Source: Wenzhouxiangella marina (GTDB lineage: Bacteria; Pseudomonadota; Gammaproteobacteria; Xanthomonadales; Wenzhouxiangellaceae). From it: a DNA stretch of 64,000 nucleotides. The notes below the pieces were generated by a model. It did not search any database and had not been told where the DNA came from. It saw only the letters and a list, made by a program, of their open reading frames with translations. Positions within the stretch are counted from its first letter, which is position 1. Each line of letters begins with the position of its first letter. Location: NCBI RefSeq assembly GCF_001187785.1, contig NZ_CP012154.1:3466501-3530500 (forward strand), read 5' to 3'. The position numbers were made by a program, and so were the translations under genes. Of the stretch, positions 1 to 64,000 are shown piece by piece.

Positions 1-1
1 G

Positions 2-874
2 ATCGCCAAGACCGCCCAGATCGTGCCGCAGCGATCGGCCTACGTGGTCGAGCGACTCGGTCGCTTCCACAGCGTGCTCGACGCCGGTTTCCACCTGATG
101 ATTCCCTTCATCGACAAGGTGGCCTACAAGCACACGCTGAAGGAAGAAGCGATCGACGTGCCGCAGCAGGCCTGTGTCACCAAGGACAACATCCAGATCC
201 ACGTCGACGGCGTGATCTACATGCAGGTCATCGACCCCAAGCTGGCCTCCTACGGCATCGCCGACTACCGCTTCGCCGCCATGCAGCTGGCCCAGACCAC
301 CCTGCGCTCGGTGATCGGCAAGATCGACCTCGACAAGAGCTTCGAGGAGCGCGTCGTCATCAACGAGAAGGTCGTCGAAGTGCTGTCGGAAGCCTCCGAG
401 CCCTGGGGCATCAAGGTGCTGCGCTATGAAGTCGCCGACATCGTGCTGCCGGAAACGATCCGCGATGCCCTCGAGAAGCAGATGCGCGCCGAGCGCGAGC
501 GTCGCGCCGTGGTCGCCGAGTCCGAGGGTGCCCGCGAGGCCAAGATCAACGTCTCCGAGGGCATGAAGCAGGAGACGATCAACGTCTCCGAAGGTGACAT
601 GCAGAAGCAGATCAACGAAGCCAAGGGTCAGGCCGAGGAAATCACCCTGATCGCCGAGGCCACCGCTGCCGGGATCGAGCGCATCGCCGCCGCCATCAAC
701 CAGCCGGGCGGTTCGGATGCGGTCAGCCTGCGCATTGCCGAGCAGTACGTGAAGGAGTTCGGCAAGCTCGCCAAGGAGAACAACACCCTGATCCTGCCGG
801 CCGAGCTGACCGATATCGGTTCGGTCGTGGCCAGCCTGAGCAAGACCCTGTCGGTCACTCAGAACAAGGGCTGA
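2..874 (+). CDS. SPFH/stomatin-like (paraslipin) protein, 5' truncated by window edge
   Basis: The frame is open from the first bases of the window, so the N-terminal membrane hairpin is missing and only about 290 residues are seen. The visible part has the SPFH core: PQRSAYVVERLGRF, then a DNIQIHVDGVIYMQVIDP strand, then YRFAAMQLAQTTLRSVIGK. A long charged coiled coil rich in A, E and R follows (about residues 160-240) and ends in a short C-terminal segment, as in bacterial paraslipin/QmcA proteins. Family members form oligomeric membrane microdomain scaffolds; the role here is inferred only. An NfeD partner often lies next to such genes, but the downstream gene is convergent and unrelated, so any partner must lie upstream of the window. 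Confidence 0.88.
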   Translation: MAKTAQIVPQRSAYVVERLGRFHSVLDAGFHLMIPFIDKVAYKHTLKEEAIDVPQQACVTKDNIQIHVDGVIYMQVIDPKLASYGIADYRFAAMQLAQTTLRSVIGKIDLDKSFEERVVINEKVVEVLSEASEPWGIKVLRYEVADIVLPETIRDALEKQMRAERERRAVVAESEGAREAKINVSEGMKQETINVSEGDMQKQINEAKGQAEEITLIAEATAAGIERIAAAINQPGGSDAVSLRIAEQYVKEFGKLAKENNTLILPAELTDIGSVVASLSKTLSVTQNKG

Positions 875-925
875 TCACCCGGCGCCGGACCGCCTTCGGC
901 TCGGCGCCCTTCCCTTCGGCCCGGC

Positions 926-1471
926 TCAGAACGAGGAGTCGGGCCCCTTCAGAAAGTCGATTTCTTCGGGCGTGGACCTGCGCCCGAGGATGGCATTGCG
1001 GTGCGGGTAGCGCCCGAAGCGGTCGATGATCACCTTGTGCTTGTGTTCGAACTCCAGGTTGTATTCCAGGCCCGGGGCTGAGTACAGGCGCACGGCCTCC
1101 TCGTGGATGCGCGCGGATTCGGAGTGCATGTAGGGCAGGTAGAGAAAGGCCTTCTCCGTCGTGCTCAGTTCCGCGTCGTGCCCCCCGGCCACGGCCTCCT
1201 GAGCCAGGGCCAGGGCCATGCCATCGGCCGCGAAGGCGGCGGCTGAATCGCGATGGATATTGCGCGAGAACTGATCGATCACGATCACTTCGGCCAGGCG
1301 GCCTCGCGGCGTCGAGCGCCATGCGAACAGTTCGCCCTGGCAGGCGCGAGCGTGCAGCTCGCCGAAACGCTCGGCGATCCGGCGATCCAGTTCGGTGTCC
1401 TTCTGCCACCACTGGGCGGGCTCGAGCTCCTCGAACCAGAAGTGGAGCACGTCATCAGGAGAATGGGGCAT
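926..1471 (-). CDS. DUF924 family protein
   Basis: A 181-residue protein starting MPHSPDDVLHFWFEEL. It carries typical DUF924 signatures: the HFWFEE start, WWQKDTELDRRI, VIVIDQFSRNI, STTEKAFLYLPYMHSE, and a C-terminal block with GRYPHRNAILGR and STPEEIDFL. The family resembles alpha-helical TPR-like folds and has no established reaction. I placed the start at the ATG at 1471 because the frame further upstream runs through a REP element and loses family similarity; an ATG at 1507 is an alternative. The gene is convergent with the stomatin-like gene, 51 bp away. Confidence 0.85.
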   Translation of the reverse strand: MPHSPDDVLHFWFEELEPAQWWQKDTELDRRIAERFGELHARACQGELFAWRSTPRGRLAEVIVIDQFSRNIHRDSAAAFAADGMALALAQEAVAGGHDAELSTTEKAFLYLPYMHSESARIHEEAVRLYSAPGLEYNLEFEHKHKVIIDRFGRYPHRNAILGRRSTPEEIDFLKGPDSSF

Positions 1472-1519
1472 GGGGCGATCCACCTTGGGCAAAGCTGCAT
1501 CATACATATCGCCCCCCGC

Positions 1520-1666
1520 GTAGGTCGGGCCCACGTGCCCGACGGTCCATGTCGCCGTCTTCTCCGTCAATTCGACGACAGGAGGCATGAATGGAATCCA
1601 GACCAGGAAACCCACCGCCGCAGATTTCCGGATTCTCCGGTCGTCGGCCGCGTGGGGCCGACCTAC
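1520..1666. repeat. GTAG-type REP pair (inverted, BIME-like), copy C
   Basis: Left arm at 1520-1551 begins GTAGGTCGGGCCCACGTG and contains an internal hairpin (GTCGGG...CCCGAC). The right arm at 1643-1666 is its inverted counterpart, ending GGGGCCGACCTAC. About 90 bp lie between the arms. The arm is nearly identical to those of the two copies at 10.2-10.7 kb, and the motif GTCTCCGTCAATTCGAC is also shared. The GTAG terminus matches the REP class mobilised by RAYT transposases in Xanthomonadales relatives; no RAYT gene is in this window. Confidence 0.8.
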
Positions 1667-1764
1667 GGCGCGGGCGCCGGGAGCTCGATGCGGATCGAAG
1701 CCCCATCGCGTTCGCCCGATGACCGGACCGCGGCGCCTCCGACCTGGCCTTGTCAGGGGCTGCA

Positions 1765-1776
1765 TATACTCTCGCC
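1765..1776 (+). promoter_or_regulatory. -10-like TATACT directly upstream of the sirtuin start
   Basis: TATACT at 1765-1770 is followed by only six bases before the ATG at 1777. Transcription would then begin at or next to the A of the start codon. No good -35 hexamer is seen at normal spacing. Confidence 0.4.
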
Positions 1777-2655
1777 ATGGCCAGTTCCAAACTCATCCGC
1801 GTACCGAGCCTGCAGGTCGGCGACCAGTCCGATGCGCCCAGCGCGACGCTCGATGATCTGCGTGCCTTCGTCGATGCTCACCCTCGCCTGCTGGTGCTGA
1901 CGGGGGCAGGCCTGAGTACCCGCTCGGGCATTCCGGCCTATCGCAACGCGCAGGGCAAATGGCTGCGTCGCGATCCGATCCTGTACCAGGACTTCATCGC
2001 CGAGGCGGCCACTAGGCGGCGCTATTGGGCGAGGAGTTTCTTCGGCTGGTCGATGATGCAGACCGCGCAACCCAATTCGGCGCATCGGGCCTTGGCGGCG
2101 ATGGAGGGTGACGGGCGGATCGAGCTGCTGGTCACCCAGAACGTCGATGGCCTGCACCGCGCGGCGGGCTCCGAAGCCCTGGTCGAACTGCACGGCGCCC
2201 TCGACCGGGTCAGCTGCCTGGACTGCGGGGAAGGAATCACCCGCAACGCGCTGCAGGAGGCACTGCTGGCGCGTAATCCGAACTGGCGGCCCGAAGTGCT
2301 CGGCTACCGACCCGATGGCGACGCCGAGCTCGATGCCAGCGCCTACCCCGGCTTCGAGGTGGTGGACTGTGCGAATTGCGGCGGGCGCCTGAAGCCCGAC
2401 GTGGTGTTCTTCGGCGAGAGCGTACCGCCCGAGCGCGCCGAACGGATCGAAGCGGCGCTGGCGGCCTGCGATGGCCTGCTCGTGGTCGGCTCCTCGCTGG
2501 TGGTGATGTCCGGCTTCCGTATCGTGCGCGGGGCTCGCGCCCTGGGCCGGCCCGTGGTCGCGATCAACGACGGCCGCACCCGCGCGGATGGACTGCTGGA
2601 GTTCAAGGTCGGCGGCGACTGCGTGGAGGTGCTCACGGCGCTGACGGAGGCATGA
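1777..2655 (+). CDS. Sir2-family NAD-dependent protein deacylase
   Basis: A 292-residue sirtuin. NAD-binding motifs GAGLSTRSGIPAYR (about residues 43-56) and TQNVDGLH (about 123-130) are present, followed by the catalytic His in ELHGALDRVSC. Two cysteine pairs, CLDC and CANC, form the structural zinc site. FFGESVPPE and the GSSLVVMSGF loop are intact. The GAGxSTxSGIPxYR form is typical of class II (SIRT4-like) sirtuins. These use NAD+ to remove acyl groups from protein lysines in the cytoplasm; the substrate is unknown. I chose the ATG at 1777. A TATACT hexamer ends six bases before it and no Shine-Dalgarno is visible, suggesting a leaderless mRNA. Confidence 0.92.
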   Translation: MASSKLIRVPSLQVGDQSDAPSATLDDLRAFVDAHPRLLVLTGAGLSTRSGIPAYRNAQGKWLRRDPILYQDFIAEAATRRRYWARSFFGWSMMQTAQPNSAHRALAAMEGDGRIELLVTQNVDGLHRAAGSEALVELHGALDRVSCLDCGEGITRNALQEALLARNPNWRPEVLGYRPDGDAELDASAYPGFEVVDCANCGGRLKPDVVFFGESVPPERAERIEAALAACDGLLVVGSSLVVMSGFRIVRGARALGRPVVAINDGRTRADGLLEFKVGGDCVEVLTALTEA

Positions 2656-2686
2656 TCGGCGGCTGCATTGTCGGCATAATCGGGGC

Positions 2687-3925
2687 ATGCGCCCACTGAT
2701 CCCGATCCTTCTGGCCGCCCTGCTCGGCCAGGCCACATTTGCCCTGGAGCTCCAGCCACTCGACCTGCCCACCCAAGGCTCCAGCCTGGCGCCCGGCCTG
2801 ACGGCCCTGGACGATGGCCGGATCCTGCTCAGCTGGCTGGAAGTGACCGAGAGCGGTCACCGGCTACGCCTGGCGGACTTCGATGGCGACCGCTTCGGCG
2901 AGGCCATGACGATCGTCGAGGGCGACGGATTCTTTGCCAACTGGGCCGATACCCCGGCCATTCATGTCGGTGGTGACGGACGGTGGCTGGTCCACTGGCT
3001 GCAGCGTTCCGGCCAGGGCACCTATGCCTACGACGTGGTCATGGCCATCAGCACCGATGAAGGTGCGCACTGGTCCTCGCCCTTCTCGCCGCACCGCGAC
3101 GGCACCCTGACCGAGCACGGCTTCGTGAGCAGTTTCCGGGACCACTCCGGCGCACTCCATGCGGTCTGGCTGGACGGTCGCGAGACGCAACCGGCCGCGG
3201 TCGACCAGGGGCATTCCGGACACGACTCGCACGGCCATGGCGCGATGACCCTCCGGACGGCCCGCATCGATGGCCTTGGCGAGCTTTCCCATGAAGCCCT
3301 GCTCGACGAGCGGGTCTGCGACTGCTGCGCCACGGCCTCGGCCATGACCGACGCGGGACCGGTCGTGGTCTACCGGGACCGCAGCGAGGACGAGATTCGG
3401 GACATCTTCATCACCCGTCGACTCGAGGGCGAATGGACCGAGCCCGAAGCCGTGCACGCCGATGGCTGGCAGATCGCTGCCTGCCCCGTCAACGGGCCCG
3501 GGGTGCTCGGCCGGGATCAGACCGTGGTCGTGGCCTGGTTCACGATGGCAGACAACGAGCCCAGAGTGCGACTGGCATTTTCCTCGGACGCGGGCGAGCA
3601 CTTCGCGGCGCCGCAGACCCTGGATGCGGGCACGGCTCTGGGGCGCGTCGACCTGAGCTGGGTCGAGGACGGCGTCTTGCTGAGCTGGCTGACGGAGACG
3701 GCTTCCGGTTCGACGCTGCGCCTGGCCCGCTTCGACCTGGACGGTCGGCTGGCCGGCCAATGGGATCTGCTGAGCCTGGACGGCGGTCGGGTCAGCGGCT
3801 TTCCGCGCCTGCAGGCCCTCGGCGAGGGTCGCGTGCTGCTGGCCTGGACCGAAGGCGGGCGCCGCGGCTCGCGGGTACGGGCCGGCTGGCTGACGCTGCC
3901 CGAGCCCGCAGCGGAATCTCCTTAG
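2687..3925 (+). CDS. Exported sialidase-fold (BNR/beta-propeller-like) protein, hypothetical
   Basis: A 412-residue protein with a clear signal peptide ([19 protein letters not shown]). The mature part has repeated blocks of the type [48 protein letters not shown] and [11 protein letters not shown]. The S-x-D-x-G-x-x-W/F units resemble Asp-boxes of exo-alpha-sialidase-like propellers. A histidine-rich loop ([11 protein letters not shown]) and a [11 protein letters not shown] cluster sit mid-protein and may bind metal. Catalytic sialidase arginines are not convincing, so the enzyme activity is left open. CATAAT lies six bases before the ATG. The stop overlaps the stop of the convergent pirin gene. 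Confidence 0.7.
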
Positions 3926-4836
3926 CGTTCGGGCAAGGGAATCCAGTCGTTCTCTTCGGGCACGGGCTCGAAACGACCGGCCTTCCAATCGGCTTTCGCT
4001 TGTTCGATGCGCTCCTTGCGCGACGACACGAAGTTCCACCAGAGGTGGCGCGGGCCGTCCAGCGGCTCACCACCCAGCAGGGCCACGCGTGCGCCACCCC
4101 GGCTCGACAGGGTCAAGGCGGCAACGGGCGCAAGCACCAGCAGCTGCCCGGCCTGGTAGGACTGGCCATCGATCTCGACCGCGCCCTCGGCCAGATAGAG
4201 AGCACGCTCTTCGTGGGGGCTGTCGATCGGCACCCGAGCCCCGGCCTGCAACTGGAGGTCGGCGTAGAGGGTCTCGCTGTGGGTGGGCACCGGCGAGCTG
4301 GCGCCGAAGGCATCGCCGGCCAGCAGTCGCACCGCCAGGCCGCGGTCTTCGATCACCGGCAGCTCATCGGCGGCATGGTGCGAGAAGGCCGGGTCGATCT
4401 CTTCCTTTTCCACCGGCAGGGCCAGCCAGGCCTGCAGGCCGAACAATTCGCTTTCCGTGCGTCGGCTGCCCTCGGGCGTGCGCTCGGAGTGGACGATGCC
4501 GCGCCCGGCGGTCATCAGATTGACCGCGCCGGGGCGGATCACCATCTCCGTGCCCAGGCTGTCGCGATGCATCAGCTCGCCCGAGTAGAGATAGGTCACC
4601 GTGGCCAGGCCGATGTGGGGATGCGGCCGCACGTCGAGACCCCGGCCCGGCTGGAAACGACCCAGGCCCATCTGATCGAAGAAGACGAAGGGGCCGACGG
4701 TCCGGCGTTGGGCCGAAGGCAGCACGCGGGCGACCTCGAAGCCGCCGATGTCGCGGGTTCTCGGAACGATGACCTGGCGGATGCCGGCCTGCTCGCAGGC
4801 CTCGATACGCGCCTGGGGACACTCGAAATAGCTCAT
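3922..4836 (-). CDS. Pirin family protein
   Basis: A 304-residue bicupin. The N-terminal cupin has the pirin signature [19 protein letters not shown] with the metal-binding HxH, followed by [17 protein letters not shown], which supplies the remaining His and Glu ligands. The C-terminal cupin ends with the typical [24 protein letters not shown] block. Pirins bind Fe; some are quercetinases or redox-sensing regulators, and nothing in the context says which applies. It overlaps the upstream convergent stop by a few bases. A second, diverged pirin lies at 37.8 kb. Confidence 0.93.
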
Positions 4837-4902
4837 CGCTTTGACTCCCGGTGACGATCAGCCCACAGCATGAACCATGGGCCGATAGGGTGGGGTCAAG
4901 AC

Positions 4903-5889
4903 TCAGTCGAGCTGGTAGCGATCGCAGCGGATGCGATCCGGCACGGTCAGCCGGGCCACATCGACCTGACCACTGCCGAAGTCGGGCAGATCGTAGCTGA
5001 ACTGGCCGCTGTTGCAGTCGTTGAATCTGACCGTGATCGTGCCCCGCGAGGTGAAGGCACTGCCTTCCGGCGGGGTCTGAAAGTCGGTCGTTTCGTTCGG
5101 CGTGACGACACCGAGAAGACCGATCGTGACCTCGCTGTCGCCCCAGTCGAAGCCGGCGGTGCCAACCAGCCAGATCTGGTTGCCTTCCGAGAAGTCGTAC
5201 CAGTACAGGTTGACGATCGGCTGATCATCTTCCGTGCCCTGATTGGTGACCTCGATATTGAAACCGACGCCGCCGTTGTTCGGATCGAACCAGGAACCGG
5301 AGTGGACCGACATGATCGGAAAGTCGCTGAACTGGTAGGCGCGCTGGATGACCGGCGGGGTCATCGGCGTGTCGGGGAAGTTGCCACCCGGCGTCGTCTG
5401 GATGCCGGTGCTCAGGCCGGCGATCTCCTGGACCGTGGCCCAGCCGCCGATCACCTCTCCGAAAACGGCATAGCCGCCGTCGAGATTGTCGTTGGCACCG
5501 AGGTTGAAATAGAACTGGGAATTGGCCGAGTTCAACGCGGAAGCTCGCGCCATGGCGATGGTGCGCTCGACGTTGAGCAGGCCATTGTTGCCCTCGTTGA
5601 CGATGTTCGGCTGGGTCGGCGCGCGATACTCGTAGTTGCGATCGAAGCCACCGCCCTGCACCACGAAGTCATCGACGACCCGGTGGAAGATCAGGCCATC
5701 GAAGAAGCCCTCGTCCACGTAGTTGATGAAGTTCTCCGTCGTCACCGGCGCATTGTCCGCATCGAGCTGGAGAAAGATCGGCCCGCGGTCGGTTTCCATC
5801 ACCACGCGCGGGTTCTGGGGATTCTGGGCAAGGCTCTGGGAGGCGATCAGCGAAAGAAGCAGGAAGCTGATGAGGTTCAGACGCAGCAT
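4903..5889 (-). CDS. Exported cyclophilin-type peptidyl-prolyl isomerase with C-terminal accessory domain
   Basis: A 328-residue protein with a signal peptide (MLRLNLISFLLLSLIASQSLA). The cyclophilin domain follows (about residues 25-185): VVMETDRGPIFLQL, TTENFINYVDEGFFDGLIFHRVVDDFVVQGGGF, TIAMARAS, SQFYFNLG and YAVFGEVI. The FHR motif carries the catalytic Arg, so activity in the periplasm is likely. A second domain of about 130 residues (HSGSWFDPNNGGVGF...FSYDLPDFGSGQVDVARLT) is not part of ordinary PpiA/PpiB and is shared with the next gene. The start at 5889 was chosen because it gives the signal peptide; longer forms lack one. Confidence 0.9.
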   Translation of the reverse strand: MLRLNLISFLLLSLIASQSLAQNPQNPRVVMETDRGPIFLQLDADNAPVTTENFINYVDEGFFDGLIFHRVVDDFVVQGGGFDRNYEYRAPTQPNIVNEGNNGLLNVERTIAMARASALNSANSQFYFNLGANDNLDGGYAVFGEVIGGWATVQEIAGLSTGIQTTPGGNFPDTPMTPPVIQRAYQFSDFPIMSVHSGSWFDPNNGGVGFNIEVTNQGTEDDQPIVNLYWYDFSEGNQIWLVGTAGFDWGDSEVTIGLLGVVTPNETTDFQTPPEGSAFTSRGTITVRFNDCNSGQFSYDLPDFGSGQVDVARLTVPDRIRCDRYQLD

Positions 5890-5960
5890 GTCATGGGGCT
5901 CCGGAATGGCGACGGGATTTCGAGGCGCTACGCTACCCGCCTTGCCCGTCAAAGTCCAGA

Positions 5961-5983
5961 CGCGGCGGCCAGTCGCCGCCGCG
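5961..5983 (-). terminator. GC-rich hairpin between the two cyclophilin genes
   Basis: CGCGGCGGC pairs with GCCGCCGCG around a five-base loop, 20 bp past the stop of the 6003-7001 gene. It lacks a strong U-run, so it may be a weak terminator or an mRNA-stabilising stem. Confidence 0.45.
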
Positions 5984-6002
5984 CCCGAAGATCAGCGAAG
6001 AA

Positions 6003-7001
6003 TCAGTTCTGGCCGTGCTGGAAGGCCTGACAGCTGCTGCCACTCGGCAGGGTCAGTCGGGTGACCGGAATCTCCCCGCTGCCGAAATCGGTCAGGTCGT
6101 AGCTGAAGGTCCCGGCGGAGCAGCTTTCGAAGGCGATCGTCACCGTGCCCTGCACCGTGAAGTCCTCGCCCGCAGGCGGCTGCTGGAAATCGACCGATCC
6201 TTCCGGCGCCGGCACGCCGATCAGCTCGATCTCGACTTCGGTGGCCCCGTACTCGAAGCTGTTGGAGCCCGTGAGCCACATCGGCTGACCGTTGTTGAAG
6301 TCATACCAGTAGACCACGACGATCGGGCCGGACTCGTTGGAAGCGTCCTGGGTGACCTCGACGGCGAAGCCCGCCCCGGCGCTCGCCGGCGAGAACCAGG
6401 AACCGCTGTGCAGGGGCAGGATGGGGAAATCGCCCAGATAGGCCACGGCGCGCCGGATCACCGTCGGCGAGAAGGGCAGCGAGGTGACCGAGCCATCGTC
6501 CGGATCGATCGTGCGACCGGCGCTTTCGATGTCATTCAGGGTGCGCTGGCCGGCAATGACCTCTCCGAAGACCGTGTAGTCACCATCGAGGACATCGTTG
6601 TCACCCATATTGAAGTAGAACCCCGCCTGGGCGCCGTCCGTGTCACCGCCATTGGCCATGGCGATGGTCCCGGTCACATTCAGCAGGCCATTGTCCGCCT
6701 CGCTGGGGATCGGGTCGAACATGGGGATGCGCGGGGCACCATCACGATCGAAGGCACCGCCCTCGATGATGTAGTCGTTGAAGATGCGGTGAAAGACCAG
6801 GCCATCGTAGAAGCCGGCTTCGACGTAGTCGAGGAAGTTCTGGGTGGTGACCGGTGCGTTGAGCGGATCGAGCTCGACGATGATCGGGCCACGGTCGGTG
6901 TCGAAGTAGACGCGGGGATCCGGGTCCTGCGCCTGTGCGCCGAGCGCGCCGAGCGCCAGCGAAAGAACGGAAAAGCGAGCGATGGATCGAAACATGAGCA
7001 A
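6003..7001 (-). CDS. Second exported cyclophilin-type peptidyl-prolyl isomerase with the same C-terminal domain
   Basis: A 332-residue paralogue of the preceding gene. It has a signal peptide (FRSIARFSVLSLALGALGAQA), then a cyclophilin domain with YFDTDRGPIIVEL, TTQNFLDYVEAGFYDGLVFHR, TIAMANGG, AGFYFNMG and YTVFGEVI. The C-terminal domain repeats the pattern HSGSWFSP...GAGFAVEV...YWYDFNNGQPMWL...FSYDLTDFGSGEIPVTRLT. The cyclophilin halves have diverged but the accessory domain keeps its Trp, Gly and aromatic positions. Tandem duplication of the whole two-domain gene is the simplest reading. An ATG two codons downstream (6995) is an equally good start. Confidence 0.9.
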   Translation of the reverse strand: MLMFRSIARFSVLSLALGALGAQAQDPDPRVYFDTDRGPIIVELDPLNAPVTTQNFLDYVEAGFYDGLVFHRIFNDYIIEGGAFDRDGAPRIPMFDPIPSEADNGLLNVTGTIAMANGGDTDGAQAGFYFNMGDNDVLDGDYTVFGEVIAGQRTLNDIESAGRTIDPDDGSVTSLPFSPTVIRRAVAYLGDFPILPLHSGSWFSPASAGAGFAVEVTQDASNESGPIVVVYWYDFNNGQPMWLTGSNSFEYGATEVEIELIGVPAPEGSVDFQQPPAGEDFTVQGTVTIAFESCSAGTFSYDLTDFGSGEIPVTRLTLPSGSSCQAFQHGQN

Positions 7002-7076
7002 ACCCTCTATCTGTGACTGTCAACGTCCGATCAGTCTAGGGGCTGGCAGGTAAATCGAGCATTAATCAGAAGTTAA

Positions 7077-7103
7077 GCCGCCGCGCCCGGTGGACGCGGC
7101 GGC
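7077..7103 (-). terminator. Probable intrinsic terminator after the 7118-7633 lipoprotein gene
   Basis: A nine-base-pair GC stem (GCCGCCGCG/CGCGGCGGC) with a nine-base loop, 15 bp past the lipoprotein stop. On the minus strand it is followed by TTAACTTC. The U-run is weak. It resembles the stem at 5961-5983. Confidence 0.55.
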
Positions 7104-7117
7104 TGGTTCGGATCCTG

Positions 7118-7633
7118 TCAGGGCGTTTGCAGCACCGGCATCGGGCCCGGGCCGAGGCGGTTGCGAAGGGCTTCGCGGTTGCGCTCCTGCTGGCGACGGA
7201 AGTCACCGGCGGGCATGCAGGTGGTGCGCTTGAAGTGGGTCCCGACGGTGCTGCGACGCGAGCAGATCAGGTAGTTCTCGGGATCGCCGACCACGATGCC
7301 CTGCAGCTCCTGGTGCAGGTTGAAGACCGTCAGCTGGTTCTCGTCGCTGAGCTCGCTGACGTTGGAGACCGGCTCCAGGATGGAACGCAGACGGGTGTCG
7401 GCATCGCGGTACTGCTCACGCTCGCGGGTGTTGAGCTCGCGAGGCACGCCTTCGCCGATGGCCACGGCCAGCTCGTCGAGAAACTCCAGATACTCATCGA
7501 CGTCGACGTTGCGCGGCTCGTTGGCAAACGGCGGCGGCTCGAGCTCGCTGCCGGAGCTTCGGTTGTTCTGTCCGCCGCCGGCGCAGGCGGCCGTGAACAG
7601 GGCAAGCAGGCTGATGGTGAGAATTCGGTTCAT
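7118..7633 (-). CDS. Hypothetical lipoprotein
   Basis: A 171-residue protein starting MNRILTISLLALFTAACAGGG. The lipobox FTAAC predicts lipidation at Cys18, and the following glycines and Asn/Ser favour outer-membrane sorting. The mature part is hydrophilic, with no family I recognise; a weakly helical middle (YLEFLDELAVAIGEG, REREQYRDADTRLR) precedes a C-terminal block with two cysteines (LICSRRST...RTTCMPAGDF) that could form a disulfide. A strong sigma-70-type promoter lies upstream and a hairpin downstream, so it is probably a single-gene transcript. Confidence 0.75.
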   Translation of the reverse strand: MNRILTISLLALFTAACAGGGQNNRSSGSELEPPPFANEPRNVDVDEYLEFLDELAVAIGEGVPRELNTREREQYRDADTRLRSILEPVSNVSELSDENQLTVFNLHQELQGIVVGDPENYLICSRRSTVGTHFKRTTCMPAGDFRRQQERNREALRNRLGPGPMPVLQTP

Positions 7634-7725
7634 GGTGACAACATTCCTTTGGGTCAATGTGGACTCGGGCCAGCGGTCAGTGGGCCATCGGATCAAGCGC
7701 TGAAACAACGGCATCCGACCTTATT

Positions 7726-7785
7726 ACGAATTTCTTCGTATTTATCTACGACTCCGATAGTAGATAGACTGCCCGCCCCTGTCAA
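7726..7785 (-). promoter_or_regulatory. Sigma-70-type promoter with palindromes, upstream of the lipoprotein gene
   Basis: On the minus strand, TTGACA (7780-7785) is exactly 17 bp from TACTAT (7757-7762). The -10 overlaps an inverted repeat, ATCTAC...GTAGAT (7744-7765). A second perfect inverted repeat, ACGAA-TTTC-TTCGT (7726-7739), lies in the presumed leader. The segment is much more AT-rich than its surroundings. Regulation by a dimeric repressor is a reasonable inference. Confidence 0.55.
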
Positions 7786-7819
7786 GACCTCGACGAAAAC
7801 AATCGTACAGGGCCGTGAA

Positions 7820-9055
7820 TCAGTCGTCCAGCACCTCGAAGCTCAGTCCGGCATGCTCCTGGAGACGCGGTAGCAGGCGCTCGGCCATGGCCGTGGAGGG
7901 GGTCCAGAAGCCCCCGGCGAGCGCATCGCGCGGCAGATCGGTGGCCAGGGTGAAGGCGGCTTCACCCAGCATCTTGGAGGTCGAGCCATAGCCGGGGTCA
8001 CGATCACCGGTGACCCGAACCCGCAGGCGCTGGCCGACGGCCGTATGGCCATCGAACAACAGCTTGAAGAACCCCTTCTCGCGCTGCTCCTTCGAAGGAC
8101 CCTCGCCGGCCTTGGGCAGGCGCTTCTTGAGGAGCTTGCGGGTCGGCCCGAAGCTGGCGCCGAGGGCGAAGCCACCGAGCCCCAGGGCCATGCCCCAGGC
8201 GCGGCGACGGCCGGCGAAACCGCGGCCCATCATCGTCGACTCGTCGTACAGGAAATCCTCGCCCCAGGGACGGCCCTGCAGGGCGTGCGAGCGATGCACC
8301 ACGCGCGTGTTGATCGCTGCCATGATGAAGGGCGCCAGCCAGCTGTTGAGGTTCTTGTCGAACTCGGGCTTCTTGACGTAGGGCTGACGCGGACCCTTGC
8401 GCTGCTCCGGCGGACAGAGCGCGTAGGGATTGCTGGCGATCTTCGCGACTTCGGGATTGGCGCGCGTTTCCTCGATGATGTTGAGCATGCTGTCCGAGGT
8501 GCCGCCGGACATGGTGCCGCGCATGCGCTCGACGCCCATGCGGATCTTCGTGCAGGGCTGGCCGTACTTTTCCAGCGCGGCCTGCTGAAGGAACCAGACG
8601 CCGAGGTCGGATGGAATGGAGTCGAAGCCGCAGCAGTGCACGAGACGAGCGCCGCTGGCTTCCGCCTCGGCCTGATGGGCGTCGATCATGCGTCGGATCC
8701 AGGGCGCCTCGCCGGTCAGATCGCAGTAGTCCGTGCCCGAGCTCGCGCAGGCCGCGACCAGTTCGGAACCGTGCAGGGCATAGGGCCCGACCGTCGAGCA
8801 GACGGCCTTCGTCTTCGCCACCATCGCATCCAGCGATGCTCGATCATGGCTGTCGGCCACCAGCAGCGGCAGCTCGGCGGCATCCGACCCCAGCTGCTCG
8901 CGCACGGCCTGGAGCTTGTTCTCGTTGCGCCCGGCCAGGGCCCAGCGCAGATCGCCGCCGACGCCGTGGCGGCCCATCAGGTACTCGGCCAGCAGCTGGC
9001 CGGTGAAACCGGTCGCGCCCAGCACGATCAGGTCGAAGTCACGGGAGTCGCTCAT
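7820..9055 (-). CDS. Saccharopine dehydrogenase-like NAD(P)-binding oxidoreductase
   Basis: A 411-residue protein. The N-terminal Rossmann fold is clear: FDLIVLGATGFTGQLLAEYL, then ALAGRNENKL, VADSHDRASLDAMVAKTKAVCSTVGPYALHG and GTDYCDLTGEAPW. The HCCGFDSIPSDLGVWFLQ segment is typical of the saccharopine-dehydrogenase-like/trans-acting enoyl reductase family. A hydrophobic, Gly-rich stretch near residues 285-305 (WGMALGLGGFALGASFG) could contact the membrane. Family members act on lipids or are uncharacterised; true lysine-pathway saccharopine dehydrogenase is unlikely. It is divergent from pyrC. Confidence 0.88.
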   Translation of the reverse strand: MSDSRDFDLIVLGATGFTGQLLAEYLMGRHGVGGDLRWALAGRNENKLQAVREQLGSDAAELPLLVADSHDRASLDAMVAKTKAVCSTVGPYALHGSELVAACASSGTDYCDLTGEAPWIRRMIDAHQAEAEASGARLVHCCGFDSIPSDLGVWFLQQAALEKYGQPCTKIRMGVERMRGTMSGGTSDSMLNIIEETRANPEVAKIASNPYALCPPEQRKGPRQPYVKKPEFDKNLNSWLAPFIMAAINTRVVHRSHALQGRPWGEDFLYDESTMMGRGFAGRRRAWGMALGLGGFALGASFGPTRKLLKKRLPKAGEGPSKEQREKGFFKLLFDGHTAVGQRLRVRVTGDRDPGYGSTSKMLGEAAFTLATDLPRDALAGGFWTPSTAMAERLLPRLQEHAGLSFEVLDD

Positions 9056-9162
9056 GTCGGCATCTGCTCATGGGAACCAGCCGACATTATGCCGGGCCGG
9101 GGTCATCGCCACATCCTGATTCGCTAAACTGGCGACTGCATTCCATCCAACGGCTTCGAAGC

Positions 9163-10197
9163 ATGAGCGACTCGATCACCCTGACCCGCCCCGATGACTG
9201 GCACCTGCACGTGCGCGACGGCGCCATGCTCGCCTCCGTCGTGCCCGACACGGCGCGCCAGTTCGCCCGCGCGATCATCATGCCGAACCTGAAGCCACCG
9301 GTGACGACGGTGGAACAGGCCGTGGCCTACCGCGACCGGATCGTTGCGGTGCTGGACGAGGAGACGGACTTCGAGCCGCTGATGACCCTGTACCTCACCG
9401 AGTCGACCACGCCGGAAGAGATCCATCGCGCCGCCGAGCACCCCTTCGTCCATGCGGTGAAGTACTACCCGGCCGGTGCGACGACCAATGCCGACTCGGG
9501 CGTGACGGATCTGAAGAAGGTCGATCATGTCCTTGCCGCCATGGAAGAAGTCGGCCTGCCCCTGCTGATGCACGGCGAGGTCACGGATCACGAGATCGAC
9601 ATCTTCGACCGCGAAGCCGAGTTCATCGACCGCGAGCTCGAGCGCCTCGTCGACCGCTTCCCCAAGCTGCCGATGGTGTTGGAACACATCACCACCGAAG
9701 CCGCCGCGGACTTCGTCCGCTCTGGCCCGGACAATCTGGCCGCCACGATCACGGTCCATCACCTGCTGCTCAACCGCAACGCCATCTTCGAGGGCGGCCT
9801 GCGCCCGCACCACTACTGCCTGCCGGTGCTCAAACGCGAGCAGAACCGCCAGGCCCTGGTGGCGGCGGCCACCAGCGGCAGCCCGAAGTTCTTCCTGGGC
9901 ACGGACTCCGCCCCGCACCCGAAGGCGGCGAAGGAATCGGACTGCGGCTGTGCCGGCATCTACACGGCCCTGCACGCCATGCCCCTGTACGCGGAAGCCT
10001 TCGAAGACGCGGGCGCCCTGGGCAAGCTGGAGGGCTTTGCCAGCCATTTCGGCGCCGACTTCTACCGCCTGCCCCGCAACGGCGACACGATCACCCTGGA
10101 GCGGGCGGACGAAGCGATCCCCGATGAAGTCGACTTCGGCGGCCAGCCCGGCGTCCCGCTTCGTGCCGGCGGCAGGACGCGGTGGCGGGTGAAGTAG
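9163..10197 (+). CDS. pyrC: Dihydroorotase
   Basis: A 344-residue class II dihydroorotase. It converts carbamoyl-aspartate to dihydroorotate in pyrimidine synthesis. The N-terminus has the zinc-binding DDWHLHVRDG (HxH). The carboxylated lysine lies in VHAVKYYPAGATTNADSGV. LLMHGEV and LEHITTEAA give the further histidines, and FLGTDSAPHP the catalytic Asp. The length matches E. coli PyrC. The ATG at 9163 fits the family start MSDSITLTRPDDWHLH; the frame extends 31 codons upstream without homology. Confidence 0.97.
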   Translation: MSDSITLTRPDDWHLHVRDGAMLASVVPDTARQFARAIIMPNLKPPVTTVEQAVAYRDRIVAVLDEETDFEPLMTLYLTESTTPEEIHRAAEHPFVHAVKYYPAGATTNADSGVTDLKKVDHVLAAMEEVGLPLLMHGEVTDHEIDIFDREAEFIDRELERLVDRFPKLPMVLEHITTEAAADFVRSGPDNLAATITVHHLLLNRNAIFEGGLRPHHYCLPVLKREQNRQALVAAATSGSPKFFLGTDSAPHPKAAKESDCGCAGIYTALHAMPLYAEAFEDAGALGKLEGFASHFGADFYRLPRNGDTITLERADEAIPDEVDFGGQPGVPLRAGGRTRWRVK

Positions 10198-10241
10198 CGA
10201 CGGGACCGTCAAGCGGGATCGAAAGCCGGGCGCGGTTGGCC

Positions 10242-10438
10242 GTAGGTCGGGCCCACGTGCCCGACGGTCCATGTTGAAGGCGTCTCCGACAATTTCGACA
10301 ATCAACCTCGCCTTGCCGTGGCTCGGTGATGCCTGCGATATCCGTGAGTCGGGTTCCCTGCGATGACTGGGGCATTGCGCCGTCGGGTTGACGGAGATGT
10401 CTGGGGCATGGACCGTCGGCCACGTGGGGCCGACCTAC
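10242..10438. repeat. GTAG REP-bounded element, copy A
   Basis: A 197-bp unit with 32-bp terminal inverted repeats at 10242-10273 and 10407-10438. The arms (GTAGGTCGG[G/C]CCCACGTG...GGTCCATG) differ at two positions. Each arm is itself a hairpin. The inside includes GTCGGGTTCCCTGCGATG and GTCGGGTTGACGGAGAT, both repeated in copy B. No coding potential is seen. Confidence 0.85.
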
Positions 10439-10470
10439 GTTTGTGGCCTCGGTCAGGCATCGTATTGGCC

Positions 10471-10666
10471 GTAGGTCGGGCCCACGTGCCCGACGGACCA
10501 TGTTGAAGAGGTCTCCGTCAATTCGACAATCAACATCGCATTGCTGTTGCTCGATGGTGCCCGGGATATTCGTGTGTCGGGTTCCCTGCGATGGCTGGGG
10601 CATTGCGCCGTCGGGTTGACGGAGATTGCTGGGGCATGGTCCGTCGGCCGCGTGGGGCCGACCTGC
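10471..10666. repeat. GTAG REP-bounded element, copy B
   Basis: A second 196-bp unit, head-to-tail with copy A after a 32-bp gap and with the same internal order of motifs. The left arm is at 10471-10502 and the right arm at 10635-10666; the last GTAG tetranucleotide has decayed (CTGC for CTAC). A further partial CCCGACCTAC lies at 10672-10681. The tandem order suggests duplication of a complete REP-spacer-REP unit rather than independent insertions. Confidence 0.85.
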
Positions 10667-10792
10667 GCTGGCCCGACCTACCGGCGGCCCCGGGCTGTTG
10701 GAAACGTCTTGGACATGGACTGGCGGCGCTTGACAGCAATATCTGCAATCCACACGATGGCTAAAGTTGGCTATTTTTTTGGGGATAATTCC

Positions 10793-11368
10793 ATGAATTC
10801 ACTGAGCTCAGTTCTTGTGCTGGCATTGCTTGTGGTCGGAATTTCCACTGCAACCGCCGACAACGCCGATCGCCTGGACGTATTCGTAATTGACCTGGAG
10901 CTGGGCACCGATGAGGAGCATCGATCGCTCCGAATCATGATGCTTGAAAGCAGTTCCGCCGAAGTCACGTTGGCCTCGGCTGCAGAAACAGCGACCGATC
11001 TGGCAGGGTCCCTTACTCTCAAACCGTCTGCTTCAGGCACGGACCAGATCGAAATCGATTTTGAATGGGTGCCTTCGGGCAACAGAGAGGTCAAACGATT
11101 CAAGATGCTGGTTCTAGAAGGCGAAGCATCCAGCATCGCGACCATTGACTCGAACGGCGATTCGCTTCAGATCGGCGTGGTGGCAGAACGAGCTTCCGCT
11201 CTCGAACGAGAAGCCCTCTTTTCCGATCAGCTCGGTGAAGGAAATCAATCGAGATCGACCAACTGCGCATATCAATACTGCGGCGGATCCCCCTGGGCCT
11301 GTTGCGGTACCTGCGTGAGGTGCGATGTTGGCTGCGGCTGGTTCGGCCCCAGCTGCCAGGTTCCTTAG
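10793..11368 (+). CDS. Small exported protein with cysteine-rich C-terminal tail, hypothetical
   Basis: A 191-residue protein with a signal peptide (MNSLSSVLVLALLVVGISTATA). The mature middle is an acidic beta-rich domain of about 130 residues. The last 35 residues hold eight cysteines in the order C-x3-C, then CC-x2-C-x2-C-x3-C, then a final C three residues from the end, with Gly, Trp and Pro between them. This looks like a compact disulfide-bonded tail. I do not recognise a family. The ATG at 10793 gives the cleanest signal peptide; one at 10757 is also in frame. Base composition is visibly less GC-rich than neighbouring genes, and it follows REP elements, so recent acquisition is possible. 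Confidence 0.6.
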   Translation: MNSLSSVLVLALLVVGISTATADNADRLDVFVIDLELGTDEEHRSLRIMMLESSSAEVTLASAAETATDLAGSLTLKPSASGTDQIEIDFEWVPSGNREVKRFKMLVLEGEASSIATIDSNGDSLQIGVVAERASALEREALFSDQLGEGNQSRSTNCAYQYCGGSPWACCGTCVRCDVGCGWFGPSCQVP

Positions 11369-11384
11369 CTGGCACCGCCCGAGC

Positions 11385-11801
11385 ATGCCTCGGTTAGGCG
11401 CCATCACGATGTTTCCGCTGCTGGTACTGGTCTCCGCTTTGGCTAGCAGCGGCCAGACTCCTGTGCCCGCTTCGGCATGTTGGGCCGTCACGGACGTGAG
11501 CGAGAAGACCAGGGTCCTGAGCTTGATTGACCCATGGAGCCAACTACACCAGCTGAGACGTCATACGATGCTGGACGGGGCGATCGGCTATGTCAGCGAG
11601 CCGATAGTGCGGATGGTGATTGTCCATCCATTTCCGGATCAGGACCTGATCAAGATCTCGGCTTACTCGAACGCGGACGCCGACCTGCCCGACTCATCCT
11701 TTACCGACCTGGAAGCGCGGCTCCAGCAAGCTGACGAGCTCGAGGGCAAGTTGGTCCGGTGTTCCGAAATCGGCGAAACGGACGGCATAGCCTACTTCTA
11801 G
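11385..11801 (+). CDS. Small exported protein, hypothetical
   Basis: A 138-residue protein with an N-terminal hydrophobic export signal (MFPLLVLVSALASSG, preceded by nine residues if the ATG at 11385 is used). The mature part starts TPVPASACWAV and has one more cysteine near the C-terminus (LVRCSEIGE), so a single disulfide is possible. No family is recognised. It begins 17 bp after the cysteine-rich protein gene on the same strand and shares its lower GC, so the two are probably co-transcribed. The start could instead be the ATG at 11409. Confidence 0.5.
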   Translation: MPRLGAITMFPLLVLVSALASSGQTPVPASACWAVTDVSEKTRVLSLIDPWSQLHQLRRHTMLDGAIGYVSEPIVRMVIVHPFPDQDLIKISAYSNADADLPDSSFTDLEARLQQADELEGKLVRCSEIGETDGIAYF

Positions 11802-11880
11802 TGGGCCGCGCGGTAGATTGAGTAATACCCAGAGCCACTGGCTTCTGCTGAATTCACAAGCGGGCACGGGCTCGCTTCTT

Positions 11881-12780
11881 TCAACCAAGCAGCCGCAAAG
11901 CCCCCGCCAGCACGCTGACTTCGATCCGCACCGCGTCGCGCGCGAGAATCTCGCCATCGCCATGGACTCCCACGCCTGCCGGACAATCGACGCTGATCCG
12001 CTCGATGCGATCGGCATGGACGCCGGCGAAGCGGCCGTGCGTTCCGCGCAGGACGCTGGGGAGGATCCGAAGCAGACGATGGATGGGCAGGGCGTCGGCC
12101 CGGCAGAGGTCGAGCTTGCCATCGTCGATCTCGGCCTCCGGCGTCAACCGAAAGCCACCGCCGGCGCTCTGGCCATTGCCCACCGCGATCAGGAATTGCC
12201 GATCCTCGATGGCCTGGTCGTTCCAGCGCAGCTGCATCTCGGGTGCCCGGTAGGAAAACAGGTGCACCAGGGCCGCGACCAGATAGCGCGAGAAACCACG
12301 AAAGACCTTCGCCTGGCCCGCACTGGCGGCCACCTCGGCCTCGAAGCCGATGCCGAGGGAATTGACGAAATGCCCTTCGATCACCTGCCCCGCCACCGTC
12401 TGCAATCGCACCTGGCCGACGTCACAGGCCCGCGGCTTCGCCTCGGCGAACCAGGCCAGGGCCGCTTCGGGCTCGGTCGGGCTCAACAACATGCGGGCGA
12501 AATCGTTGCCGGAGCCGACCGGCAGCACGCCCATCAAGGCGCGCCCTCCGACCAGGCCACGGGCCACCTCGTGGACCGTGCCGTCGCCGCCCACCGCCAC
12601 CACCAGGCGGTCGTCGTCCAGGGAGCGCTCCCGGGCCAGGCGCTCGGCATCGCCCGGGGCTGAGGTCAGGCAGATCTCCGCCTCCGGCATCAGGGCCCGA
12701 ATCCGCTCGGCGAGGGGATGTTCCGTGCGACCGCGGTGCCCCCCGGCAACGGGATTGATCAGAAAACTGGTGGCTGGCAC
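11881..12780 (-). CDS. YegS/diacylglycerol kinase-family lipid kinase
   Basis: A 299-residue protein. The start FLINPVAGGHRGR and the nucleotide-binding VVAVGGDGTVHEVARGLVG with GVLPVGSGNDFARML are the DAGK catalytic-domain signatures. GIGFEAEVA, FLIAVGNGQSAGGGFRLTPEAEIDDGKLDLC and HGDGE complete the two-domain YegS pattern. It probably phosphorylates diacylglycerol or a related lipid at the inner membrane face. I chose the GTG at 12780: an AAAGGGG Shine-Dalgarno lies nine bases upstream and the next residues match the family start. A longer frame from 12855 has no such support. Confidence 0.85.
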   Translation of the reverse strand: MPATSFLINPVAGGHRGRTEHPLAERIRALMPEAEICLTSAPGDAERLARERSLDDDRLVVAVGGDGTVHEVARGLVGGRALMGVLPVGSGNDFARMLLSPTEPEAALAWFAEAKPRACDVGQVRLQTVAGQVIEGHFVNSLGIGFEAEVAASAGQAKVFRGFSRYLVAALVHLFSYRAPEMQLRWNDQAIEDRQFLIAVGNGQSAGGGFRLTPEAEIDDGKLDLCRADALPIHRLLRILPSVLRGTHGRFAGVHADRIERISVDCPAGVGVHGDGEILARDAVRIEVSVLAGALRLLG

Positions 12781-12944
12781 GCGGTGAAACCCCTTTGCTG
12801 CGGCGTGACGTGGTCGGCGGTCAGAGAGTATCCCCGCCTGGCGCAGCCACGACAAGCTGCTGCCAGCGGACCCCGTTGGCGTGAAGGCGATCGATCGGCG
12901 CTACACTCGGGCCCTCTACCACCATCATGCAGCCAGGAGACCGA

Positions 12945-13982
12945 ATGAAGCACGCCATAGCAATCCTTGCCGGGCTGGGTCTGGGACTCATATTTCTGCC
13001 GAGCGCAGAAGCGGCCGGTGGGCGCTTGCTGGCCACCGGTGGTGTCAGCCAGTTCGAAGGCGCGGCCGGCGGCGGCTTGAGCCCCTGGGCCCTGATCACC
13101 GGCTACGGTACGGAGGACGAGATCGGCGGCGCGGCCCACTACACCTACCTGCACACGGATCGCTACGGACTGCAGTCGGCCGGCTTCAAGTTCGGCCTCT
13201 TCGACCGCTTCGAGTTCGGTTACACGCGCCAGCGCCTGAACGTGGATTCCTTCGTCATCCAGTCCACCGCCGGCGCCCTGATCGGCGGCCTGGAGCCCCT
13301 GCTCGGCCCCGCCGATCCGGGCGTGGCCAGCAATGCCCTGATCGACATGGACATCTACCACGCCAAGCTCCGCCTGTTCGGCGACGCAGTCTACGCGCAG
13401 GATTCCTGGCTGCCGCAGGTCTCGCTGGGCATCCAGCACAAGCGCAACCGCGACTTCGGTGGCGGTGTCGACCTGCCCTACCTGGGCGAGGTCGGGATTC
13501 CTGCCCTGCTCGGCGCCAGGGATTCGCACGGCACGGACGTCTACCTGTCCGCCAGCAAGGTGCTGCTGGGCGTGCCCTTCGGTCGCAATCTGCTGCTGAA
13601 CGGCACGGTCCGTGCGACCCGCGCCAATGCCTTCGGCCTGCTGGGCTTCGGCCGGGAAGTCATCAACCCGCTGACCGGCGAGCGCCTGGACCTGAACGAC
13701 GGCCATGAGCTGGAATTCGAGCTCTCGGCAGCCCTGTTCCTTACACCCACGGTGGTGCTGGGCGGAGAGTACCGGACCCAGAGCAACCGTCTCGCCGACC
13801 AGCCGGTGCTCGGCCTGCTCGGCGCACCGGATCTGGCCGAAGAAAACGACGCCTGGGATCTTTTCCTCGCCTGGTTCCCGAACAAGACCCTGGCCGTGAC
13901 CGCGGCCTACGTCGATCTGGGCAACCTGCCCTTCCAGCCGGATTCGGAAGCGGCCTATCTGTCGCTCCAGGCCTCGTTCTGA
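12945..13982 (+). CDS. DUF3034 family outer-membrane-like protein
   Basis: A 345-residue protein with a signal peptide (MKHAIAILAGLGLGLIFLPSAEA). The mature start GGRLLATGGVSQFEGAAGGGL and then SPWALITGYG are the DUF3034 hallmark. The rest has alternating amphipathic strands and ends in a C-terminal Phe (YLSLQASF), as expected for a beta-barrel handled by BAM. The Shine-Dalgarno AGGAG precedes the ATG at 12945. The truncated globin gene follows after 16 bp, so the two form an operon. No function is established for DUF3034. Confidence 0.85.
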   Translation: MKHAIAILAGLGLGLIFLPSAEAAGGRLLATGGVSQFEGAAGGGLSPWALITGYGTEDEIGGAAHYTYLHTDRYGLQSAGFKFGLFDRFEFGYTRQRLNVDSFVIQSTAGALIGGLEPLLGPADPGVASNALIDMDIYHAKLRLFGDAVYAQDSWLPQVSLGIQHKRNRDFGGGVDLPYLGEVGIPALLGARDSHGTDVYLSASKVLLGVPFGRNLLLNGTVRATRANAFGLLGFGREVINPLTGERLDLNDGHELEFELSAALFLTPTVVLGGEYRTQSNRLADQPVLGLLGAPDLAEENDAWDLFLAWFPNKTLAVTAAYVDLGNLPFQPDSEAAYLSLQASF

Positions 13983-13998
13983 TCAGGAGATATCGCCA

Positions 13999-14499
13999 AT
14001 GAACTACAGCAACAAGACCCTTGGCGTGGCCCTGGGCGCGCTGATCCTGAGCGCCTGCGGCGGCGTCCCGACCAATGACGCCGACGAGAGCTCCAGCCTG
14101 AAGAACTACGACCGGACCTTCTACGAGCAGCTCAGCGGCGAGGACCGTTCACTCTACGAGCGTCTGGGCGGCTACGAGGCCATCGATGCGATCGTCCGCG
14201 CCGGCCTGGCCGAGGTGCTGGCGGACGAGCGGATCAACTTCCTGTTCGAGGACACGGACCTCGACAACCTGCAGCTCCGTCTGACCGAACAGATCTGCGA
14301 GCTCGCTGGAGGCCCCTGTACCTATGAAGGCCTATCCATGGAAGAGGCGCACTTCGCGCTGGAGATCAACGACGCCGAGTTCAACGCCCTGGTCGAGGAC
14401 TTCCAGATCGCCATGCGCGCCAATGACATCCCCTACGCGCTGGAGAATCAGCTGATCGCCCTGCTGGCGCCGATGAAACCGGCGGTGACCCACCAATAG
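13999..14499 (+). CDS. Group 1 truncated hemoglobin, lipoprotein form
   Basis: A 166-residue protein. The first 20 residues are a lipoprotein signal with lipobox LSAC (Cys20). From about residue 52 it is a 2/2 globin: SLYERLGGYEAIDAIV, then TEQICELAGGPCTYEGLSMEEAH with proximal His118, then LEINDAEFNALVEDF. Globins of this class bind O2 or NO at heme. The lipid anchor would place it in the periplasm rather than the cytosol, which is unusual for most studied trHbs. A Shine-Dalgarno (AGGAG) precedes the start. Pairing with DUF3034 suggests a joint envelope role, which is inference. Confidence 0.88.
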   Translation: MNYSNKTLGVALGALILSACGGVPTNDADESSSLKNYDRTFYEQLSGEDRSLYERLGGYEAIDAIVRAGLAEVLADERINFLFEDTDLDNLQLRLTEQICELAGGPCTYEGLSMEEAHFALEINDAEFNALVEDFQIAMRANDIPYALENQLIALLAPMKPAVTHQ

Positions 14500-14510
14500 G
14501 CGTCTGCCGA

Positions 14511-14993
14511 TCAGTCGCGGAAGTTCTTGAACTGCAGGGGCAGGCCGAGTTCCTCGCCCTTGAGGAGCGCGATGGCCTCCTGCAGATCGTCGCGCTTCTT
14601 GCCGGTAATGCGGACCTGATCACCCTGGATCGCCGCCTGCACCTTGAGCTTGGAGCCCTTGACCAGCTTGACGATCTTCCGGGCCAGGTCGGTGTCGATG
14701 CCTTCGCGCACGGTCACCGGCCGGGTGGCGGTCTTGGCCATGATGACGGACTCACCGACCTCGACACAGTCCAGGTCGATGCCGCGTTTGGTCATCTTCG
14801 AGTAGAGGATGTCCAGCATCTGATCGAGCTGGAAGTCCGACTCGGTCTTCATGGTGATGAGCAGCTCCTTGAGCTCGTAACTCGAGTCCGTGCCCTTGAA
14901 GTCGAAGCGTGTAGTGACTTCGCGGTTGGCCTGGTCGACGGCGTTGGCGAGTTCGTGATGATCGACTTCGGAAACCACGTCGAAACTGGGCAT
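14511..14993 (-). CDS. yajQ: YajQ family (nucleotide/c-di-GMP-binding) protein
   Basis: A 160-residue protein starting [22 protein letters not shown], the invariant YajQ start. [59 protein letters not shown] and the C-terminal [10 protein letters not shown] are all typical. In Xanthomonas a member of this family binds c-di-GMP and modulates transcription; that is family knowledge, not shown here. The ATG at 14993 is preferred over one four codons upstream. It is convergent with the globin gene. Confidence 0.96.
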
Positions 14994-15071
14994 GCGGCAC
15001 CTCACGTGCGGTGAATTCGGAAACGGGAATTATGCCCCAGCAGCTCCGGCGGCATCGACGGCAGACCATGA

Positions 15072-15083
15072 GATAATCCCATC
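15072..15083 (+). promoter_or_regulatory. -10-like GATAAT directly upstream of the acyltransferase start
   Basis: GATAAT at 15072-15077 ends six bases before the ATG at 15084 and no Shine-Dalgarno intervenes. This has the same geometry as at 1765 and 63055. Confidence 0.4.
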
Positions 15084-15983
15084 ATGTTCTCCAAGCTGAT
15101 CGCCGGCCTGCGAGTGCTCACCGCCGCCTCGCTGCTCAGTCTCAACACCCTGGTCCATGTGATCCCGCTGCTGCTGGTGTCCCTGGTCAAGATGGTGCTG
15201 CGCTTCGACGCCGTCCGGGGCGTCTGCGATCGCGTCCTGATGGCGATCGCCGCCAGCTGGATCGACGTCAACAGCTGGATGTTCGATCATCTGACCGACA
15301 CGCGCATCGTCGTCGACGGCCTGCCCGAACCGCAGCTGGACGGGCATTTCCTGGTGTTGTGCAATCACCAGAGCTGGGTCGACATCCCGGTGCTGCAGAA
15401 GCTGTTCAACCGTCGCCTGCCCCTGCTGCGCTTCTTCCTGAAGAGCCAGCTGATCTGGGTGCCGGCCCTGGGTCTGGCCTGGTGGGCGCTGGATTTCCCC
15501 TTCATGAAGCGCTATACCCGCGCCCAGATCGAGCGTCGCCCCGAGCTGGCCGGCCGTGACATCGAGGCCACCCGTCGCGCCTGCGCCAAGTTCCAGCGAA
15601 TCCCGGTCTCGGTGGTCAATTTCGTCGAGGGCACGCGCTTCACGGAGGCGAAGCACGACCGCCAGGACAGCCCCCTCGAGCATCTGCTCAAGCCACGCGC
15701 CGGCGGCACGGGCTTCGTGCTCGATGCGATGGGCGACTCCCTCGACACCCTGGTCGACGTGACCATCGTCTACCCCGAAGGCGCCGGGGAGCTCGGCGCC
15801 CTGTTTGCCAATCGCATCCCAGAAATCCGGGTCGATGTGCAGGTCACGCCCATCCCCGACGAGCTGCGCGGCGGCGACTACCAGAACGACCCCGAGCACC
15901 GTGAGCGCGTGCAGGCCTGGATCAACCAGCTCTGGGCGGACAAGGACGCGCGCATCGCACGGCTGCTATCCTCTTCGACCTGA
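15084..15983 (+). CDS. 1-acylglycerol-3-phosphate acyltransferase family protein (YihG-like)
   Basis: A 299-residue membrane-associated acyltransferase. A hydrophobic N-terminus (about residues 8-38) anchors it. The catalytic NHQSWVD (HxxxxD) is near residue 92, and the substrate-binding FVEGTRFT near residue 185. WWALDFPFMKRYTRAQIER between them is characteristic of the YihG/PlsC-like subgroup. It transfers an acyl chain to lysophosphatidate or a similar acceptor in phospholipid remodelling. It is transcribed with the deaminase gene 18 bp downstream. Confidence 0.92.
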   Translation: MFSKLIAGLRVLTAASLLSLNTLVHVIPLLLVSLVKMVLRFDAVRGVCDRVLMAIAASWIDVNSWMFDHLTDTRIVVDGLPEPQLDGHFLVLCNHQSWVDIPVLQKLFNRRLPLLRFFLKSQLIWVPALGLAWWALDFPFMKRYTRAQIERRPELAGRDIEATRRACAKFQRIPVSVVNFVEGTRFTEAKHDRQDSPLEHLLKPRAGGTGFVLDAMGDSLDTLVDVTIVYPEGAGELGALFANRIPEIRVDVQVTPIPDELRGGDYQNDPEHRERVQAWINQLWADKDARIARLLSSST

Positions 15984-17018
<1,035 letters not shown>

Positions 17019-17036
17019 GCCCGCGCGTGGCGGAGC

Positions 17037-17804
17037 TCAGAATCCGAAGACGCTGAAACCGCCGTCGACGCTGATGACCTGGCCGGTGACGTAGCCGGCC
17101 ACGGGCAGGCAGAGGAAGGCGATGGTGCCGGCCACTTCCTCCGGCCGGCCGATGCGGCCCATGGGTGTACGCTCGAGCACCTGTGATCGGTAGTCGGGGT
17201 CATCGAGCACCTGCCTCGCCAGGGGCGTGTCGATGTACCAGGGCGAGACGGCGTTGACGCGAATCCCGTCGCCGGCCCATTCGACGGCCAGATTTCGCGT
17301 GAGCTGGTTCAGCGCCGCCTTGCTCATCGCGTAGGGTGCGCCGGTTCTGAGGTGCGTATGACCGGCCACGGAACTGATGTTGACCACGCTGGCCTGGCCT
17401 GCTTTCTTCAACAATGGATGCGCTGCACGGGTCAACTCGAAGGCGGCAATCAGATTGGTGTCGAGCAGCTGATCGAGCTCACCGGGCGCGTAGTCCAGCA
17501 CCCGCTTGCGCCGGTTCGTGCCGACGTTGTTGATAAGCATGTCCAGGCGCTCCCCGACGGCCGCCAGCAGCACCGTTCGGTCCTCGGGCCGGGTGACATC
17601 GCCAGGCACGGCGTGCACTTTCAGGCCTTCGGCGCGGAGCGTCTCGGCGGCGGCCTCCAGATCGGCCGCCCCCCGGGCGCTCATCCACACTTCGGCGCCA
17701 CGCTCGGCCAGCATGCGGGCGGCGGCCAGGCCGATGCCCCGACTGGCGCCGGTGACCAGGGCGCGGCGTCCGTCGAGTCGCCAGAGTGCGTCCGGGCCGC
17801 TCAT
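17037..17804 (-). CDS. SDR family oxidoreductase (tropinone-reductase-like)
   Basis: A 255-residue classical short-chain dehydrogenase. The cofactor site is RALVTGASRGIGLAAA and NNVGTN. The catalytic tetrad is formed by the Asn of the DTNLIAAFEL helix, Ser in VNISSVAGHT and the YAMSK motif. The C-terminus PEEVAGTIAFLCLPVAGYVTGQVISVDGGF is standard. SARG after beta-2 suggests NADP(H). The substrate is not predictable. Its start overlaps the stop of the upstream MFS-acyltransferase gene by 4 bp, so the two are translationally coupled. Confidence 0.92.
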   Translation of the reverse strand: MSGPDALWRLDGRRALVTGASRGIGLAAARMLAERGAEVWMSARGAADLEAAAETLRAEGLKVHAVPGDVTRPEDRTVLLAAVGERLDMLINNVGTNRRKRVLDYAPGELDQLLDTNLIAAFELTRAAHPLLKKAGQASVVNISSVAGHTHLRTGAPYAMSKAALNQLTRNLAVEWAGDGIRVNAVSPWYIDTPLARQVLDDPDYRSQVLERTPMGRIGRPEEVAGTIAFLCLPVAGYVTGQVISVDGGFSVFGF

Positions 17805-19699
17805 GAATCGACCCCGTCGTGCAGGCGACGAACGCGCGCCTCCAGATCGGCCGCGCTGACGGCCTCGGGGGCCACGGGCTCACCGACGATCAGGTCGATG
17901 CGACGGTAGAAGCCGCGCGGCAGCTTGAAGAAGGCACGGCCACCGGAGCGGCTGAAGAAGCTGCGCCAGAGCCCACGCAGGGCCATCGGGTAGACCGGCA
18001 CGGGGCTGCGCTCGATGATGCGCTCGATACCGGGCTTGAAGGGCTGGAGCTCGCCGTCGGGCGTCAGTCCACCCTCGGGAAAGATGCAGACGATCTGACC
18101 GTTCGCGAGTTCCTCGGCGACGCGATCCATGGCCCGGTCGAGCATCTCCGGGTCTTCCTTCTTCGGCGCCACCGGGATGGCCTTGGCCGTTCGGAAGATG
18201 AAGCTCAGCACCGGAATCTGGAAGATCCTGTGGTACATCACGAAGCGAATCGGCACCGGGCAGGAGCCGGCGATGATCAGGGCGTCGATGAAGCTGACAT
18301 GGTTGCAGACCAGCACCGCCGGGCCCTGCTCCGGCAGGCGATCACGGCCCTGGACCTTCACCCGATAGAGCGTGTGGATCAGTATCCAGACCAGGAACCG
18401 CATCAGGAATTCCGGCACCTGCTGGTAGATGTACAGGGCCACGACCACATTGAGGACGGCCACGACCAGGAAGGTCTCGGCGATGCTCAAGCCGGCCACG
18501 CCGAGCATCAGGGCACCGGCGACGGCCGCAATGACCATGGCCAGGGCGTTGAGGATGTTGTTGCCGGCGATGATCCGGGACAGGTGGGTCTTCTTCGAGC
18601 GGCTCTGCACCAGGGCATAGAGCGGCACGATGTAGAAGCCTCCGAACAGGGACAGGCCGAAGATGTCGATCATCACCCGCCAGGCCCAGGGCTCGGACAG
18701 GAAGGCCATCGGCCCGATCAGCTCCGGCGTGATCTCCAGACCGCTCGGCACGGCGAAGTAGAGATCGATGGCGAACACGCTCAGGCCGATCGAGCCGAAG
18801 GGCACGAGGCCGATTTCCACCTTCTGCCCGGCCAGGCGGTCGCAGAGCATGGAGCCCAGGCCGATGCCGATCGAGAAGGTCGCCAGCAGCAGGGTCCCGA
18901 CCAGTTCGTTGCCACCCAGGATCAGATGCGTGTAGTTCGGAAACTGGGTCAGGTAGAGCGCGCCGAAGAACCAGAACCAGGAGATGCCGACGATCGACAG
19001 GAACACCGTGCGCCTGGCGCGCATGAAGCCGATCAGGCGTACCGTTTCGGAGAACAGGTTCCAGTTGATCCCGAGCGCGGGATCAACGGGGGGCGTCAAG
19101 GGAATGCGGCGCGACACGAGGTAGCCGGCCACCGCCACGCCGATCGAGGCGCCGGCCACCCAGGCCGGTCCGGACTCGCCCAGGGCGATCAGCAGGCCGC
19201 CACCGATGGTGCCGAGGAGAATGGCGACGAAGGTGCCCATCTCGACCAGGCCATTGCCCGCCACCAGTTCCTGCTCGTGCAGGTGCTGGGGCAGCAGGCC
19301 GTACTTCACCGGCCCGAAGAAGGCCGATTGCGTGCCGAGCAGGAACAGCACCCCCAGCAGCAACCAGACGTTGCCGATCATCAGGGCCAGGGCCGCACAG
19401 ACCATGATGACGATCTCGAGCAGCTTGATGATGCGGATCAGACGGCTCTTCTCCAGCTTGTCGGCCAGCTGCCCTGCCGTGGCGGAGAACAGGAAGAAGG
19501 GCAGCACGAACAGGCCGGCGGCCAGATTGATCAATACGTTCGAATCGAGCCCGCCGGCCAGCTGGGCGCTCGAATAAGCCAGCAGCAGGATCAGGGCGTT
19601 CTTGAACAGATTGTCGTTGAAGGCACCGGAGAACTGGGTCCAGAAGAAGGGGCCGAATCGGCGCTGGCCGAGCAGACTCAAGGGGCGATCGGGCGTCAT
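17801..19699 (-). CDS. MFS transporter fused to PlsC-type acyltransferase (LplT-Aas-like)
   Basis: A 632-residue two-domain protein. Residues 1 to about 420 are a 12-helix major facilitator of the LplT type (FFWTQFSGAFNDNLFKNALI, GLLPQHLHEQELVAGNGLVEMGTF, HLSRIIAGNNILNALAM). From about 440 there is a PlsC domain with VLVCNHVSFIDALI (HxxxxD) and VCIFPEGGLTPDGEL. In enterobacteria, LplT flips lysophospholipids and Aas re-acylates them; here transport and acylation lie on one chain. No acyl-ACP synthetase domain is seen, unlike full Aas. The ATG at 19699 begins the conserved transporter start; the upstream frame is non-homologous. Confidence 0.9.
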   Translation of the reverse strand: MTPDRPLSLLGQRRFGPFFWTQFSGAFNDNLFKNALILLLAYSSAQLAGGLDSNVLINLAAGLFVLPFFLFSATAGQLADKLEKSRLIRIIKLLEIVIMVCAALALMIGNVWLLLGVLFLLGTQSAFFGPVKYGLLPQHLHEQELVAGNGLVEMGTFVAILLGTIGGGLLIALGESGPAWVAGASIGVAVAGYLVSRRIPLTPPVDPALGINWNLFSETVRLIGFMRARRTVFLSIVGISWFWFFGALYLTQFPNYTHLILGGNELVGTLLLATFSIGIGLGSMLCDRLAGQKVEIGLVPFGSIGLSVFAIDLYFAVPSGLEITPELIGPMAFLSEPWAWRVMIDIFGLSLFGGFYIVPLYALVQSRSKKTHLSRIIAGNNILNALAMVIAAVAGALMLGVAGLSIAETFLVVAVLNVVVALYIYQQVPEFLMRFLVWILIHTLYRVKVQGRDRLPEQGPAVLVCNHVSFIDALIIAGSCPVPIRFVMYHRIFQIPVLSFIFRTAKAIPVAPKKEDPEMLDRAMDRVAEELANGQIVCIFPEGGLTPDGELQPFKPGIERIIERSPVPVYPMALRGLWRSFFSRSGGRAFFKLPRGFYRRIDLIVGEPVAPEAVSAADLEARVRRLHDGVDS

Positions 19700-19793
19700 G
19701 GCGTGCGCGGGCTCCTGGCAGGGTTGCGGGCATGGTAGCGCGTTCCCCCGGATGCCGTCGTCGGCCTGACGCGGGGTGTGAATGTCATCCTGA

Positions 19794-19809
19794 CATACGC
19801 TGGCGTATG
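19794..19809. promoter_or_regulatory. Perfect operator-like palindrome CATACGC-TG-GCGTATG
   Basis: Seven-base inverted repeats around a 2-bp spacer lie in the divergent gap between the MFS-PlsC gene (start 19699) and the acyl-CoA dehydrogenase gene (start 19851). The size and symmetry suit a TetR-type or similar dimeric regulator, but no regulator gene is adjacent. Confidence 0.5.
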
Positions 19810-19850
19810 GTAGGCTCGGTTCATTCGATTTTCCTGACAGGATCCTCCCC

Positions 19851-21647
19851 ATGCCCCAGTACCGCGCCCCCCTCGACGACTTCCGCTTTCTCTATCACGA
19901 GTTTCTCGACCTCGACGGGCTCGGCGAGCTCCCGACCATGGCCGAGGTCAGCCCGGACCTGATCGACTCGATCCTCGAGGAATCGGCCAAGGTGGCCCAG
20001 GAGCTGCTCCAGCCACTGAACGAAGTCGGCGACCGCATCGGCTGCAAGCACGACGGCGAGGCGCACACGGTGACCATGCCGGAGGGCTTCGTCGAGGCCT
20101 ACAGGCAGTACTGCGAAGCGGGCTGGTCGGGCCTGGTGGCCGACCCCGAGTTCGGCGGCCAGGGCCTGCCCACCTTCATCGGCCTTGCCATCTCGGAGAT
20201 GAACAATGCCGCCAACCCGAGCTTCTCGGCCTACCCCGGCCTGACCCTGGGCGCCTACGAAGTCATCCATGCCTACGGCAGCGAGGAGCAGAAGCAGACC
20301 TACCTGCCGAACATGATCAGCGGCCAGTGGAGCGGCACGATGAACCTGACCGAGCCCCAGTGCGGCACGGACCTCGGACTGATCCGCACCAAGGCCGAGC
20401 CGAACGAGGACGGCAGCTACTCGATCACCGGCACCAAGATCTGGATCACCGCCGGCGAGCACGACATGGTCGACAACATCGTCCATCTGGTGCTGGCGCG
20501 CCTGCCGGATGCCCCGGAAGGCACCCGCGGGATCAGCCTGTTCATCGTGCCCAAGTTCCTGGTCAACGAGGACGGGACCTTGGGCGAGCGCAACGGCGTG
20601 GTCTGCTCCAGCATCGAGAAGAAGATGGGCATCAAGGCCTCCGCCACCTGCGAGATGACCTACTCGGGCGCCAGGGGCTTTCTGATCGGCGAGCCGAACC
20701 GGGGCCTGATGGCGATGTTCACGATGATGAACGCGGCCCGTCTCGTCACCGGCATCCAGGGCCTGGGCATGGCCGAGGCCGCCTACCAGGCCGCTGTCAC
20801 CTTCGCCCGCGAGCGCCTGCAGGGCCGCAGCCTGGGCGGCGCAAAGTCGCCGGACAAGCCGGCCGACTCGATCCTGGTCCACCCGGACGTTCGCCGCATG
20901 CTGATGATCAGCCGCGCCCACATCGAGGGCGCCCGGGCGCTGGGCCTGTACACGGGCGTGCAGCTGGAAACCGAGCAGCACCACCCGGACGAAGCCGTAC
21001 GCCGGAAGGCCGGCTACTGGGTCGAGCTGATGACCCCGATCATCAAGGCGCACTTCACCGACATCGGCTTCGAGGTGACCAACCTCGGAATGCAGGTGCA
21101 CGGGGGTGCCGGCTACGTGACCGACACGGGCGTCGAGCAGTTCGCTCGCGACGTGCGCATCACCCAGATCTACGAAGGCACCAACGGCGTGCAGGCCCTC
21201 GACCTGGTCGGCCGCAAGCTGGTGGCCAACAACGGCGAGAACCTGAAGGCCTTCTTCGAGCCGGTCCAGGCCTTCCTGGCCGAACAGTCCGGCAAGGAAG
21301 CCGTGGCCGAATTCGTCACCCCGCTGGCCGAGGCCGTTCAGGCCCTGCAGGAGACCACCGCCTGGGTCTACCAGCAGATGGCCAGGGACCCGATCGAGGC
21401 GGGAGCGGCCTCCAGCGACTACCTGAAACTCTTCGCCCTGACCGCCACCGCTTTCATGTGGGCGCGGATGGCCGTCATCGCCAGGGCGAAGCTCGATGCG
21501 GGCGAGACGCGCGGCGGCTTCTACCAGGCCAAACTCGACACGGCACGCTTCTTCATGACCCGCATGCTGCCCGATCGCCTCGGCCTGGAGGCCAAGGTCA
21601 AAGCCGGCGCCGGCCCGATGATGGCCCTGGCCGACGAGGCGTTCTGA
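19851..21647 (+). CDS. Acyl-CoA dehydrogenase family protein (DmdC-like, long form)
   Basis: A 598-residue FAD flavoprotein of the long ACAD subgroup often labelled 3-methylmercaptopropionyl-CoA dehydrogenase. Landmarks: the N-terminal helical domain, GLVADPEFGGQGLP, the flavin-contacting MNLTEPQCGTDLGLIRTKA, KIWITAGEHD, and NLGMQVHGGAGYVTDTGVEQFARDVRITQIYEGTNGVQALDLVGRK with the catalytic-base region. The extra C-terminal domain of about 130 residues is present. It removes two hydrogens from an acyl-CoA, passing electrons to ETF. GGATCCTCC sits before the ATG. No beta-oxidation partners are adjacent. Confidence 0.93.
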   Translation: MPQYRAPLDDFRFLYHEFLDLDGLGELPTMAEVSPDLIDSILEESAKVAQELLQPLNEVGDRIGCKHDGEAHTVTMPEGFVEAYRQYCEAGWSGLVADPEFGGQGLPTFIGLAISEMNNAANPSFSAYPGLTLGAYEVIHAYGSEEQKQTYLPNMISGQWSGTMNLTEPQCGTDLGLIRTKAEPNEDGSYSITGTKIWITAGEHDMVDNIVHLVLARLPDAPEGTRGISLFIVPKFLVNEDGTLGERNGVVCSSIEKKMGIKASATCEMTYSGARGFLIGEPNRGLMAMFTMMNAARLVTGIQGLGMAEAAYQAAVTFARERLQGRSLGGAKSPDKPADSILVHPDVRRMLMISRAHIEGARALGLYTGVQLETEQHHPDEAVRRKAGYWVELMTPIIKAHFTDIGFEVTNLGMQVHGGAGYVTDTGVEQFARDVRITQIYEGTNGVQALDLVGRKLVANNGENLKAFFEPVQAFLAEQSGKEAVAEFVTPLAEAVQALQETTAWVYQQMARDPIEAGAASSDYLKLFALTATAFMWARMAVIARAKLDAGETRGGFYQAKLDTARFFMTRMLPDRLGLEAKVKAGAGPMMALADEAF

Positions 21648-21655
21648 AACCTGAA

Positions 21656-21771
21656 TTCACCACAGAGGCAAAGAGGACACAGAGGACACAGAGAACATCG
21701 GAAAGCGGATCAACTTCAGCAAGCTTGAGTTTCTGGTTTTTCCTCTGTGACCTCTGTGCCTCTGTGGTGAA
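21656..21771. repeat. Long inverted repeat of the CACAGAGG type
   Basis: The left arm 21656-21700 (TTCACCACAGAGGCA...) pairs with the right arm 21739-21771 (...GCCTCTGTGGTGAA) over about 33 bp with three mismatches and a loop of about 40 bases. It is purine-rich on one arm and starts 9 bp after the acyl-CoA dehydrogenase stop. It could act as a bidirectional terminator or mRNA-protecting stem. I recall similar CACAGAGG tracts as dispersed repeats in unrelated bacteria. Confidence 0.8.
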
Positions 21772-21793
21772 CATCGCCTTGCGGCTCTTCGCT

Positions 21794-21812
21794 GTAAAAC
21801 AATTGTTATACT
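21794..21812 (+). promoter_or_regulatory. Toxin-antitoxin promoter with overlapping palindromic operator
   Basis: GTA-a-AACAATTGTT-a-TAC (21794-21811) is an 18-base palindrome broken at one symmetric pair. It overlaps the -10 hexamer TATACT (21807-21812). AGACCC precedes the ATG at 21840. This is the expected layout for autoregulation by an AbrB-fold antitoxin. Confidence 0.55.
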
Positions 21813-21839
21813 CAGGTCTCCTTCGACTGGAGACCCATC

Positions 21840-22067
21840 ATGCACAAGAAGCTGAAAGTCACCGCCATCGGCAATTCCACCGGCGTCATCCTGCCCAAGG
21901 AACTGCTGGAAAAGCTGCGCGTCAGCCGCGGCGATGAATTGATGGTGCACGAGACCCCCGAAGGCATCGTGCTGACGCCCTTCGATGCCGAGTTCGCCCA
22001 GCAGATGGATGTGGCGGAGCGCATCATGCGCGAAGATCGCGATCTGCTCAGGAAGCTGGCGCAGTGA
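21840..22067 (+). CDS. AbrB/MazE-type antitoxin
   Basis: A 75-residue protein with the AbrB-fold DNA-binding start KLKVTAIGNSTGVILPKELLEKLRVSRGDEL and EGIVLTPFD. It continues with an acidic-basic helical tail (QQMDVAERIMREDRDLLRKLA) that would wrap and neutralise the toxin. Its last four bases (ATGA) overlap the start of the doc gene. A palindrome over the promoter suggests it represses its own operon, probably with the toxin as co-repressor. Confidence 0.9.
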   Translation: MHKKLKVTAIGNSTGVILPKELLEKLRVSRGDELMVHETPEGIVLTPFDAEFAQQMDVAERIMREDRDLLRKLAQ

Positions 22068-22492
22068 CCCTCCTGGAGCCGGTATGGATATCCGCACGCT
22101 TGGCCGTGGCCATCCATCAGCGCCAACTTGCCGAGCATGGCGGGCCCGACGGAATCCGCGACCAAGCCATGCTGGAGTCTGCGCTGGCCAGACCATTGCA
22201 GCGACATGCCTACGGGGGCAGCGACATCGATATCCCGGAGCTGGCCGCAGCCTATGCCTACGGCATGGCCCGCAACCACCCGTTCGTCGATGGCAACAAG
22301 CGAACCGCCTATGTCCTATGCCGAACCTTTCTGGTGCTCAACGGCTGGGACCTGCGCAACCCGCTCGAAGACCGCTATCCCACCTTCCTGGCCCTCGCCG
22401 CCGGCGAACTCGAGGAATCGGAGCTGGCCGACTGGCTGCGCCGGAACGCCCGTCCCGAACAGGTCTCCGAAGGCTCGGCAAGCTACGGCTGA
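22064..22492 (+). CDS. doc: Death-on-curing (Doc/Fic-fold) toxin
   Basis: A 142-residue protein. The Fic core motif NHPFVDGNKRTAYV (about residues 78-91) matches the Doc version of HxFx[DE]GNxR. GGPDGIRDQAMLESALARPLQ at the start and a helical C-terminus complete the family pattern. Doc of phage P1 phosphorylates EF-Tu and stops translation; the same activity is probable here since the motif is intact. Pairing with an AbrB-type rather than a Phd-type antitoxin is a recurrent but less familiar combination. It is convergent with the next gene, with three bases between them. Confidence 0.92.
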   Translation: MTLLEPVWISARLAVAIHQRQLAEHGGPDGIRDQAMLESALARPLQRHAYGGSDIDIPELAAAYAYGMARNHPFVDGNKRTAYVLCRTFLVLNGWDLRNPLEDRYPTFLALAAGELEESELADWLRRNARPEQVSEGSASYG

Positions 22493-22495
22493 ATC

Positions 22496-23404
22496 CTACT
22501 TCGAACCCTTCGACCCCTGCTCCACCACTTCAGGCGCCGAAACCGACGCGCCCTTCTTCTTCGGATGCGCCAGCTCCCGAACCGCCCCGAGCACATTGGC
22601 CTCGCCGGTCTCGATCAGCTCCGCGAAGCGGTCCCGGCAGGCCAGCCAGGTCGCGCCGATCACGGCGCAGTAGACCGTGCCCATCAGCAGGGCATAGGTG
22701 AACTGATCGAGGGCATCCCCCAGCCAGGGCGGAAAGCGGATGCCGAACAGGGAACCGACCACCCAGGACACGAGGGGTCCGAGGATGCCGATCTCGACCA
22801 TCAGCAGCACCATCACCCAGACGATGACCTTGAAGGTGATGAACTGACGCAGTAGCTCCTTGAGCGCCTGGCGCCAGCGCTGGGCGTAGCAAAGGGCCGC
22901 CACGGCGATCGTCAGGCCGGCGGCCATGGCCAGGGCGTCGGCGGCGGCCACGAGAAAGCTGCCGAGCAGGGTCCAGCTCGGCGCCCCGGGCAGCACCGTG
23001 ACCGCCCCATCGGCCAGGCGTGAAACGAGCGAAGTCGCCACCAGCAGGGCCGCGGCGGGAATCAGGGTCGCCGCCAGCCAGGGGAAATCCTCCGCACCGG
23101 GCTCACGGGCACCGAACAGGTAGCGGCGGAACAGAAAGGCATAGACCGCCGCCAGAATCAGCGCCGAGGCATCGAGCACCCGCCACACGCCCCAATCACT
23201 GAACACCCATTCGACAATGCCGCCCAGGGCCAGGCCCCCGAGAATCAGGCCGGCGATGGCCAGCGGCGGATTCGGGCCGAAGACTTCGTCCAGACGATCG
23301 TCGTCATGGTTGCGATTGAAGGCCTGTTCCAGGGCCGGCACCATGTCGGAAAAGGCCTCGGCAATGAGATTGAGCAGGTGGCGGATCGAGTACATGGCCG
23401 ACAT
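22496..23404 (-). CDS. Integral membrane protein, hypothetical
   Basis: About 302 residues with six or seven predicted membrane segments (for example AIAGLILGGLALGGIVEWVF, WLAATLIPAAALLVATSLV, VIVWVMVLLMVEIGILGPLVSWVVG). The N-terminal 45 residues are amphipathic (SIRHLLNLIAEAFSDMVPALEQAF) and the C-terminal 50 residues are cytoplasmic, ending in a Lys/Ser-rich tail. I do not recognise the family. The ATG at 23404 is used; the ATG at 23395 or the GTG at 23410 are alternatives. Confidence 0.7.
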   Translation of the reverse strand: MSAMYSIRHLLNLIAEAFSDMVPALEQAFNRNHDDDRLDEVFGPNPPLAIAGLILGGLALGGIVEWVFSDWGVWRVLDASALILAAVYAFLFRRYLFGAREPGAEDFPWLAATLIPAAALLVATSLVSRLADGAVTVLPGAPSWTLLGSFLVAAADALAMAAGLTIAVAALCYAQRWRQALKELLRQFITFKVIVWVMVLLMVEIGILGPLVSWVVGSLFGIRFPPWLGDALDQFTYALLMGTVYCAVIGATWLACRDRFAELIETGEANVLGAVRELAHPKKKGASVSAPEVVEQGSKGSK

Positions 23405-23458
23405 TATCACCCGTAGCCTTCCTGGCCGGGACGCTGGCGCAGGCTCGATGCCTGTGCC

Positions 23459-23472
23459 TATACTCGACCATC
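23459..23472 (+). promoter_or_regulatory. -10-like TATACT close to the start of the small membrane protein operon
   Basis: TATACT at 23459-23464 lies eight bases before the ATG at 23473, with no Shine-Dalgarno between. The geometry is close to that at four other genes in the window. Confidence 0.35.
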
Positions 23473-23718
23473 ATGACTCGATCCCGCGGCAACCCCTGGC
23501 AGATCACCGGGCTGATCCTCTGGCGAGGAGGCCTGGTCTTCACGACCGCCTACGCGTTCTACTGGGGGGCCTGGCAGTTCATACGACAATTCGACTGGCC
23601 CTGGCAGCTGACCACCGGGGCCGCAATCACCATGGCCGGCGCCGGTCTGATTCTGGCCTCGGTCGTGCTCGAGCGGATCGAAGCCAGCCGGCAGGAAGGG
23701 AGCCTGCTCGATGATTAG
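23473..23718 (+). CDS. Small two-helix membrane protein, hypothetical
   Basis: An 81-residue protein with two predicted membrane helices (ITGLILWRGGLVFTTAYAFYWGAW and LTTGAAITMAGAGLILASVVL) and a charged C-terminus (ERIEASRQEGSLLDD). No family is recognised. It overlaps the next gene by 8 bp, and the third gene of the set overlaps the second by 4 bp, so the three are one operon with the YbjQ-like protein. Confidence 0.7.
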   Translation: MTRSRGNPWQITGLILWRGGLVFTTAYAFYWGAWQFIRQFDWPWQLTTGAAITMAGAGLILASVVLERIEASRQEGSLLDD

Positions 23719-23953
23719 AACGCTTCGCTGGGTCGGAGGCCTGCTGATCCTGTTCGGCCTGCTGCTGGCCGGCAGCTGGTTCATCGAACCACTGCGCGAA
23801 CTCTGGCCGCTGATCTTCGACCTGCCCCTGCCGATCCGCATCGGCCTGGTCGTGGCCGCCATCGGCCTGATCGTGGTCATGGCCACCATCCTTCAGGAAC
23901 GCCGTCGCAGCGACCCTGATTCCACCGCCGAACACCTGGGAGGAGACGAATGA
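23711..23953 (+). CDS. Small two-helix membrane protein, hypothetical
   Basis: An 80-residue protein with helices VGGLLILFGLLLAGSWFI and IRIGLVVAAIGLIVVMATIL, then a charged tail (QERRRSDPDSTAEHLGGDE). Its overall plan mirrors the preceding protein, with two helices and a C-terminal cytoplasmic tail, which suggests they may pair in the membrane. It overlaps both neighbours, so it is translationally coupled. No function is known to me. Confidence 0.72.
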   Translation: MIRTLRWVGGLLILFGLLLAGSWFIEPLRELWPLIFDLPLPIRIGLVVAAIGLIVVMATILQERRRSDPDSTAEHLGGDE

Positions 23954-24273
23954 TTCTTGCCACCACCGAAACCGTGCCCGGCCGCGACATCGAGAAGAGT
24001 CTCGGCCTGGTGCGCGGCAATACCGTCCGCGCCAAGCACATCGGCAAGGACATCCTGGCACTGCTGAGAAACCTGGTCGGCGGCGAGCTCAACGAGTACA
24101 CGGACATGCTCACGGAAGCCCGCAACGAGGCCCTCAACCGGATGGTGGCCCAGGCCGAATCCCTGGGCGCCGATGCCATCGTCGGCGTTCGCCTGGTCAC
24201 GGCTCAGGTCGCCTCGGCATCAGCCGAGATGCTGGCCTACGGCACGGCCGTCAGATTGGCCAAAGGCGACTGA
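23950..24273 (+). CDS. YbjQ family (DUF74, heavy-metal-binding-domain-like) protein
   Basis: A 107-residue protein with the YbjQ core: MILATTETVPGRDIEKSLGLVRGNTVRAK, then ILALLRNLVGGELNEYTDMLTEARNEALNRMV, then ADAIVGVRLVTAQV. YbjQ proteins form pentameric barrels; a metal-binding role was suggested from structure but is not proven. Co-transcription with two small membrane proteins suggests it works at the membrane face. Confidence 0.9.
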   Translation: MILATTETVPGRDIEKSLGLVRGNTVRAKHIGKDILALLRNLVGGELNEYTDMLTEARNEALNRMVAQAESLGADAIVGVRLVTAQVASASAEMLAYGTAVRLAKGD

Positions 24274-24368
24274 GCGCCACCTGGCCGAGCAGCGCCGATC
24301 GCGTGGCAGACTTCTGCCGCCAATACCGACTTGGATAGTAAGCAAGCATCAACTTCTGGAGCCATCGC

Positions 24369-24760
24369 ATGACCCGAACTCGAATCGCCGCCCCGATCGC
24401 TGCGCTCATCGTCTGCGCCAGCCTGTTCAGCAGCCAGGCCCGGGCCAGCAGGTCGACAGCAAGACCTGGATGGCCAACATGACCGAGGTCATGCCGGGCC
24501 TGTTCTGCAACGCGAACAACTACTTTCGCCAGTGCTTCGAGGTCAGCGAGGCCGAGTGCCTGCAGGTGGCCACGGAAATGACCCGTCACTGCCTCGACCA
24601 GATGGCCGGACAGATCCCCGCCATGCTCAAGCTGCCCGAAGAGGGTCGCCAGTGGGGCAGCCAGGTCGGCTCCTGCGCCGGCGTCGCCTACGAACGCCAG
24701 CTGATGGCCAGCCCGATCAATTCGGCCCGGTGCAACGATCCGAGTCAATGGACACCGTAG
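24369..24760 (+). pseudogene. Small exported cysteine-rich protein, apparent single-base frameshift
   Basis: The ATG at 24369 opens a signal peptide (IAAPIAALIVCASLFSSQARA) whose frame stops after about 38 codons. Adding one C in the run at about 24445 joins it to a second frame: QQVDSKTWMANMTEVMPGLFC, then NYFRQCFEVSEAECLQV, ending at 24760. The joined protein is about 130 residues with six cysteines in the mature part, all likely disulfide-bonded in the periplasm. The family is not recognised. Because both halves look intact, an assembly error is as likely as a real mutation. Confidence 0.65.
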
Positions 24761-24825
24761 CGGCAACCGAAGCGGGCATCATGGACCGGTAGCGCTCCTC
24801 GGAAGCAGCCATCCTTGTCGCGAAT

Positions 24826-25422
24826 TCAAACTTGATCGAACCGGTCCTGGAAAATCTCGACCGCGGGCACAATGCTGATCGAGACAGACCAGTCAAGGGT
24901 GAAGGGACCCGCTTCCGAGCCCAATCTACCGAAAACACTGAGGGAGTACTCCCCTGCAGGAACAGGATCAGTCAGCACATTGCCTGAGTTGCTGTTGACC
25001 GGAATATTGACAAAGGCGATGTTCTCTTCGGGGCTTCTAACACCAAAGCCAATGAGGGTAATAACCCCGCCAATGTTGGCTGATGTCACTTCGATACTCT
25101 CGATCAAATACCCTTCGGGAACGGTCACCAGGAAACTATCCTGAGTGTCACCGTCTTTCGCCCCATTGCAATCATTCGGAGCGCATACACCATCAAGCGT
25201 ACCAGAAACCGTATTTCCACCGGGGTCAAGCTCCCCAACCGACACACCGAAGGCGAAGCTACTGCTTCCAGGAAAATCGGTAGTTTCCTGCACGTCGATA
25301 GCCTGAACATTCGACACGATCAAGACTAGTGCACAAAAAGCAAACCACCGCTTTCGGCTCATTAAAGTCTTATCTACGGAAAATGGTTGCCCGGAGTCTC
25401 GGACTAGGAAATCCTGCTTCAT
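24826..25422 (-). CDS. Exported protein ending in an F-x-D-R-F motif
   Basis: A 198-residue protein. The chosen ATG at 25422 has an AGGAG Shine-Dalgarno six bases upstream; the hydrophobic export signal (WFAFCALVLIVSNVQA) then starts about 23 residues in, making a long n-region. An ATG at 25362 would give a shorter signal peptide but has no Shine-Dalgarno. The mature domain is beta-rich (TTDFPGSSSFAFGVSVGELDPGGN, YLIESIEVTSANIGG, AGEYSLSVFGRLG), like a jellyroll pre-peptidase domain. It ends EIFQDRFDQV, the tag seen in other exported proteins here. GC is lower than average. Confidence 0.7.
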   Translation of the reverse strand: MKQDFLVRDSGQPFSVDKTLMSRKRWFAFCALVLIVSNVQAIDVQETTDFPGSSSFAFGVSVGELDPGGNTVSGTLDGVCAPNDCNGAKDGDTQDSFLVTVPEGYLIESIEVTSANIGGVITLIGFGVRSPEENIAFVNIPVNSNSGNVLTDPVPAGEYSLSVFGRLGSEAGPFTLDWSVSISIVPAVEIFQDRFDQV

Positions 25423-25526
25423 GTTTACTCCTGGAACGTTGAATTCAGATTGTATCTGCGACATGACCCACGCAAATCAGCGTAGCTGCGACACATGTCG
25501 TGACGGCGCCCATGCAAACGCATGAT

Positions 25527-27437
25527 TCAGAGAGGGAGCTTCCGGTAGACGTTCAATCGGCCTGGTGCAAAGGGCACGGTATAGCCCGGATCCTCAAAGC
25601 GAGAAACCGGGCCAACCTCCAGGACATGAATGTCCTGTCCATTGGTTTCCTTCAGAAAAGTCCAGCTGCGCGAAATCGAGAATCCACTACCTGGATCCTG
25701 TTTGATTTCAATCTCTCCTCGGGCATTGACCAACCAGGTCAAAGCCACGGAGTTGGCCGGCTCGGGATCAGTCGGGTTGCTCAGGGTTGCGCTCCAGCCC
25801 ACACCGCCCGGCTCCAGCACGAAGGTAAAGAACCCCGTATCTCCACCAGGGAAGCCGGGATACAGCAAGTGCCTGAACGCAAGCGATGCATATCTTCCCG
25901 CTACGTTCTCTGTCAGAAAGGGCGCCGTGTCCGGTGATGGAAAGGCGCCAACGTTGCTTGTACCGGTAGGCGTGCCCCCATCGGAGATTCGAAGGACGGT
26001 CGCAGCATAGGCGTTGGCCCAATCGCCGCTGACCAGGCGGTACTCATGAGTCTGCAGCCCGCCACCCTCCAGGATCAGGACACCCTGCGAGACCGACCAC
26101 TGCATCGTGGCCCCGATACGCTCGAGCGTCGCCGTCCCGCTGGAGCTGAAGGTCACCCGATCCGAGTAATAGATATTGTTAGGGAATTCGGGGGCCGGAG
26201 ACGGATCCTTGAACTCCAGGATCCATTGTTCACCGTCAGTCGGCACTGGCCACGGCAGCAGCTCCGAGACACCGAAATATCCGGGGTAATAGGTCGGTCG
26301 GCGGGAATCGAATACCTCTTCTGGAATCTCGGGATTATTTGGATAGCGCCAGACAATGCGCTCGCTCAAGCCCACCAGGGTCAGATACTCGGACGCATCG
26401 ACTTCGCGGACGTCCCGCCAGTCGATCTCGACACGACGCTCGATCTGCTCATCACCAATGAGGACGGCATTGAACAAGGACTGTAGTGGCTCGCCGTCGC
26501 CGCGTTCAGCTCGAATGGCTCGCAGAGCACCTGGAGCGCTTTCCATCCGGGACGGAAAGACGAGGTCGTCCCGATCCCTCAAGGTGAACGCCGCCGCACC
26601 ACCAGCCATTGACAGACCATAGCTGCCGGTTAGATCTGATTGAACCGTCATCAACCAAGGACAGCTCACCATCAAACCAACACAATAGCTGCCGATCTCG
26701 ACTCTAGAATCTGGCAATTGAGTCGGGCGGTAGAGTGACGGATTGTTCATGAAGGGATCGAGCGCCGCGTCGAAATCGACGCTCGTAGCCGTCGCGTTGA
26801 TTTCGGAGTTGAGTTGCGCCAGCAGCGCTCGGTCCAATGCCACATCCAACGAATCATCAGCGCCGGGAGGCAGGGGGAAACTAGATCGATTGAGAAATGC
26901 CAGGCCGATCATGGCCTCGACGGCATAGCGCGACTGCAGCGCGAAACGGTAAGGCGCGAGCTGCGGCTCGGACCAGGGCGGGCTGAGACCTTCGAAATCG
27001 CTCAAGGTCCAATCGACCACCGCGTAGAGCGCCGTACTGAATGGCGTGACGGGCCCGACCCGGAAGATCTGCTGCGCATCGGCATTCGCAGTCAGATAGG
27101 CACATGAATGGACGATGCGCGCGGCACCGACGTGAATCTGATCGCCCGTGCCCCGCATGCGGACCGTGACCAGGCCCGCGGGATCGGAGCAATCGAAATC
27201 GATGGAGTAGGCACCAAATTCATCGGCAGTCCCCGTGGCGGTCGTGTTTCCCGCGGCACTGATCTCCACGGACGCATTGGCCAGACTCGGATTCTTGGTC
27301 TGGCCAGTCAGGGTGATCGTGGTCGAGCCCGAGGTAGACCCATCCACAGCGGCCAATGCCGGCGTCGAAAATCCAGTAATGGAAAGGACGATCGACAATA
27401 TTGGGCGCACGGTGGCCCGAACGATGAACGAAGTCAT
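25527..27437 (-). CDS. Large exported protein, hypothetical
   Basis: A 636-residue protein with a signal peptide (MTSFIVRATV...GFSTPALA). An AGGGGA Shine-Dalgarno sits before the ATG at 27437. Residues of about 30-110 look like a carboxypeptidase-regulatory/Ig-like module (TITLTGQTKNPSLANASVEI, GTADEFGAYSIDFDC). The rest is beta-rich with no family I recognise. A late block (ATLERIGATMQWSVSQGVLILEGGG) resembles lipocalin-like repeats. It lacks the F-x-D-R-F tag of its neighbour. GC is somewhat lower than the house-keeping genes. Confidence 0.72.
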   Translation of the reverse strand: MTSFIVRATVRPILSIVLSITGFSTPALAAVDGSTSGSTTITLTGQTKNPSLANASVEISAAGNTTATGTADEFGAYSIDFDCSDPAGLVTVRMRGTGDQIHVGAARIVHSCAYLTANADAQQIFRVGPVTPFSTALYAVVDWTLSDFEGLSPPWSEPQLAPYRFALQSRYAVEAMIGLAFLNRSSFPLPPGADDSLDVALDRALLAQLNSEINATATSVDFDAALDPFMNNPSLYRPTQLPDSRVEIGSYCVGLMVSCPWLMTVQSDLTGSYGLSMAGGAAAFTLRDRDDLVFPSRMESAPGALRAIRAERGDGEPLQSLFNAVLIGDEQIERRVEIDWRDVREVDASEYLTLVGLSERIVWRYPNNPEIPEEVFDSRRPTYYPGYFGVSELLPWPVPTDGEQWILEFKDPSPAPEFPNNIYYSDRVTFSSSGTATLERIGATMQWSVSQGVLILEGGGLQTHEYRLVSGDWANAYAATVLRISDGGTPTGTSNVGAFPSPDTAPFLTENVAGRYASLAFRHLLYPGFPGGDTGFFTFVLEPGGVGWSATLSNPTDPEPANSVALTWLVNARGEIEIKQDPGSGFSISRSWTFLKETNGQDIHVLEVGPVSRFEDPGYTVPFAPGRLNVYRKLPL

Positions 27438-27512
27438 ATTGATTCCCCTGCCAAGTAGGTTGATCGGCACGCCAAGCCGACCTTCGGAGCCTACGAGGAT
27501 TCGTTCAGAACT

Positions 27513-28930
27513 TCAAGGGCGGACCGGCATCAGCTTGCCCGGATTCATCAGACCAGCAGGATCGAGAGCCGACTTGACCCGCGCCATCAACTCGAGCTTT
27601 CTGGCCTGACCTCGGGCCAGCTCCTCCCGGCGCAGCTGACCCACACCGTGCTCGGCGGCGATCGATCCGCCAACGGCGTGGACCTGGTCGAAGACGATGC
27701 GGTTGCAGTCGGCCTCGCGGGCGCGGAAGTCCTCGCCGCTCAACCCCTCCGGCTGGCTCAGATTGAAGTGCAGGTTGCCGTCGCCCAGATGGCCGAAGAC
27801 GCAGGGGCGGATGCCCGGCACGGCGCGCTCCAGCTCGGACAGGACGGCCTGCATGAAGTCCGGGATGCGCGGCACGGGCACGGAGATGTCGTGCTTGAGG
27901 CTGACGCCACCGCGGGCCTGCGCGCGCGAGATGCCCTCGCGCAGGGCCCAGAAATCCAGAGCGGCCTGTTCGCTTTCGGCAAGCACCGCATCATCGATGC
28001 GCCCGCCTTGCAGCGCCGACTCGAGCACGTTCAGCAGGGCTGGTTTCAACCAGTCACCGGCCAGCGCCGACTCGACCTGGACGACGAGGTACCAGGGATG
28101 GACTCGGTCGAAGGGATCGCGGGCCCGGGGCTGATCGGCCAGCACGAAATCCAGCGCGAGGCGCGGCATGAATTCGCAGGCCGACAGGGTCTCGCCTAGC
28201 TCGGCCCGGAGCTGGCGCAATAGAGCCAGGCCCTGATCCAGCGAGTGCGTGGCGAGCATGGCGGTGACGCCTTGTCGCGGCGCGGGCGCCAGGCGCAGAC
28301 AGGCCGCGGTGATGATGCCGAGCGTGCCTTCGGAGCCGATCAACAGCTGTTTCAGGTCGTAGCCGCTGTTGTCCTTCCGAAGCGGGCTCAGTTCACTGAA
28401 GACGCGGCCGTCGGGCAGCACCGCTTCCAGGCCCAGCACCTGGGCCCGGGTGTTGCCGTAGCGAATGGTCAGGTTGCCGCCGGCGTTCGTGGCCAGGGTG
28501 CCGCCGATCGTGGCCGTGCCCTCGGAGGCCAGGCTGACCGGGTAGCGCAGGCCGTGCTCGGCGGCGATCTGGCGCACCCGGGCCAGGGGCATCCCCGCCT
28601 CGACCACCAGGCTGGTGTCGATCGGGTCGATGGATCGGAGGCGCCGCATGCGCTCCAGGCTGATGATCAGCTCGCCATTGATCGGCGAGGCACCACCCAC
28701 CAGGCCCGTACGCCCACCCTGGGGAACCATGGCGAGCTCATGTTCGCTGCAGCAACGCACGATGGCGGCCAGCTGCTCCGTGGACTCGGGCCGCGCCACG
28801 GCCAGGGCTCGGCCATGGAAGCGCCCGCGGGGTTCGTTCAGATAGGGCGCGAGGTCCTCGGGCTCATGGAGCAGACCCGGACCGTCGAGCAAGCGCCCCA
28901 GCGCGGCCAGGGCATCCCGGCCCCTGTCAC

Positions 28931-28934
<4 letters not shown>
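27513..28934 (-). CDS. FAD-linked oxidase (GlcD / D-2-hydroxyglutarate dehydrogenase type)
   Basis: A 473-residue flavoprotein. The FAD_binding_4 domain has MVPQGGRTGLVGGASP, SEGTATIGGTLATNAGG and RYGNTRAQVLGLEAVLPDG. The C-terminal substrate domain has FGHLGDGNLHFNLS (metal-binding His) and AEHGVGQLRREEL. Family members oxidise D-2-hydroxy acids to 2-oxo acids, with electrons passed to ETF or quinone; 2-hydroxyglutarate or lactate are likely substrates. The ATG at 28934 overlaps the amidohydrolase stop by 4 bp, so the two are translationally coupled. Confidence 0.93.
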
Positions 28935-30523
<1,589 letters not shown>

Positions 30524-30576
30524 CGTTTCTCTTCCTTCAGGCAGTCGTCGCGGGCCGGAAGCGCCGCGCGGATCGA

Positions 30577-31539
30577 TCATTGCCACTGTATCAGGACCGC
30601 GGTGTAGATCACGAAGGCCGTGAGCAACAATCCACCTTCGAGCCGGTTGATCCGTCCGGGCCGCCGCAGCCCGATCCCGAACACCAGCAGGGCCAGGCTC
30701 AGGCCGAACATCACCGGCCAGTCGCGAAGCATCAGCACCGGGTTGACCGGCAGCGGCGCGACCAGGCCGGCCAGGCCGACCACGATCAGGGTATTGAACA
30801 GGTTCGAGCCGATGATGTTGCCCACGGCCAGCTCGTTCTCGCCCCGCCGAGCCGCGACCAGACTGGAGGCCAGCTCGGGCAGGGAGGTGCCGATCGCCAC
30901 CACGGTCAGACCGATCACCAGATCGCTCATGCCGGCGCGTTGGGCCAGACCCACGGCCGCCCAGACCAGCAGGCGCGAACTGAGCACCAGGGCAATCAGG
31001 CTCAGCAGCAGCCAGAGGAGACTCGAACCCCGCAGCGGGGTCGACTTCTCCAGCGAATCGGCCGAGTCGACGGCCAGCGGATCGTCGGGGTGGCGACGGG
31101 CCTGGATGATGCTCCAGCCCAGCAGCACGGTGAAAACCAGCAGCAGGACGATCGCCTCGAGGCGGGTCACGGTGCCATCGTAGAGCTGCCAGGCAGCCAG
31201 CAAGGTGATCCCGAGCAGAATCGGCAGCTCTCGATTGAGGACGGCGGACTGCACGGCGATCGGCCGAATCAGGGCCGTCAGGCCCAGGATGAGTGCGATA
31301 TTGGTGATGTTGGAGCCGTAGGCATTGCCCAGGGCGATGCCCGGATTGCCCTGCCAGGTGGCGAACACGGAGACGGTCATTTCCGGCGCCGAGGTGCCGA
31401 AGCCGACCACGATCATCCCGATCAGCAGGGGCGACAGACCGAGCTGTCCCGCAAGACCGGAGGCGGAGGCCACGAAGCGATCGGCGCTCCACAGCAGCAC
31501 GGTGAGCCCGGCCGCCAGGGCCAGCACCAGCGTCAACAT
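30577..31539 (-). CDS. Calcium/sodium antiporter (YrbG-like)
   Basis: A 320-residue membrane protein with ten predicted helices in two inverted halves. Each half has the ion-binding alpha-repeat: IVVGFGTSAPEMTVSV near residue 45 and LTVVAIGTSLPELASSL near residue 205, with GNAYGSNITNIALILG and GNIIGSNLFNTLIVVG. Both Glu residues are kept, so exchange of Ca2+ for Na+ is expected. The start at 31539 gives the family N-terminus. A GATAAT hexamer about 55 bp upstream is a candidate -10. Confidence 0.94.
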   Translation of the reverse strand: MLTLVLALAAGLTVLLWSADRFVASASGLAGQLGLSPLLIGMIVVGFGTSAPEMTVSVFATWQGNPGIALGNAYGSNITNIALILGLTALIRPIAVQSAVLNRELPILLGITLLAAWQLYDGTVTRLEAIVLLLVFTVLLGWSIIQARRHPDDPLAVDSADSLEKSTPLRGSSLLWLLLSLIALVLSSRLLVWAAVGLAQRAGMSDLVIGLTVVAIGTSLPELASSLVAARRGENELAVGNIIGSNLFNTLIVVGLAGLVAPLPVNPVLMLRDWPVMFGLSLALLVFGIGLRRPGRINRLEGGLLLTAFVIYTAVLIQWQ

Positions 31540-31739
31540 GGGAAACGATCCTTCCGCATTCTCCTGACCTCGGACCCGAATCAGCACCCATTATCGGCCA
31601 GACCCTGCCAGCCCCGTCAAACCGACTGGCGCCGACATCGGCCCGACAAGCGGCCTTGAACGACGGCTGTGGCACTGACTAGCATGGCGCTTCGTTCTAC
31701 TTGGAGGGGGGATCGACGACAACCGGGAGCTCGACCGAC

Positions 31740-34700
31740 ATGCCACGCCCTTTCCACCTCCTGAGCAGCGCGCTCTGCCTCTGCTTTCTCATCAGCCTGA
31801 ATGCTTCGGCCCAGGTGCCACCCGTCAACCCCGGGTTTCCCGATGAGCTGAGCTGCCAGCCCGGCGAACTGCTCTATCGCCAGGTCGGCCTCGGTCGCGT
31901 CGCCAACATCATCTATCACAACGGCGTGCTCCTCTCGAACAATGTCGGCGGCGGCGCCCGACGCTGGTGGCGCTTCACCGATCCGGACGACCCGACCACT
32001 CTGTCCATCTACGCCACCGACGAGGACGTGCCGACCGATCACGGCACCCATGCCGCCACCAAGATCGGCGACTACGCCTGCGGCGCCTGGGGCTGTCGGG
32101 TGCGCAGCGACGGGCCCGGCCAGCTGGCCAGCCAGCTCATGCCACCGAGCGCGCCCGGCGAGATCTCCGGCGGCTTCACGCCGCAGAACCAGCCCGAACC
32201 CGCCGGCGGCGGCCTGCACCGCCTCTACTACCCCTGGGCCCTGCCCTTCAACTGGATCCAGTACGGCGCCAATCCGGGCCAGGGACGCCTGTGGCGCGGC
32301 GACGAACTGCTGGCCGAATGGGAGCCGCTGGCCGATCACGGCGTGGCCGGCAACGCCATCCTGATCGGCAACTACCTGTTCATGGTCTCCGACGCCTCCA
32401 TGCTCGGTGTGGTCAGCTACGACATCTCGCCGGTCTTCGAGACCCCACCCGGACCGCCGCGCTTTCTCGACAAGCTGTCCGGCGCCTTCGGGGCCTACAT
32501 CGGCGCGGTCTGGAAGAACTACCTGGTGCTGGCGGGCGGCGAACCCCGCAACCTGCTCTACGTGGTCGATTACTCCGACCCGACCGCGCTGAGCCTGGTC
32601 ACCACCCTGGACCTGACCGGCAACCCGGACCTCGATGCCGGCACCAATGTGCCCTACGTGCAGACCCAGGACGAATACGTCTTCACCCGACGTCACAAGA
32701 TCAACATGGAAACCCTGACGCCGGAGCTGGAGCTCGACGAAGTCGGCAACAACCGCCCACCCGGAAGCGTCGCCGGCCCCCTGGACGTCAGCCAGTACAA
32801 GCTGCCCATCGGCAATCTGCTGGTCACCGGCTCCTACAGCTTCGGCGGCCGTGACGGCGTCGGCGTCTGGTGTCACCAGGCCAGCCCCGACAACCGCGCG
32901 CCCTATGTCGACTACCACATCCCGAGGCCGGGCCAGACCGGCTACCCGCTGGGCGCACCGATCAGCCTGATCATCCCCGAGACCCTGGAGTCCTTCACCA
33001 TCATCAACGGCGAGACCGTGATCGTGCGGCCGGTCGGCGGCCAGGCGCTGGATGCCTGGGCGTCCTTCTCGCACGACGGCATCCTCACGATCACGCCCTA
33101 CGAGTACTTCGAACCCGACACGACCTACGAAGTGATCGTCACCGCCGGCGGCATCAAGGACGCAGCGGGCAACGGCATCGAGGGCTACAGCTTCACCTTC
33201 TCCACCGGCGAGGCCCTGGGCGGCGGCAACGGGGCACCGGAGATCAGCCAGTTCGAGATGAGCGCCTCACCGGTCGACCCCGGCCAGAGCGTCACCCTGA
33301 GCGTCTCGGCCAGCGATCCGGAGTCCGACCCGCTCGAGTATCGCTTCTCGCCTGGCGACGGCAGCCCGAGCACGGCCTGGACGAGCAGCGCCCAGTACAC
33401 GCACAGCTTCACCGAAACCGGGCATTTCGAGGTCAAGGTCCAGGTGCGCGACCAGAAACCCGACGGTACGACCTCGGTGGTCACGGAAACCCGCACCCTG
33501 ACCGTGGCCAGCCTGCCGGCCGGCCCGCTGCCCGTCTCGTCCAGCAGCATTCAGGTGGATGAAACGCGCCGCCTGGTCTGGTCCGTCAACCGCGACAACG
33601 ACACGGTCGCTCGCATCGACGCCGACACGGGCGCTCTGCTGTCGGAAATCGACCTGCCCACCCTGCTCGGGGAAGACCAGCGACTCGAGCCGGTCAGCCT
33701 GGCCGTGGTGCCAAGCAGCGGCCAGGTCTGGATCGCCCTGTCGAAGGGCGACGGCCTGGCCGTTCTCGACGCCTCCGGGGCCCTGGTCGATGCCATCGAC
33801 ACCGGCTACGGCAGCGCGCCGCAGGCCGTGCTGGTCAGCCCCGACCAGGCGCAGGTCTTCGTCTCCACGCGCGCCCGGGCCAACGGCGACCGAGGCGCTG
33901 GCCAGGTGCTGCGCTTCGCGACGTCCACCGGCGTTCAGACGGGTCAACTGGATCTGGGCCCCGAGGCCGGCGCCATGGCGCTCAGCGGCGATGGCAGCCG
34001 CCTGTTCATTGCGCGCTTCATTTCCGCCGAACACCACGGCGAGATCTGGGAAGTCGATGCCCAGGCGATGAGCCTGACGCGAACGATTCGACTGCGCCGC
34101 GACCGCGGCCGAGCCGGCCTGGACGGTGGCGGCTCGCAGGGTCCGGGCGTGCCCAACTACCTGGCCAGCCTGGTGATCGACCCGCACGGCGACTGGCTCT
34201 GGTACACGGCCATCAAGGCCGACACGAACCGCGGCCTGTTCTTCGATCAGGGCACGGGCCTGAACCTGCCGCTGGCCCACGACACGACGGTCCGCCCGAT
34301 GCTGGGGAGGATCGACCTGAACGCGCCCGTGCCCGTCGAGCCGGGCGTCGACAGCTTCGGCAACGAGCGCCTCGACGGTGACAACGCCGACTCCCCCAGC
34401 GCGATCGTCTTCTCGCCGCGCGGGGACTACGTCTTCACGAGCTTCCAGGGCAATGACACGGTCGCGATCTTCGACGATCTGGCGATCCGAGCCGGCAGCG
34501 GGCGAACCTCCCTGGCCCGGCTGGAAGTCGGCTCGGCGCCGCGAGGCATCGCCTTCGACGCCACCGGCAACACGGTCTGGGTCGAGAACTTCCTGGGACG
34601 CTCGGTCAGCAGGATCGACGTGGACGCCTTCCTGGCCACGGGCGAGCGGGCCTTCCCTAGCAGCGAACTCGCCAGCAGCGGGATCGAGACCCTGGCGCCC

Positions 34701-35954
34701 GACGTGCTGGCCGGCAAGCGGCTGTTCTACTTCGCCGGCAACGACCCGGAGGGCAGCAACCCGATGAGTTTCGAGGGCTACATCAGCTGCGCGAGCTGCC
34801 ACATCGACGGCGGCCACGACGGTCGCACCTGGGACTTCAGCCAGCGCGGCGAAGGCTTCCGCAACACCCAGGACCTGCGCGGCCGGGCCGGCCTTGGCCA
34901 CGGCAATCTGCACTGGACCGAGAACTTCGATGAACCCCAGGACTTCATCCTCGACATCATGGGCGAGTTCGACGGCACCGGTTTTCTGCCCGAGGGCGAA
35001 AGCCCCCATCCATCCCTGGGCGCGCCCAATGCCGGACGCAGCACGGAGCTGGATCAACTGGCCGCCTACATGAACTCCCTCGACCGCGGACACCTGCCGC
35101 GCAGCCCCTGGCGTCAGAGCAATGGTCAGATCAGCGCCGCCGCCCTGGCCGGCGCCGATCACTTCGCTTCGCTGGGCTGCGCCGGCTGTCATGACCCCTT
35201 GAGTGACTATACGGACGCCTCCGTCGGCGCGGGCATCCTGCACGACGTCGGCACCCTCCGAACCAGTTCCGGCATGCGCCTGGGCGGGACGCTCGCCGGC
35301 ATGGGCACGCCGACCCTGCTTGGCCTCTGGAACACGGCCCCCTACTTCCATGACGGCTCGGCCGCCGCCCTGGACGAGGTCTTCACGGTCGCCGGGGGCG
35401 AGATCTTCCAGGCCGAGGACGCCGCGCTTGCCGGCGGCGCCATGGTACCCAACTGGATCGAGATCAACTGGGACTCCACGGCGCATGGCGCCCTGGTGGA
35501 GTTCGGCAGCAACGGGGCCAGCGCGACCTTCAACGGTGTCGACGGCGGCAGCGGCGGGCTCGGCGCGATCGAACTGCGCATGCTGCCCAACACCGGCGGG
35601 GTGTTCCGCCTGACGGTCAACGGCAGCCACGTCCAGGACCTGAGCTTCGATCAGCAGCAGGTGGCCTTCGACTGGCGTCGCCTGCGCTTCGAGAACGTGC
35701 CCCTGAACGCCGGCACCGGCAACACCGTGGTCGTCAGCCGCCTGTCGACCAGCAGCTGGCAGAGTCCGGCCCTGGATCACATCACCGTCTCGACCGTCAA
35801 CGATCTCGCCCAGGCCCAGGCCCACCGCTCGGCTGCCAGCCTGTCACCGACGGAACTGGCCGAACTGCGCGCCTACCTGCTCGAGCTCGACGGTCGCGAT
35901 CCGAACGGCCTGATCATCGACCCGGATCGCATCTTCAGGGACCGATTCCAGTAG
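31740..35954 (+). CDS. Giant exported multidomain protein: Ig-like/PKD, beta-propeller, di-heme cytochrome, carbohydrate-binding insert, DRF tag
   Basis: A 1,404-residue protein with a signal peptide (HLLSSALCLCFLISLNASA). Parts in order: a propeller-like region with unassigned repeats; an Ig-like module (YEYFEPDTTYEVIVTAGGI) near residue 455; a PKD domain near 515-600 (YRFSPGDGSPS); a YVTN-type propeller to about 990 (VFTSFQGNDTVAIFDDLA); a di-heme module with CASCH (residue 1017) and CAGCH (residue 1147) plus NTAPYFHDGSA, as in MauG/cytochrome c peroxidases; then an inserted domain (EIFQAEDAALAGGAMVPNW) like CBM6/malectin folds. It ends DPDRIFRDRFQ. Extracytoplasmic redox activity on a sugar-containing partner is an inference. 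Confidence 0.88.
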   Translation: MPRPFHLLSSALCLCFLISLNASAQVPPVNPGFPDELSCQPGELLYRQVGLGRVANIIYHNGVLLSNNVGGGARRWWRFTDPDDPTTLSIYATDEDVPTDHGTHAATKIGDYACGAWGCRVRSDGPGQLASQLMPPSAPGEISGGFTPQNQPEPAGGGLHRLYYPWALPFNWIQYGANPGQGRLWRGDELLAEWEPLADHGVAGNAILIGNYLFMVSDASMLGVVSYDISPVFETPPGPPRFLDKLSGAFGAYIGAVWKNYLVLAGGEPRNLLYVVDYSDPTALSLVTTLDLTGNPDLDAGTNVPYVQTQDEYVFTRRHKINMETLTPELELDEVGNNRPPGSVAGPLDVSQYKLPIGNLLVTGSYSFGGRDGVGVWCHQASPDNRAPYVDYHIPRPGQTGYPLGAPISLIIPETLESFTIINGETVIVRPVGGQALDAWASFSHDGILTITPYEYFEPDTTYEVIVTAGGIKDAAGNGIEGYSFTFSTGEALGGGNGAPEISQFEMSASPVDPGQSVTLSVSASDPESDPLEYRFSPGDGSPSTAWTSSAQYTHSFTETGHFEVKVQVRDQKPDGTTSVVTETRTLTVASLPAGPLPVSSSSIQVDETRRLVWSVNRDNDTVARIDADTGALLSEIDLPTLLGEDQRLEPVSLAVVPSSGQVWIALSKGDGLAVLDASGALVDAIDTGYGSAPQAVLVSPDQAQVFVSTRARANGDRGAGQVLRFATSTGVQTGQLDLGPEAGAMALSGDGSRLFIARFISAEHHGEIWEVDAQAMSLTRTIRLRRDRGRAGLDGGGSQGPGVPNYLASLVIDPHGDWLWYTAIKADTNRGLFFDQGTGLNLPLAHDTTVRPMLGRIDLNAPVPVEPGVDSFGNERLDGDNADSPSAIVFSPRGDYVFTSFQGNDTVAIFDDLAIRAGSGRTSLARLEVGSAPRGIAFDATGNTVWVENFLGRSVSRIDVDAFLATGERAFPSSELASSGIETLAPDVLAGKRLFYFAGNDPEGSNPMSFEGYISCASCHIDGGHDGRTWDFSQRGEGFRNTQDLRGRAGLGHGNLHWTENFDEPQDFILDIMGEFDGTGFLPEGESPHPSLGAPNAGRSTELDQLAAYMNSLDRGHLPRSPWRQSNGQISAAALAGADHFASLGCAGCHDPLSDYTDASVGAGILHDVGTLRTSSGMRLGGTLAGMGTPTLLGLWNTAPYFHDGSAAALDEVFTVAGGEIFQAEDAALAGGAMVPNWIEINWDSTAHGALVEFGSNGASATFNGVDGGSGGLGAIELRMLPNTGGVFRLTVNGSHVQDLSFDQQQVAFDWRRLRFENVPLNAGTGNTVVVSRLSTSSWQSPALDHITVSTVNDLAQAQAHRSAASLSPTELAELRAYLLELDGRDPNGLIIDPDRIFRDRFQ

Positions 35955-36058
35955 CCTTGGTGGGCCCGCGAGCGGGGCGGCGCCTGCCGTCGCCCCGCCT
36001 CGTTGCTCCGGGCCGGTCAGGCTGTCACAATCCGGGCTTTCCCGCGACCCGAGCCGCC

Positions 36059-36625
36059 ATGACTTCGACCGATCCCAGCACTGCCCCCACCCTGTTCGCC
36101 GTCCTGCTCGGAGGCCGCGCGCCGGGCTGCAAGGTGGAGCTGCACGACGTGGCCTTCGCCGTCGGCAGCGACCTGGATTCCCTGCATGAGCAATTGCTCG
36201 ACCAGTGGTTCGGCCAGGCCCGCGGCCTGCACGTGGACGCCTACCAGGCCCTCGACCGCATCGACGGCTACCGCATCGAACTGCGCAAGGACGCCGCGGC
36301 CAAAGGCCCGAAACTCTACTTCATCAATATCGGCGGCTACGCGGCCAACGAGTTCGCCGAGCAGCACGCCTACGGCTTTCTGGCGGCCGAGAACAAGACC
36401 GATGCCAAGCAACGGGCGCGTGCGACCCTGCTGCCGGGACGTATCGAGGTGCACAAGGACGATCTCTACGAGGTCGACGATTGTCTGGCGCTGGAGTCCG
36501 TCGGCGGCTGGCACGTCCACCTGATCGCCGACGAGCAGGCCCGCGCCCGCGAGGTCGTCAACGGCTACGCGCCCCTGCCGAAGCGCACCATCGACGCCTG
36601 GCTGGCCGCACGCGGCGCCGCTTGA
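36059..36625 (+). CDS. DUF1543 domain-containing protein
   Basis: A 188-residue protein. LFAVLLGGRAPGCKVELHDVAFAVG near the start is the DUF1543 signature, followed by DGYRIEL and KLYFINIGGYAANEFAEQH with a second weaker repeat (DLYEVDDCLALESVGGWHVHL). The family is cytosolic and uncharacterised. The ATG at 36059 places the signature close to the N-terminus. No operon partner is evident. Confidence 0.85.
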   Translation: MTSTDPSTAPTLFAVLLGGRAPGCKVELHDVAFAVGSDLDSLHEQLLDQWFGQARGLHVDAYQALDRIDGYRIELRKDAAAKGPKLYFINIGGYAANEFAEQHAYGFLAAENKTDAKQRARATLLPGRIEVHKDDLYEVDDCLALESVGGWHVHLIADEQARAREVVNGYAPLPKRTIDAWLAARGAA

Positions 36626-36721
36626 TCGAGACACCGATCGGTTCGGCCGGATATCGGTCGCTGGCCTGCAAAGCCACACTGGATGTTCTAGGGTAGAAGG
36701 TCACCTATCCGAACGGAGCCC

Positions 36722-36925
36722 ATCATCTCCAATTCATTCAAGTCCAAATGGGATCACTTCAGCGCCCGCCTCAAGCAGGAGTGGGGAGATCTGACCGACG
36801 ACGAAATCAAGAAGGCCGAAGGCAATATCGACGAGCTGATCGCGAAGATCAGCGACAAGTCGGGCGAAAGCCGCCAGGCCATCGCGAAAAAGTTCAACGA
36901 ACTGAAGGAGAAGCTGGACTCATGA
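36722..36925 (+). CDS. CsbD-like stress protein without a canonical start codon
   Basis: The frame encodes NSFKSKWDHFSARLKQEWGDL, then TDDEIKKAEGNIDELIAKI and KKFNELKEKLDS, a CsbD-family protein of about 67 residues. The frame is open only from 36692 and has no ATG, GTG or TTG before the domain; the first plausible codons are two ATCs at 36722 and 36725. ACGGAG sits 3-6 bases upstream as a Shine-Dalgarno. Either ATC is used as a rare start or the sequence has a base error (ATG read as ATC). It overlaps the following lipoprotein gene by 4 bp. CsbD proteins are small abundant stress proteins of unknown mechanism. Confidence 0.7.
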   Translation: MISNSFKSKWDHFSARLKQEWGDLTDDEIKKAEGNIDELIAKISDKSGESRQAIAKKFNELKEKLDS

Positions 36926-37158
36926 CACCCCGCAATCTGCACAAGCACTGCCTCCGCTGTCTGGCCCTCGTGGCCCTGGCGCTGGGCGGCCTGACCGCCT
37001 GCCATGATCCCGGCCCGGCCGAGGAAGCCGGCCGCGAAATCGATCAGGCCGTGGAACAAGCCCGCGAACGCGGCGAAGAAGCCGTTGACGAAGCGCAGGA
37101 TGCCATCGAAGACGCCGGCGACGAGGTCGAAGAGGCCCTCGACGAGGTCGACGGCTGA
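36922..37158 (+). CDS. Small lipoprotein with acidic heptad tail
   Basis: A 78-residue protein. The signal (CLRCLALVALALGGLTAC) ends in lipobox LTAC with Cys27. The mature part is a single acidic amphipathic helix with repeated AxDEAQDAIEDAGDEVEEAL-type units, like the alanine-rich helical lipoproteins of the envelope. It is coupled by an ATGA overlap to the CsbD-like gene, suggesting a joint stress response. A structural or tethering role is inference. Confidence 0.75.
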   Translation: MTPRNLHKHCLRCLALVALALGGLTACHDPGPAEEAGREIDQAVEQARERGEEAVDEAQDAIEDAGDEVEEALDEVDG

Positions 37159-37228
37159 GGCTTCAGACGACTTGCCCCGGCGCCCGACAGGGGCGTAGAG
37201 TCCGGGGCAGGTCACCGGAGTCTTCCCC

Positions 37229-37657
37229 ATGAGCCGATCGGATCGTCCGCGCACCCGCGCACTGGGCGGCATCTTTTTTCGCTGCGAGGATCCGGCGGCA
37301 ACGCGCGCCTGGTACGAACAGCACCTCGGCCTGAAGGTCGACGCCTACGGCACCAACTTCGCCTGGCGTGATCGCCATGAACCCGAACGCATCGGACGGA
37401 CCCAATGGAGCCCCTTCAAACAGGGAACCGACTATTTCGGTGACCCTGAGCAACAGTTCATGATCAACTACCGGGTCGACGATCTCGATGCCCTGCTGGA
37501 GCAGATGCGCCAGCAGGGCGTGGAAATCGTGGGCGATGTGCAAGTCGAATCCTATGGCAAGTTCGCCCACGTCATCGACGGCGATGGACGCCGCATCGAA
37601 CTCTGGGAACCCGTCGACGAGGTCTATCAGGAGATGGTCGACGGCGAGACGGACTGA
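37229..37657 (+). CDS. VOC family protein (glyoxalase/bleomycin-resistance fold)
   Basis: A 142-residue protein. RALGGIFFRCEDPAATRAWYEQHLGLKVD is the first beta-alpha-beta unit of the VOC fold, and QFMINYRVDDLDALLEQMRQQGVEI with GRRIELWEP is the second, carrying the conserved C-terminal metal-ligand Glu. The first usual metal ligand position is not a His, so a true glyoxalase I role is unlikely. The ATG at 37229 is preceded by CGGAG. Its substrate is unknown. Confidence 0.88.
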   Translation: MSRSDRPRTRALGGIFFRCEDPAATRAWYEQHLGLKVDAYGTNFAWRDRHEPERIGRTQWSPFKQGTDYFGDPEQQFMINYRVDDLDALLEQMRQQGVEIVGDVQVESYGKFAHVIDGDGRRIELWEPVDEVYQEMVDGETD

Positions 37658-37754
37658 TCCTCCAGCGCTGAAAGAACAGGCGCCTGCAACCACGGTGGCT
37701 GAAGGCGCCCGATTCTTCGCCTCGGTTCCCGCCTTGAACGAGCGGACCCGAAGC

Positions 37755-38621
37755 TCAGGCCGGCTCGGTCAGGCGGCCATCACGGTAGTCCCACATGGCC
37801 TGCTCGATCTCTTCGCGGGTGTTCATCACGAAGGGGCCGTGCTGGACGACGGGTTCATTGATGGGACGCCCGGCCAGGACCAGCAGTCGGCCGCCCTCCG
37901 GCCCGGCGACGACCTCGACCTCGGAGCCTTCGTCCAGTACCCCGGCCGAGCGGTGCGGCAGGGTCCGTCCGCCGATGCTGGCCTCGCCTTCGTACACGTA
38001 GACGAAGGCATTGTGGCCGTCCTTGATCGGCAGGGAGACGCTGGCGCCGGGTTCGAGGCGCAGATCGACATACAGCGGATCCGTCGAAACGGAGTGGTCG
38101 GGTCCGTTGACCGGTCCCTGGGCGGCCTGCCCGTCGAGCTCCACGCGACCCGCGATCACCCGCAGGTGCCCCCCATCGAAGCCGAGCTCGGGCACGGCCG
38201 AGGACGGGATATCCCGATACGAGGCGGGCCGCATCTTTTCCGCGGCCGGCAGATTGATCCACAGCTGAAAGCCGCGCATGCGACCGTCGGTCTGTTTCGG
38301 CATCTCCGAGTGGATCACACCGCGACCGGCCGTCATCCACTGCACCGAGCCCGGGCCGAGATCACCGGTGTTGCCCAGATGATCGCGGTGCTCCATCCGC
38401 CCGTCGAGCATGTAGGTGACGGTCTCGAAGCCACGGTGCGGATGCGGCGGAAAGCCGGCGATGTAGTCGTCCGGATTGTCGGAGAAGAACTCGTCCAGCA
38501 TCAGGAAGGGATCGAGGCGCGCGAAGGGCCCGGCGCCGAGGCTGCGACGCAGCTTGACGCCGGCCCCGTCGGAGGTCGCGACGGATTCGATGATCCGATG
38601 AATGCTTCGTGTCTTGCTCAT
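37755..38621 (-). CDS. Pirin family protein (second copy)
   Basis: A 288-residue bicupin. PFLMLDEFFSDNPDDYIAGFPPHPHRGFETVTYMLDG carries the metal-binding HxH, and GSVQWMTAGRGVIHSEMP the remaining His and Glu. The C-terminus ends NEPVVQHGPFVMNTREEIEQAMWDY, the pattern of the YhaK/YhhW side of the family. It lies 23 bp downstream of azoR on the same strand, so both are probably one transcript controlled by the divergent LysR gene. A quercetinase-like or redox role is possible. Confidence 0.94.
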   Translation of the reverse strand: MSKTRSIHRIIESVATSDGAGVKLRRSLGAGPFARLDPFLMLDEFFSDNPDDYIAGFPPHPHRGFETVTYMLDGRMEHRDHLGNTGDLGPGSVQWMTAGRGVIHSEMPKQTDGRMRGFQLWINLPAAEKMRPASYRDIPSSAVPELGFDGGHLRVIAGRVELDGQAAQGPVNGPDHSVSTDPLYVDLRLEPGASVSLPIKDGHNAFVYVYEGEASIGGRTLPHRSAGVLDEGSEVEVVAGPEGGRLLVLAGRPINEPVVQHGPFVMNTREEIEQAMWDYRDGRLTEPA

Positions 38622-38644
38622 GGTCTGCTCCTCGATGATCGGCT

Positions 38645-39247
38645 TCAGGCGGCCAGGCGATCGATGCGCTCGGCGGCTTCGGCGCGAGCGGCTTCGGCCT
38701 CTTCCGGGCCCAGGTTGAGGCCCTCGGCGTAGATGAACTCGACATTCTGCACCCCCAGCATCCCGAAGAAGTGCTTGACCAGGCCGGTCTGGGTGTCCGC
38801 CGGCGTGCCCTGATAGCGACCGCCACGCGCCGCGAAGACGTGCACGGGCTTGTCGCCGACCAGGCCTTCGGGACCGTTTTCCGTGTAGCGGAAGGTCACG
38901 CCCGCGCGCGCCACGTGATCCATCCAGGACTTGAAGGTCGAAGGCACGGAGAAGTTGTACATCGGCAGGCCGATCACGACCTCATCGGCCGATTTCAACT
39001 CCTCGATGAGCTGATCGGACAGCGCGGTCGACGCGCGCTGGGCCGGCGTGCGCTCGGTCGGATCGGCCAGGAAGCCCTGGAAGATCTCGGCCGTGAGATG
39101 CGGCACCGGATCGTTGGCCAGGTCGCGCTTGAGCACCTCCCCTTGCGGGTGGGTCTGACGCCAGCGCTCGATGAAGCGCTCGACGAGGCGGGAGGACTGT
39201 CCGGCTTCGCTGAACAGACTGGAGGTGATCACCAGCAGGGTCTTCAT
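38645..39247 (-). CDS. azoR: FMN-dependent NADH-azoreductase
   Basis: A 200-residue flavodoxin-fold enzyme. It starts KTLLVITSSLFSEAGQSSRLVERF. LPMYNFSVPSTFKSWMDHVARAGVTFRYT and VFAARGGRYQGT are the FMN- and substrate-contacting AzoR motifs. It reduces quinones and azo compounds by two-electron transfer with NADH, protecting against electrophilic or thiol stress. An AAGGAG Shine-Dalgarno precedes the ATG at 39247. It is divergent from a LysR regulator, and a pirin gene follows. Confidence 0.94.
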   Translation of the reverse strand: MKTLLVITSSLFSEAGQSSRLVERFIERWRQTHPQGEVLKRDLANDPVPHLTAEIFQGFLADPTERTPAQRASTALSDQLIEELKSADEVVIGLPMYNFSVPSTFKSWMDHVARAGVTFRYTENGPEGLVGDKPVHVFAARGGRYQGTPADTQTGLVKHFFGMLGVQNVEFIYAEGLNLGPEEAEAARAEAAERIDRLAA

Positions 39248-39326
39248 TGGTTCTCCTTTGGGCAACGGGCCCATCATGATTCGTTGGCCGTATTTTCTGT
39301 TTGATGAAACCGAATAAACAGCGCAA

Positions 39327-39357
39327 AATATCGCCATATTCTTTCGATTCATTCGAA
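39327..39357. promoter_or_regulatory. Two inverted repeats in the LysR/azoR divergent promoter
   Basis: AATAT-CGCC-ATATT (39327-39340) and TTCGA-TTCAT-TCGAA (39343-39357) lie side by side in an AT-rich gap between azoR and the LysR gene. LysR-type regulators usually bind such dyads next to their own promoter. Confidence 0.5.
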
Positions 39358-39365
39358 CAGATATC

Positions 39366-40283
39366 ATGAGCCAGCCTCGAATCAGCCTGGAACAATGGCG
39401 CGCCCTGATCGCCGTGGTGGAGGCCGGAGGCTATGCCCAGGCCGCCGAGACCCTCAACAAGTCGCAATCGACGATCAGCTACGCCGTGCACAAGCTGGAG
39501 TCCCTGCTCGACGTGAAGGCGCTCGAGGTCAGGGGCCGCAAGGCCGAACTGACCCCGGCCGGCCGCATGCTCTATCGGCGCGGTCGGGCCCTGCTGGCCG
39601 AAGCCGAGCGCCTCGAGCGGGCGGCCCGGCGCCTGGCCGAGGGCTGGGAAGCGGAATTGCGCCTGGCCGCAGAGATCATCTTTCCCACCTGGCTGCTGCT
39701 CGACTGCCTGGCCCGCCTGTCCGACGAGCAGCCGGACATGCGCATCCAGCTGCATGAGTCCGTCCTGGGGGGGACGGCCGAGCTATTGAGTTCGGGCCGG
39801 GTCGATCTGGCCATCGCCTCGTCCGTGCCCGGCGGCTACGTCGGCGATCCACTCACGCGCGTGCGCTTCGTTGCCGCGGCGGCGCCCAGCCACCCGCTGC
39901 ACCGCCTGGGGCGAACCATCGACGTCGACGATCTGCGCCAGCACCGCCATCTGATCGTGCGCGATTCGGGCAGTCAGCCCGGACGGGACGAGGCGCCGCG
40001 GGTCACCGATCGGCGTTGGGTCGTTACGGCGAAGGCGACCTCGATCCGGGCGGCCTGCATGGGTCTGGGCTTTGCCTGGTATGCCGAAGAGAGCATCCGG
40101 AGCGAACTGGAGGCCGGCATCCTCAAGCCCCTGCCCCTGGTCGAAGGTGCAGAGCGCTGGGCCACGCTCTACCTCGTCCACGCCGATCGCGACGCCGCCG
40201 GTCCGGGCCAGCGCCGCCTGGCGGAGCTGCTGCACGCGGCCTGCGACACCGACGCCTGCTACGGGGCCGTTTCGAATCCCTGA
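39366..40283 (+). CDS. LysR-family transcriptional regulator
   Basis: A 305-residue regulator. The N-terminal winged helix is standard: ISLEQWRALIAVVEAGGYAQAAETLNKSQSTISYAVHKLESLLDVKALEVRGRKAELTPAGR. The effector domain spans about residues 90-290 (FPTWLLLDCLARLSDEQPDMRIQLHE, GRVDLAIASSVP). It is divergent from azoR and the pirin gene, with two dyads between, so it very likely controls them in response to an electrophile or quinone. The start ATG is six bases after AGATAT. Confidence 0.94.
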   Translation: MSQPRISLEQWRALIAVVEAGGYAQAAETLNKSQSTISYAVHKLESLLDVKALEVRGRKAELTPAGRMLYRRGRALLAEAERLERAARRLAEGWEAELRLAAEIIFPTWLLLDCLARLSDEQPDMRIQLHESVLGGTAELLSSGRVDLAIASSVPGGYVGDPLTRVRFVAAAAPSHPLHRLGRTIDVDDLRQHRHLIVRDSGSQPGRDEAPRVTDRRWVVTAKATSIRAACMGLGFAWYAEESIRSELEAGILKPLPLVEGAERWATLYLVHADRDAAGPGQRRLAELLHAACDTDACYGAVSNP

Positions 40284-40391
40284 AGACCGAACACGAAGGA
40301 CGCGAAGAGAGACGGAGAGGCACTGCATGGCCCACTAGCGCCGTGCAGGCAAAATTGGCACTATTCGCAGTGTTGACACCAGGAGCTCTTC

Positions 40392-40952
40392 ATGGCCAGG
40401 ACTGAATCTTCGATGCTCGCGCTGGGCACCATCGCACCGGACTTCAGCCTGCCCGAGCCCCTGACCGGCCGGACCGTGAGCCTCGAGGACATCGCCGGGC
40501 CTCGCGCCACCCTGGTCATGTTCATCTGCAACCACTGCCCCTTCGTCAAGCACCTGCTCGACGAACTGATCCAGCTCGGCGAGGACTATCGCGACCAGCC
40601 GATCGGCATCGTGGCGATCAGCAGCAACGACCCGACCGGCTACCCGCAGGACCGGCCCGAGCGGATGGCCGCTCTGGCCCGCGATCGCGGGCTCGCCTTT
40701 CCCTACCTGCACGATCCGAGCCAGCAGGTGGCACGGGCCTATTCGGCCACCTGCACCCCCGATTTCTTCCTCTTCGACGGCGAGCGGAGCCTGGTCTACC
40801 GGGGTCAGTTCGACGACTCGCGGCCGGGCAACGGTCGGCCGGTGACCGGCAAGGATCTGCGCACGGCCATCGATGCGGTGCTGGGCGGCCAGCCCGTGCC
40901 CTCCGAGCAGCGGCCCAGCATCGGCTGCAGCATCAAATGGAAGGAAAGCTGA
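40392..40952 (+). CDS. Thioredoxin family (AhpC/TSA-like) protein
   Basis: A 186-residue protein with a thioredoxin fold. It starts with LGTIAPDFSLPEPLTGRTVSLEDIAG, then MFICNHCPFVKHLLDEL with the redox pair C-x-x-C, VAISSNDPTGYPQD, and the cis-Pro region ATCTPDFFLFDGE. This is the redoxin subgroup of about 185 residues found widely in proteobacteria, probably a cytosolic thiol oxidoreductase or peroxidase. AGGAG lies before the ATG. Its 3' end overlaps the convergent next gene by 20 bp. Confidence 0.92.
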   Translation: MARTESSMLALGTIAPDFSLPEPLTGRTVSLEDIAGPRATLVMFICNHCPFVKHLLDELIQLGEDYRDQPIGIVAISSNDPTGYPQDRPERMAALARDRGLAFPYLHDPSQQVARAYSATCTPDFFLFDGERSLVYRGQFDDSRPGNGRPVTGKDLRTAIDAVLGGQPVPSEQRPSIGCSIKWKES

Positions 40953-42234
40953 GCGCGCCGACGCCCCGCTGGGGGCAGCCCTCGCTTTCCACGCGCCGCT
41001 CTTCCTGGGCGAAGGTCGCCTGCTCGGAAAAGATCTCGACGCCCATGATCTCGAGCTGATAACCGCCCTGCACGACCAGACCGGCGATGCCGACCTTGCA
41101 GATCGGCCCGAAGCGCAGGCTCGATTGCAGGGTAAAGCCCGTATGCACCCAGGCCACTTCGCTGGTCAGCACGTTGAGCGAGACCCGAGGGAAGGCGATG
41201 CCGAAACCGGCGTCGACGCTGACGAAGTTGCTGGCCGAGTCGAATTCGCCGTTCAGGAAATCATGGTCATTGATGGTCGCCGTGGTGTCGACGGTGGCAC
41301 CTTCGTAGGTGAAGCCGGTGTCGCCGCGATAGCGGAAGTCCGCCGAGGCCGTCGCCGAGGCGGTGGCCGCCAGCGGCACCTCCATGATGGCCACGAACTG
41401 GACCCCGATGTCGATCGACATGGGGATCGGCCCGACATTGAACGGAATCCGGATGATCGGGAACGGCACTTCGAAGTTCAGGTCGTTCGACCCGGAGCCC
41501 GCCGCCGCCAGGGCGATGTTCAGGTCCATCTGGGCATCCCGGGTGTTCTGCTGGAAGCCCGTCAGCTCACCGCCATCGAAGCTGGCCGAGCCGTTCGCGT
41601 CGAAATTGCTCAGGGTGCCGGTGCCGGTGATCGAGGCATTGGCCTGATCCGTGCCCTTGGTGACCTGGTACTGGATGGTCGTCGTGCTGCCCGTACGACT
41701 GAGGTTCATCGCCATCGTGTAATCGTCGAAGCTGCACTCGAAGCTGATCTGCTGCGCCTCCGGATCGAAGGCCGGGGAACAGCCCGTACCGCGACCGGGA
41801 ATGAACATCTCGGCGCTGGCGATCTCTTCGAATCCGATGCCCAGGGACCAATCCATCTGTCCACTGGTGATGGCCTCGTTCAGGGCGGCCTGGGAGGTGG
41901 TGACAATGGTCTCCGTCCCCGACGGACTCACCCCGTCGACGCGGCGCAGGGCCACGCCTTCGAGCACCATGATCTCGCCGGGAGTGAAGTCGACACCGGC
42001 AGCCGTCAGCAGCGCGGTAGAGAAGGTGAAGACCGCACCGCTGGCATCGACGTCGATCAGAGCGGCGACGGCATCGCCCTCGACCAGCTCGACATCGGGT
42101 GACCACACGGCGTTGAATTCCGTCGCCACGCCCATGAATCGATCGGCGAAGAGATCGTCGGTCCCGGCCTGGAGCGGAAGAGCGGCCAGGCCGGCCAGGA
42201 CGATCAGAATGCGTTTGGACACCGCGTACGCCAT
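40933..42234 (-). CDS. Exported protein with an N-terminal F-x-D-R-F motif, hypothetical
   Basis: A 433-residue protein with a signal peptide (ILIVLAGLAALPLQA). Directly after the cleavage site comes DDLFADRFMGV (residues 26-36), the motif that is C-terminal in other proteins here. The mature part is beta-rich (FSTALLTAAGVDFTPGEIMVLEG, ASITGTGTLSNFDANGSASFDGG, IDIGVQFVAIMEVPLAATASATASADF) and may be a jellyroll or barrel. Cysteines are few. The family is unknown to me. It overlaps the redoxin gene by 20 bp tail to tail. Confidence 0.75.
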   Translation of the reverse strand: MAYAVSKRILIVLAGLAALPLQAGTDDLFADRFMGVATEFNAVWSPDVELVEGDAVAALIDVDASGAVFTFSTALLTAAGVDFTPGEIMVLEGVALRRVDGVSPSGTETIVTTSQAALNEAITSGQMDWSLGIGFEEIASAEMFIPGRGTGCSPAFDPEAQQISFECSFDDYTMAMNLSRTGSTTTIQYQVTKGTDQANASITGTGTLSNFDANGSASFDGGELTGFQQNTRDAQMDLNIALAAAGSGSNDLNFEVPFPIIRIPFNVGPIPMSIDIGVQFVAIMEVPLAATASATASADFRYRGDTGFTYEGATVDTTATINDHDFLNGEFDSASNFVSVDAGFGIAFPRVSLNVLTSEVAWVHTGFTLQSSLRFGPICKVGIAGLVVQGGYQLEIMGVEIFSEQATFAQEERRVESEGCPQRGVGALSFPSI

Positions 42235-42366
42235 GGTTCGTTTCCTGTTTCTTCGGGGCCTGTCTCACAGCTACGGGAGCCGGGCGCGGATCCTGCCAAA
42301 CAATTTCACCGCTGCAGATCCGCCTGCTAAGCTGCGCGCTTCGCCCTCGACGACCCAACCGAACCC

Positions 42367-44858
42367 ATGAGTCCGCCGTCCGCATCGCCGAGCCGCCTGC
42401 CCATCGCGGAGGTCCTGCCGGAACTGCTCCAGCAGCTGGATCGGCACGCCACGGTGCTGTTGCAGGCCCCGCCCGGCGCCGGCAAGACCACGCAGGTGCC
42501 CCCGGCCCTGCTGGGGGCCGGCTGGCGCGGTGACCGAAAGATCCTGATGCTCGAACCCCGTCGCCTGGCGGCGCGATCGGCAGCGCGCTTCATGGCGCGT
42601 GCGCGGGACGAGTCGATCGGCGACACGGTGGGCTACCGGGTGCGGCTGGACACGCGGGTCTCCGAGCGAACGCGAATCGAAGTGGTCACGGAAGGCATCC
42701 TGACCCGCTTGATTCAAGCCGACCCGGAGCTTTCCGGCTATGCGGCCGTGCTGTTCGACGAATTCCATGAACGCTCGCTGCAGGCCGATCTCGGCCTGGC
42801 CCTGGTCCGCGAAGCCCAGCAGGCACTGAGGCCGGATCTGCGCCTACTGGTCATGTCCGCGACCCTCGACGTCGAGCCCCTCTCGGCCCTGCTGGACGGG
42901 GCCCCGATCCTGCGTTCGGAGGGCCGCTCCTATCCGGTGCGGGTCGAACACCGCCCCGGTCGGGAGCGAAATCCGGGCTGGCGGGAACAGACAGCCCTGG
43001 TCGCTCGCTCGATCCATCAGGCGCTGGCCGAAGAGCCCGGCTCTCTGCTGGTCTTCCTGCCCGGCGTGGGCGAGATCAAGGCCGTCGTCGAACAGCTCGA
43101 GGGCCAACTGCCCGACAAGGTCCGACTGGCGCCATTGTTCGGCGACCTGTCGCCCGCCGCCCAGGACGCCGCGATCGCCCCGGCGCCCGATGGCCAGAGG
43201 AAGGTGGTCCTGGCGACGTCCATCGCCGAATCCAGCCTGACCATCGAAGGCATTCGGGTGGTGATCGACGCCGGCCAGCAGCGCCGCTCGACCTTCGACC
43301 CCAACAGCGGCATGAGCCGCCTGGTGACCGAACGCGTCTCGAAGGCCAGCGCCGACCAGCGTGCCGGTCGGGCTGGCCGCCTGGAACCGGGCGTCTGCTA
43401 CCGCCTCTGGCCCGAGTCGGAGCGCCTGCAGCCCTTCTCCCCGCCCGAGATTCTCGAGGCGGACCTCGCCCCCCTGGTGCTGGAACTGGCGCGCTGGGGC
43501 GCCCGCTCCCCCGATGCGATGACCTGGCTGAACCCACCGCGGAAGCACACTGGAACCAGGCCCGCGAGCTGCTGCAGCTGCTCGATGCGGTGGACGCGGA
43601 CGGCGCGATCACCCCCCATGGCGAAGCCATGCTGAGCCTCGGCCTGCACCCTCGCCTGGCCCATCTGATCCTCAAGGGTCGCGACCTCGGCTGGGGCCAG
43701 ACGGCCGCCGAACTGGCCGCGCTGCTGAGCGAACGCGATCTTCTGACGGATCGGCCAGGCTCCGATCTGTCGCTGCGCCTGCAGGCCCTGCGCGGCGGCC
43801 GGGACCAGGGCATCCATCGCGGTCGAAGGCAGCAGGCCAGGACCCTGGCCAGATCCCTGACCCAAGGACCGGACCGAGACCCGAAGCAGACCACGCCCAT
43901 CGGCCCGTTGCTCGCCCTGGCCTACCCGGACCGGATTGCCCAGGCCCGCGGCGGGCGCGGCCGATTCCGATTGAGCAATGGCCGTGGCGCGATGCTGTTC
44001 GAGGAGGACGCCCTGGCCGGTAGCGCCTACCTGGTCGCCGCCGAGCTGGACGGTCAGGCGCGAGAGTCGAGGATCTTCCTGGCCGCCGGAATCACGCTCG
44101 AAGAGATCGAGGACGTTCTCGGCCATCACATCGAGACCCGTCAGCTAGTGGACTGGGACGAGGCCAGGGGCAGCGTGACCGCCAGCGACCAGCGTGTCCT
44201 CGGCGCTCTGGTGCTGCACGAAAAGCCCATCACCGATCTCGACCCATCGATCCTCCAGCAGGGCCTGCTGGCGGCGATCCGCCGTCGCGGCCTGGACGCT
44301 CTGGACTGGAGCGAGAACGTGCGCCAGTGGCGCGCCCGGGCCGAGCTCGCCCACCGTCTTGACCCCGATGCCTGGCCCGCCTTCGATGAGGACCGCCTGC
44401 TCGATGAGCTGGAGCGCTGGCTGATGCCCTTCCTGACGAACCACCGCCGCTGGCAGGATCTCGACCGCATCGACTGGCTCAGCGCCCTCAAGTCGCGACT
44501 CGACTACGCAAGGCAGCAGGAGCTCGACCGCTGGTTCCCCCCTGCCATCGAACTGCCCACGGGCCAGCAGGCGCGGCTCGACTACACCGCCGACCCCGGG
44601 CCGGTCCTGGCCACCAAGCTCCAGACCCTTTTCGGCCGGACCGACACGCCGACCGTCGGCCCTCAGCGGCACCCCGTCCTGATCCATCTGCTCTCGCCGG
44701 CCGGCCGGCCGCTGGCGGTCACCCGCGACCTGAAGAGCTTCTGGGCCAATGCCTACCCGGAAGTCCGCAAGGACATGCGCGGCCGCTACCCGAAGCACCC
44801 CTGGCCCGAAGATCCGATCGAAGCGCCGGCCAGCCACGGGGTCAAACGGCGAGGCTGA
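42367..44858 (+). pseudogene. hrpB: ATP-dependent helicase HrpB, apparent single-base frameshift
   Basis: Frame 1 (42367 to about 43538) encodes the helicase core: QAPPGAGKTTQVP (Walker A), LFDEFHERS (the DExH box), MSATLDVEPL, FLPGVGEIKAV and QRAGRAGRLEPG. The frame then runs out of register. One extra base in the CCACCGC tract near 43537-43541 restores NPPPEAHWNQARELLQLLDAV and continues through the C-terminal HrpB domains to 44858 (KDMRGRYPKHPWPEDP). The joined protein is about 830 residues, normal for HrpB. Both halves are well conserved, so a sequencing indel is likely. HrpB is a DEAH-family helicase of uncertain RNA target. Confidence 0.88.
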
Positions 44859-44942
44859 GTGCGACGCGCCGATGGCCGGTGGCATTCGCCGGGTTCCGGG
44901 GCGTATACTCGCGAAGCCTGAAGACCACCAGACCGTGATTCC

Positions 44943-45668
44943 ATGCAGTTTCTCGACTTTGACCGGCTCGACGCCATCGACGCCCCCTCCTTCCAGCAGA
45001 CGCGCCCCTATCCCTGGATCAATCCCGCTGGACTGTTGACCGACGACGGCTATCAGCGCCTGCTCGAGACCCTGCCCACGATCGAGCAGATGACGCCGAG
45101 CTTCGGCAAGCAGCGTTCGCATGGCCAGAAGTCGCACGATCGCTACGCGCTCGAATACCGCGAGGATCTGGACGTCGATCCGGCCTGGCACGAGTTCATC
45201 GCCGAGCTGAAGAGCAGCCGCTACTACGGCTTCGCCAAACGCATGTTCGGGCGCGGCCGCTTCAAGCTGGACTTCCACTGGCACTACGCCCCGCGCGGCA
45301 GTTCCGTCTCGCCGCACTGCGATGCGAACCGCAAGCTCGGCTCGCACATCTTCTACTTCAATACGCCAGGCAGCTGGGATCCCGCCTGGGGCGGCGACAC
45401 GGTGATTCTGGATGACCATGGCCGCTTCCCACGCGAGTCGGCGCCGGAGTTCGACGACTTCGACGAGGCCTACTCCGGCAACAGCATCGGCAACTACAGC
45501 CTGCTGTTCCAGCGCCAGGAACGCTCCTGGCATGGCGTGCGTGAGATCACCTGCCCGGAAGGTCTGTATCGCAAGGTCTTCATCGTCGTGATCAACGACT
45601 GGCTGCGTGCCCGCGTGCGCCGCGCCGTCGGCGCCCTCAAGGGCGAGGCCGATCAGTACAACCTGTAG
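44943..45668 (+). CDS. 2-oxoglutarate/Fe(II)-dependent oxygenase family protein
   Basis: A 241-residue protein. The iron site is HCD in SPHCDANRKLGSHIFYFN (about residues 121-123), with the distal His in RSWHGVREI, followed by an Arg that would bind 2-oxoglutarate. FDRLDAIDAPSFQQTRPYPWIN at the start is typical of the prolyl-hydroxylase-like subgroup. It is probably a cytosolic hydroxylase of unknown substrate. TATACT at 44904-44909 is a possible -10, 33 bases before the ATG. Confidence 0.85.
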   Translation: MQFLDFDRLDAIDAPSFQQTRPYPWINPAGLLTDDGYQRLLETLPTIEQMTPSFGKQRSHGQKSHDRYALEYREDLDVDPAWHEFIAELKSSRYYGFAKRMFGRGRFKLDFHWHYAPRGSSVSPHCDANRKLGSHIFYFNTPGSWDPAWGGDTVILDDHGRFPRESAPEFDDFDEAYSGNSIGNYSLLFQRQERSWHGVREITCPEGLYRKVFIVVINDWLRARVRRAVGALKGEADQYNL

Positions 45669-45844
45669 GCCTGTGAGGCCTGGCGCGGCCCGAGCGCCGA
45701 GGGCAGGACACCGCTCCCGCGCCCGACCGTCGGTGTTGCAGCAGCGGGATTGCCCGTGTAGCAGGCGCGGGACAGCACCCGCCGAAAGTTGGCAGCCATC
45801 AAGCCAACCCATTGATTGAAAAATAGAATTTTTCTCCGGAAAAC

Positions 45845-45860
45845 TGGCACGCGATGTGCT
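45845..45860 (+). promoter_or_regulatory. Candidate sigma-54 promoter
   Basis: TGGCAC-G-CGAT-GTGCT has the -24 GG (45846-45847) and -12 GC (45858-45859) separated by exactly ten bases, with one mismatch to TGGCACG-N4-TTGCT. Transcription would start near 45871, about 30 bases before the beta-helix gene ATG. No enhancer-binding regulator is seen in the window. Confidence 0.5.
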
Positions 45861-45902
45861 TGAGGGCTGTTCATCGAACCCTCTCGACACCGGAGTGCCC
45901 GC

Positions 45903-48171
45903 ATGTTCATCCTTCGACTGATCGCGTCAGCCACCCTGCTGTTCGCCTGCTCGACCGTCTCACTTGCCGCCACCTACACCGTGGGAGCCAGCGGCTGCGA
46001 TTTCAGCAGCCTGGCCAGCGCGGTGGCGGCGGCCGAGGACGGCGATCGCCTGGAGCTGCGCTCGCAGACCTTTACGAACGTCAACATCAACATCGGCAAG
46101 TCACTGGTCCTCCAGGGCGGCTATGCGGTCTGCGGGGACGCCTCCCCGGACATCGATGGTCTGAGCGTCTTGCAGGGCGCTCCGTCCGGCGCTGATTCGG
46201 TCATCGAAATCATCGGTTCCGGCCACCTGGTCGAATTCAGGCGCATCGAGATCACCGGCGGCACGGATGACGCGGACTTCGGCGGGGGCATTCAGGTCGG
46301 CACCGGCAATGAGCTGCACCTGGCCGGCGTCACGATCACCGGAAACAGCTCGACCGTCGGCGCCGGCATCTATCTGGCACCCGATGCGATCCTGCGCCAC
46401 AAGGGGCGATTGACGATCAGCCTCAACGATGCCCAGGGTGATGGCGGCGGAATCTACGCCGGGCCGGGGGCACTGATCGATTTCACGACCGGCGGCTTCA
46501 ATCCCATCGACATACTGGACAACGATGCCCTGTCCGGTGCCGGGATCTACCTCGATGACGGCGCCGAATTGCGCACCGACCCGATGCGCAGCCTGACCAT
46601 CACGGGTGGCCTCGCCTTCAGTGGTGGCGGCATCTGGGCGGCCAGCAACGCGATCATCGACGCCCCGGACCTGTTCATCAGCACCAACGAGGCCGTTCAG
46701 GGCGGCGGCATCTACATCGAAGGGGGTGGCAGCCCGGCCAGCGCCACCAGCATTCAGCTCGGCTCGGATGTCGATATCCGCAACAACTTCGCCGTCGACG
46801 GTGCCGGCATCTACCTCGCCGCCGGCGGCGGCTATGACGTCGTCGTCGACGGGGTGATCCGTTTCAATGAGGCCACCCGCAATGGTGCGGGCCTGTACGC
46901 CGACGGCAGCGGCGGCGGATCACTCGTGATCGACGCCCTGTTCACGGCCAACGTCGCCGACCAGCACGGCGGCGGCCTCTACCTCAAGGACGGGAGCTTC
47001 ATCTCCGGCGGCTTCGCCAGCAATGGCAACACGGCCCTGGGCGATGGCGGCGGACTCTACCTGGATGGCGCTCTGCTCCACCAGACCCAGACCGCCCTTA
47101 TCGTTCGAAGCAACCTCGCCGGCGTCAACGGGGGCGGCGTGGCCCTGGTCAACGCATCGGAGCTGGTGCTGGAGCGCCACGGAGCGCCGACGACCCACCA
47201 GGCCTACAGCGCGCTGATCCAGAACAACGAAGCACAAACCGGCAACGGTGGCGGGCTCCATGTCGTCAACTCGACCGTGTTCCTGCAATGGCCGATCATC
47301 GGTGGCACGGGCATGGGGAACCGAGCCCCGTTGGGCCACGGCGGTGGTCTCTATGTCGACACGAGCCTGAACTGGGCCCTGGACAACTTCAAGGTCAATG
47401 GCAATTCCGCCGGAGGCTTCGGCGGCGGCATCCATGCGACGGGCGGGGGCAGCTACGGTCTAAGCGCCGTGGTGGCCCCGCTCGAGGGGAGCGCCCCGAG
47501 CGGGGCCATCGCCGCCTGCGACGCCGCCGGCCTCGAGGCAGACGAATACTGTTCGGAAATCCGCGGCAACACCGCTGCCCGTGGCGGCGCCCTCTACGCG
47601 ATCCATGACCCGAGCACCGTGGCCGTCCTGAAGCGAGTCGCCGTGCTCGACAATCACGCCCCCGAAGCCGTCAACGGCATCAGCTTCAATCACGGCTGGA
47701 AGCGGCTGGAGAATCTGCTGTTCGCCAGGAACGGGCAGGACAATGTGCAGGTCGCGCTTGCGCTGGGCCATGGCAACTCGATGCTTCGCCATGTCAGCTT
47801 CGTGGACAACGGCGGCGGGGCTGGCGGTCAGCGTGCCCGATGCCGAGGTCCGGATCGAAAACAGTCTGTTCTGGAACAGTGGCGCGAACCAATTCACACC
47901 GCCAAGCCAGAGCATCGTCAACGGTAGCTGCAATCTGGGTGCCGATCCGGACATTCCCGGGGCGATGAATCTCGACCCCGGCTTTGGCAACACCGCCAGG
48001 GGCCCCTATCGACTCGGCCCCGGCTCGGCAGCCATCGACGCCTGTTCCAGCGCCCAGGTGGAGGACGACCTCGATGGGGCGGGACGACCCAGCGGCGACG
48101 GCTACGACATCGGCGCCTTCGAAGCGGAGGTCTTCGTGGATCGCGTCTTCAGCGATCGCTTCGGAGGCTGA
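45903..48171 (+). pseudogene. Exported parallel beta-helix (polymorphic outer-membrane-like) protein ending in a DRF tag, apparent frameshift
   Basis: Signal peptide LIASATLLFACSTVSLA, then VGASGCDFSSLASAVAAAEDGD and many GGG[IL]Y-type coils (GAGIYL, GGGIYIEGGG, GGGLYLKDG, GGGLYVDT), a right-handed beta-helix as in Pmp/adhesin-like passengers. The frame breaks near 47817-47820, a run of four Gs. Removing one G joins it to LAVSVPDAEVRIENSLFWNSG and a terminal choice-of-anchor-like segment (DLDGAGRPSGDGYDIGAFEAE) ending VFSDRFGG. The joined length is about 755 residues. No autotransporter barrel follows. Confidence 0.82.
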
Positions 48172-48193
48172 ACCGGCCCTCGAGAGGACGCGC

Positions 48194-48694
48194 TCAGGGA
48201 CAGACTCCGCGCGGATCGAAGCGGCTGGTGAACACCGTGTCTGCCGAGGGCGCGCCCTGAAGGATCCAGTCGTAGATCACACGCAGCTCGGCGCTGGCGA
48301 TCGGCGTCCCGAAGCGGGGCATGCGAAAGGCCTGGTCATCGATGTCGTCGCAGGCCACGCGCAGGTAGAACCAGCTTTCCTCCGGCGCGCCCGGCACGAT
48401 GCGCTTGCCGGCAGGCGTGGGCACACTGCCCTGGGTGTCGGCGCAGAACAGGTTGGCGTGCGTCGTCGTGCCCTGATCGAGCGACAGGCCGCCAGCGCCG
48501 CCATGGCAATTGGTGCAGCCCCAGAACTGATCTTCGATGATCGGCAGCACGTCCTGCTCGAAGCGGACGTTGGGCACCTCAGGCACACCGCTCAGATCGG
48601 CGCACTGCAGATTCTGCGCATGGCCCGAAAGGGCCAGCGCGCCGAAGAACAGCGCGCTGGCCCCACGCAGGATGCGATCCAGCCCCGCGCGCAC
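48194..48694 (-). CDS. Exported c-type cytochrome-like protein
   Basis: A 166-residue protein with a signal peptide (ILRGASALFFGALALSGHA). NVRFEQDVLPIIEDQFWGCTNCHGG has a single heme-binding CxxCH (Cys60-His64) of the planctomycete-cytochrome-like type, where a substrate domain often follows. VPGAPEESWFYLRV and FRMPRFGTPIASAELRVIYDWILQGA are the usual C-terminal half, with Met as likely axial ligand. It ends with VFTSRFDPRGVCP, a variant of the DRF tag. It starts 3 bp after the DUF1501 stop and so ends the DUF1800-DUF1501-cytochrome operon. Confidence 0.88.
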   Translation of the reverse strand: MRAGLDRILRGASALFFGALALSGHAQNLQCADLSGVPEVPNVRFEQDVLPIIEDQFWGCTNCHGGAGGLSLDQGTTTHANLFCADTQGSVPTPAGKRIVPGAPEESWFYLRVACDDIDDQAFRMPRFGTPIASAELRVIYDWILQGAPSADTVFTSRFDPRGVCP

Positions 48695-48696
48695 GG

Positions 48697-50010
48697 TCAG
48701 ACGGAAAAGCCGACCGGCGAGTAGCTGTAGTCGGGATCGTCGAAGATGGCGCTGACGTCCGGGTGACCGAGCAGTCCCGTGGCCACTTCGGCCAGCACGT
48801 CGCGGAAGTCGGTCTGTGGCACCAGGCTGTCGCCGATGCGATCGGCCGGCGCAATGCCCAGGGTCGGGCCATAGACCTGCCCGCCGTTGACGCCGCCACC
48901 CAGAATGAACATCGGATTGCCCAGACCGTGGTCGGTGCCGAAGCTGGCGTTTTCCTTGACCTGCCGACCGAACTCGCTCTGCACGACCACGGCCACGTCA
49001 TTGATGTAGCCCGCACCCTCGAGATCACGATAGAAGGCGGTCAGCGCCTCGCTCAGGTCTTCGACATTGGTACCGAAGCCGAAGCCGAACACGTTCTGGT
49101 TGTTGTGCGTGTCCCAGCCACCGACATCGAGTGTCGCCGCCGCGATGCCCAGGTCCTGACGAATCAGCTGCGCGATCAGCTTCAGATCATTGCCTTCGCT
49201 GGTGTTCGGATAGACCGCACCGCCACCGGGCACGTAGCTGCCGAAGTCGATGCTGTTGATCAGATCGATGGCGTCCAGCGCGGCACCTGCCGCCACATCG
49301 AGCTCACCGGCGCCCGCATAGAGGGACGAGAGCATGGCCAGCTGAGTGCTGCCGAAGGTGCCCGTATTGGGCATGAAGTTGTCCGGCGAATCGAGGGTGG
49401 CCACATCGGGCCAACCGCCGAGACTGACCGGCGGCGTGTTGTTCGAGACCATCGCCGTGAAGATCGCCCCCGGCGCCGGGACGCCCGGGTAGGAGCCCAG
49501 ATACCGGGTCAACCAGCCGGAGCCGGGCAAGCCCTGGCCCGTGCCGTCGACGACCAGCGGCTGACCCAATTCGATCTGTTCCTGGGCGTCGAAGTGACTG
49601 CGGGTGAAGGTGTTGGGCGGATGACCGGCCGCCTGGACGATGGCCATGCCGCCGTCGTGGTAGATGTCCGCCAGTCCGCCACACCAGGGATGCAGACCGA
49701 GGTTCTGACCATTGGCCAGCGGAATGGGACGGCGCGCCGGATCGGAATCGTCGATATTGACCAGGGTGCGGTCACGGGCATCCACCAGGTGCGTATGGTC
49801 GCTCCCATTGATCGGTGGCAGCAGGGCCAGACCGTCGATGCCACCGCGCAGGAACAGGTAGACCAGCACCTTCTGCCCACCGCCACCGGCCAGGGCGCGC
49901 GGTGCGAAGCTCAGGTTCATGGTGGCCGCGCCGGCGGTGGCGCCGGTGAGCTTGAGGAACTGCCGACGGGTCAGCGCTGCCTTGATTTCCTTGAGGGATC
50001 TTCTTTTCAT
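48697..50010 (-). CDS. DUF1501 family protein (Tat-exported)
   Basis: A 437-residue protein. The N-terminus has a Tat motif (LTRRQFLKLTG) followed by a hydrophobic segment and ALAGG. The DUF1501 core follows: KVLVYLFLRGGIDGLALLPP, LGLHPWCGGLADIYHDGGMAIVQAAGHPPNTFTRSHFDAQEQIE, TLDVGGWDTHNNQN, VVVQSEFGRQVKENASFGTDHGLGNPMFILGGGV, and VLAEVATGLLGH near the end. The fold resembles alkaline-phosphatase/sulfatase enzymes; the function is unknown. It sits between a DUF1800 gene and a cytochrome gene, a common arrangement. Confidence 0.93.
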   Translation of the reverse strand: MKRRSLKEIKAALTRRQFLKLTGATAGAATMNLSFAPRALAGGGGQKVLVYLFLRGGIDGLALLPPINGSDHTHLVDARDRTLVNIDDSDPARRPIPLANGQNLGLHPWCGGLADIYHDGGMAIVQAAGHPPNTFTRSHFDAQEQIELGQPLVVDGTGQGLPGSGWLTRYLGSYPGVPAPGAIFTAMVSNNTPPVSLGGWPDVATLDSPDNFMPNTGTFGSTQLAMLSSLYAGAGELDVAAGAALDAIDLINSIDFGSYVPGGGAVYPNTSEGNDLKLIAQLIRQDLGIAAATLDVGGWDTHNNQNVFGFGFGTNVEDLSEALTAFYRDLEGAGYINDVAVVVQSEFGRQVKENASFGTDHGLGNPMFILGGGVNGGQVYGPTLGIAPADRIGDSLVPQTDFRDVLAEVATGLLGHPDVSAIFDDPDYSYSPVGFSV

Positions 50011-50021
50011 GGGGTGGCTCC

Positions 50022-51986
<1,965 letters not shown>

Positions 51987-52314
51987 CGCTGTACCTTTCA
52001 GCTGGAATCAACCCCTTGAGCGGCCGATCTTAGCCGAGGAGATTGCGGTTTGGAAGGGGACTTAAGTCGCAGCCGGATTGCAGCAGCGGCAGGGCTTGCG
52101 AGCCAGAGGCCGCCCCGTTCGACCGTAGCTCTCACTTCCATATTCAAACTGTGATGCACATCAAGGAAATTGCGCTATCCGGCGGCACCAGACGCCCCGC
52201 CCGAATTTTTCACCCGAAAGAAAAAACGATTGGCGGGTCCGCGAAATCACCCCGTATTCCATCGTTGAAGCAGCCCTGCTGCACCTTGATTTCGTCAACT
52301 CGGAGGATTCGGAC
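51987..52314. promoter_or_regulatory. Divergent intergenic region with an FNR/Anr-like box
   Basis: GTGAT-GCAC-ATCAA (52151-52164) matches TTGAT-N4-ATCAA with one mismatch. It lies between the DUF1800 operon and the FG-GAP gene. An AT-rich tract (GAATTTTTCACCCG...AAAAAACGATT) follows. GGAGG near 52304-52308 is the Shine-Dalgarno of the FG-GAP gene. Nothing coding is evident. Confidence 0.4.
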
Positions 52315-53889
52315 ATGGATCGATCACACGGCAGATGGCTGCTTCTGGCCGCCACGTTGATCTCGACGGGAAGCGCTCTTGCGCAACTGCAATCCACAGG
52401 CACCCAGTTCTGGCACCAGGGCAGTCCGGGGGTCGGAATCGCCCCGGAGGCCGACGCGGAATTCGGCCGCAGCCTGAGCAGCGGCGACTACGACTGCGAC
52501 GGCCTCGACGATGTCGCCATCGGCATTCCCCGCGAGGACCTGATCGGCGCCGATGACGGTGGTCGCGTCCTGGTGCTGTATGGCGCCGACGATGGCAGCG
52601 GGCTCGCAACGACGGGCCGCCAGATCTGGTCCCAGGCCGGCCCCGCCGTCCCCGGCGACCCCAGCCCCTTCGAGAACTTCGGTGCTACGCTGGCCAGCGG
52701 CGATTTCGACGGCGACGGCTGCGACGATCTGGCCATCGGCGTGCCCCGGGACGATGTGAATGGCGTCAATTCCGCCGGCGCCGTGCACGTCCTGTATGGC
52801 TCGGCTGGCGACGGCCTGAGCGCCGATGGCATCGACTACTGGCATCAGGGCCCCGGGAGCACGGGCCTGCAGATCGAAGCGGACGATCAATTCGGTGCTG
52901 CCCTGGCGGTCGGAGATTTCGATGGCGATGGCCGTGACGATCTGGCCATCGGCGTTCCGAGGGAAGACAGCGGGAGTGGCGCGAGCCTGGTCGTCGATGC
53001 CGGCCTCGTTCAGGTCCTGTTCGGGACGTCGAACGGTCTGAGCACCTCCCAGAGCGTGAACCTTCGTCGCGGCTCGAACCTGTTCGGTTCGCCCGTGTCC
53101 GGGGAGCGCCTGGGCAGCGTGCTCGCCGCCGGCAACCTCAACAGCATCGTCGGCGATGAACTGGTCATCGGCATCGAAAGCTTCGACCTCTCGGCTGCCC
53201 TGCCCGATACGGGCGCCATCATGGTCGTGTCGGATATCGACGGCAACGTCTTCAATGCCCTGTTCACCCAGGACAGTCCGAATATCCCGGGGGCGGCCGA
53301 AGCCGGTGACCGACTCGGCTCCGCCCTGGCCATCGGCGATTTCGATGGCAATGGCTTCGACGAAGTCGCGGCCAGCGCCGCGGGCGAGGACATCGAACAG
53401 CCAGCGCCGGAACGGGATTCGGTCGGGGTCGTCAATGTCTTCGACTTCACCGGCGGCGCCCATCAGATCTGGAATCAGGATGATCTGCCGCCGGAACAGG
53501 CGGAGGATTCGGATCAGTTCGGTTCCGCCCTGGTCGCCGCGGACTTCGATGGCGACGGCATCGACGATCTGGCGATCGGCGCGTCACGAGAGGACCTCGG
53601 GCCGATCCCCAATGCCGGTCTGGTCCACGTGCTCTACGGGGTCGAGGGGACGGGCCTGACCACGGCCGGGCGGCAGCTGTGGCTGCAGACCATCGATGGC
53701 TCGGACGCGCAGGACGACTTCGGCTTTGCCCTGGCCGCCGGCGCGATCAATGCGGGCAGCGAGGCCGACCTCGTCATCGGTGCGCCTGGGAACACGATCG
53801 TCGAATCCGGCGCCGGCAGTGCGACCGTGCTGTATTCGCGCAGCGACCAGGTGTTTGCCGATCGTTTCGAGACCCTGCCACCCCCCTGA
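52315..53889 (+). CDS. Exported FG-GAP/integrin-alpha-like beta-propeller protein with DRF tag
   Basis: A 524-residue protein with a signal peptide (WLLLAATLISTGSALA). Six to seven FG-GAP repeats follow, each with FGxxLxxGDFDGDGxDDLAIG-type sequence (for example near residues 50, 122 and 200) and Ca2+-binding DxDxDG loops. This builds a seven-bladed propeller. It ends QVFADRFETLPPP. A GGAGG Shine-Dalgarno is upstream. It is probably surface or periplasmic, binding a partner through the propeller; the function is unknown. Confidence 0.88.
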   Translation: MDRSHGRWLLLAATLISTGSALAQLQSTGTQFWHQGSPGVGIAPEADAEFGRSLSSGDYDCDGLDDVAIGIPREDLIGADDGGRVLVLYGADDGSGLATTGRQIWSQAGPAVPGDPSPFENFGATLASGDFDGDGCDDLAIGVPRDDVNGVNSAGAVHVLYGSAGDGLSADGIDYWHQGPGSTGLQIEADDQFGAALAVGDFDGDGRDDLAIGVPREDSGSGASLVVDAGLVQVLFGTSNGLSTSQSVNLRRGSNLFGSPVSGERLGSVLAAGNLNSIVGDELVIGIESFDLSAALPDTGAIMVVSDIDGNVFNALFTQDSPNIPGAAEAGDRLGSALAIGDFDGNGFDEVAASAAGEDIEQPAPERDSVGVVNVFDFTGGAHQIWNQDDLPPEQAEDSDQFGSALVAADFDGDGIDDLAIGASREDLGPIPNAGLVHVLYGVEGTGLTTAGRQLWLQTIDGSDAQDDFGFALAAGAINAGSEADLVIGAPGNTIVESGAGSATVLYSRSDQVFADRFETLPPP

Positions 53890-53918
53890 AGGCCAGACGG
53901 CGCGGCGGGCGGCCCGAA

Positions 53919-54839
53919 TCAGTGCTCGGCGGCTGAACTCTTTCCGAACAGTCGCTGAGCCGCGGAAAGCAGGGCCACCAGAATGACGCCGAGGACGATG
54001 CCGATGGCGGCCGTCCAGGCCATGCCGGTCAAGGTCGACCAGGGCTGCGCCATGCCTTCGACGAGGGCTTCGTTGATATGGTGCAGGGCCGGGATGCCGT
54101 GCGAGACGATGCCGCCGCCGACGAGGAACATCGCCGCCGTGCCGGCGATGGAGAGAAAGCGCATGAACCAGGGGGCGAAGGCCAGAATGCCGCGGCCCAG
54201 GGCGCGGGTGTATGCGCTGGCCTTCCGGGACAGGGCCAGGCCCGCATCATCGAGCTTGACGATACCGGCCACCAGGCCATAGACGCCGATGGTCATCATC
54301 GTCGCGATCGCCACGAGCACGCCGAGCTGGGTCAGGAAGGGCTTGTCGGCGACCGTGCCCAGGGAGATCACGATGATTTCCGCCGACAGGATGAAATCGG
54401 TCCGGATCGCGCCCTTGATCTTGTCCTTCTCCAGGGCGACGAAGTCGACCTCGGGATCAGCAAGCGCCTCCTTGATCTTCGCCTTGGCTTCCTCGACCTC
54501 CTCACGGTGGAGAAACTTGTGCGCCAGTTTCTCCACACCCTCGAAACACAGAAAGGCACCACCGAGCATCAGCAGGGGCGTGACCGCCCAGGGCGCCACC
54601 GTACTGATCAACAAGGCTGCGGGCACCAGGATCAGCTTGTTCACCGCCGAGCCCTTGGCCACGCTCCAGACCACCGGGAGTTCGCGGGCGGCCTTGACGC
54701 CCGTGACCTGCTCGGCGTTCAGGGCCAGATCATCACCGAGGACCCCGGCGGTCTTCTTGGCCGCCACCTTGGTCATGGTCGCGACGTCGTCGAGCACCGT
54801 GGCGATATCGTCGAGAAGCAGGAACAGGCTGCTGGCCAT
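53919..54839 (-). CDS. DUF808 family inner-membrane protein (YedI-like)
   Basis: A 306-residue protein. [44 protein letters not shown] is the DUF808 start, followed by [38 protein letters not shown], and [19 protein letters not shown]. Seven or eight membrane helices are predicted, with [15 protein letters not shown] near the C-terminus. The family is uncharacterised. The ATG at 54839 begins the conserved region; the longer frame upstream is not homologous. Confidence 0.9.
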
Positions 54840-54992
54840 GGGACTCGTCAAGCTCCGGATCAGTCCGGGAGTGTCCCACTGCGAGGGCCCCAGGTAAACC
54901 CCGGCCCCTTCGGCAACGACGCGATCTTCTCGGTCTCTCGGCCGCAGCTGTTGCAGAATAGCCGCCCTCACCTTTGCATAAGGAGTGCAGCC

Positions 54993-55433
54993 ATGCGCTA
55001 TCTCCACACCATGCTTCGCGTCAGCGATCTGGATGCATCGCTGAATTTCTTCTGCAATCAGCTCGGCCTGGTCGAGGTGATGAGAAAGGACAGCGAACAG
55101 GGCCGCTTCACGCTGGTCTTCCTGGCCGCGCCCGCCGATGTCGAACGGGCCCGGGCCGAGAAGGCACCGATGGTCGAACTGACCTGGAACTGGGATCCGG
55201 AGACGCTCGACGGCGGGCGCAACTTCGGCCATCTGGCCTACTACGTCGAGGACATCTACGCCATCTGCCAGCGGCTGATGGACGCCGGCGTGACCATCAA
55301 CCGTCCGCCACGGGACGGTCATATGGCCTTCGTTCGCTCGCCGGACGGACACTCGATCGAACTGCTGCAGGAAGGCGAGCACCTGGCACCCCGAGAGCCC
55401 TGGGCGTCGATGCCCAACACCGGCAGCTGGTAG
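54993..55433 (+). CDS. gloA: Lactoylglutathione lyase (glyoxalase I)
   Basis: A 146-residue VOC enzyme. The metal ligands are present in order: His in [14 protein letters not shown], Glu in MVELTWNWD, His in [12 protein letters not shown], and Glu in [11 protein letters not shown]. It isomerises the methylglyoxal-glutathione hemithioacetal to S-lactoylglutathione in the cytosol. The short N-terminus and length match the bacterial Ni2+-type enzyme. AAGGAG lies upstream of the ATG. It is divergent from the DUF808 gene. Confidence 0.92.
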
Positions 55434-55623
55434 CTGTCCGGCCAGCCTAATGGCGGAGTGATGTGCGGTTCGCGCTTCGGCGGTCATTGACCCGATGGAA
55501 AGGCGCGAACGGTGCACGCCCGCCTGATTCGCGACGAAGCCGTTCGAGGCGAACCCGCTGGCGCCATTGGCGACGCCCGGGGCGCCTTGCTTATACTGGA
55601 TCCAGTCTGCACGGAGATCGACG

Positions 55624-57405
55624 ATGCGAATCCTGCCCCTGTTGCTGCTCCCCGCGGCCCTGCCCTTCACGGTCCTGCCTCTGACGGCAGCGGCGCAGCT
55701 CGTCGGCGTGACGGAAATCCAGCTGTCGACGCCCCAGCACGCAGGTTCGGATGTCCAGACCAACAGCCTGATCTTTTCTCCCGACGGTCGCTACGTCTGC
55801 TTCATCGGCGATACGGAAACCGAGGGGGCCGGCGAGCTCTGGTGTGCCGACACCGACGCCGGGGCACCGGCGATCCGAGTCAGCGGATTGCTGCCCAGTG
55901 GCAGCACCGTGGAGCGACCCGCCTTCGACGACACCGGCAGCCGACTGTTCTACATCGCCCCGGGGGCGGACGTGCAGAAGGAGAATCTGTTCATGGTGCC
56001 GCCCGACGGTTCGGAACCGCCGGTTCGACTGAACGCCCCCATGACGCCGGCCGGCGCGGACGTGATCAGCTACCGCTACATCCCCGAGACCGAACAGATC
56101 GCCTACACCGGGGCCTCGCAGGTGGCCGGTCAGAACGAGCTGCACATCGTCTCGATCGACCAGCCCGGCGTGGCCACGATCCTGAACGGCCCCCTGGTCA
56201 GCGGCGGAGACGTGCTGAGTTACGAGGTGGTCGCGGCAGCGGGCCGCGTCGTCTACCGGGCCGACCAGCAGACCGACGGCGTCGACGAAGTCTACAGCGT
56301 GCTGTTGAACGGGGCCGGCGCGGTCAAGCTCAACGGACCGATGGTCGCCGGCGGCAGCGTGCGCCAGTTCAAGGTGTCAACGGACGGGGCCTGGGTGGGC
56401 TACCTGGCCGACGAGGATACCGATGAAGTGACCGAACTCTACATCTCGGCGATCACCGGCGGTGGCAGCAGCAAGGTGAGCGGTCCCGCCGTGGCCGGTG
56501 GGGATGCCTGGCATTTCACCTTCAGCCCGGACTCGCAGTGGGTCCTGTTCACCGGCGACCTGGCGACGAACGGCTGGCGCGATCTCTATTCCACCCCGTC
56601 CAACGGATCGCAGCCGATCCCGAACGTCCTGGCCACCCAGGTGGTCCCGGCGCCGGAGCCGCCAGTCATCGAGGCGGTGCCCAGCCTGCCCGTGACCGCC
56701 GATGGCAGTTACGTTGTCTTCTTCTCCGACCAGGGCAATTCCTCGAGCCGACGCGTGCTTCGGGCACCCATCGATGGCAGCTCGCCTGCAGTGGTCATCA
56801 GTGGCGGTCTCACCGACCTCGATCGCCTGGAATACGTACCCGAGGTGGACCGGATCGTGGTCCGAAACGGCTCGGGACCGGAGAACCTCTATTCGATTGC
56901 CGTCGACGGCAGCAGCTTCATCCCCCTGACCAGCTTCGCGAACGCGGCCATCGATGTCAGCGGCCTGACCACACCGACCGGGGTCGTGTACTTCGCCGAT
57001 CCGGTCGTCGACGAACAGGCTTCGGTCTTCTTCGTGGACTACCTTGGCCAGCAGACACAGGAGCTCAGCTCGGCCAGCGCCTCCTTCGAGGGCCTGACGG
57101 GAAGTCTGTTCATCCCGTCCGATCGTGGCGCCATCTACTTCATCGAGCGCCACGGCAGCGTCAGCCTCATCCTGTATTCCTTCCGCCTGAAGGTCGCCGA
57201 GCTGGACTCCCTGGCCACCACCGAGCTGGCCAGGCTTGGCAACTCCTTCCTGGTCGCCGGTGAAACGACCTTCCTGAGCATCATGGCCAGCCCCAGCAAT
57301 CGCCACCAGGTGGCCTACATCGCCGACAAGCCCGTCGATGAACAGGCCGACGCCTACCTGGCCACCTTTTCGGACATCGTATTCAGCGATCGCTTCGAGC
57401 AGTAG
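55624..57405 (+). CDS. Exported TolB-like beta-propeller protein with DRF tag
   Basis: A 593-residue protein with a signal peptide ([21 protein letters not shown]). The body is a run of WD40/TolB-type blades ([84 protein letters not shown], and [16 protein letters not shown]). Two propellers may be present given the length. It ends [14 protein letters not shown] lies before the ATG, and TATACT at 55592-55597 is a possible -10. Confidence 0.85.
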
Positions 57406-57530
57406 CGGTCCTTGAAGATGGGCGGGTCACCAGCAGCGACTCGATGCCGGCCGCAAACCAGTCCTGGCGGCGGAAAGCGGTCGCGATGCGCCGAAGGATC
57501 ACTGCAAGGCAACGACCGGGCGACGCCGGG

Positions 57531-58976
<1,446 letters not shown>

Positions 58977-58981
58977 CCCCG

Positions 58982-60574
58982 TCAGCTCCTCTGGAACATG
59001 GCCAGCATGCGGCGGGTCACGAGAAAACCGCCGAAGATGTTCACCGAGGCCATCAGCACCGAGGCCGCGGCCAGGACCATCACCAGGCTGCTGCCCGAAA
59101 CGATCTGCAGCAGGGCGCCGACGATGATGATCGAGGAAATGGCATTGGTGATCGCCATCAGTGGCGTGTGCAGGGAATGGGCCACGCCCCAGATCACGTG
59201 GAAGCCGACGAAGACGGCCAGCACGAAGACGATGAAGTGCTGCATGAAACTCGGCGGTGCCACCGCGCCCATGGCCAGGCAGAGCAGGCCTCCGATGCCG
59301 AGCATCCAGCCGGTGCGATTGAGGGATTTCCTCAGTTCGGCCGCTTCACGCGCCGCCTTCGCTTCGGCCGACTCCTCGGGCTCCTTCTTCTTCGGTTTGG
59401 CCGCCGCGATCGCCCTGACCTTCGGCGGCGGCGGTGGCCAGGTGATTTCGCCGGCATGGCAGACCAGGGCGCCGCGAATCACGTCGTCCTCCATGTCGAT
59501 GACCGGCTTGCCGTCCTTGTCCGGCGTCAGGTCATCGAGCATGTGCCGGACATTGGTGGCGTAGAGGTTGGACGACTGGGTCGCCATGCGGCTGGGGAAG
59601 TCGGTGTAGCCGATGATGGTCACGCCGTTGTCCGTGACGATCTTCCGATCCGCCTCGGTGAGCGTGCAGTTGCCGCCCCGCTCGGCGGCCAGATCGACGA
59701 TCACCGAACCCGGCTTCATCGCCTCGACCATGTCCTCGGTCCAGAGCTCGGGCGCCGGCCGGTTCGGGATCAGGGCCGTGGTGATGACGATATCGATCTC
59801 GGGGGCCAGCTCCCGAAACTTCTCCAGCTGCTTCTCACGGAACTCGGGGCTGGAAGGCGCGGCGTAGCCGCCGGTCTCGGCGCCGTCGGTCTGTTGACTG
59901 TCGTCACCATCGTCGAAATCGAGGAAGACGAACTCCGCGCCCATCGATTCGATCTGCTCGGCCACTTCCGGACGCACATCGAAGGCCATGGTGATCGCGC
60001 CCAGCGAGACCGAGGTCCCGATGGCGGCCAGACCGGCCACGCCGGCGCCGACCACCAGCACCTTCGCCGGCGGCACCTTGCCGGCCGCCGTCATCTGGCC
60101 CATGAAGAAGCGGCCGAAGTGGTTGCCGGCCTCGATCACCGCGCGGTAGCCGGCGATATTGGCCATCGAGGACAGGGCGTCCATCTTCTGCGCGCGACTG
60201 ATGCGCGGCACCATGTCCATGGCCAGCACGGTCATGTCCTTGGCCCGCATGCGCTCGAGCAGGTCCTCGTGCGCCGCCGGCCAGATGAAACCGATCAGGG
60301 TCTTGCCCGCCGGTGCCGCATCGATCTCTTCCATCGAGGGCTCACGCACCTTGATGATCACATCGGCCTGCTCCCACAGCGCCTTCGCCGAGTCGACCAC
60401 CGTCACGCCCGCCGCCGCGTAGGCCGCGTCCGTGATCGAGGCCGCGGCACCGGCGCCGGTTTCCACCAGACACTCGTAGCCCAGCTTCTGCAACCGACCG
60501 GCACTGTCCGGCGTCAGCGCAACCCGCGCCTCACCCGCTGCCGTCTCCTTCGGAGCACCAATCTTCATTCCCAT
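58982..60574 (-). CDS. pntA: NAD(P) transhydrogenase subunit alpha (fused form)
   Basis: A 530-residue protein. Domain I binds NAD(H): [52 protein letters not shown], and [18 protein letters not shown] linker ([24 protein letters not shown], flexible and Pro/Lys-rich) leads to four C-terminal membrane helices ([65 protein letters not shown]). The single long chain is the E. coli-like form rather than the split PntAA/PntAB. The start could also be the ATG two codons downstream. Confidence 0.97.
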
Positions 60575-61689
60575 CCCTCCTGAATCGTTGTCGCCCGCAG
60601 GCGCCGCGAGCCCCGCGCCTCCAGGACCGTCGGCACTTCACCGATGCCTCGAGCGCTCGATGACCCGCAGAATCCGAACCGCCCCCAACTCTAGCCCACA
60701 TCATTCACGAATGCACTCGCGCCCTTGCGTGGTCCTTGTCCGCATAGCGAATCTCCCTCGCTCGAAAACACGGCCAGGTATTCCGCTCGGTCGGAAAATT
60801 CGCCATGCGAACGATTCCCCGAGCAATCATCGCGGCGATTCATGAATGATGCGGGCTGGAGTGATTCATCTTCAAAGGCCATTTCATGGCCGGTGAGATG
60901 GGATTGCGACCGGGGTTCTTTCGCAGGCTGGCGCCTGCTTTGCCAAGGGCCGCAAACTGGCGCTTGCCCCGCTTCGCGGGAAGTCAAAATCAAAGGCTTT
61001 CGCCCACGCTTCGCTTGCTGGGCGAGTTTCTTTTGGCAGACGAACCAAAAGAAACCAAAAGTTCTGACGGCCATGAAGCCGCCCAGCGCAAAAGGACGCG
61101 CTGGGTCCCCTGCGATGCTCAGCCGGGTCGGGCGGTTTCGAACTCGCTCCGTTCGCTGCGCTCTCTCCACTCAGACATGCGAAACCGCTTTTTCCGACCC
61201 GGCCTGCGCTTCTCGGCGTCTCCAACGCCTAAGGCAAGATCAAAATCAACACCGGTCGGAGCATCACGTGCGGACGGTGACGCTCAAGGACTTCTTGCGC
61301 TTTGCGCAAACCGTCCATTCGCTTTCACCTGCACTTCGCTCGCTCTAGCGGGACCGGGCCGAGCGAAGCGATGGCCCGAGAAAGGTTTTCTGCCCTCGGT
61401 GGCGCCGAGTATCGCAGCGCCAGGCGGATCAGCGCCGCCGCGATGTCTGAGTGGAGAGAGCGCAGCGAACGGAGCGAGTTCGGCGGCGCCCGTCTGGACC
61501 GAGAAACGCAGGGGACCGGACGCAGTCCGGCGTCACCGCGGGCAACAGTCCTTTTGGTTCCTTTTGGGACGATTGCCAAAAGGAACCCGGCCCCGAAGGG
61601 GACGGAACGCCTTTGACTTTGACTTTCCCGCAAAGCGGGGCAAGCGCCAGCTTGCAAAGCCAACCCGGGCGCCAGCCCCCCTCAAAACC
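60575..61689. repeat. Gene-free 1.1 kb region with a large imperfect inverted repeat
   Basis: The left copy spans about 60917-61256 and the right copy about 61430-61672 in inverted orientation. Matching pieces include GGCGCTTGCCCCGCTTCGCG (left, about 60960) with its complement at about 61650, and GTTCGCTGCGCTCTCTCCAC (left, about 61150) with its complement at about 61450. Each copy holds an internal hairpin: 61026-61055 (GTTTCTTTTGG/CCAAAAGAAAC) and 61556-61587 (GGTTCCTTTTGG/CCAAAAGGAACC). No gene is convincing; open frames here are long only because of GC bias. I recall similar repeats between genes in Xanthomonadales. Confidence 0.75.
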
Positions 61690-62286
61690 TCAATCCGCAA
61701 TCGCCTCGAACTCGAACCAAAGCTCCACTTCATCCCCCACAAGCCCCCCTTCGATCCCGTAATCCATGCCCCATTCACTGCGGCGGATGGTCGTTCGGGC
61801 GGACAGGCCCAGGGTGTATTCCTCGTGGCCGAAGGGGTAGTCGGCGGCCTTGTTCAGCGTCGCGGAAAGGCTCACCGGTCGGGTCTGACCGAGCAGGGTC
61901 AGATTGCCGTCGACGGTGTGGCCGCCGGACTCGTCGACACGATGACCGGTGACTTCGAAGCGGATCTCCGGGTACTCGTCCGCGTCGAGAAAATCGCCGC
62001 CCTTGAGGTGATTGTCGCGGCGACGATGGTTGGTGAAGACGCTGTCGGCCGTTACCACCACCTCGCCATCGAGGAGGGCATTGGCCGCTTCGTCGTAGGT
62101 GAATCGACCCTCGGCTTCGAGGAACTGCCCGATCTGGCCGGCGTAGCCGATGTGGTCGACGCGGAAGACGATGGAGAAGTGCTCGTCGTCGATCTCGAAC
62201 TCGCGCGCTTCGGCACGGGCGTGCTCCGCGAATGAGAAAAGTGCGGGCGTTGCGATCATCAGAAGGGCATGGACAAGGGGTTTCAT
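61690..62286 (-). CDS. YceI family periplasmic protein
   Basis: A 198-residue lipocalin-like protein with a signal peptide (MKPLVHALLMIATPALFSFAEHARA). FEIDDEHFSIVFRVDHIGYAGQIGQF, VVVTADSVFTNHRRRDNHLKGGDFLDADEYPEIRFEV, and VDGNLTLLGQTRPVSLSATLN are the YceI signature. Members bind polyisoprenoid lipids in an eight-stranded barrel. The start overlaps the stop of the upstream CDP-alcohol phosphotransferase gene by 4 bp (ATGA), so a lipid-related operon is likely. Confidence 0.94.
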   Translation of the reverse strand: MKPLVHALLMIATPALFSFAEHARAEAREFEIDDEHFSIVFRVDHIGYAGQIGQFLEAEGRFTYDEAANALLDGEVVVTADSVFTNHRRRDNHLKGGDFLDADEYPEIRFEVTGHRVDESGGHTVDGNLTLLGQTRPVSLSATLNKAADYPFGHEEYTLGLSARTTIRRSEWGMDYGIEGGLVGDEVELWFEFEAIAD

Positions 62287-62999
62287 GACAGTCTCCAACG
62301 TTGCTGGTGGATGCGGCGCTGGCGGCGGATGAGCCAGAGGATGTCCAGCGCGAAGGAAAAGCTCAGCAGGGCCAGCGCCGAGGCGAGCGCCAGCACGATC
62401 AGGGGAGCCGGCAGACCGGGGATCAGGGCCACCATCAGGGCCGACACCTGCCAGACACAGATCAGTTTGCGACGAAAGCTCGGCGGCAGCGTGGCAGCCA
62501 GCCACGGCCAGCCGGCCATCGCCAGCAGGAAGGCATAGCGCATCAGACCGATGGCGAGCACCCAGGGACCGACGCGTTCGCCCACCAGCAAACCGGCGGA
62601 GAGCACCAGGATCAGTGCCGCATCGACTTCCATGTCGAAGCGCGCCCCGAAGTCACTGCTCTGCCCCAGTCGGCGCGCGAGCCGGCCGTCGATGCCGTCC
62701 AGGACCAGGGCGAACAGGGCCAGGCCGATGACGAGCCAGGAGCCGCCGGCGAAGATGCTCTGCTCGACGAGCCAACCCGCCATCAGGCTCACCAGGATGG
62801 CGCGAAGCAGGGTCACGCGATTGGCCCAACCGAAGGCCCTCGGCAAGTCGTCGGCCGATTGCCAGATCAGGGCGGCAAGGATCAGGTAGAGGCCGACCGT
62901 CACGGTGATCGAAAGGGCCGTGCTCTGGCCGAGCAGATCCGCGAGCCACAGCAAGAGAGCCAACGGCACCAGTCCGATGGACAGTTCGCGGATCGCCAT
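62283..62999 (-). CDS. CDP-alcohol phosphatidyltransferase family protein
   Basis: A 238-residue membrane enzyme. The catalytic motif D-G-x2-A-R-x8-G-x3-D-x3-D is present as DGIDGRLARRLGQSSDFGAR, followed by FDMEVDAA. Six membrane helices surround it (GLVPLALLLWLADLLG, ALFALVLDG, LLVGERVGPWVLAIGLMRYAFLLA). It transfers a phosphatidyl or similar group from a CDP-alcohol to an unknown acceptor. The ATG at 62999 gives a first hydrophobic helix; longer frames overlap the divergent gene and look non-homologous. It is coupled to yceI. Confidence 0.88.
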   Translation of the reverse strand: MAIRELSIGLVPLALLLWLADLLGQSTALSITVTVGLYLILAALIWQSADDLPRAFGWANRVTLLRAILVSLMAGWLVEQSIFAGGSWLVIGLALFALVLDGIDGRLARRLGQSSDFGARFDMEVDAALILVLSAGLLVGERVGPWVLAIGLMRYAFLLAMAGWPWLAATLPPSFRRKLICVWQVSALMVALIPGLPAPLIVLALASALALLSFSFALDILWLIRRQRRIHQQRWRLS

Positions 63000-63054
63000 G
63001 ACGCCAGGACGCAAGCTCGAGCTCCTCGTTACACTGACTACACAATCTGCCACG

Positions 63055-63066
63055 AATAATGCGCCC
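63055..63066 (+). promoter_or_regulatory. -10-like AATAAT directly upstream of the dehydrogenase start
   Basis: AATAAT at 63055-63060 ends six bases before the ATG at 63067, with no Shine-Dalgarno. This is the same geometry as at 1765, 2675 and 15072. Confidence 0.4.
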
Positions 63067-64000
63067 ATGGCGTCAACAAGCAACAGGCTGTCCGGCCAGG
63101 CCAGGGCCTTCTGGGTCACCGGTCCGGAGCAGGGCGAAATCCGCCCGGAACCGCTTGGTCCACCAGGCTGCGGCGAAGTGATGGTGGAAACGGACTTCAG
63201 CGCGATCTCGCGTGGCACCGAAGCCCTGGTCTACCGAGGCGAGGTACCGGAGAGCGAATGGGATCGCATGCGTGCGCCCTTCCAGCAGGGGGATTTCCCC
63301 GCGCCGGTGAAGTACGGCTATGCCTGCGTCGGCCGCGTGATCGACGGCGATGCCGAAACACCGGGGCAGGCCGTGTTCTGCCTGCATCCGCATCAGGACC
63401 GCTTCGTCGTGCCATCTTCTGCCGTGCTGCCGCTCCCGCCGGGGCTGCCACCCGAGCGCGCCGTGCTGGCCGCCAATATGGAAACCGCCCTGAACGCCCT
63501 CTGGGACAGCCGGGCCAGTGCCGGCGATCGCATCGCCGTGGTCGGTGCCGGCGTGGTCGGCGCCCTGACCGCCTGGCTGGCCGGGCGCATGCCCGGCACG
63601 GAGGTCACCCTCATCGATCGACTGCCCCAGCGCCAGGCCCTGGCCGCGGCCCTGGGCGTGGCCTTCGCCCTGCCCGAGGAGGCGCCGGGCGAGCAGGATC
63701 TGGTCGTCCACGCCAGCGCCAGCGAGGCGGGCCTGAATGGAGCGCTGGCACTGGCGGGCACCGAGGCCCGGATACTGGAGTTGAGCTGGTATGGCAGCCA
63801 GCGCCCGGCCGTGGCCCTGGGGCAGGCCTTCCATGCTCGCCGCCTGCAGCTGATTTCCAGCCAGGTCGGCCGCTTGCCGGTCGAACGGCGAGAGCGCTGG
63901 AGCCACCGCCGGCGTCTGAGCAAGGCGCTGGAGTTGTTGATCGACCCGGCGCTCGACACCCTGTTCAGCGGCGAGTCGGCCTTCGACGAGCTGCCCGATC
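63067..64000 (+). CDS. Zinc-type medium-chain dehydrogenase family protein, 3' truncated by window edge
   Basis: The frame starts at the ATG at 63067 and is open to the window end (311 codons seen). It has the MDR plan: an N-terminal catalytic domain (GCGEVMVETDFSAISRGTEALVYRG, VKYGYACVGRVIDGD) and a Rossmann domain (DRIAVVGAGVVGALTAWLAG, VTLIDRLPQRQALAAALG). The catalytic zinc Cys of typical ADHs is replaced by SRGTEA, as in the subgroup of zinc-binding dehydrogenases linked to lipid or pterin gene clusters. It is divergent from the CDP-alcohol phosphotransferase gene. Confidence 0.85.
   Translation, partial: MASTSNRLSGQARAFWVTGPEQGEIRPEPLGPPGCGEVMVETDFSAISRGTEALVYRGEVPESEWDRMRAPFQQGDFPAPVKYGYACVGRVIDGDAETPGQAVFCLHPHQDRFVVPSSAVLPLPPGLPPERAVLAANMETALNALWDSRASAGDRIAVVGAGVVGALTAWLAGRMPGTEVTLIDRLPQRQALAAALGVAFALPEEAPGEQDLVVHASASEAGLNGALALAGTEARILELSWYGSQRPAVALGQAFHARRLQLISSQVGRLPVERRERWSHRRRLSKALELLIDPALDTLFSGESAFDELPD

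What the first reader, a model, noticed from the sequence alone, without database searches (positions are those of the whole stretch)
24826..57405. Short peptide tag [LIV]-F-x-[DS]-R-F in eight unrelated proteins, mostly at the C-terminus
Seen directly: IFQDRFDQV (end of the 24826-25422 protein), IFRDRFQ (end of 31740-35954), VFSDRFGG (end of 45903-48171 after frame repair), VFTSRFDPRGVCP (end of 48194-48694), VFADRFETLPPP (end of 52315-53889), IVFSDRFEQ (end of 55624-57405), LFADRFMG just after the signal peptide (40933-42234) and RIFASRFD near the N-terminus of the DUF1800 protein (50022-51986). The carriers have different folds: di-heme, beta-helix, propeller, FG-GAP, cytochrome and jellyroll. 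Seven have signal peptides. No transmembrane helix or basic tail follows the motif, so it is not like PEP-CTERM, GlyGly-CTERM or LPXTG tags. I infer an undescribed sorting, docking or processing tag specific to this lineage, whose receptor or protease lies elsewhere in the genome.
Basis: partly seen in the sequence, partly recalled or inferred. Interest (0 to 1): 0.88.

Follow-up and report, generated by a model that had tools for sequence, protein, structure and literature searches.

The report
Order-wide address tag on exported proteins
Many unrelated exported proteins in one order of bacteria share the same short peptide mark, usually at their very end, and genomes rich in the mark nearly always carry a type II secretion machine, so it may be a shipping label for that machine or for the cell surface.

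Summary
All eight motif copies exist as stated; a simulation expects 0.08. The genome holds 154 copies of the broad pattern against 17 for its backward control. In an evenly spaced sample of 297 predicted genes, 12 carry it in the last 20 residues (shuffled mean 0.07); with better start calling, 9 of 12 tagged versus 65 of 284 untagged genes have a signal peptide. The consensus is D-x-[ILV]-F-x-D-R-F-E plus a short tail; other families of the order use F-x-[DN]-[GS]-F-E. It can also follow the signal peptide directly. In ten tails scanned, no Pfam or NCBIfam model covers it. Carriers include many "choice-of-anchor" proteins. In 397 genomes of the order, 96 of 97 tag-rich ones have a type II secretion (T2SS) marker versus 123 of 300 others. 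Rhombosortase and GspN do not track it. Best reading: a linear signal for T2SS export or for surface display after it. The T2SS link is correlative, with exceptions; the reader protein is unknown. Eight paper searches found no description.

The parts
24838..24855 (-). C-terminal tag IFQDRF (DQV follows) of the exported protein 24826-25362
35931..35948 (+). C-terminal tag IFRDRF (Q follows) of 31740-35954 (Ig-like, PKD, propeller and cytochrome domains, signal peptide)
48145..48162 (+). C-terminal tag VFSDRF (GG follows) of the split beta-helix gene; signal peptide in 45903-47927, tag in frame 47743-48171
48218..48235 (-). C-terminal tag VFTSRF (DPRGVCP follows) of 48194-48694
53851..53868 (+). 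C-terminal tag VFADRF (ETLPPP follows) of the FG-GAP protein 52315-53889
57379..57396 (+). C-terminal tag VFSDRF (EQ follows) of the PD40 protein 55624-57405
42136..42153 (-). Tag LFADRF directly behind the signal peptide of 40933-42234
   Evidence: signal peptide by eye
51735..51752 (-). Tag IFASRF near the N-terminus of the DUF1800 protein 50022-51986 (no signal peptide seen)

Best explanation
The peptide D-x-[ILV]-F-x-[DN]-[RGS]-F-E is a short linear sorting signal on Sec-exported proteins of this bacterial order. After export across the inner membrane and folding, a flexible tail (more rarely the new N-terminus or a linker between domains) shows the two Phe and the acidic residues to a receptor that belongs to, or depends on, the type II secretion system, so that tagged proteins cross the outer membrane and probably stay at the cell surface. 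Shown here: the tag, its spread over the order, its bias to exported proteins, its place outside the known domains, its co-occurrence with T2SS markers. Inferred: dependence on T2SS, the receptor, the final location.
For: Motif far above chance and C-terminal. Signal peptides in 9 of 12 tagged v 65 of 284 untagged genes, p=0.0003. Five of five full-length relatives of a tagged beta-helix family keep it at 27-39% identity. Present in most families of the order with family-specific spelling. T2SS marker (GspL or strong GspG) in 96 of 97 tag-rich v 123 of 300 other genomes; strong GspG within mixed families f2 5/5 v 52/147, f8 2/3 v 1/21, f9 21/22 v 1/3, f12 23/23 v 11/127. Carriers include choice-of-anchor and ExeM-like proteins. 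Precedents: GlyGly-CTERM and MYXO-CTERM proteins reach the surface through T2SS. Wenzhouxiangella AB-CW3 keeps its proteolysis cell-bound and has a T2SS.
Against: Correlation only, and genomes are related; p-values ignore kinship below family. With GspL alone the contrast in f9 is not significant (21/22 v 2/3, p=0.23) and 4 of 97 tag-rich genomes lack a GspL match. G515 has three C-terminal tags in three sites read, and G478 one in three, without GspL or strong GspG. G466 has a T2SS close to that of tag users but no excess of tags. 67 of 300 tag-poor genomes have strong GspG. No gene of the T2SS loci separates the groups. No T2SS mutant data. In the first, poorer gene calling the signal-peptide enrichment was not significant (p=0.32 and 0.07).
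Confidence: 0.55

Rival explanations
1. Surface-retention signal only: the tag plays no part in crossing the outer membrane but docks the protein to a cell-surface receptor after export, a non-covalent counterpart of GlyGly- or MYXO-CTERM anchoring. T2SS is needed only as the export route.
For: Carriers are of the choice-of-anchor kind; cell-bound proteolysis in Wenzhouxiangella AB-CW3; in Vibrio and Myxococcus, removal of the CTERM tag releases the protein to the medium through T2SS. The tag works in any of several positions, as a docking motif could.
Against: No receptor found; no membrane helix, lipid-accepting Cys or Gly-Gly site in the motif. This rival and the recruitment reading share the T2SS link and cannot be told apart here; my 0.55 for the best explanation covers both T2SS-linked forms, and this value is the share of pure retention.
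Confidence: 0.25
2. The tag belongs to another envelope route (a different translocon, chaperone, vesicle sorting or a protease), and the T2SS correlation reflects lifestyle: genomes with large extracellular proteomes keep both.
For: Exceptions G515 and G478; T2SS in many tag-free genomes; only four named families were profiled.
Against: The association recurs inside four families and in complete genomes: the 5 of 45 relatives without GspL are all tag-free.
Confidence: 0.3
3. C-terminal processing signal: a protease or transpeptidase cuts at the motif as in sortase-type systems.
For: C-terminal bias and short variable tail.
Against: Copies directly behind signal peptides and inside proteins; no transmembrane helix or basic tail; rhombosortase over cut-off in 1 of 61 relatives, a tag-free one. 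Exosortase and sortase were not searched.
Confidence: 0.12
4. Chance, a DNA repeat, or part of a shared larger domain.
For: None that survived testing.
Against: Backward and shuffled controls; synonymous codon variation; unrelated domains, and no model over the tag in ten tails.
Confidence: 0.01

Closest known systems
GlyGly-CTERM / rhombosortase (PMC6219818 abstract; PMC3237569 search listing)
   Same: C-terminal address on exported, often surface proteins; VesB needs it and T2SS for surface localization
   Different: That tag is tripartite with a hydrophobic stretch and basic end and needs rhombosortase; here about nine residues without helix, also found at N-termini, and rhombosortase passes its cut-off in 1 of 61 relatives
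MYXO-CTERM / myxosortase (PMC11980579, passages)
   Same: Many carriers per genome, T2SS route to the surface, an internal copy explained as gene fusion
   Different: Needs an invariant Cys, transmembrane helix and Arg-rich end; none of these here
PEP-CTERM / exosortase (PMC1569441, abstract)
   Same: Short C-terminal homology shared by diverse signal-peptide proteins, patchy phylogenetic profile
   Different: PEP motif plus transmembrane helix plus basic cluster; not present here
T2SS lipoprotein sorting motif read with GspN (PMC12802150, abstract and passages)
   Same: Short sorting motif tied to T2SS and surface localization
   Different: Motif sits behind the lipidated Cys; here no lipobox, and GspN is missing from several tag-rich genomes
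Loop 3 and other loops of pectate lyases PelI/Pel3 (PMC7949064, abstract and passages)
   Same: A nine-residue region acts as a T2SS secretion signal in PelI
   Different: Structural, substrate-specific and multi-part; the authors stress the absence of common linear sequences among T2SS substrates, whereas here one linear motif is shared by unrelated proteins
T9SS C-terminal domain of Bacteroidota (recalled)
   Same: Same sort of multi-domain carriers with a C-terminal address
   Different: A folded domain of several tens of residues; here about nine residues and another phylum

Membership tests
GlyGly-CTERM / rhombosortase | Gly-rich motif, transmembrane helix and basic end at the C-terminus | tested here: not met
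   Column counts and tails of 69 carriers: 55 of 69 have 1-6 residues after the second F
GlyGly-CTERM / rhombosortase | Rhombosortase in the same genome | tested here: not met
   TIGR03902 over its cut-off in 1 of 61 relatives, a tag-free one; lower-scoring rhomboid matches in 60 of 61
MYXO-CTERM / myxosortase | Invariant Cys, transmembrane helix, Arg-rich end | tested here: not met
PEP-CTERM / exosortase | PEP motif, transmembrane helix, basic cluster | tested here: not met
PEP-CTERM / exosortase | Exosortase in the same genome | not tested
Any NCBIfam or Pfam C-terminal sorting family | Model match over the tag | tested here: not met
   Ten 50-residue tails at E up to 10: matches end before the tag or are chance-level; 57 of the 67 aligned carriers were only scanned whole (25 families shown of 81 and 52)
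T2SS substrates | Sec-type signal peptide | tested here: met
   9 of 12 in the random sample; 61 of 69 in the enriched list; own rule, not SignalP
T2SS substrates | T2SS in the same genome | tested here: met
   Own genome: pseudopilin-like gene, J, K, L, M, N by Pfam, GspG match; C-F not looked for. Order: 96 of 97 tag-rich genomes
T2SS substrates | Export lost in a T2SS mutant | not testable with these tools
   needs bench work

The most novel reading that the evidence does not exclude
This is a common linear secretion signal for a type II secretion system: one peptide of about nine residues, free to sit at either end of the mature protein, recruits on the order of a hundred unrelated folded proteins per genome, and its spelling (DRF, NGF, DGF, DSF) has drifted family by family together with its reader in the machine.
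Probability: 0.3. Interest if true: 0.95.

Novelty: new variant of a known kind. Interest (0 to 1): 0.86.

Why it matters
How T2SS recruits its folded substrates is described as elusive, with an apparent absence of common linear sequences (PMC7949064, abstract and passages). A tag visible in a hundred proteins of one genome would make that question directly testable: delete, move or transplant nine residues. It would also give an envelope destination to very many unannotated proteins across an order and show where its choice-of-anchor proteins are sent. If it is instead a surface anchor, it is one without a membrane helix.

Tried and rejected
Rejected: chance; DNA repeat; shared domain; rhombosortase as partner; GspN as reader, since tag-rich G020, G034, G450, G484, G042 and G052 have no match and many tag-free f12 genomes do. 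G307, outside the order, counted 19 v 4, but none of its 5 sites read ends a long ORF. Comparing 20 T2SS loci gave no ORF family common to all 11 tag-rich loci and missing from the rest. The single-sequence fold of the FG-GAP carrier failed, mean pLDDT 32. A first start-codon caller mis-set N-termini and gave p=0.32 and 0.07 for signal peptides; I improved it and got p=0.0003. The cuts for tag-rich (10 above control) and for strong GspG (1e-40) were set by me after seeing the values. Literature searches; nothing found on this motif or on a sorting tag in this order; open-access library only.
Full report
1. Observation. All eight motif copies are in the window where stated. [LIV]F.[DS]RF occurs 8 times in six frames; a first-order Markov simulation gives mean 0.08, maximum 1 of 100 runs. 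The window is G000:C1:3466501-3530500 of a 3,675,202-base single-contig genome. There the strict DNA pattern has 37 matches against 2 for the pattern read backwards, the broad one 154 against 17.

2. Unbiased sample. Twenty evenly spaced 20-kb stretches gave 297 predicted genes; 12 have the motif in the last 20 residues against a shuffled mean of 0.07 (maximum 2 of 500), and 2 more copies lie in 98,919 other residues. With better start calling (296 genes), 9 of 12 tagged and 65 of 284 untagged genes have a signal peptide without a further TM helix (Fisher p = 0.0003); the first caller gave p = 0.32 and 0.07. The signal-peptide rule is my own, not SignalP.

3. Anatomy. From the site-centred and random stretches and the window, 81 C-terminal hits were listed; the list is incomplete because one search printed 100 of 154 places and six planned stretches were not fetched. 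I dropped 11 ORFs under 100 residues and one enzyme-like ORF at C1:770433 (by eye); of the remaining 69, 61 pass the signal-peptide rule, which here was allowed to pick the start. Over the 69: D at -2 in 43, [ILV] 67, F 69, D 66, R 68, F 69, E 54; 55 have 1-6 residues after the second F. Codons vary at fixed amino acids (63 different DNA strings of 70). In an alignment of 67 of the 69 (left out: L026:13401-13721, whose tag may be chance, and the split window gene) only the two F columns are invariant. In ten tails scanned, known domains stop before the tag and no model covers it. The gene at C1:766307 ends in two copies in tandem.

4. Placement. Directly behind a signal peptide the motif occurs in the window protein 40933-42234 and in L099, L105 and L164 from three other genomes. 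Internal copies occur in several proteins. The DUF1800 protein of the window and a protein at C1:1975159 with a similar end carry it near the N-terminus (the second was not domain-searched). A motif that serves at either end reads more easily as a binding site than as a cleavage site.

5. Spread. Of nine relatives of a tagged beta-helix family found in named genomes, the five that reach the protein's end at full length (L081-L085; four titled Wenzhouxiangella, one unnamed gammaproteobacterium) keep the tag at 27-39% identity of the best segment; L086-L089 are distant or cut and show no such tag. In a class sample of 369 genomes no genome outside the order exceeded 19 v 4 (G307), and G307's sites are not tags. 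Within the order most families have it, with F.[DN][GS]FE in place of DRFE in the six families read. Of 25 sites read in six tag-rich genomes, 21 are C-terminal, 2 behind signal peptides, 2 internal. Of 13 in five more (G516, G679, G713, G507, G566), 8 are C-terminal, 1 behind a signal peptide, 2 internal, 2 unconvincing. Of 5 in three tag-free genomes (G054, G037, G697) none is C-terminal.

6. Carriers. NCBIfam over 67 carriers at E up to 0.01 gives choice_anch_Q in 14, CSLREA in 7, choice_anch_D in 3, and ExeM-like regions in 2; the ExeM and M36 matches are partial and far below those models' cut-offs. Pfam gives Beta_helix in 8, DUF11 6, DUF5122 4, FG-GAP 3, subtilase 2, M14 1 and others. 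Choice-of-anchor families are named for ending in different sorting tags in different bacteria (recalled). Tagged proteins are longer (median 603, n=61) than untagged signal-peptide proteins of the random sample (median 357, n=65), but the two sets were drawn differently.

7. Partner search. Rhombosortase passes its cut-off in 1 of 61 relatives, a tag-free genome. GspL (PF05134): among 45 relatives at least 90% complete, the 5 without a match (G037, G043, G048, G053, G054) are all tag-free. Then 397 genomes of the order, at least 90% complete: tag counts, GspL, GspG (TIGR01710). With tag-rich meaning 10 or more above the backward control, 97 qualify. GspL matches in 93 of 97 v 106 of 300. GspG below 1e-40 (values run to 1.5e-41 and go on at 7e-38) in 92 of 97 v 67 of 300. 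Either in 96 of 97 v 123 of 300. Within families that hold both kinds, strong GspG: f2 5/5 v 52/147 (p=0.007), f8 2/3 v 1/21 (0.03), f9 21/22 v 1/3 (0.03), f12 23/23 v 11/127 (4e-19). GspL: f2 5/5 v 39/147 (0.002), f8 2/3 v 1/21 (0.03), f9 21/22 v 2/3 (0.23), f12 21/23 v 62/127 (0.0002). These p-values ignore kinship below the family. Three of the four tag-rich genomes without GspL (G516, G679, G713) have strong GspG.

8. Which T2SS. Trees of GspL (43 rows, some short) and GspG (51 rows) cluster the tag label (no shuffle as low) without making one clade (8 and 6 changes). The T2SS of tag-rich genomes often group by host family; most tag-free ones sampled fall in other branches. One ORF family next to gspN (cysQ-like by eye, not searched) is found in 9 of 11 tag-rich and 1 of 8 tag-free loci. 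Against a simple rule: G466 has the tag users' type without tags, and G586 and G664 lie near f2 tag users. GspN does not separate the groups.

9. Exceptions. G453 counts as tag-rich without GspL or strong GspG, but its three sites read are not convincing tags. G515 (9 v 2) has C-terminal tags in three of three sites read, and G478 in one of three, without GspL or strong GspG; their GspG matches of 9e-35 and 5e-36 may belong to a divergent system.

10. Mechanism. Recruitment to T2SS, or docking at the surface after T2SS export, both fit. GlyGly-CTERM (abstract) and MYXO-CTERM (passages) show that C-terminal sorting tags can go with T2SS transport to the surface. Wenzhouxiangella AB-CW3 keeps its proteolysis cell-bound, and its authors suggest T2SS and outer-membrane anchoring; whether its proteases bear the tag was not checked. 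A model of a Wenzhouxiangella carrier has a confident beta-helix to about residue 650 and a tail under pLDDT 50 in which the tag is a short, unreliable helix.

11. Novelty. Eight full-text searches returned nothing on this motif or on a sorting tag in this order; papers outside that open-access library were not searched.

Noticed in passing
window 45903-48171 (+): Beta-helix gene whose start and end lie in two overlapping frames (45903-47927 and 47743-48171): a frameshift or an assembly error.
   Followed up: no
own genome C1:766307, L018: A protein ending in two tandem copies of the tag.
   Followed up: no
own genome C1:1943666 and C1:1945999, L047: Two neighbouring similar proteins carry the tag 88 residues before the end, followed by a similar extra tail.
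   Followed up: no
window 31740-35954 (+): Very large protein with Ig-like, PKD, propeller and cytochrome-like stretches and a weak partial match to hydrazine synthase gamma, far below that model's cut-off.
   Followed up: no
L060:454-4035 and L011:553-4029: Proteins with partial ExeM-like regions that end in this tag; in Shewanella ExeM ends in a GlyGly-CTERM region.
   Followed up: partly
G048 C1:302225-302653: The only rhombosortase over the cut-off among 61 relatives lies in a tag-free genome.
   Followed up: no
G024 and G007: Small genomes (1.8 and 2.1 Mb) of the window's own genus keep T2SS markers but have few tags (4 v 1 and 7 v 0).
   Followed up: no
G515, G478 (L145, L156, L166, L158): A few C-terminal tags in genomes without GspL or strong GspG.
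   Followed up: partly
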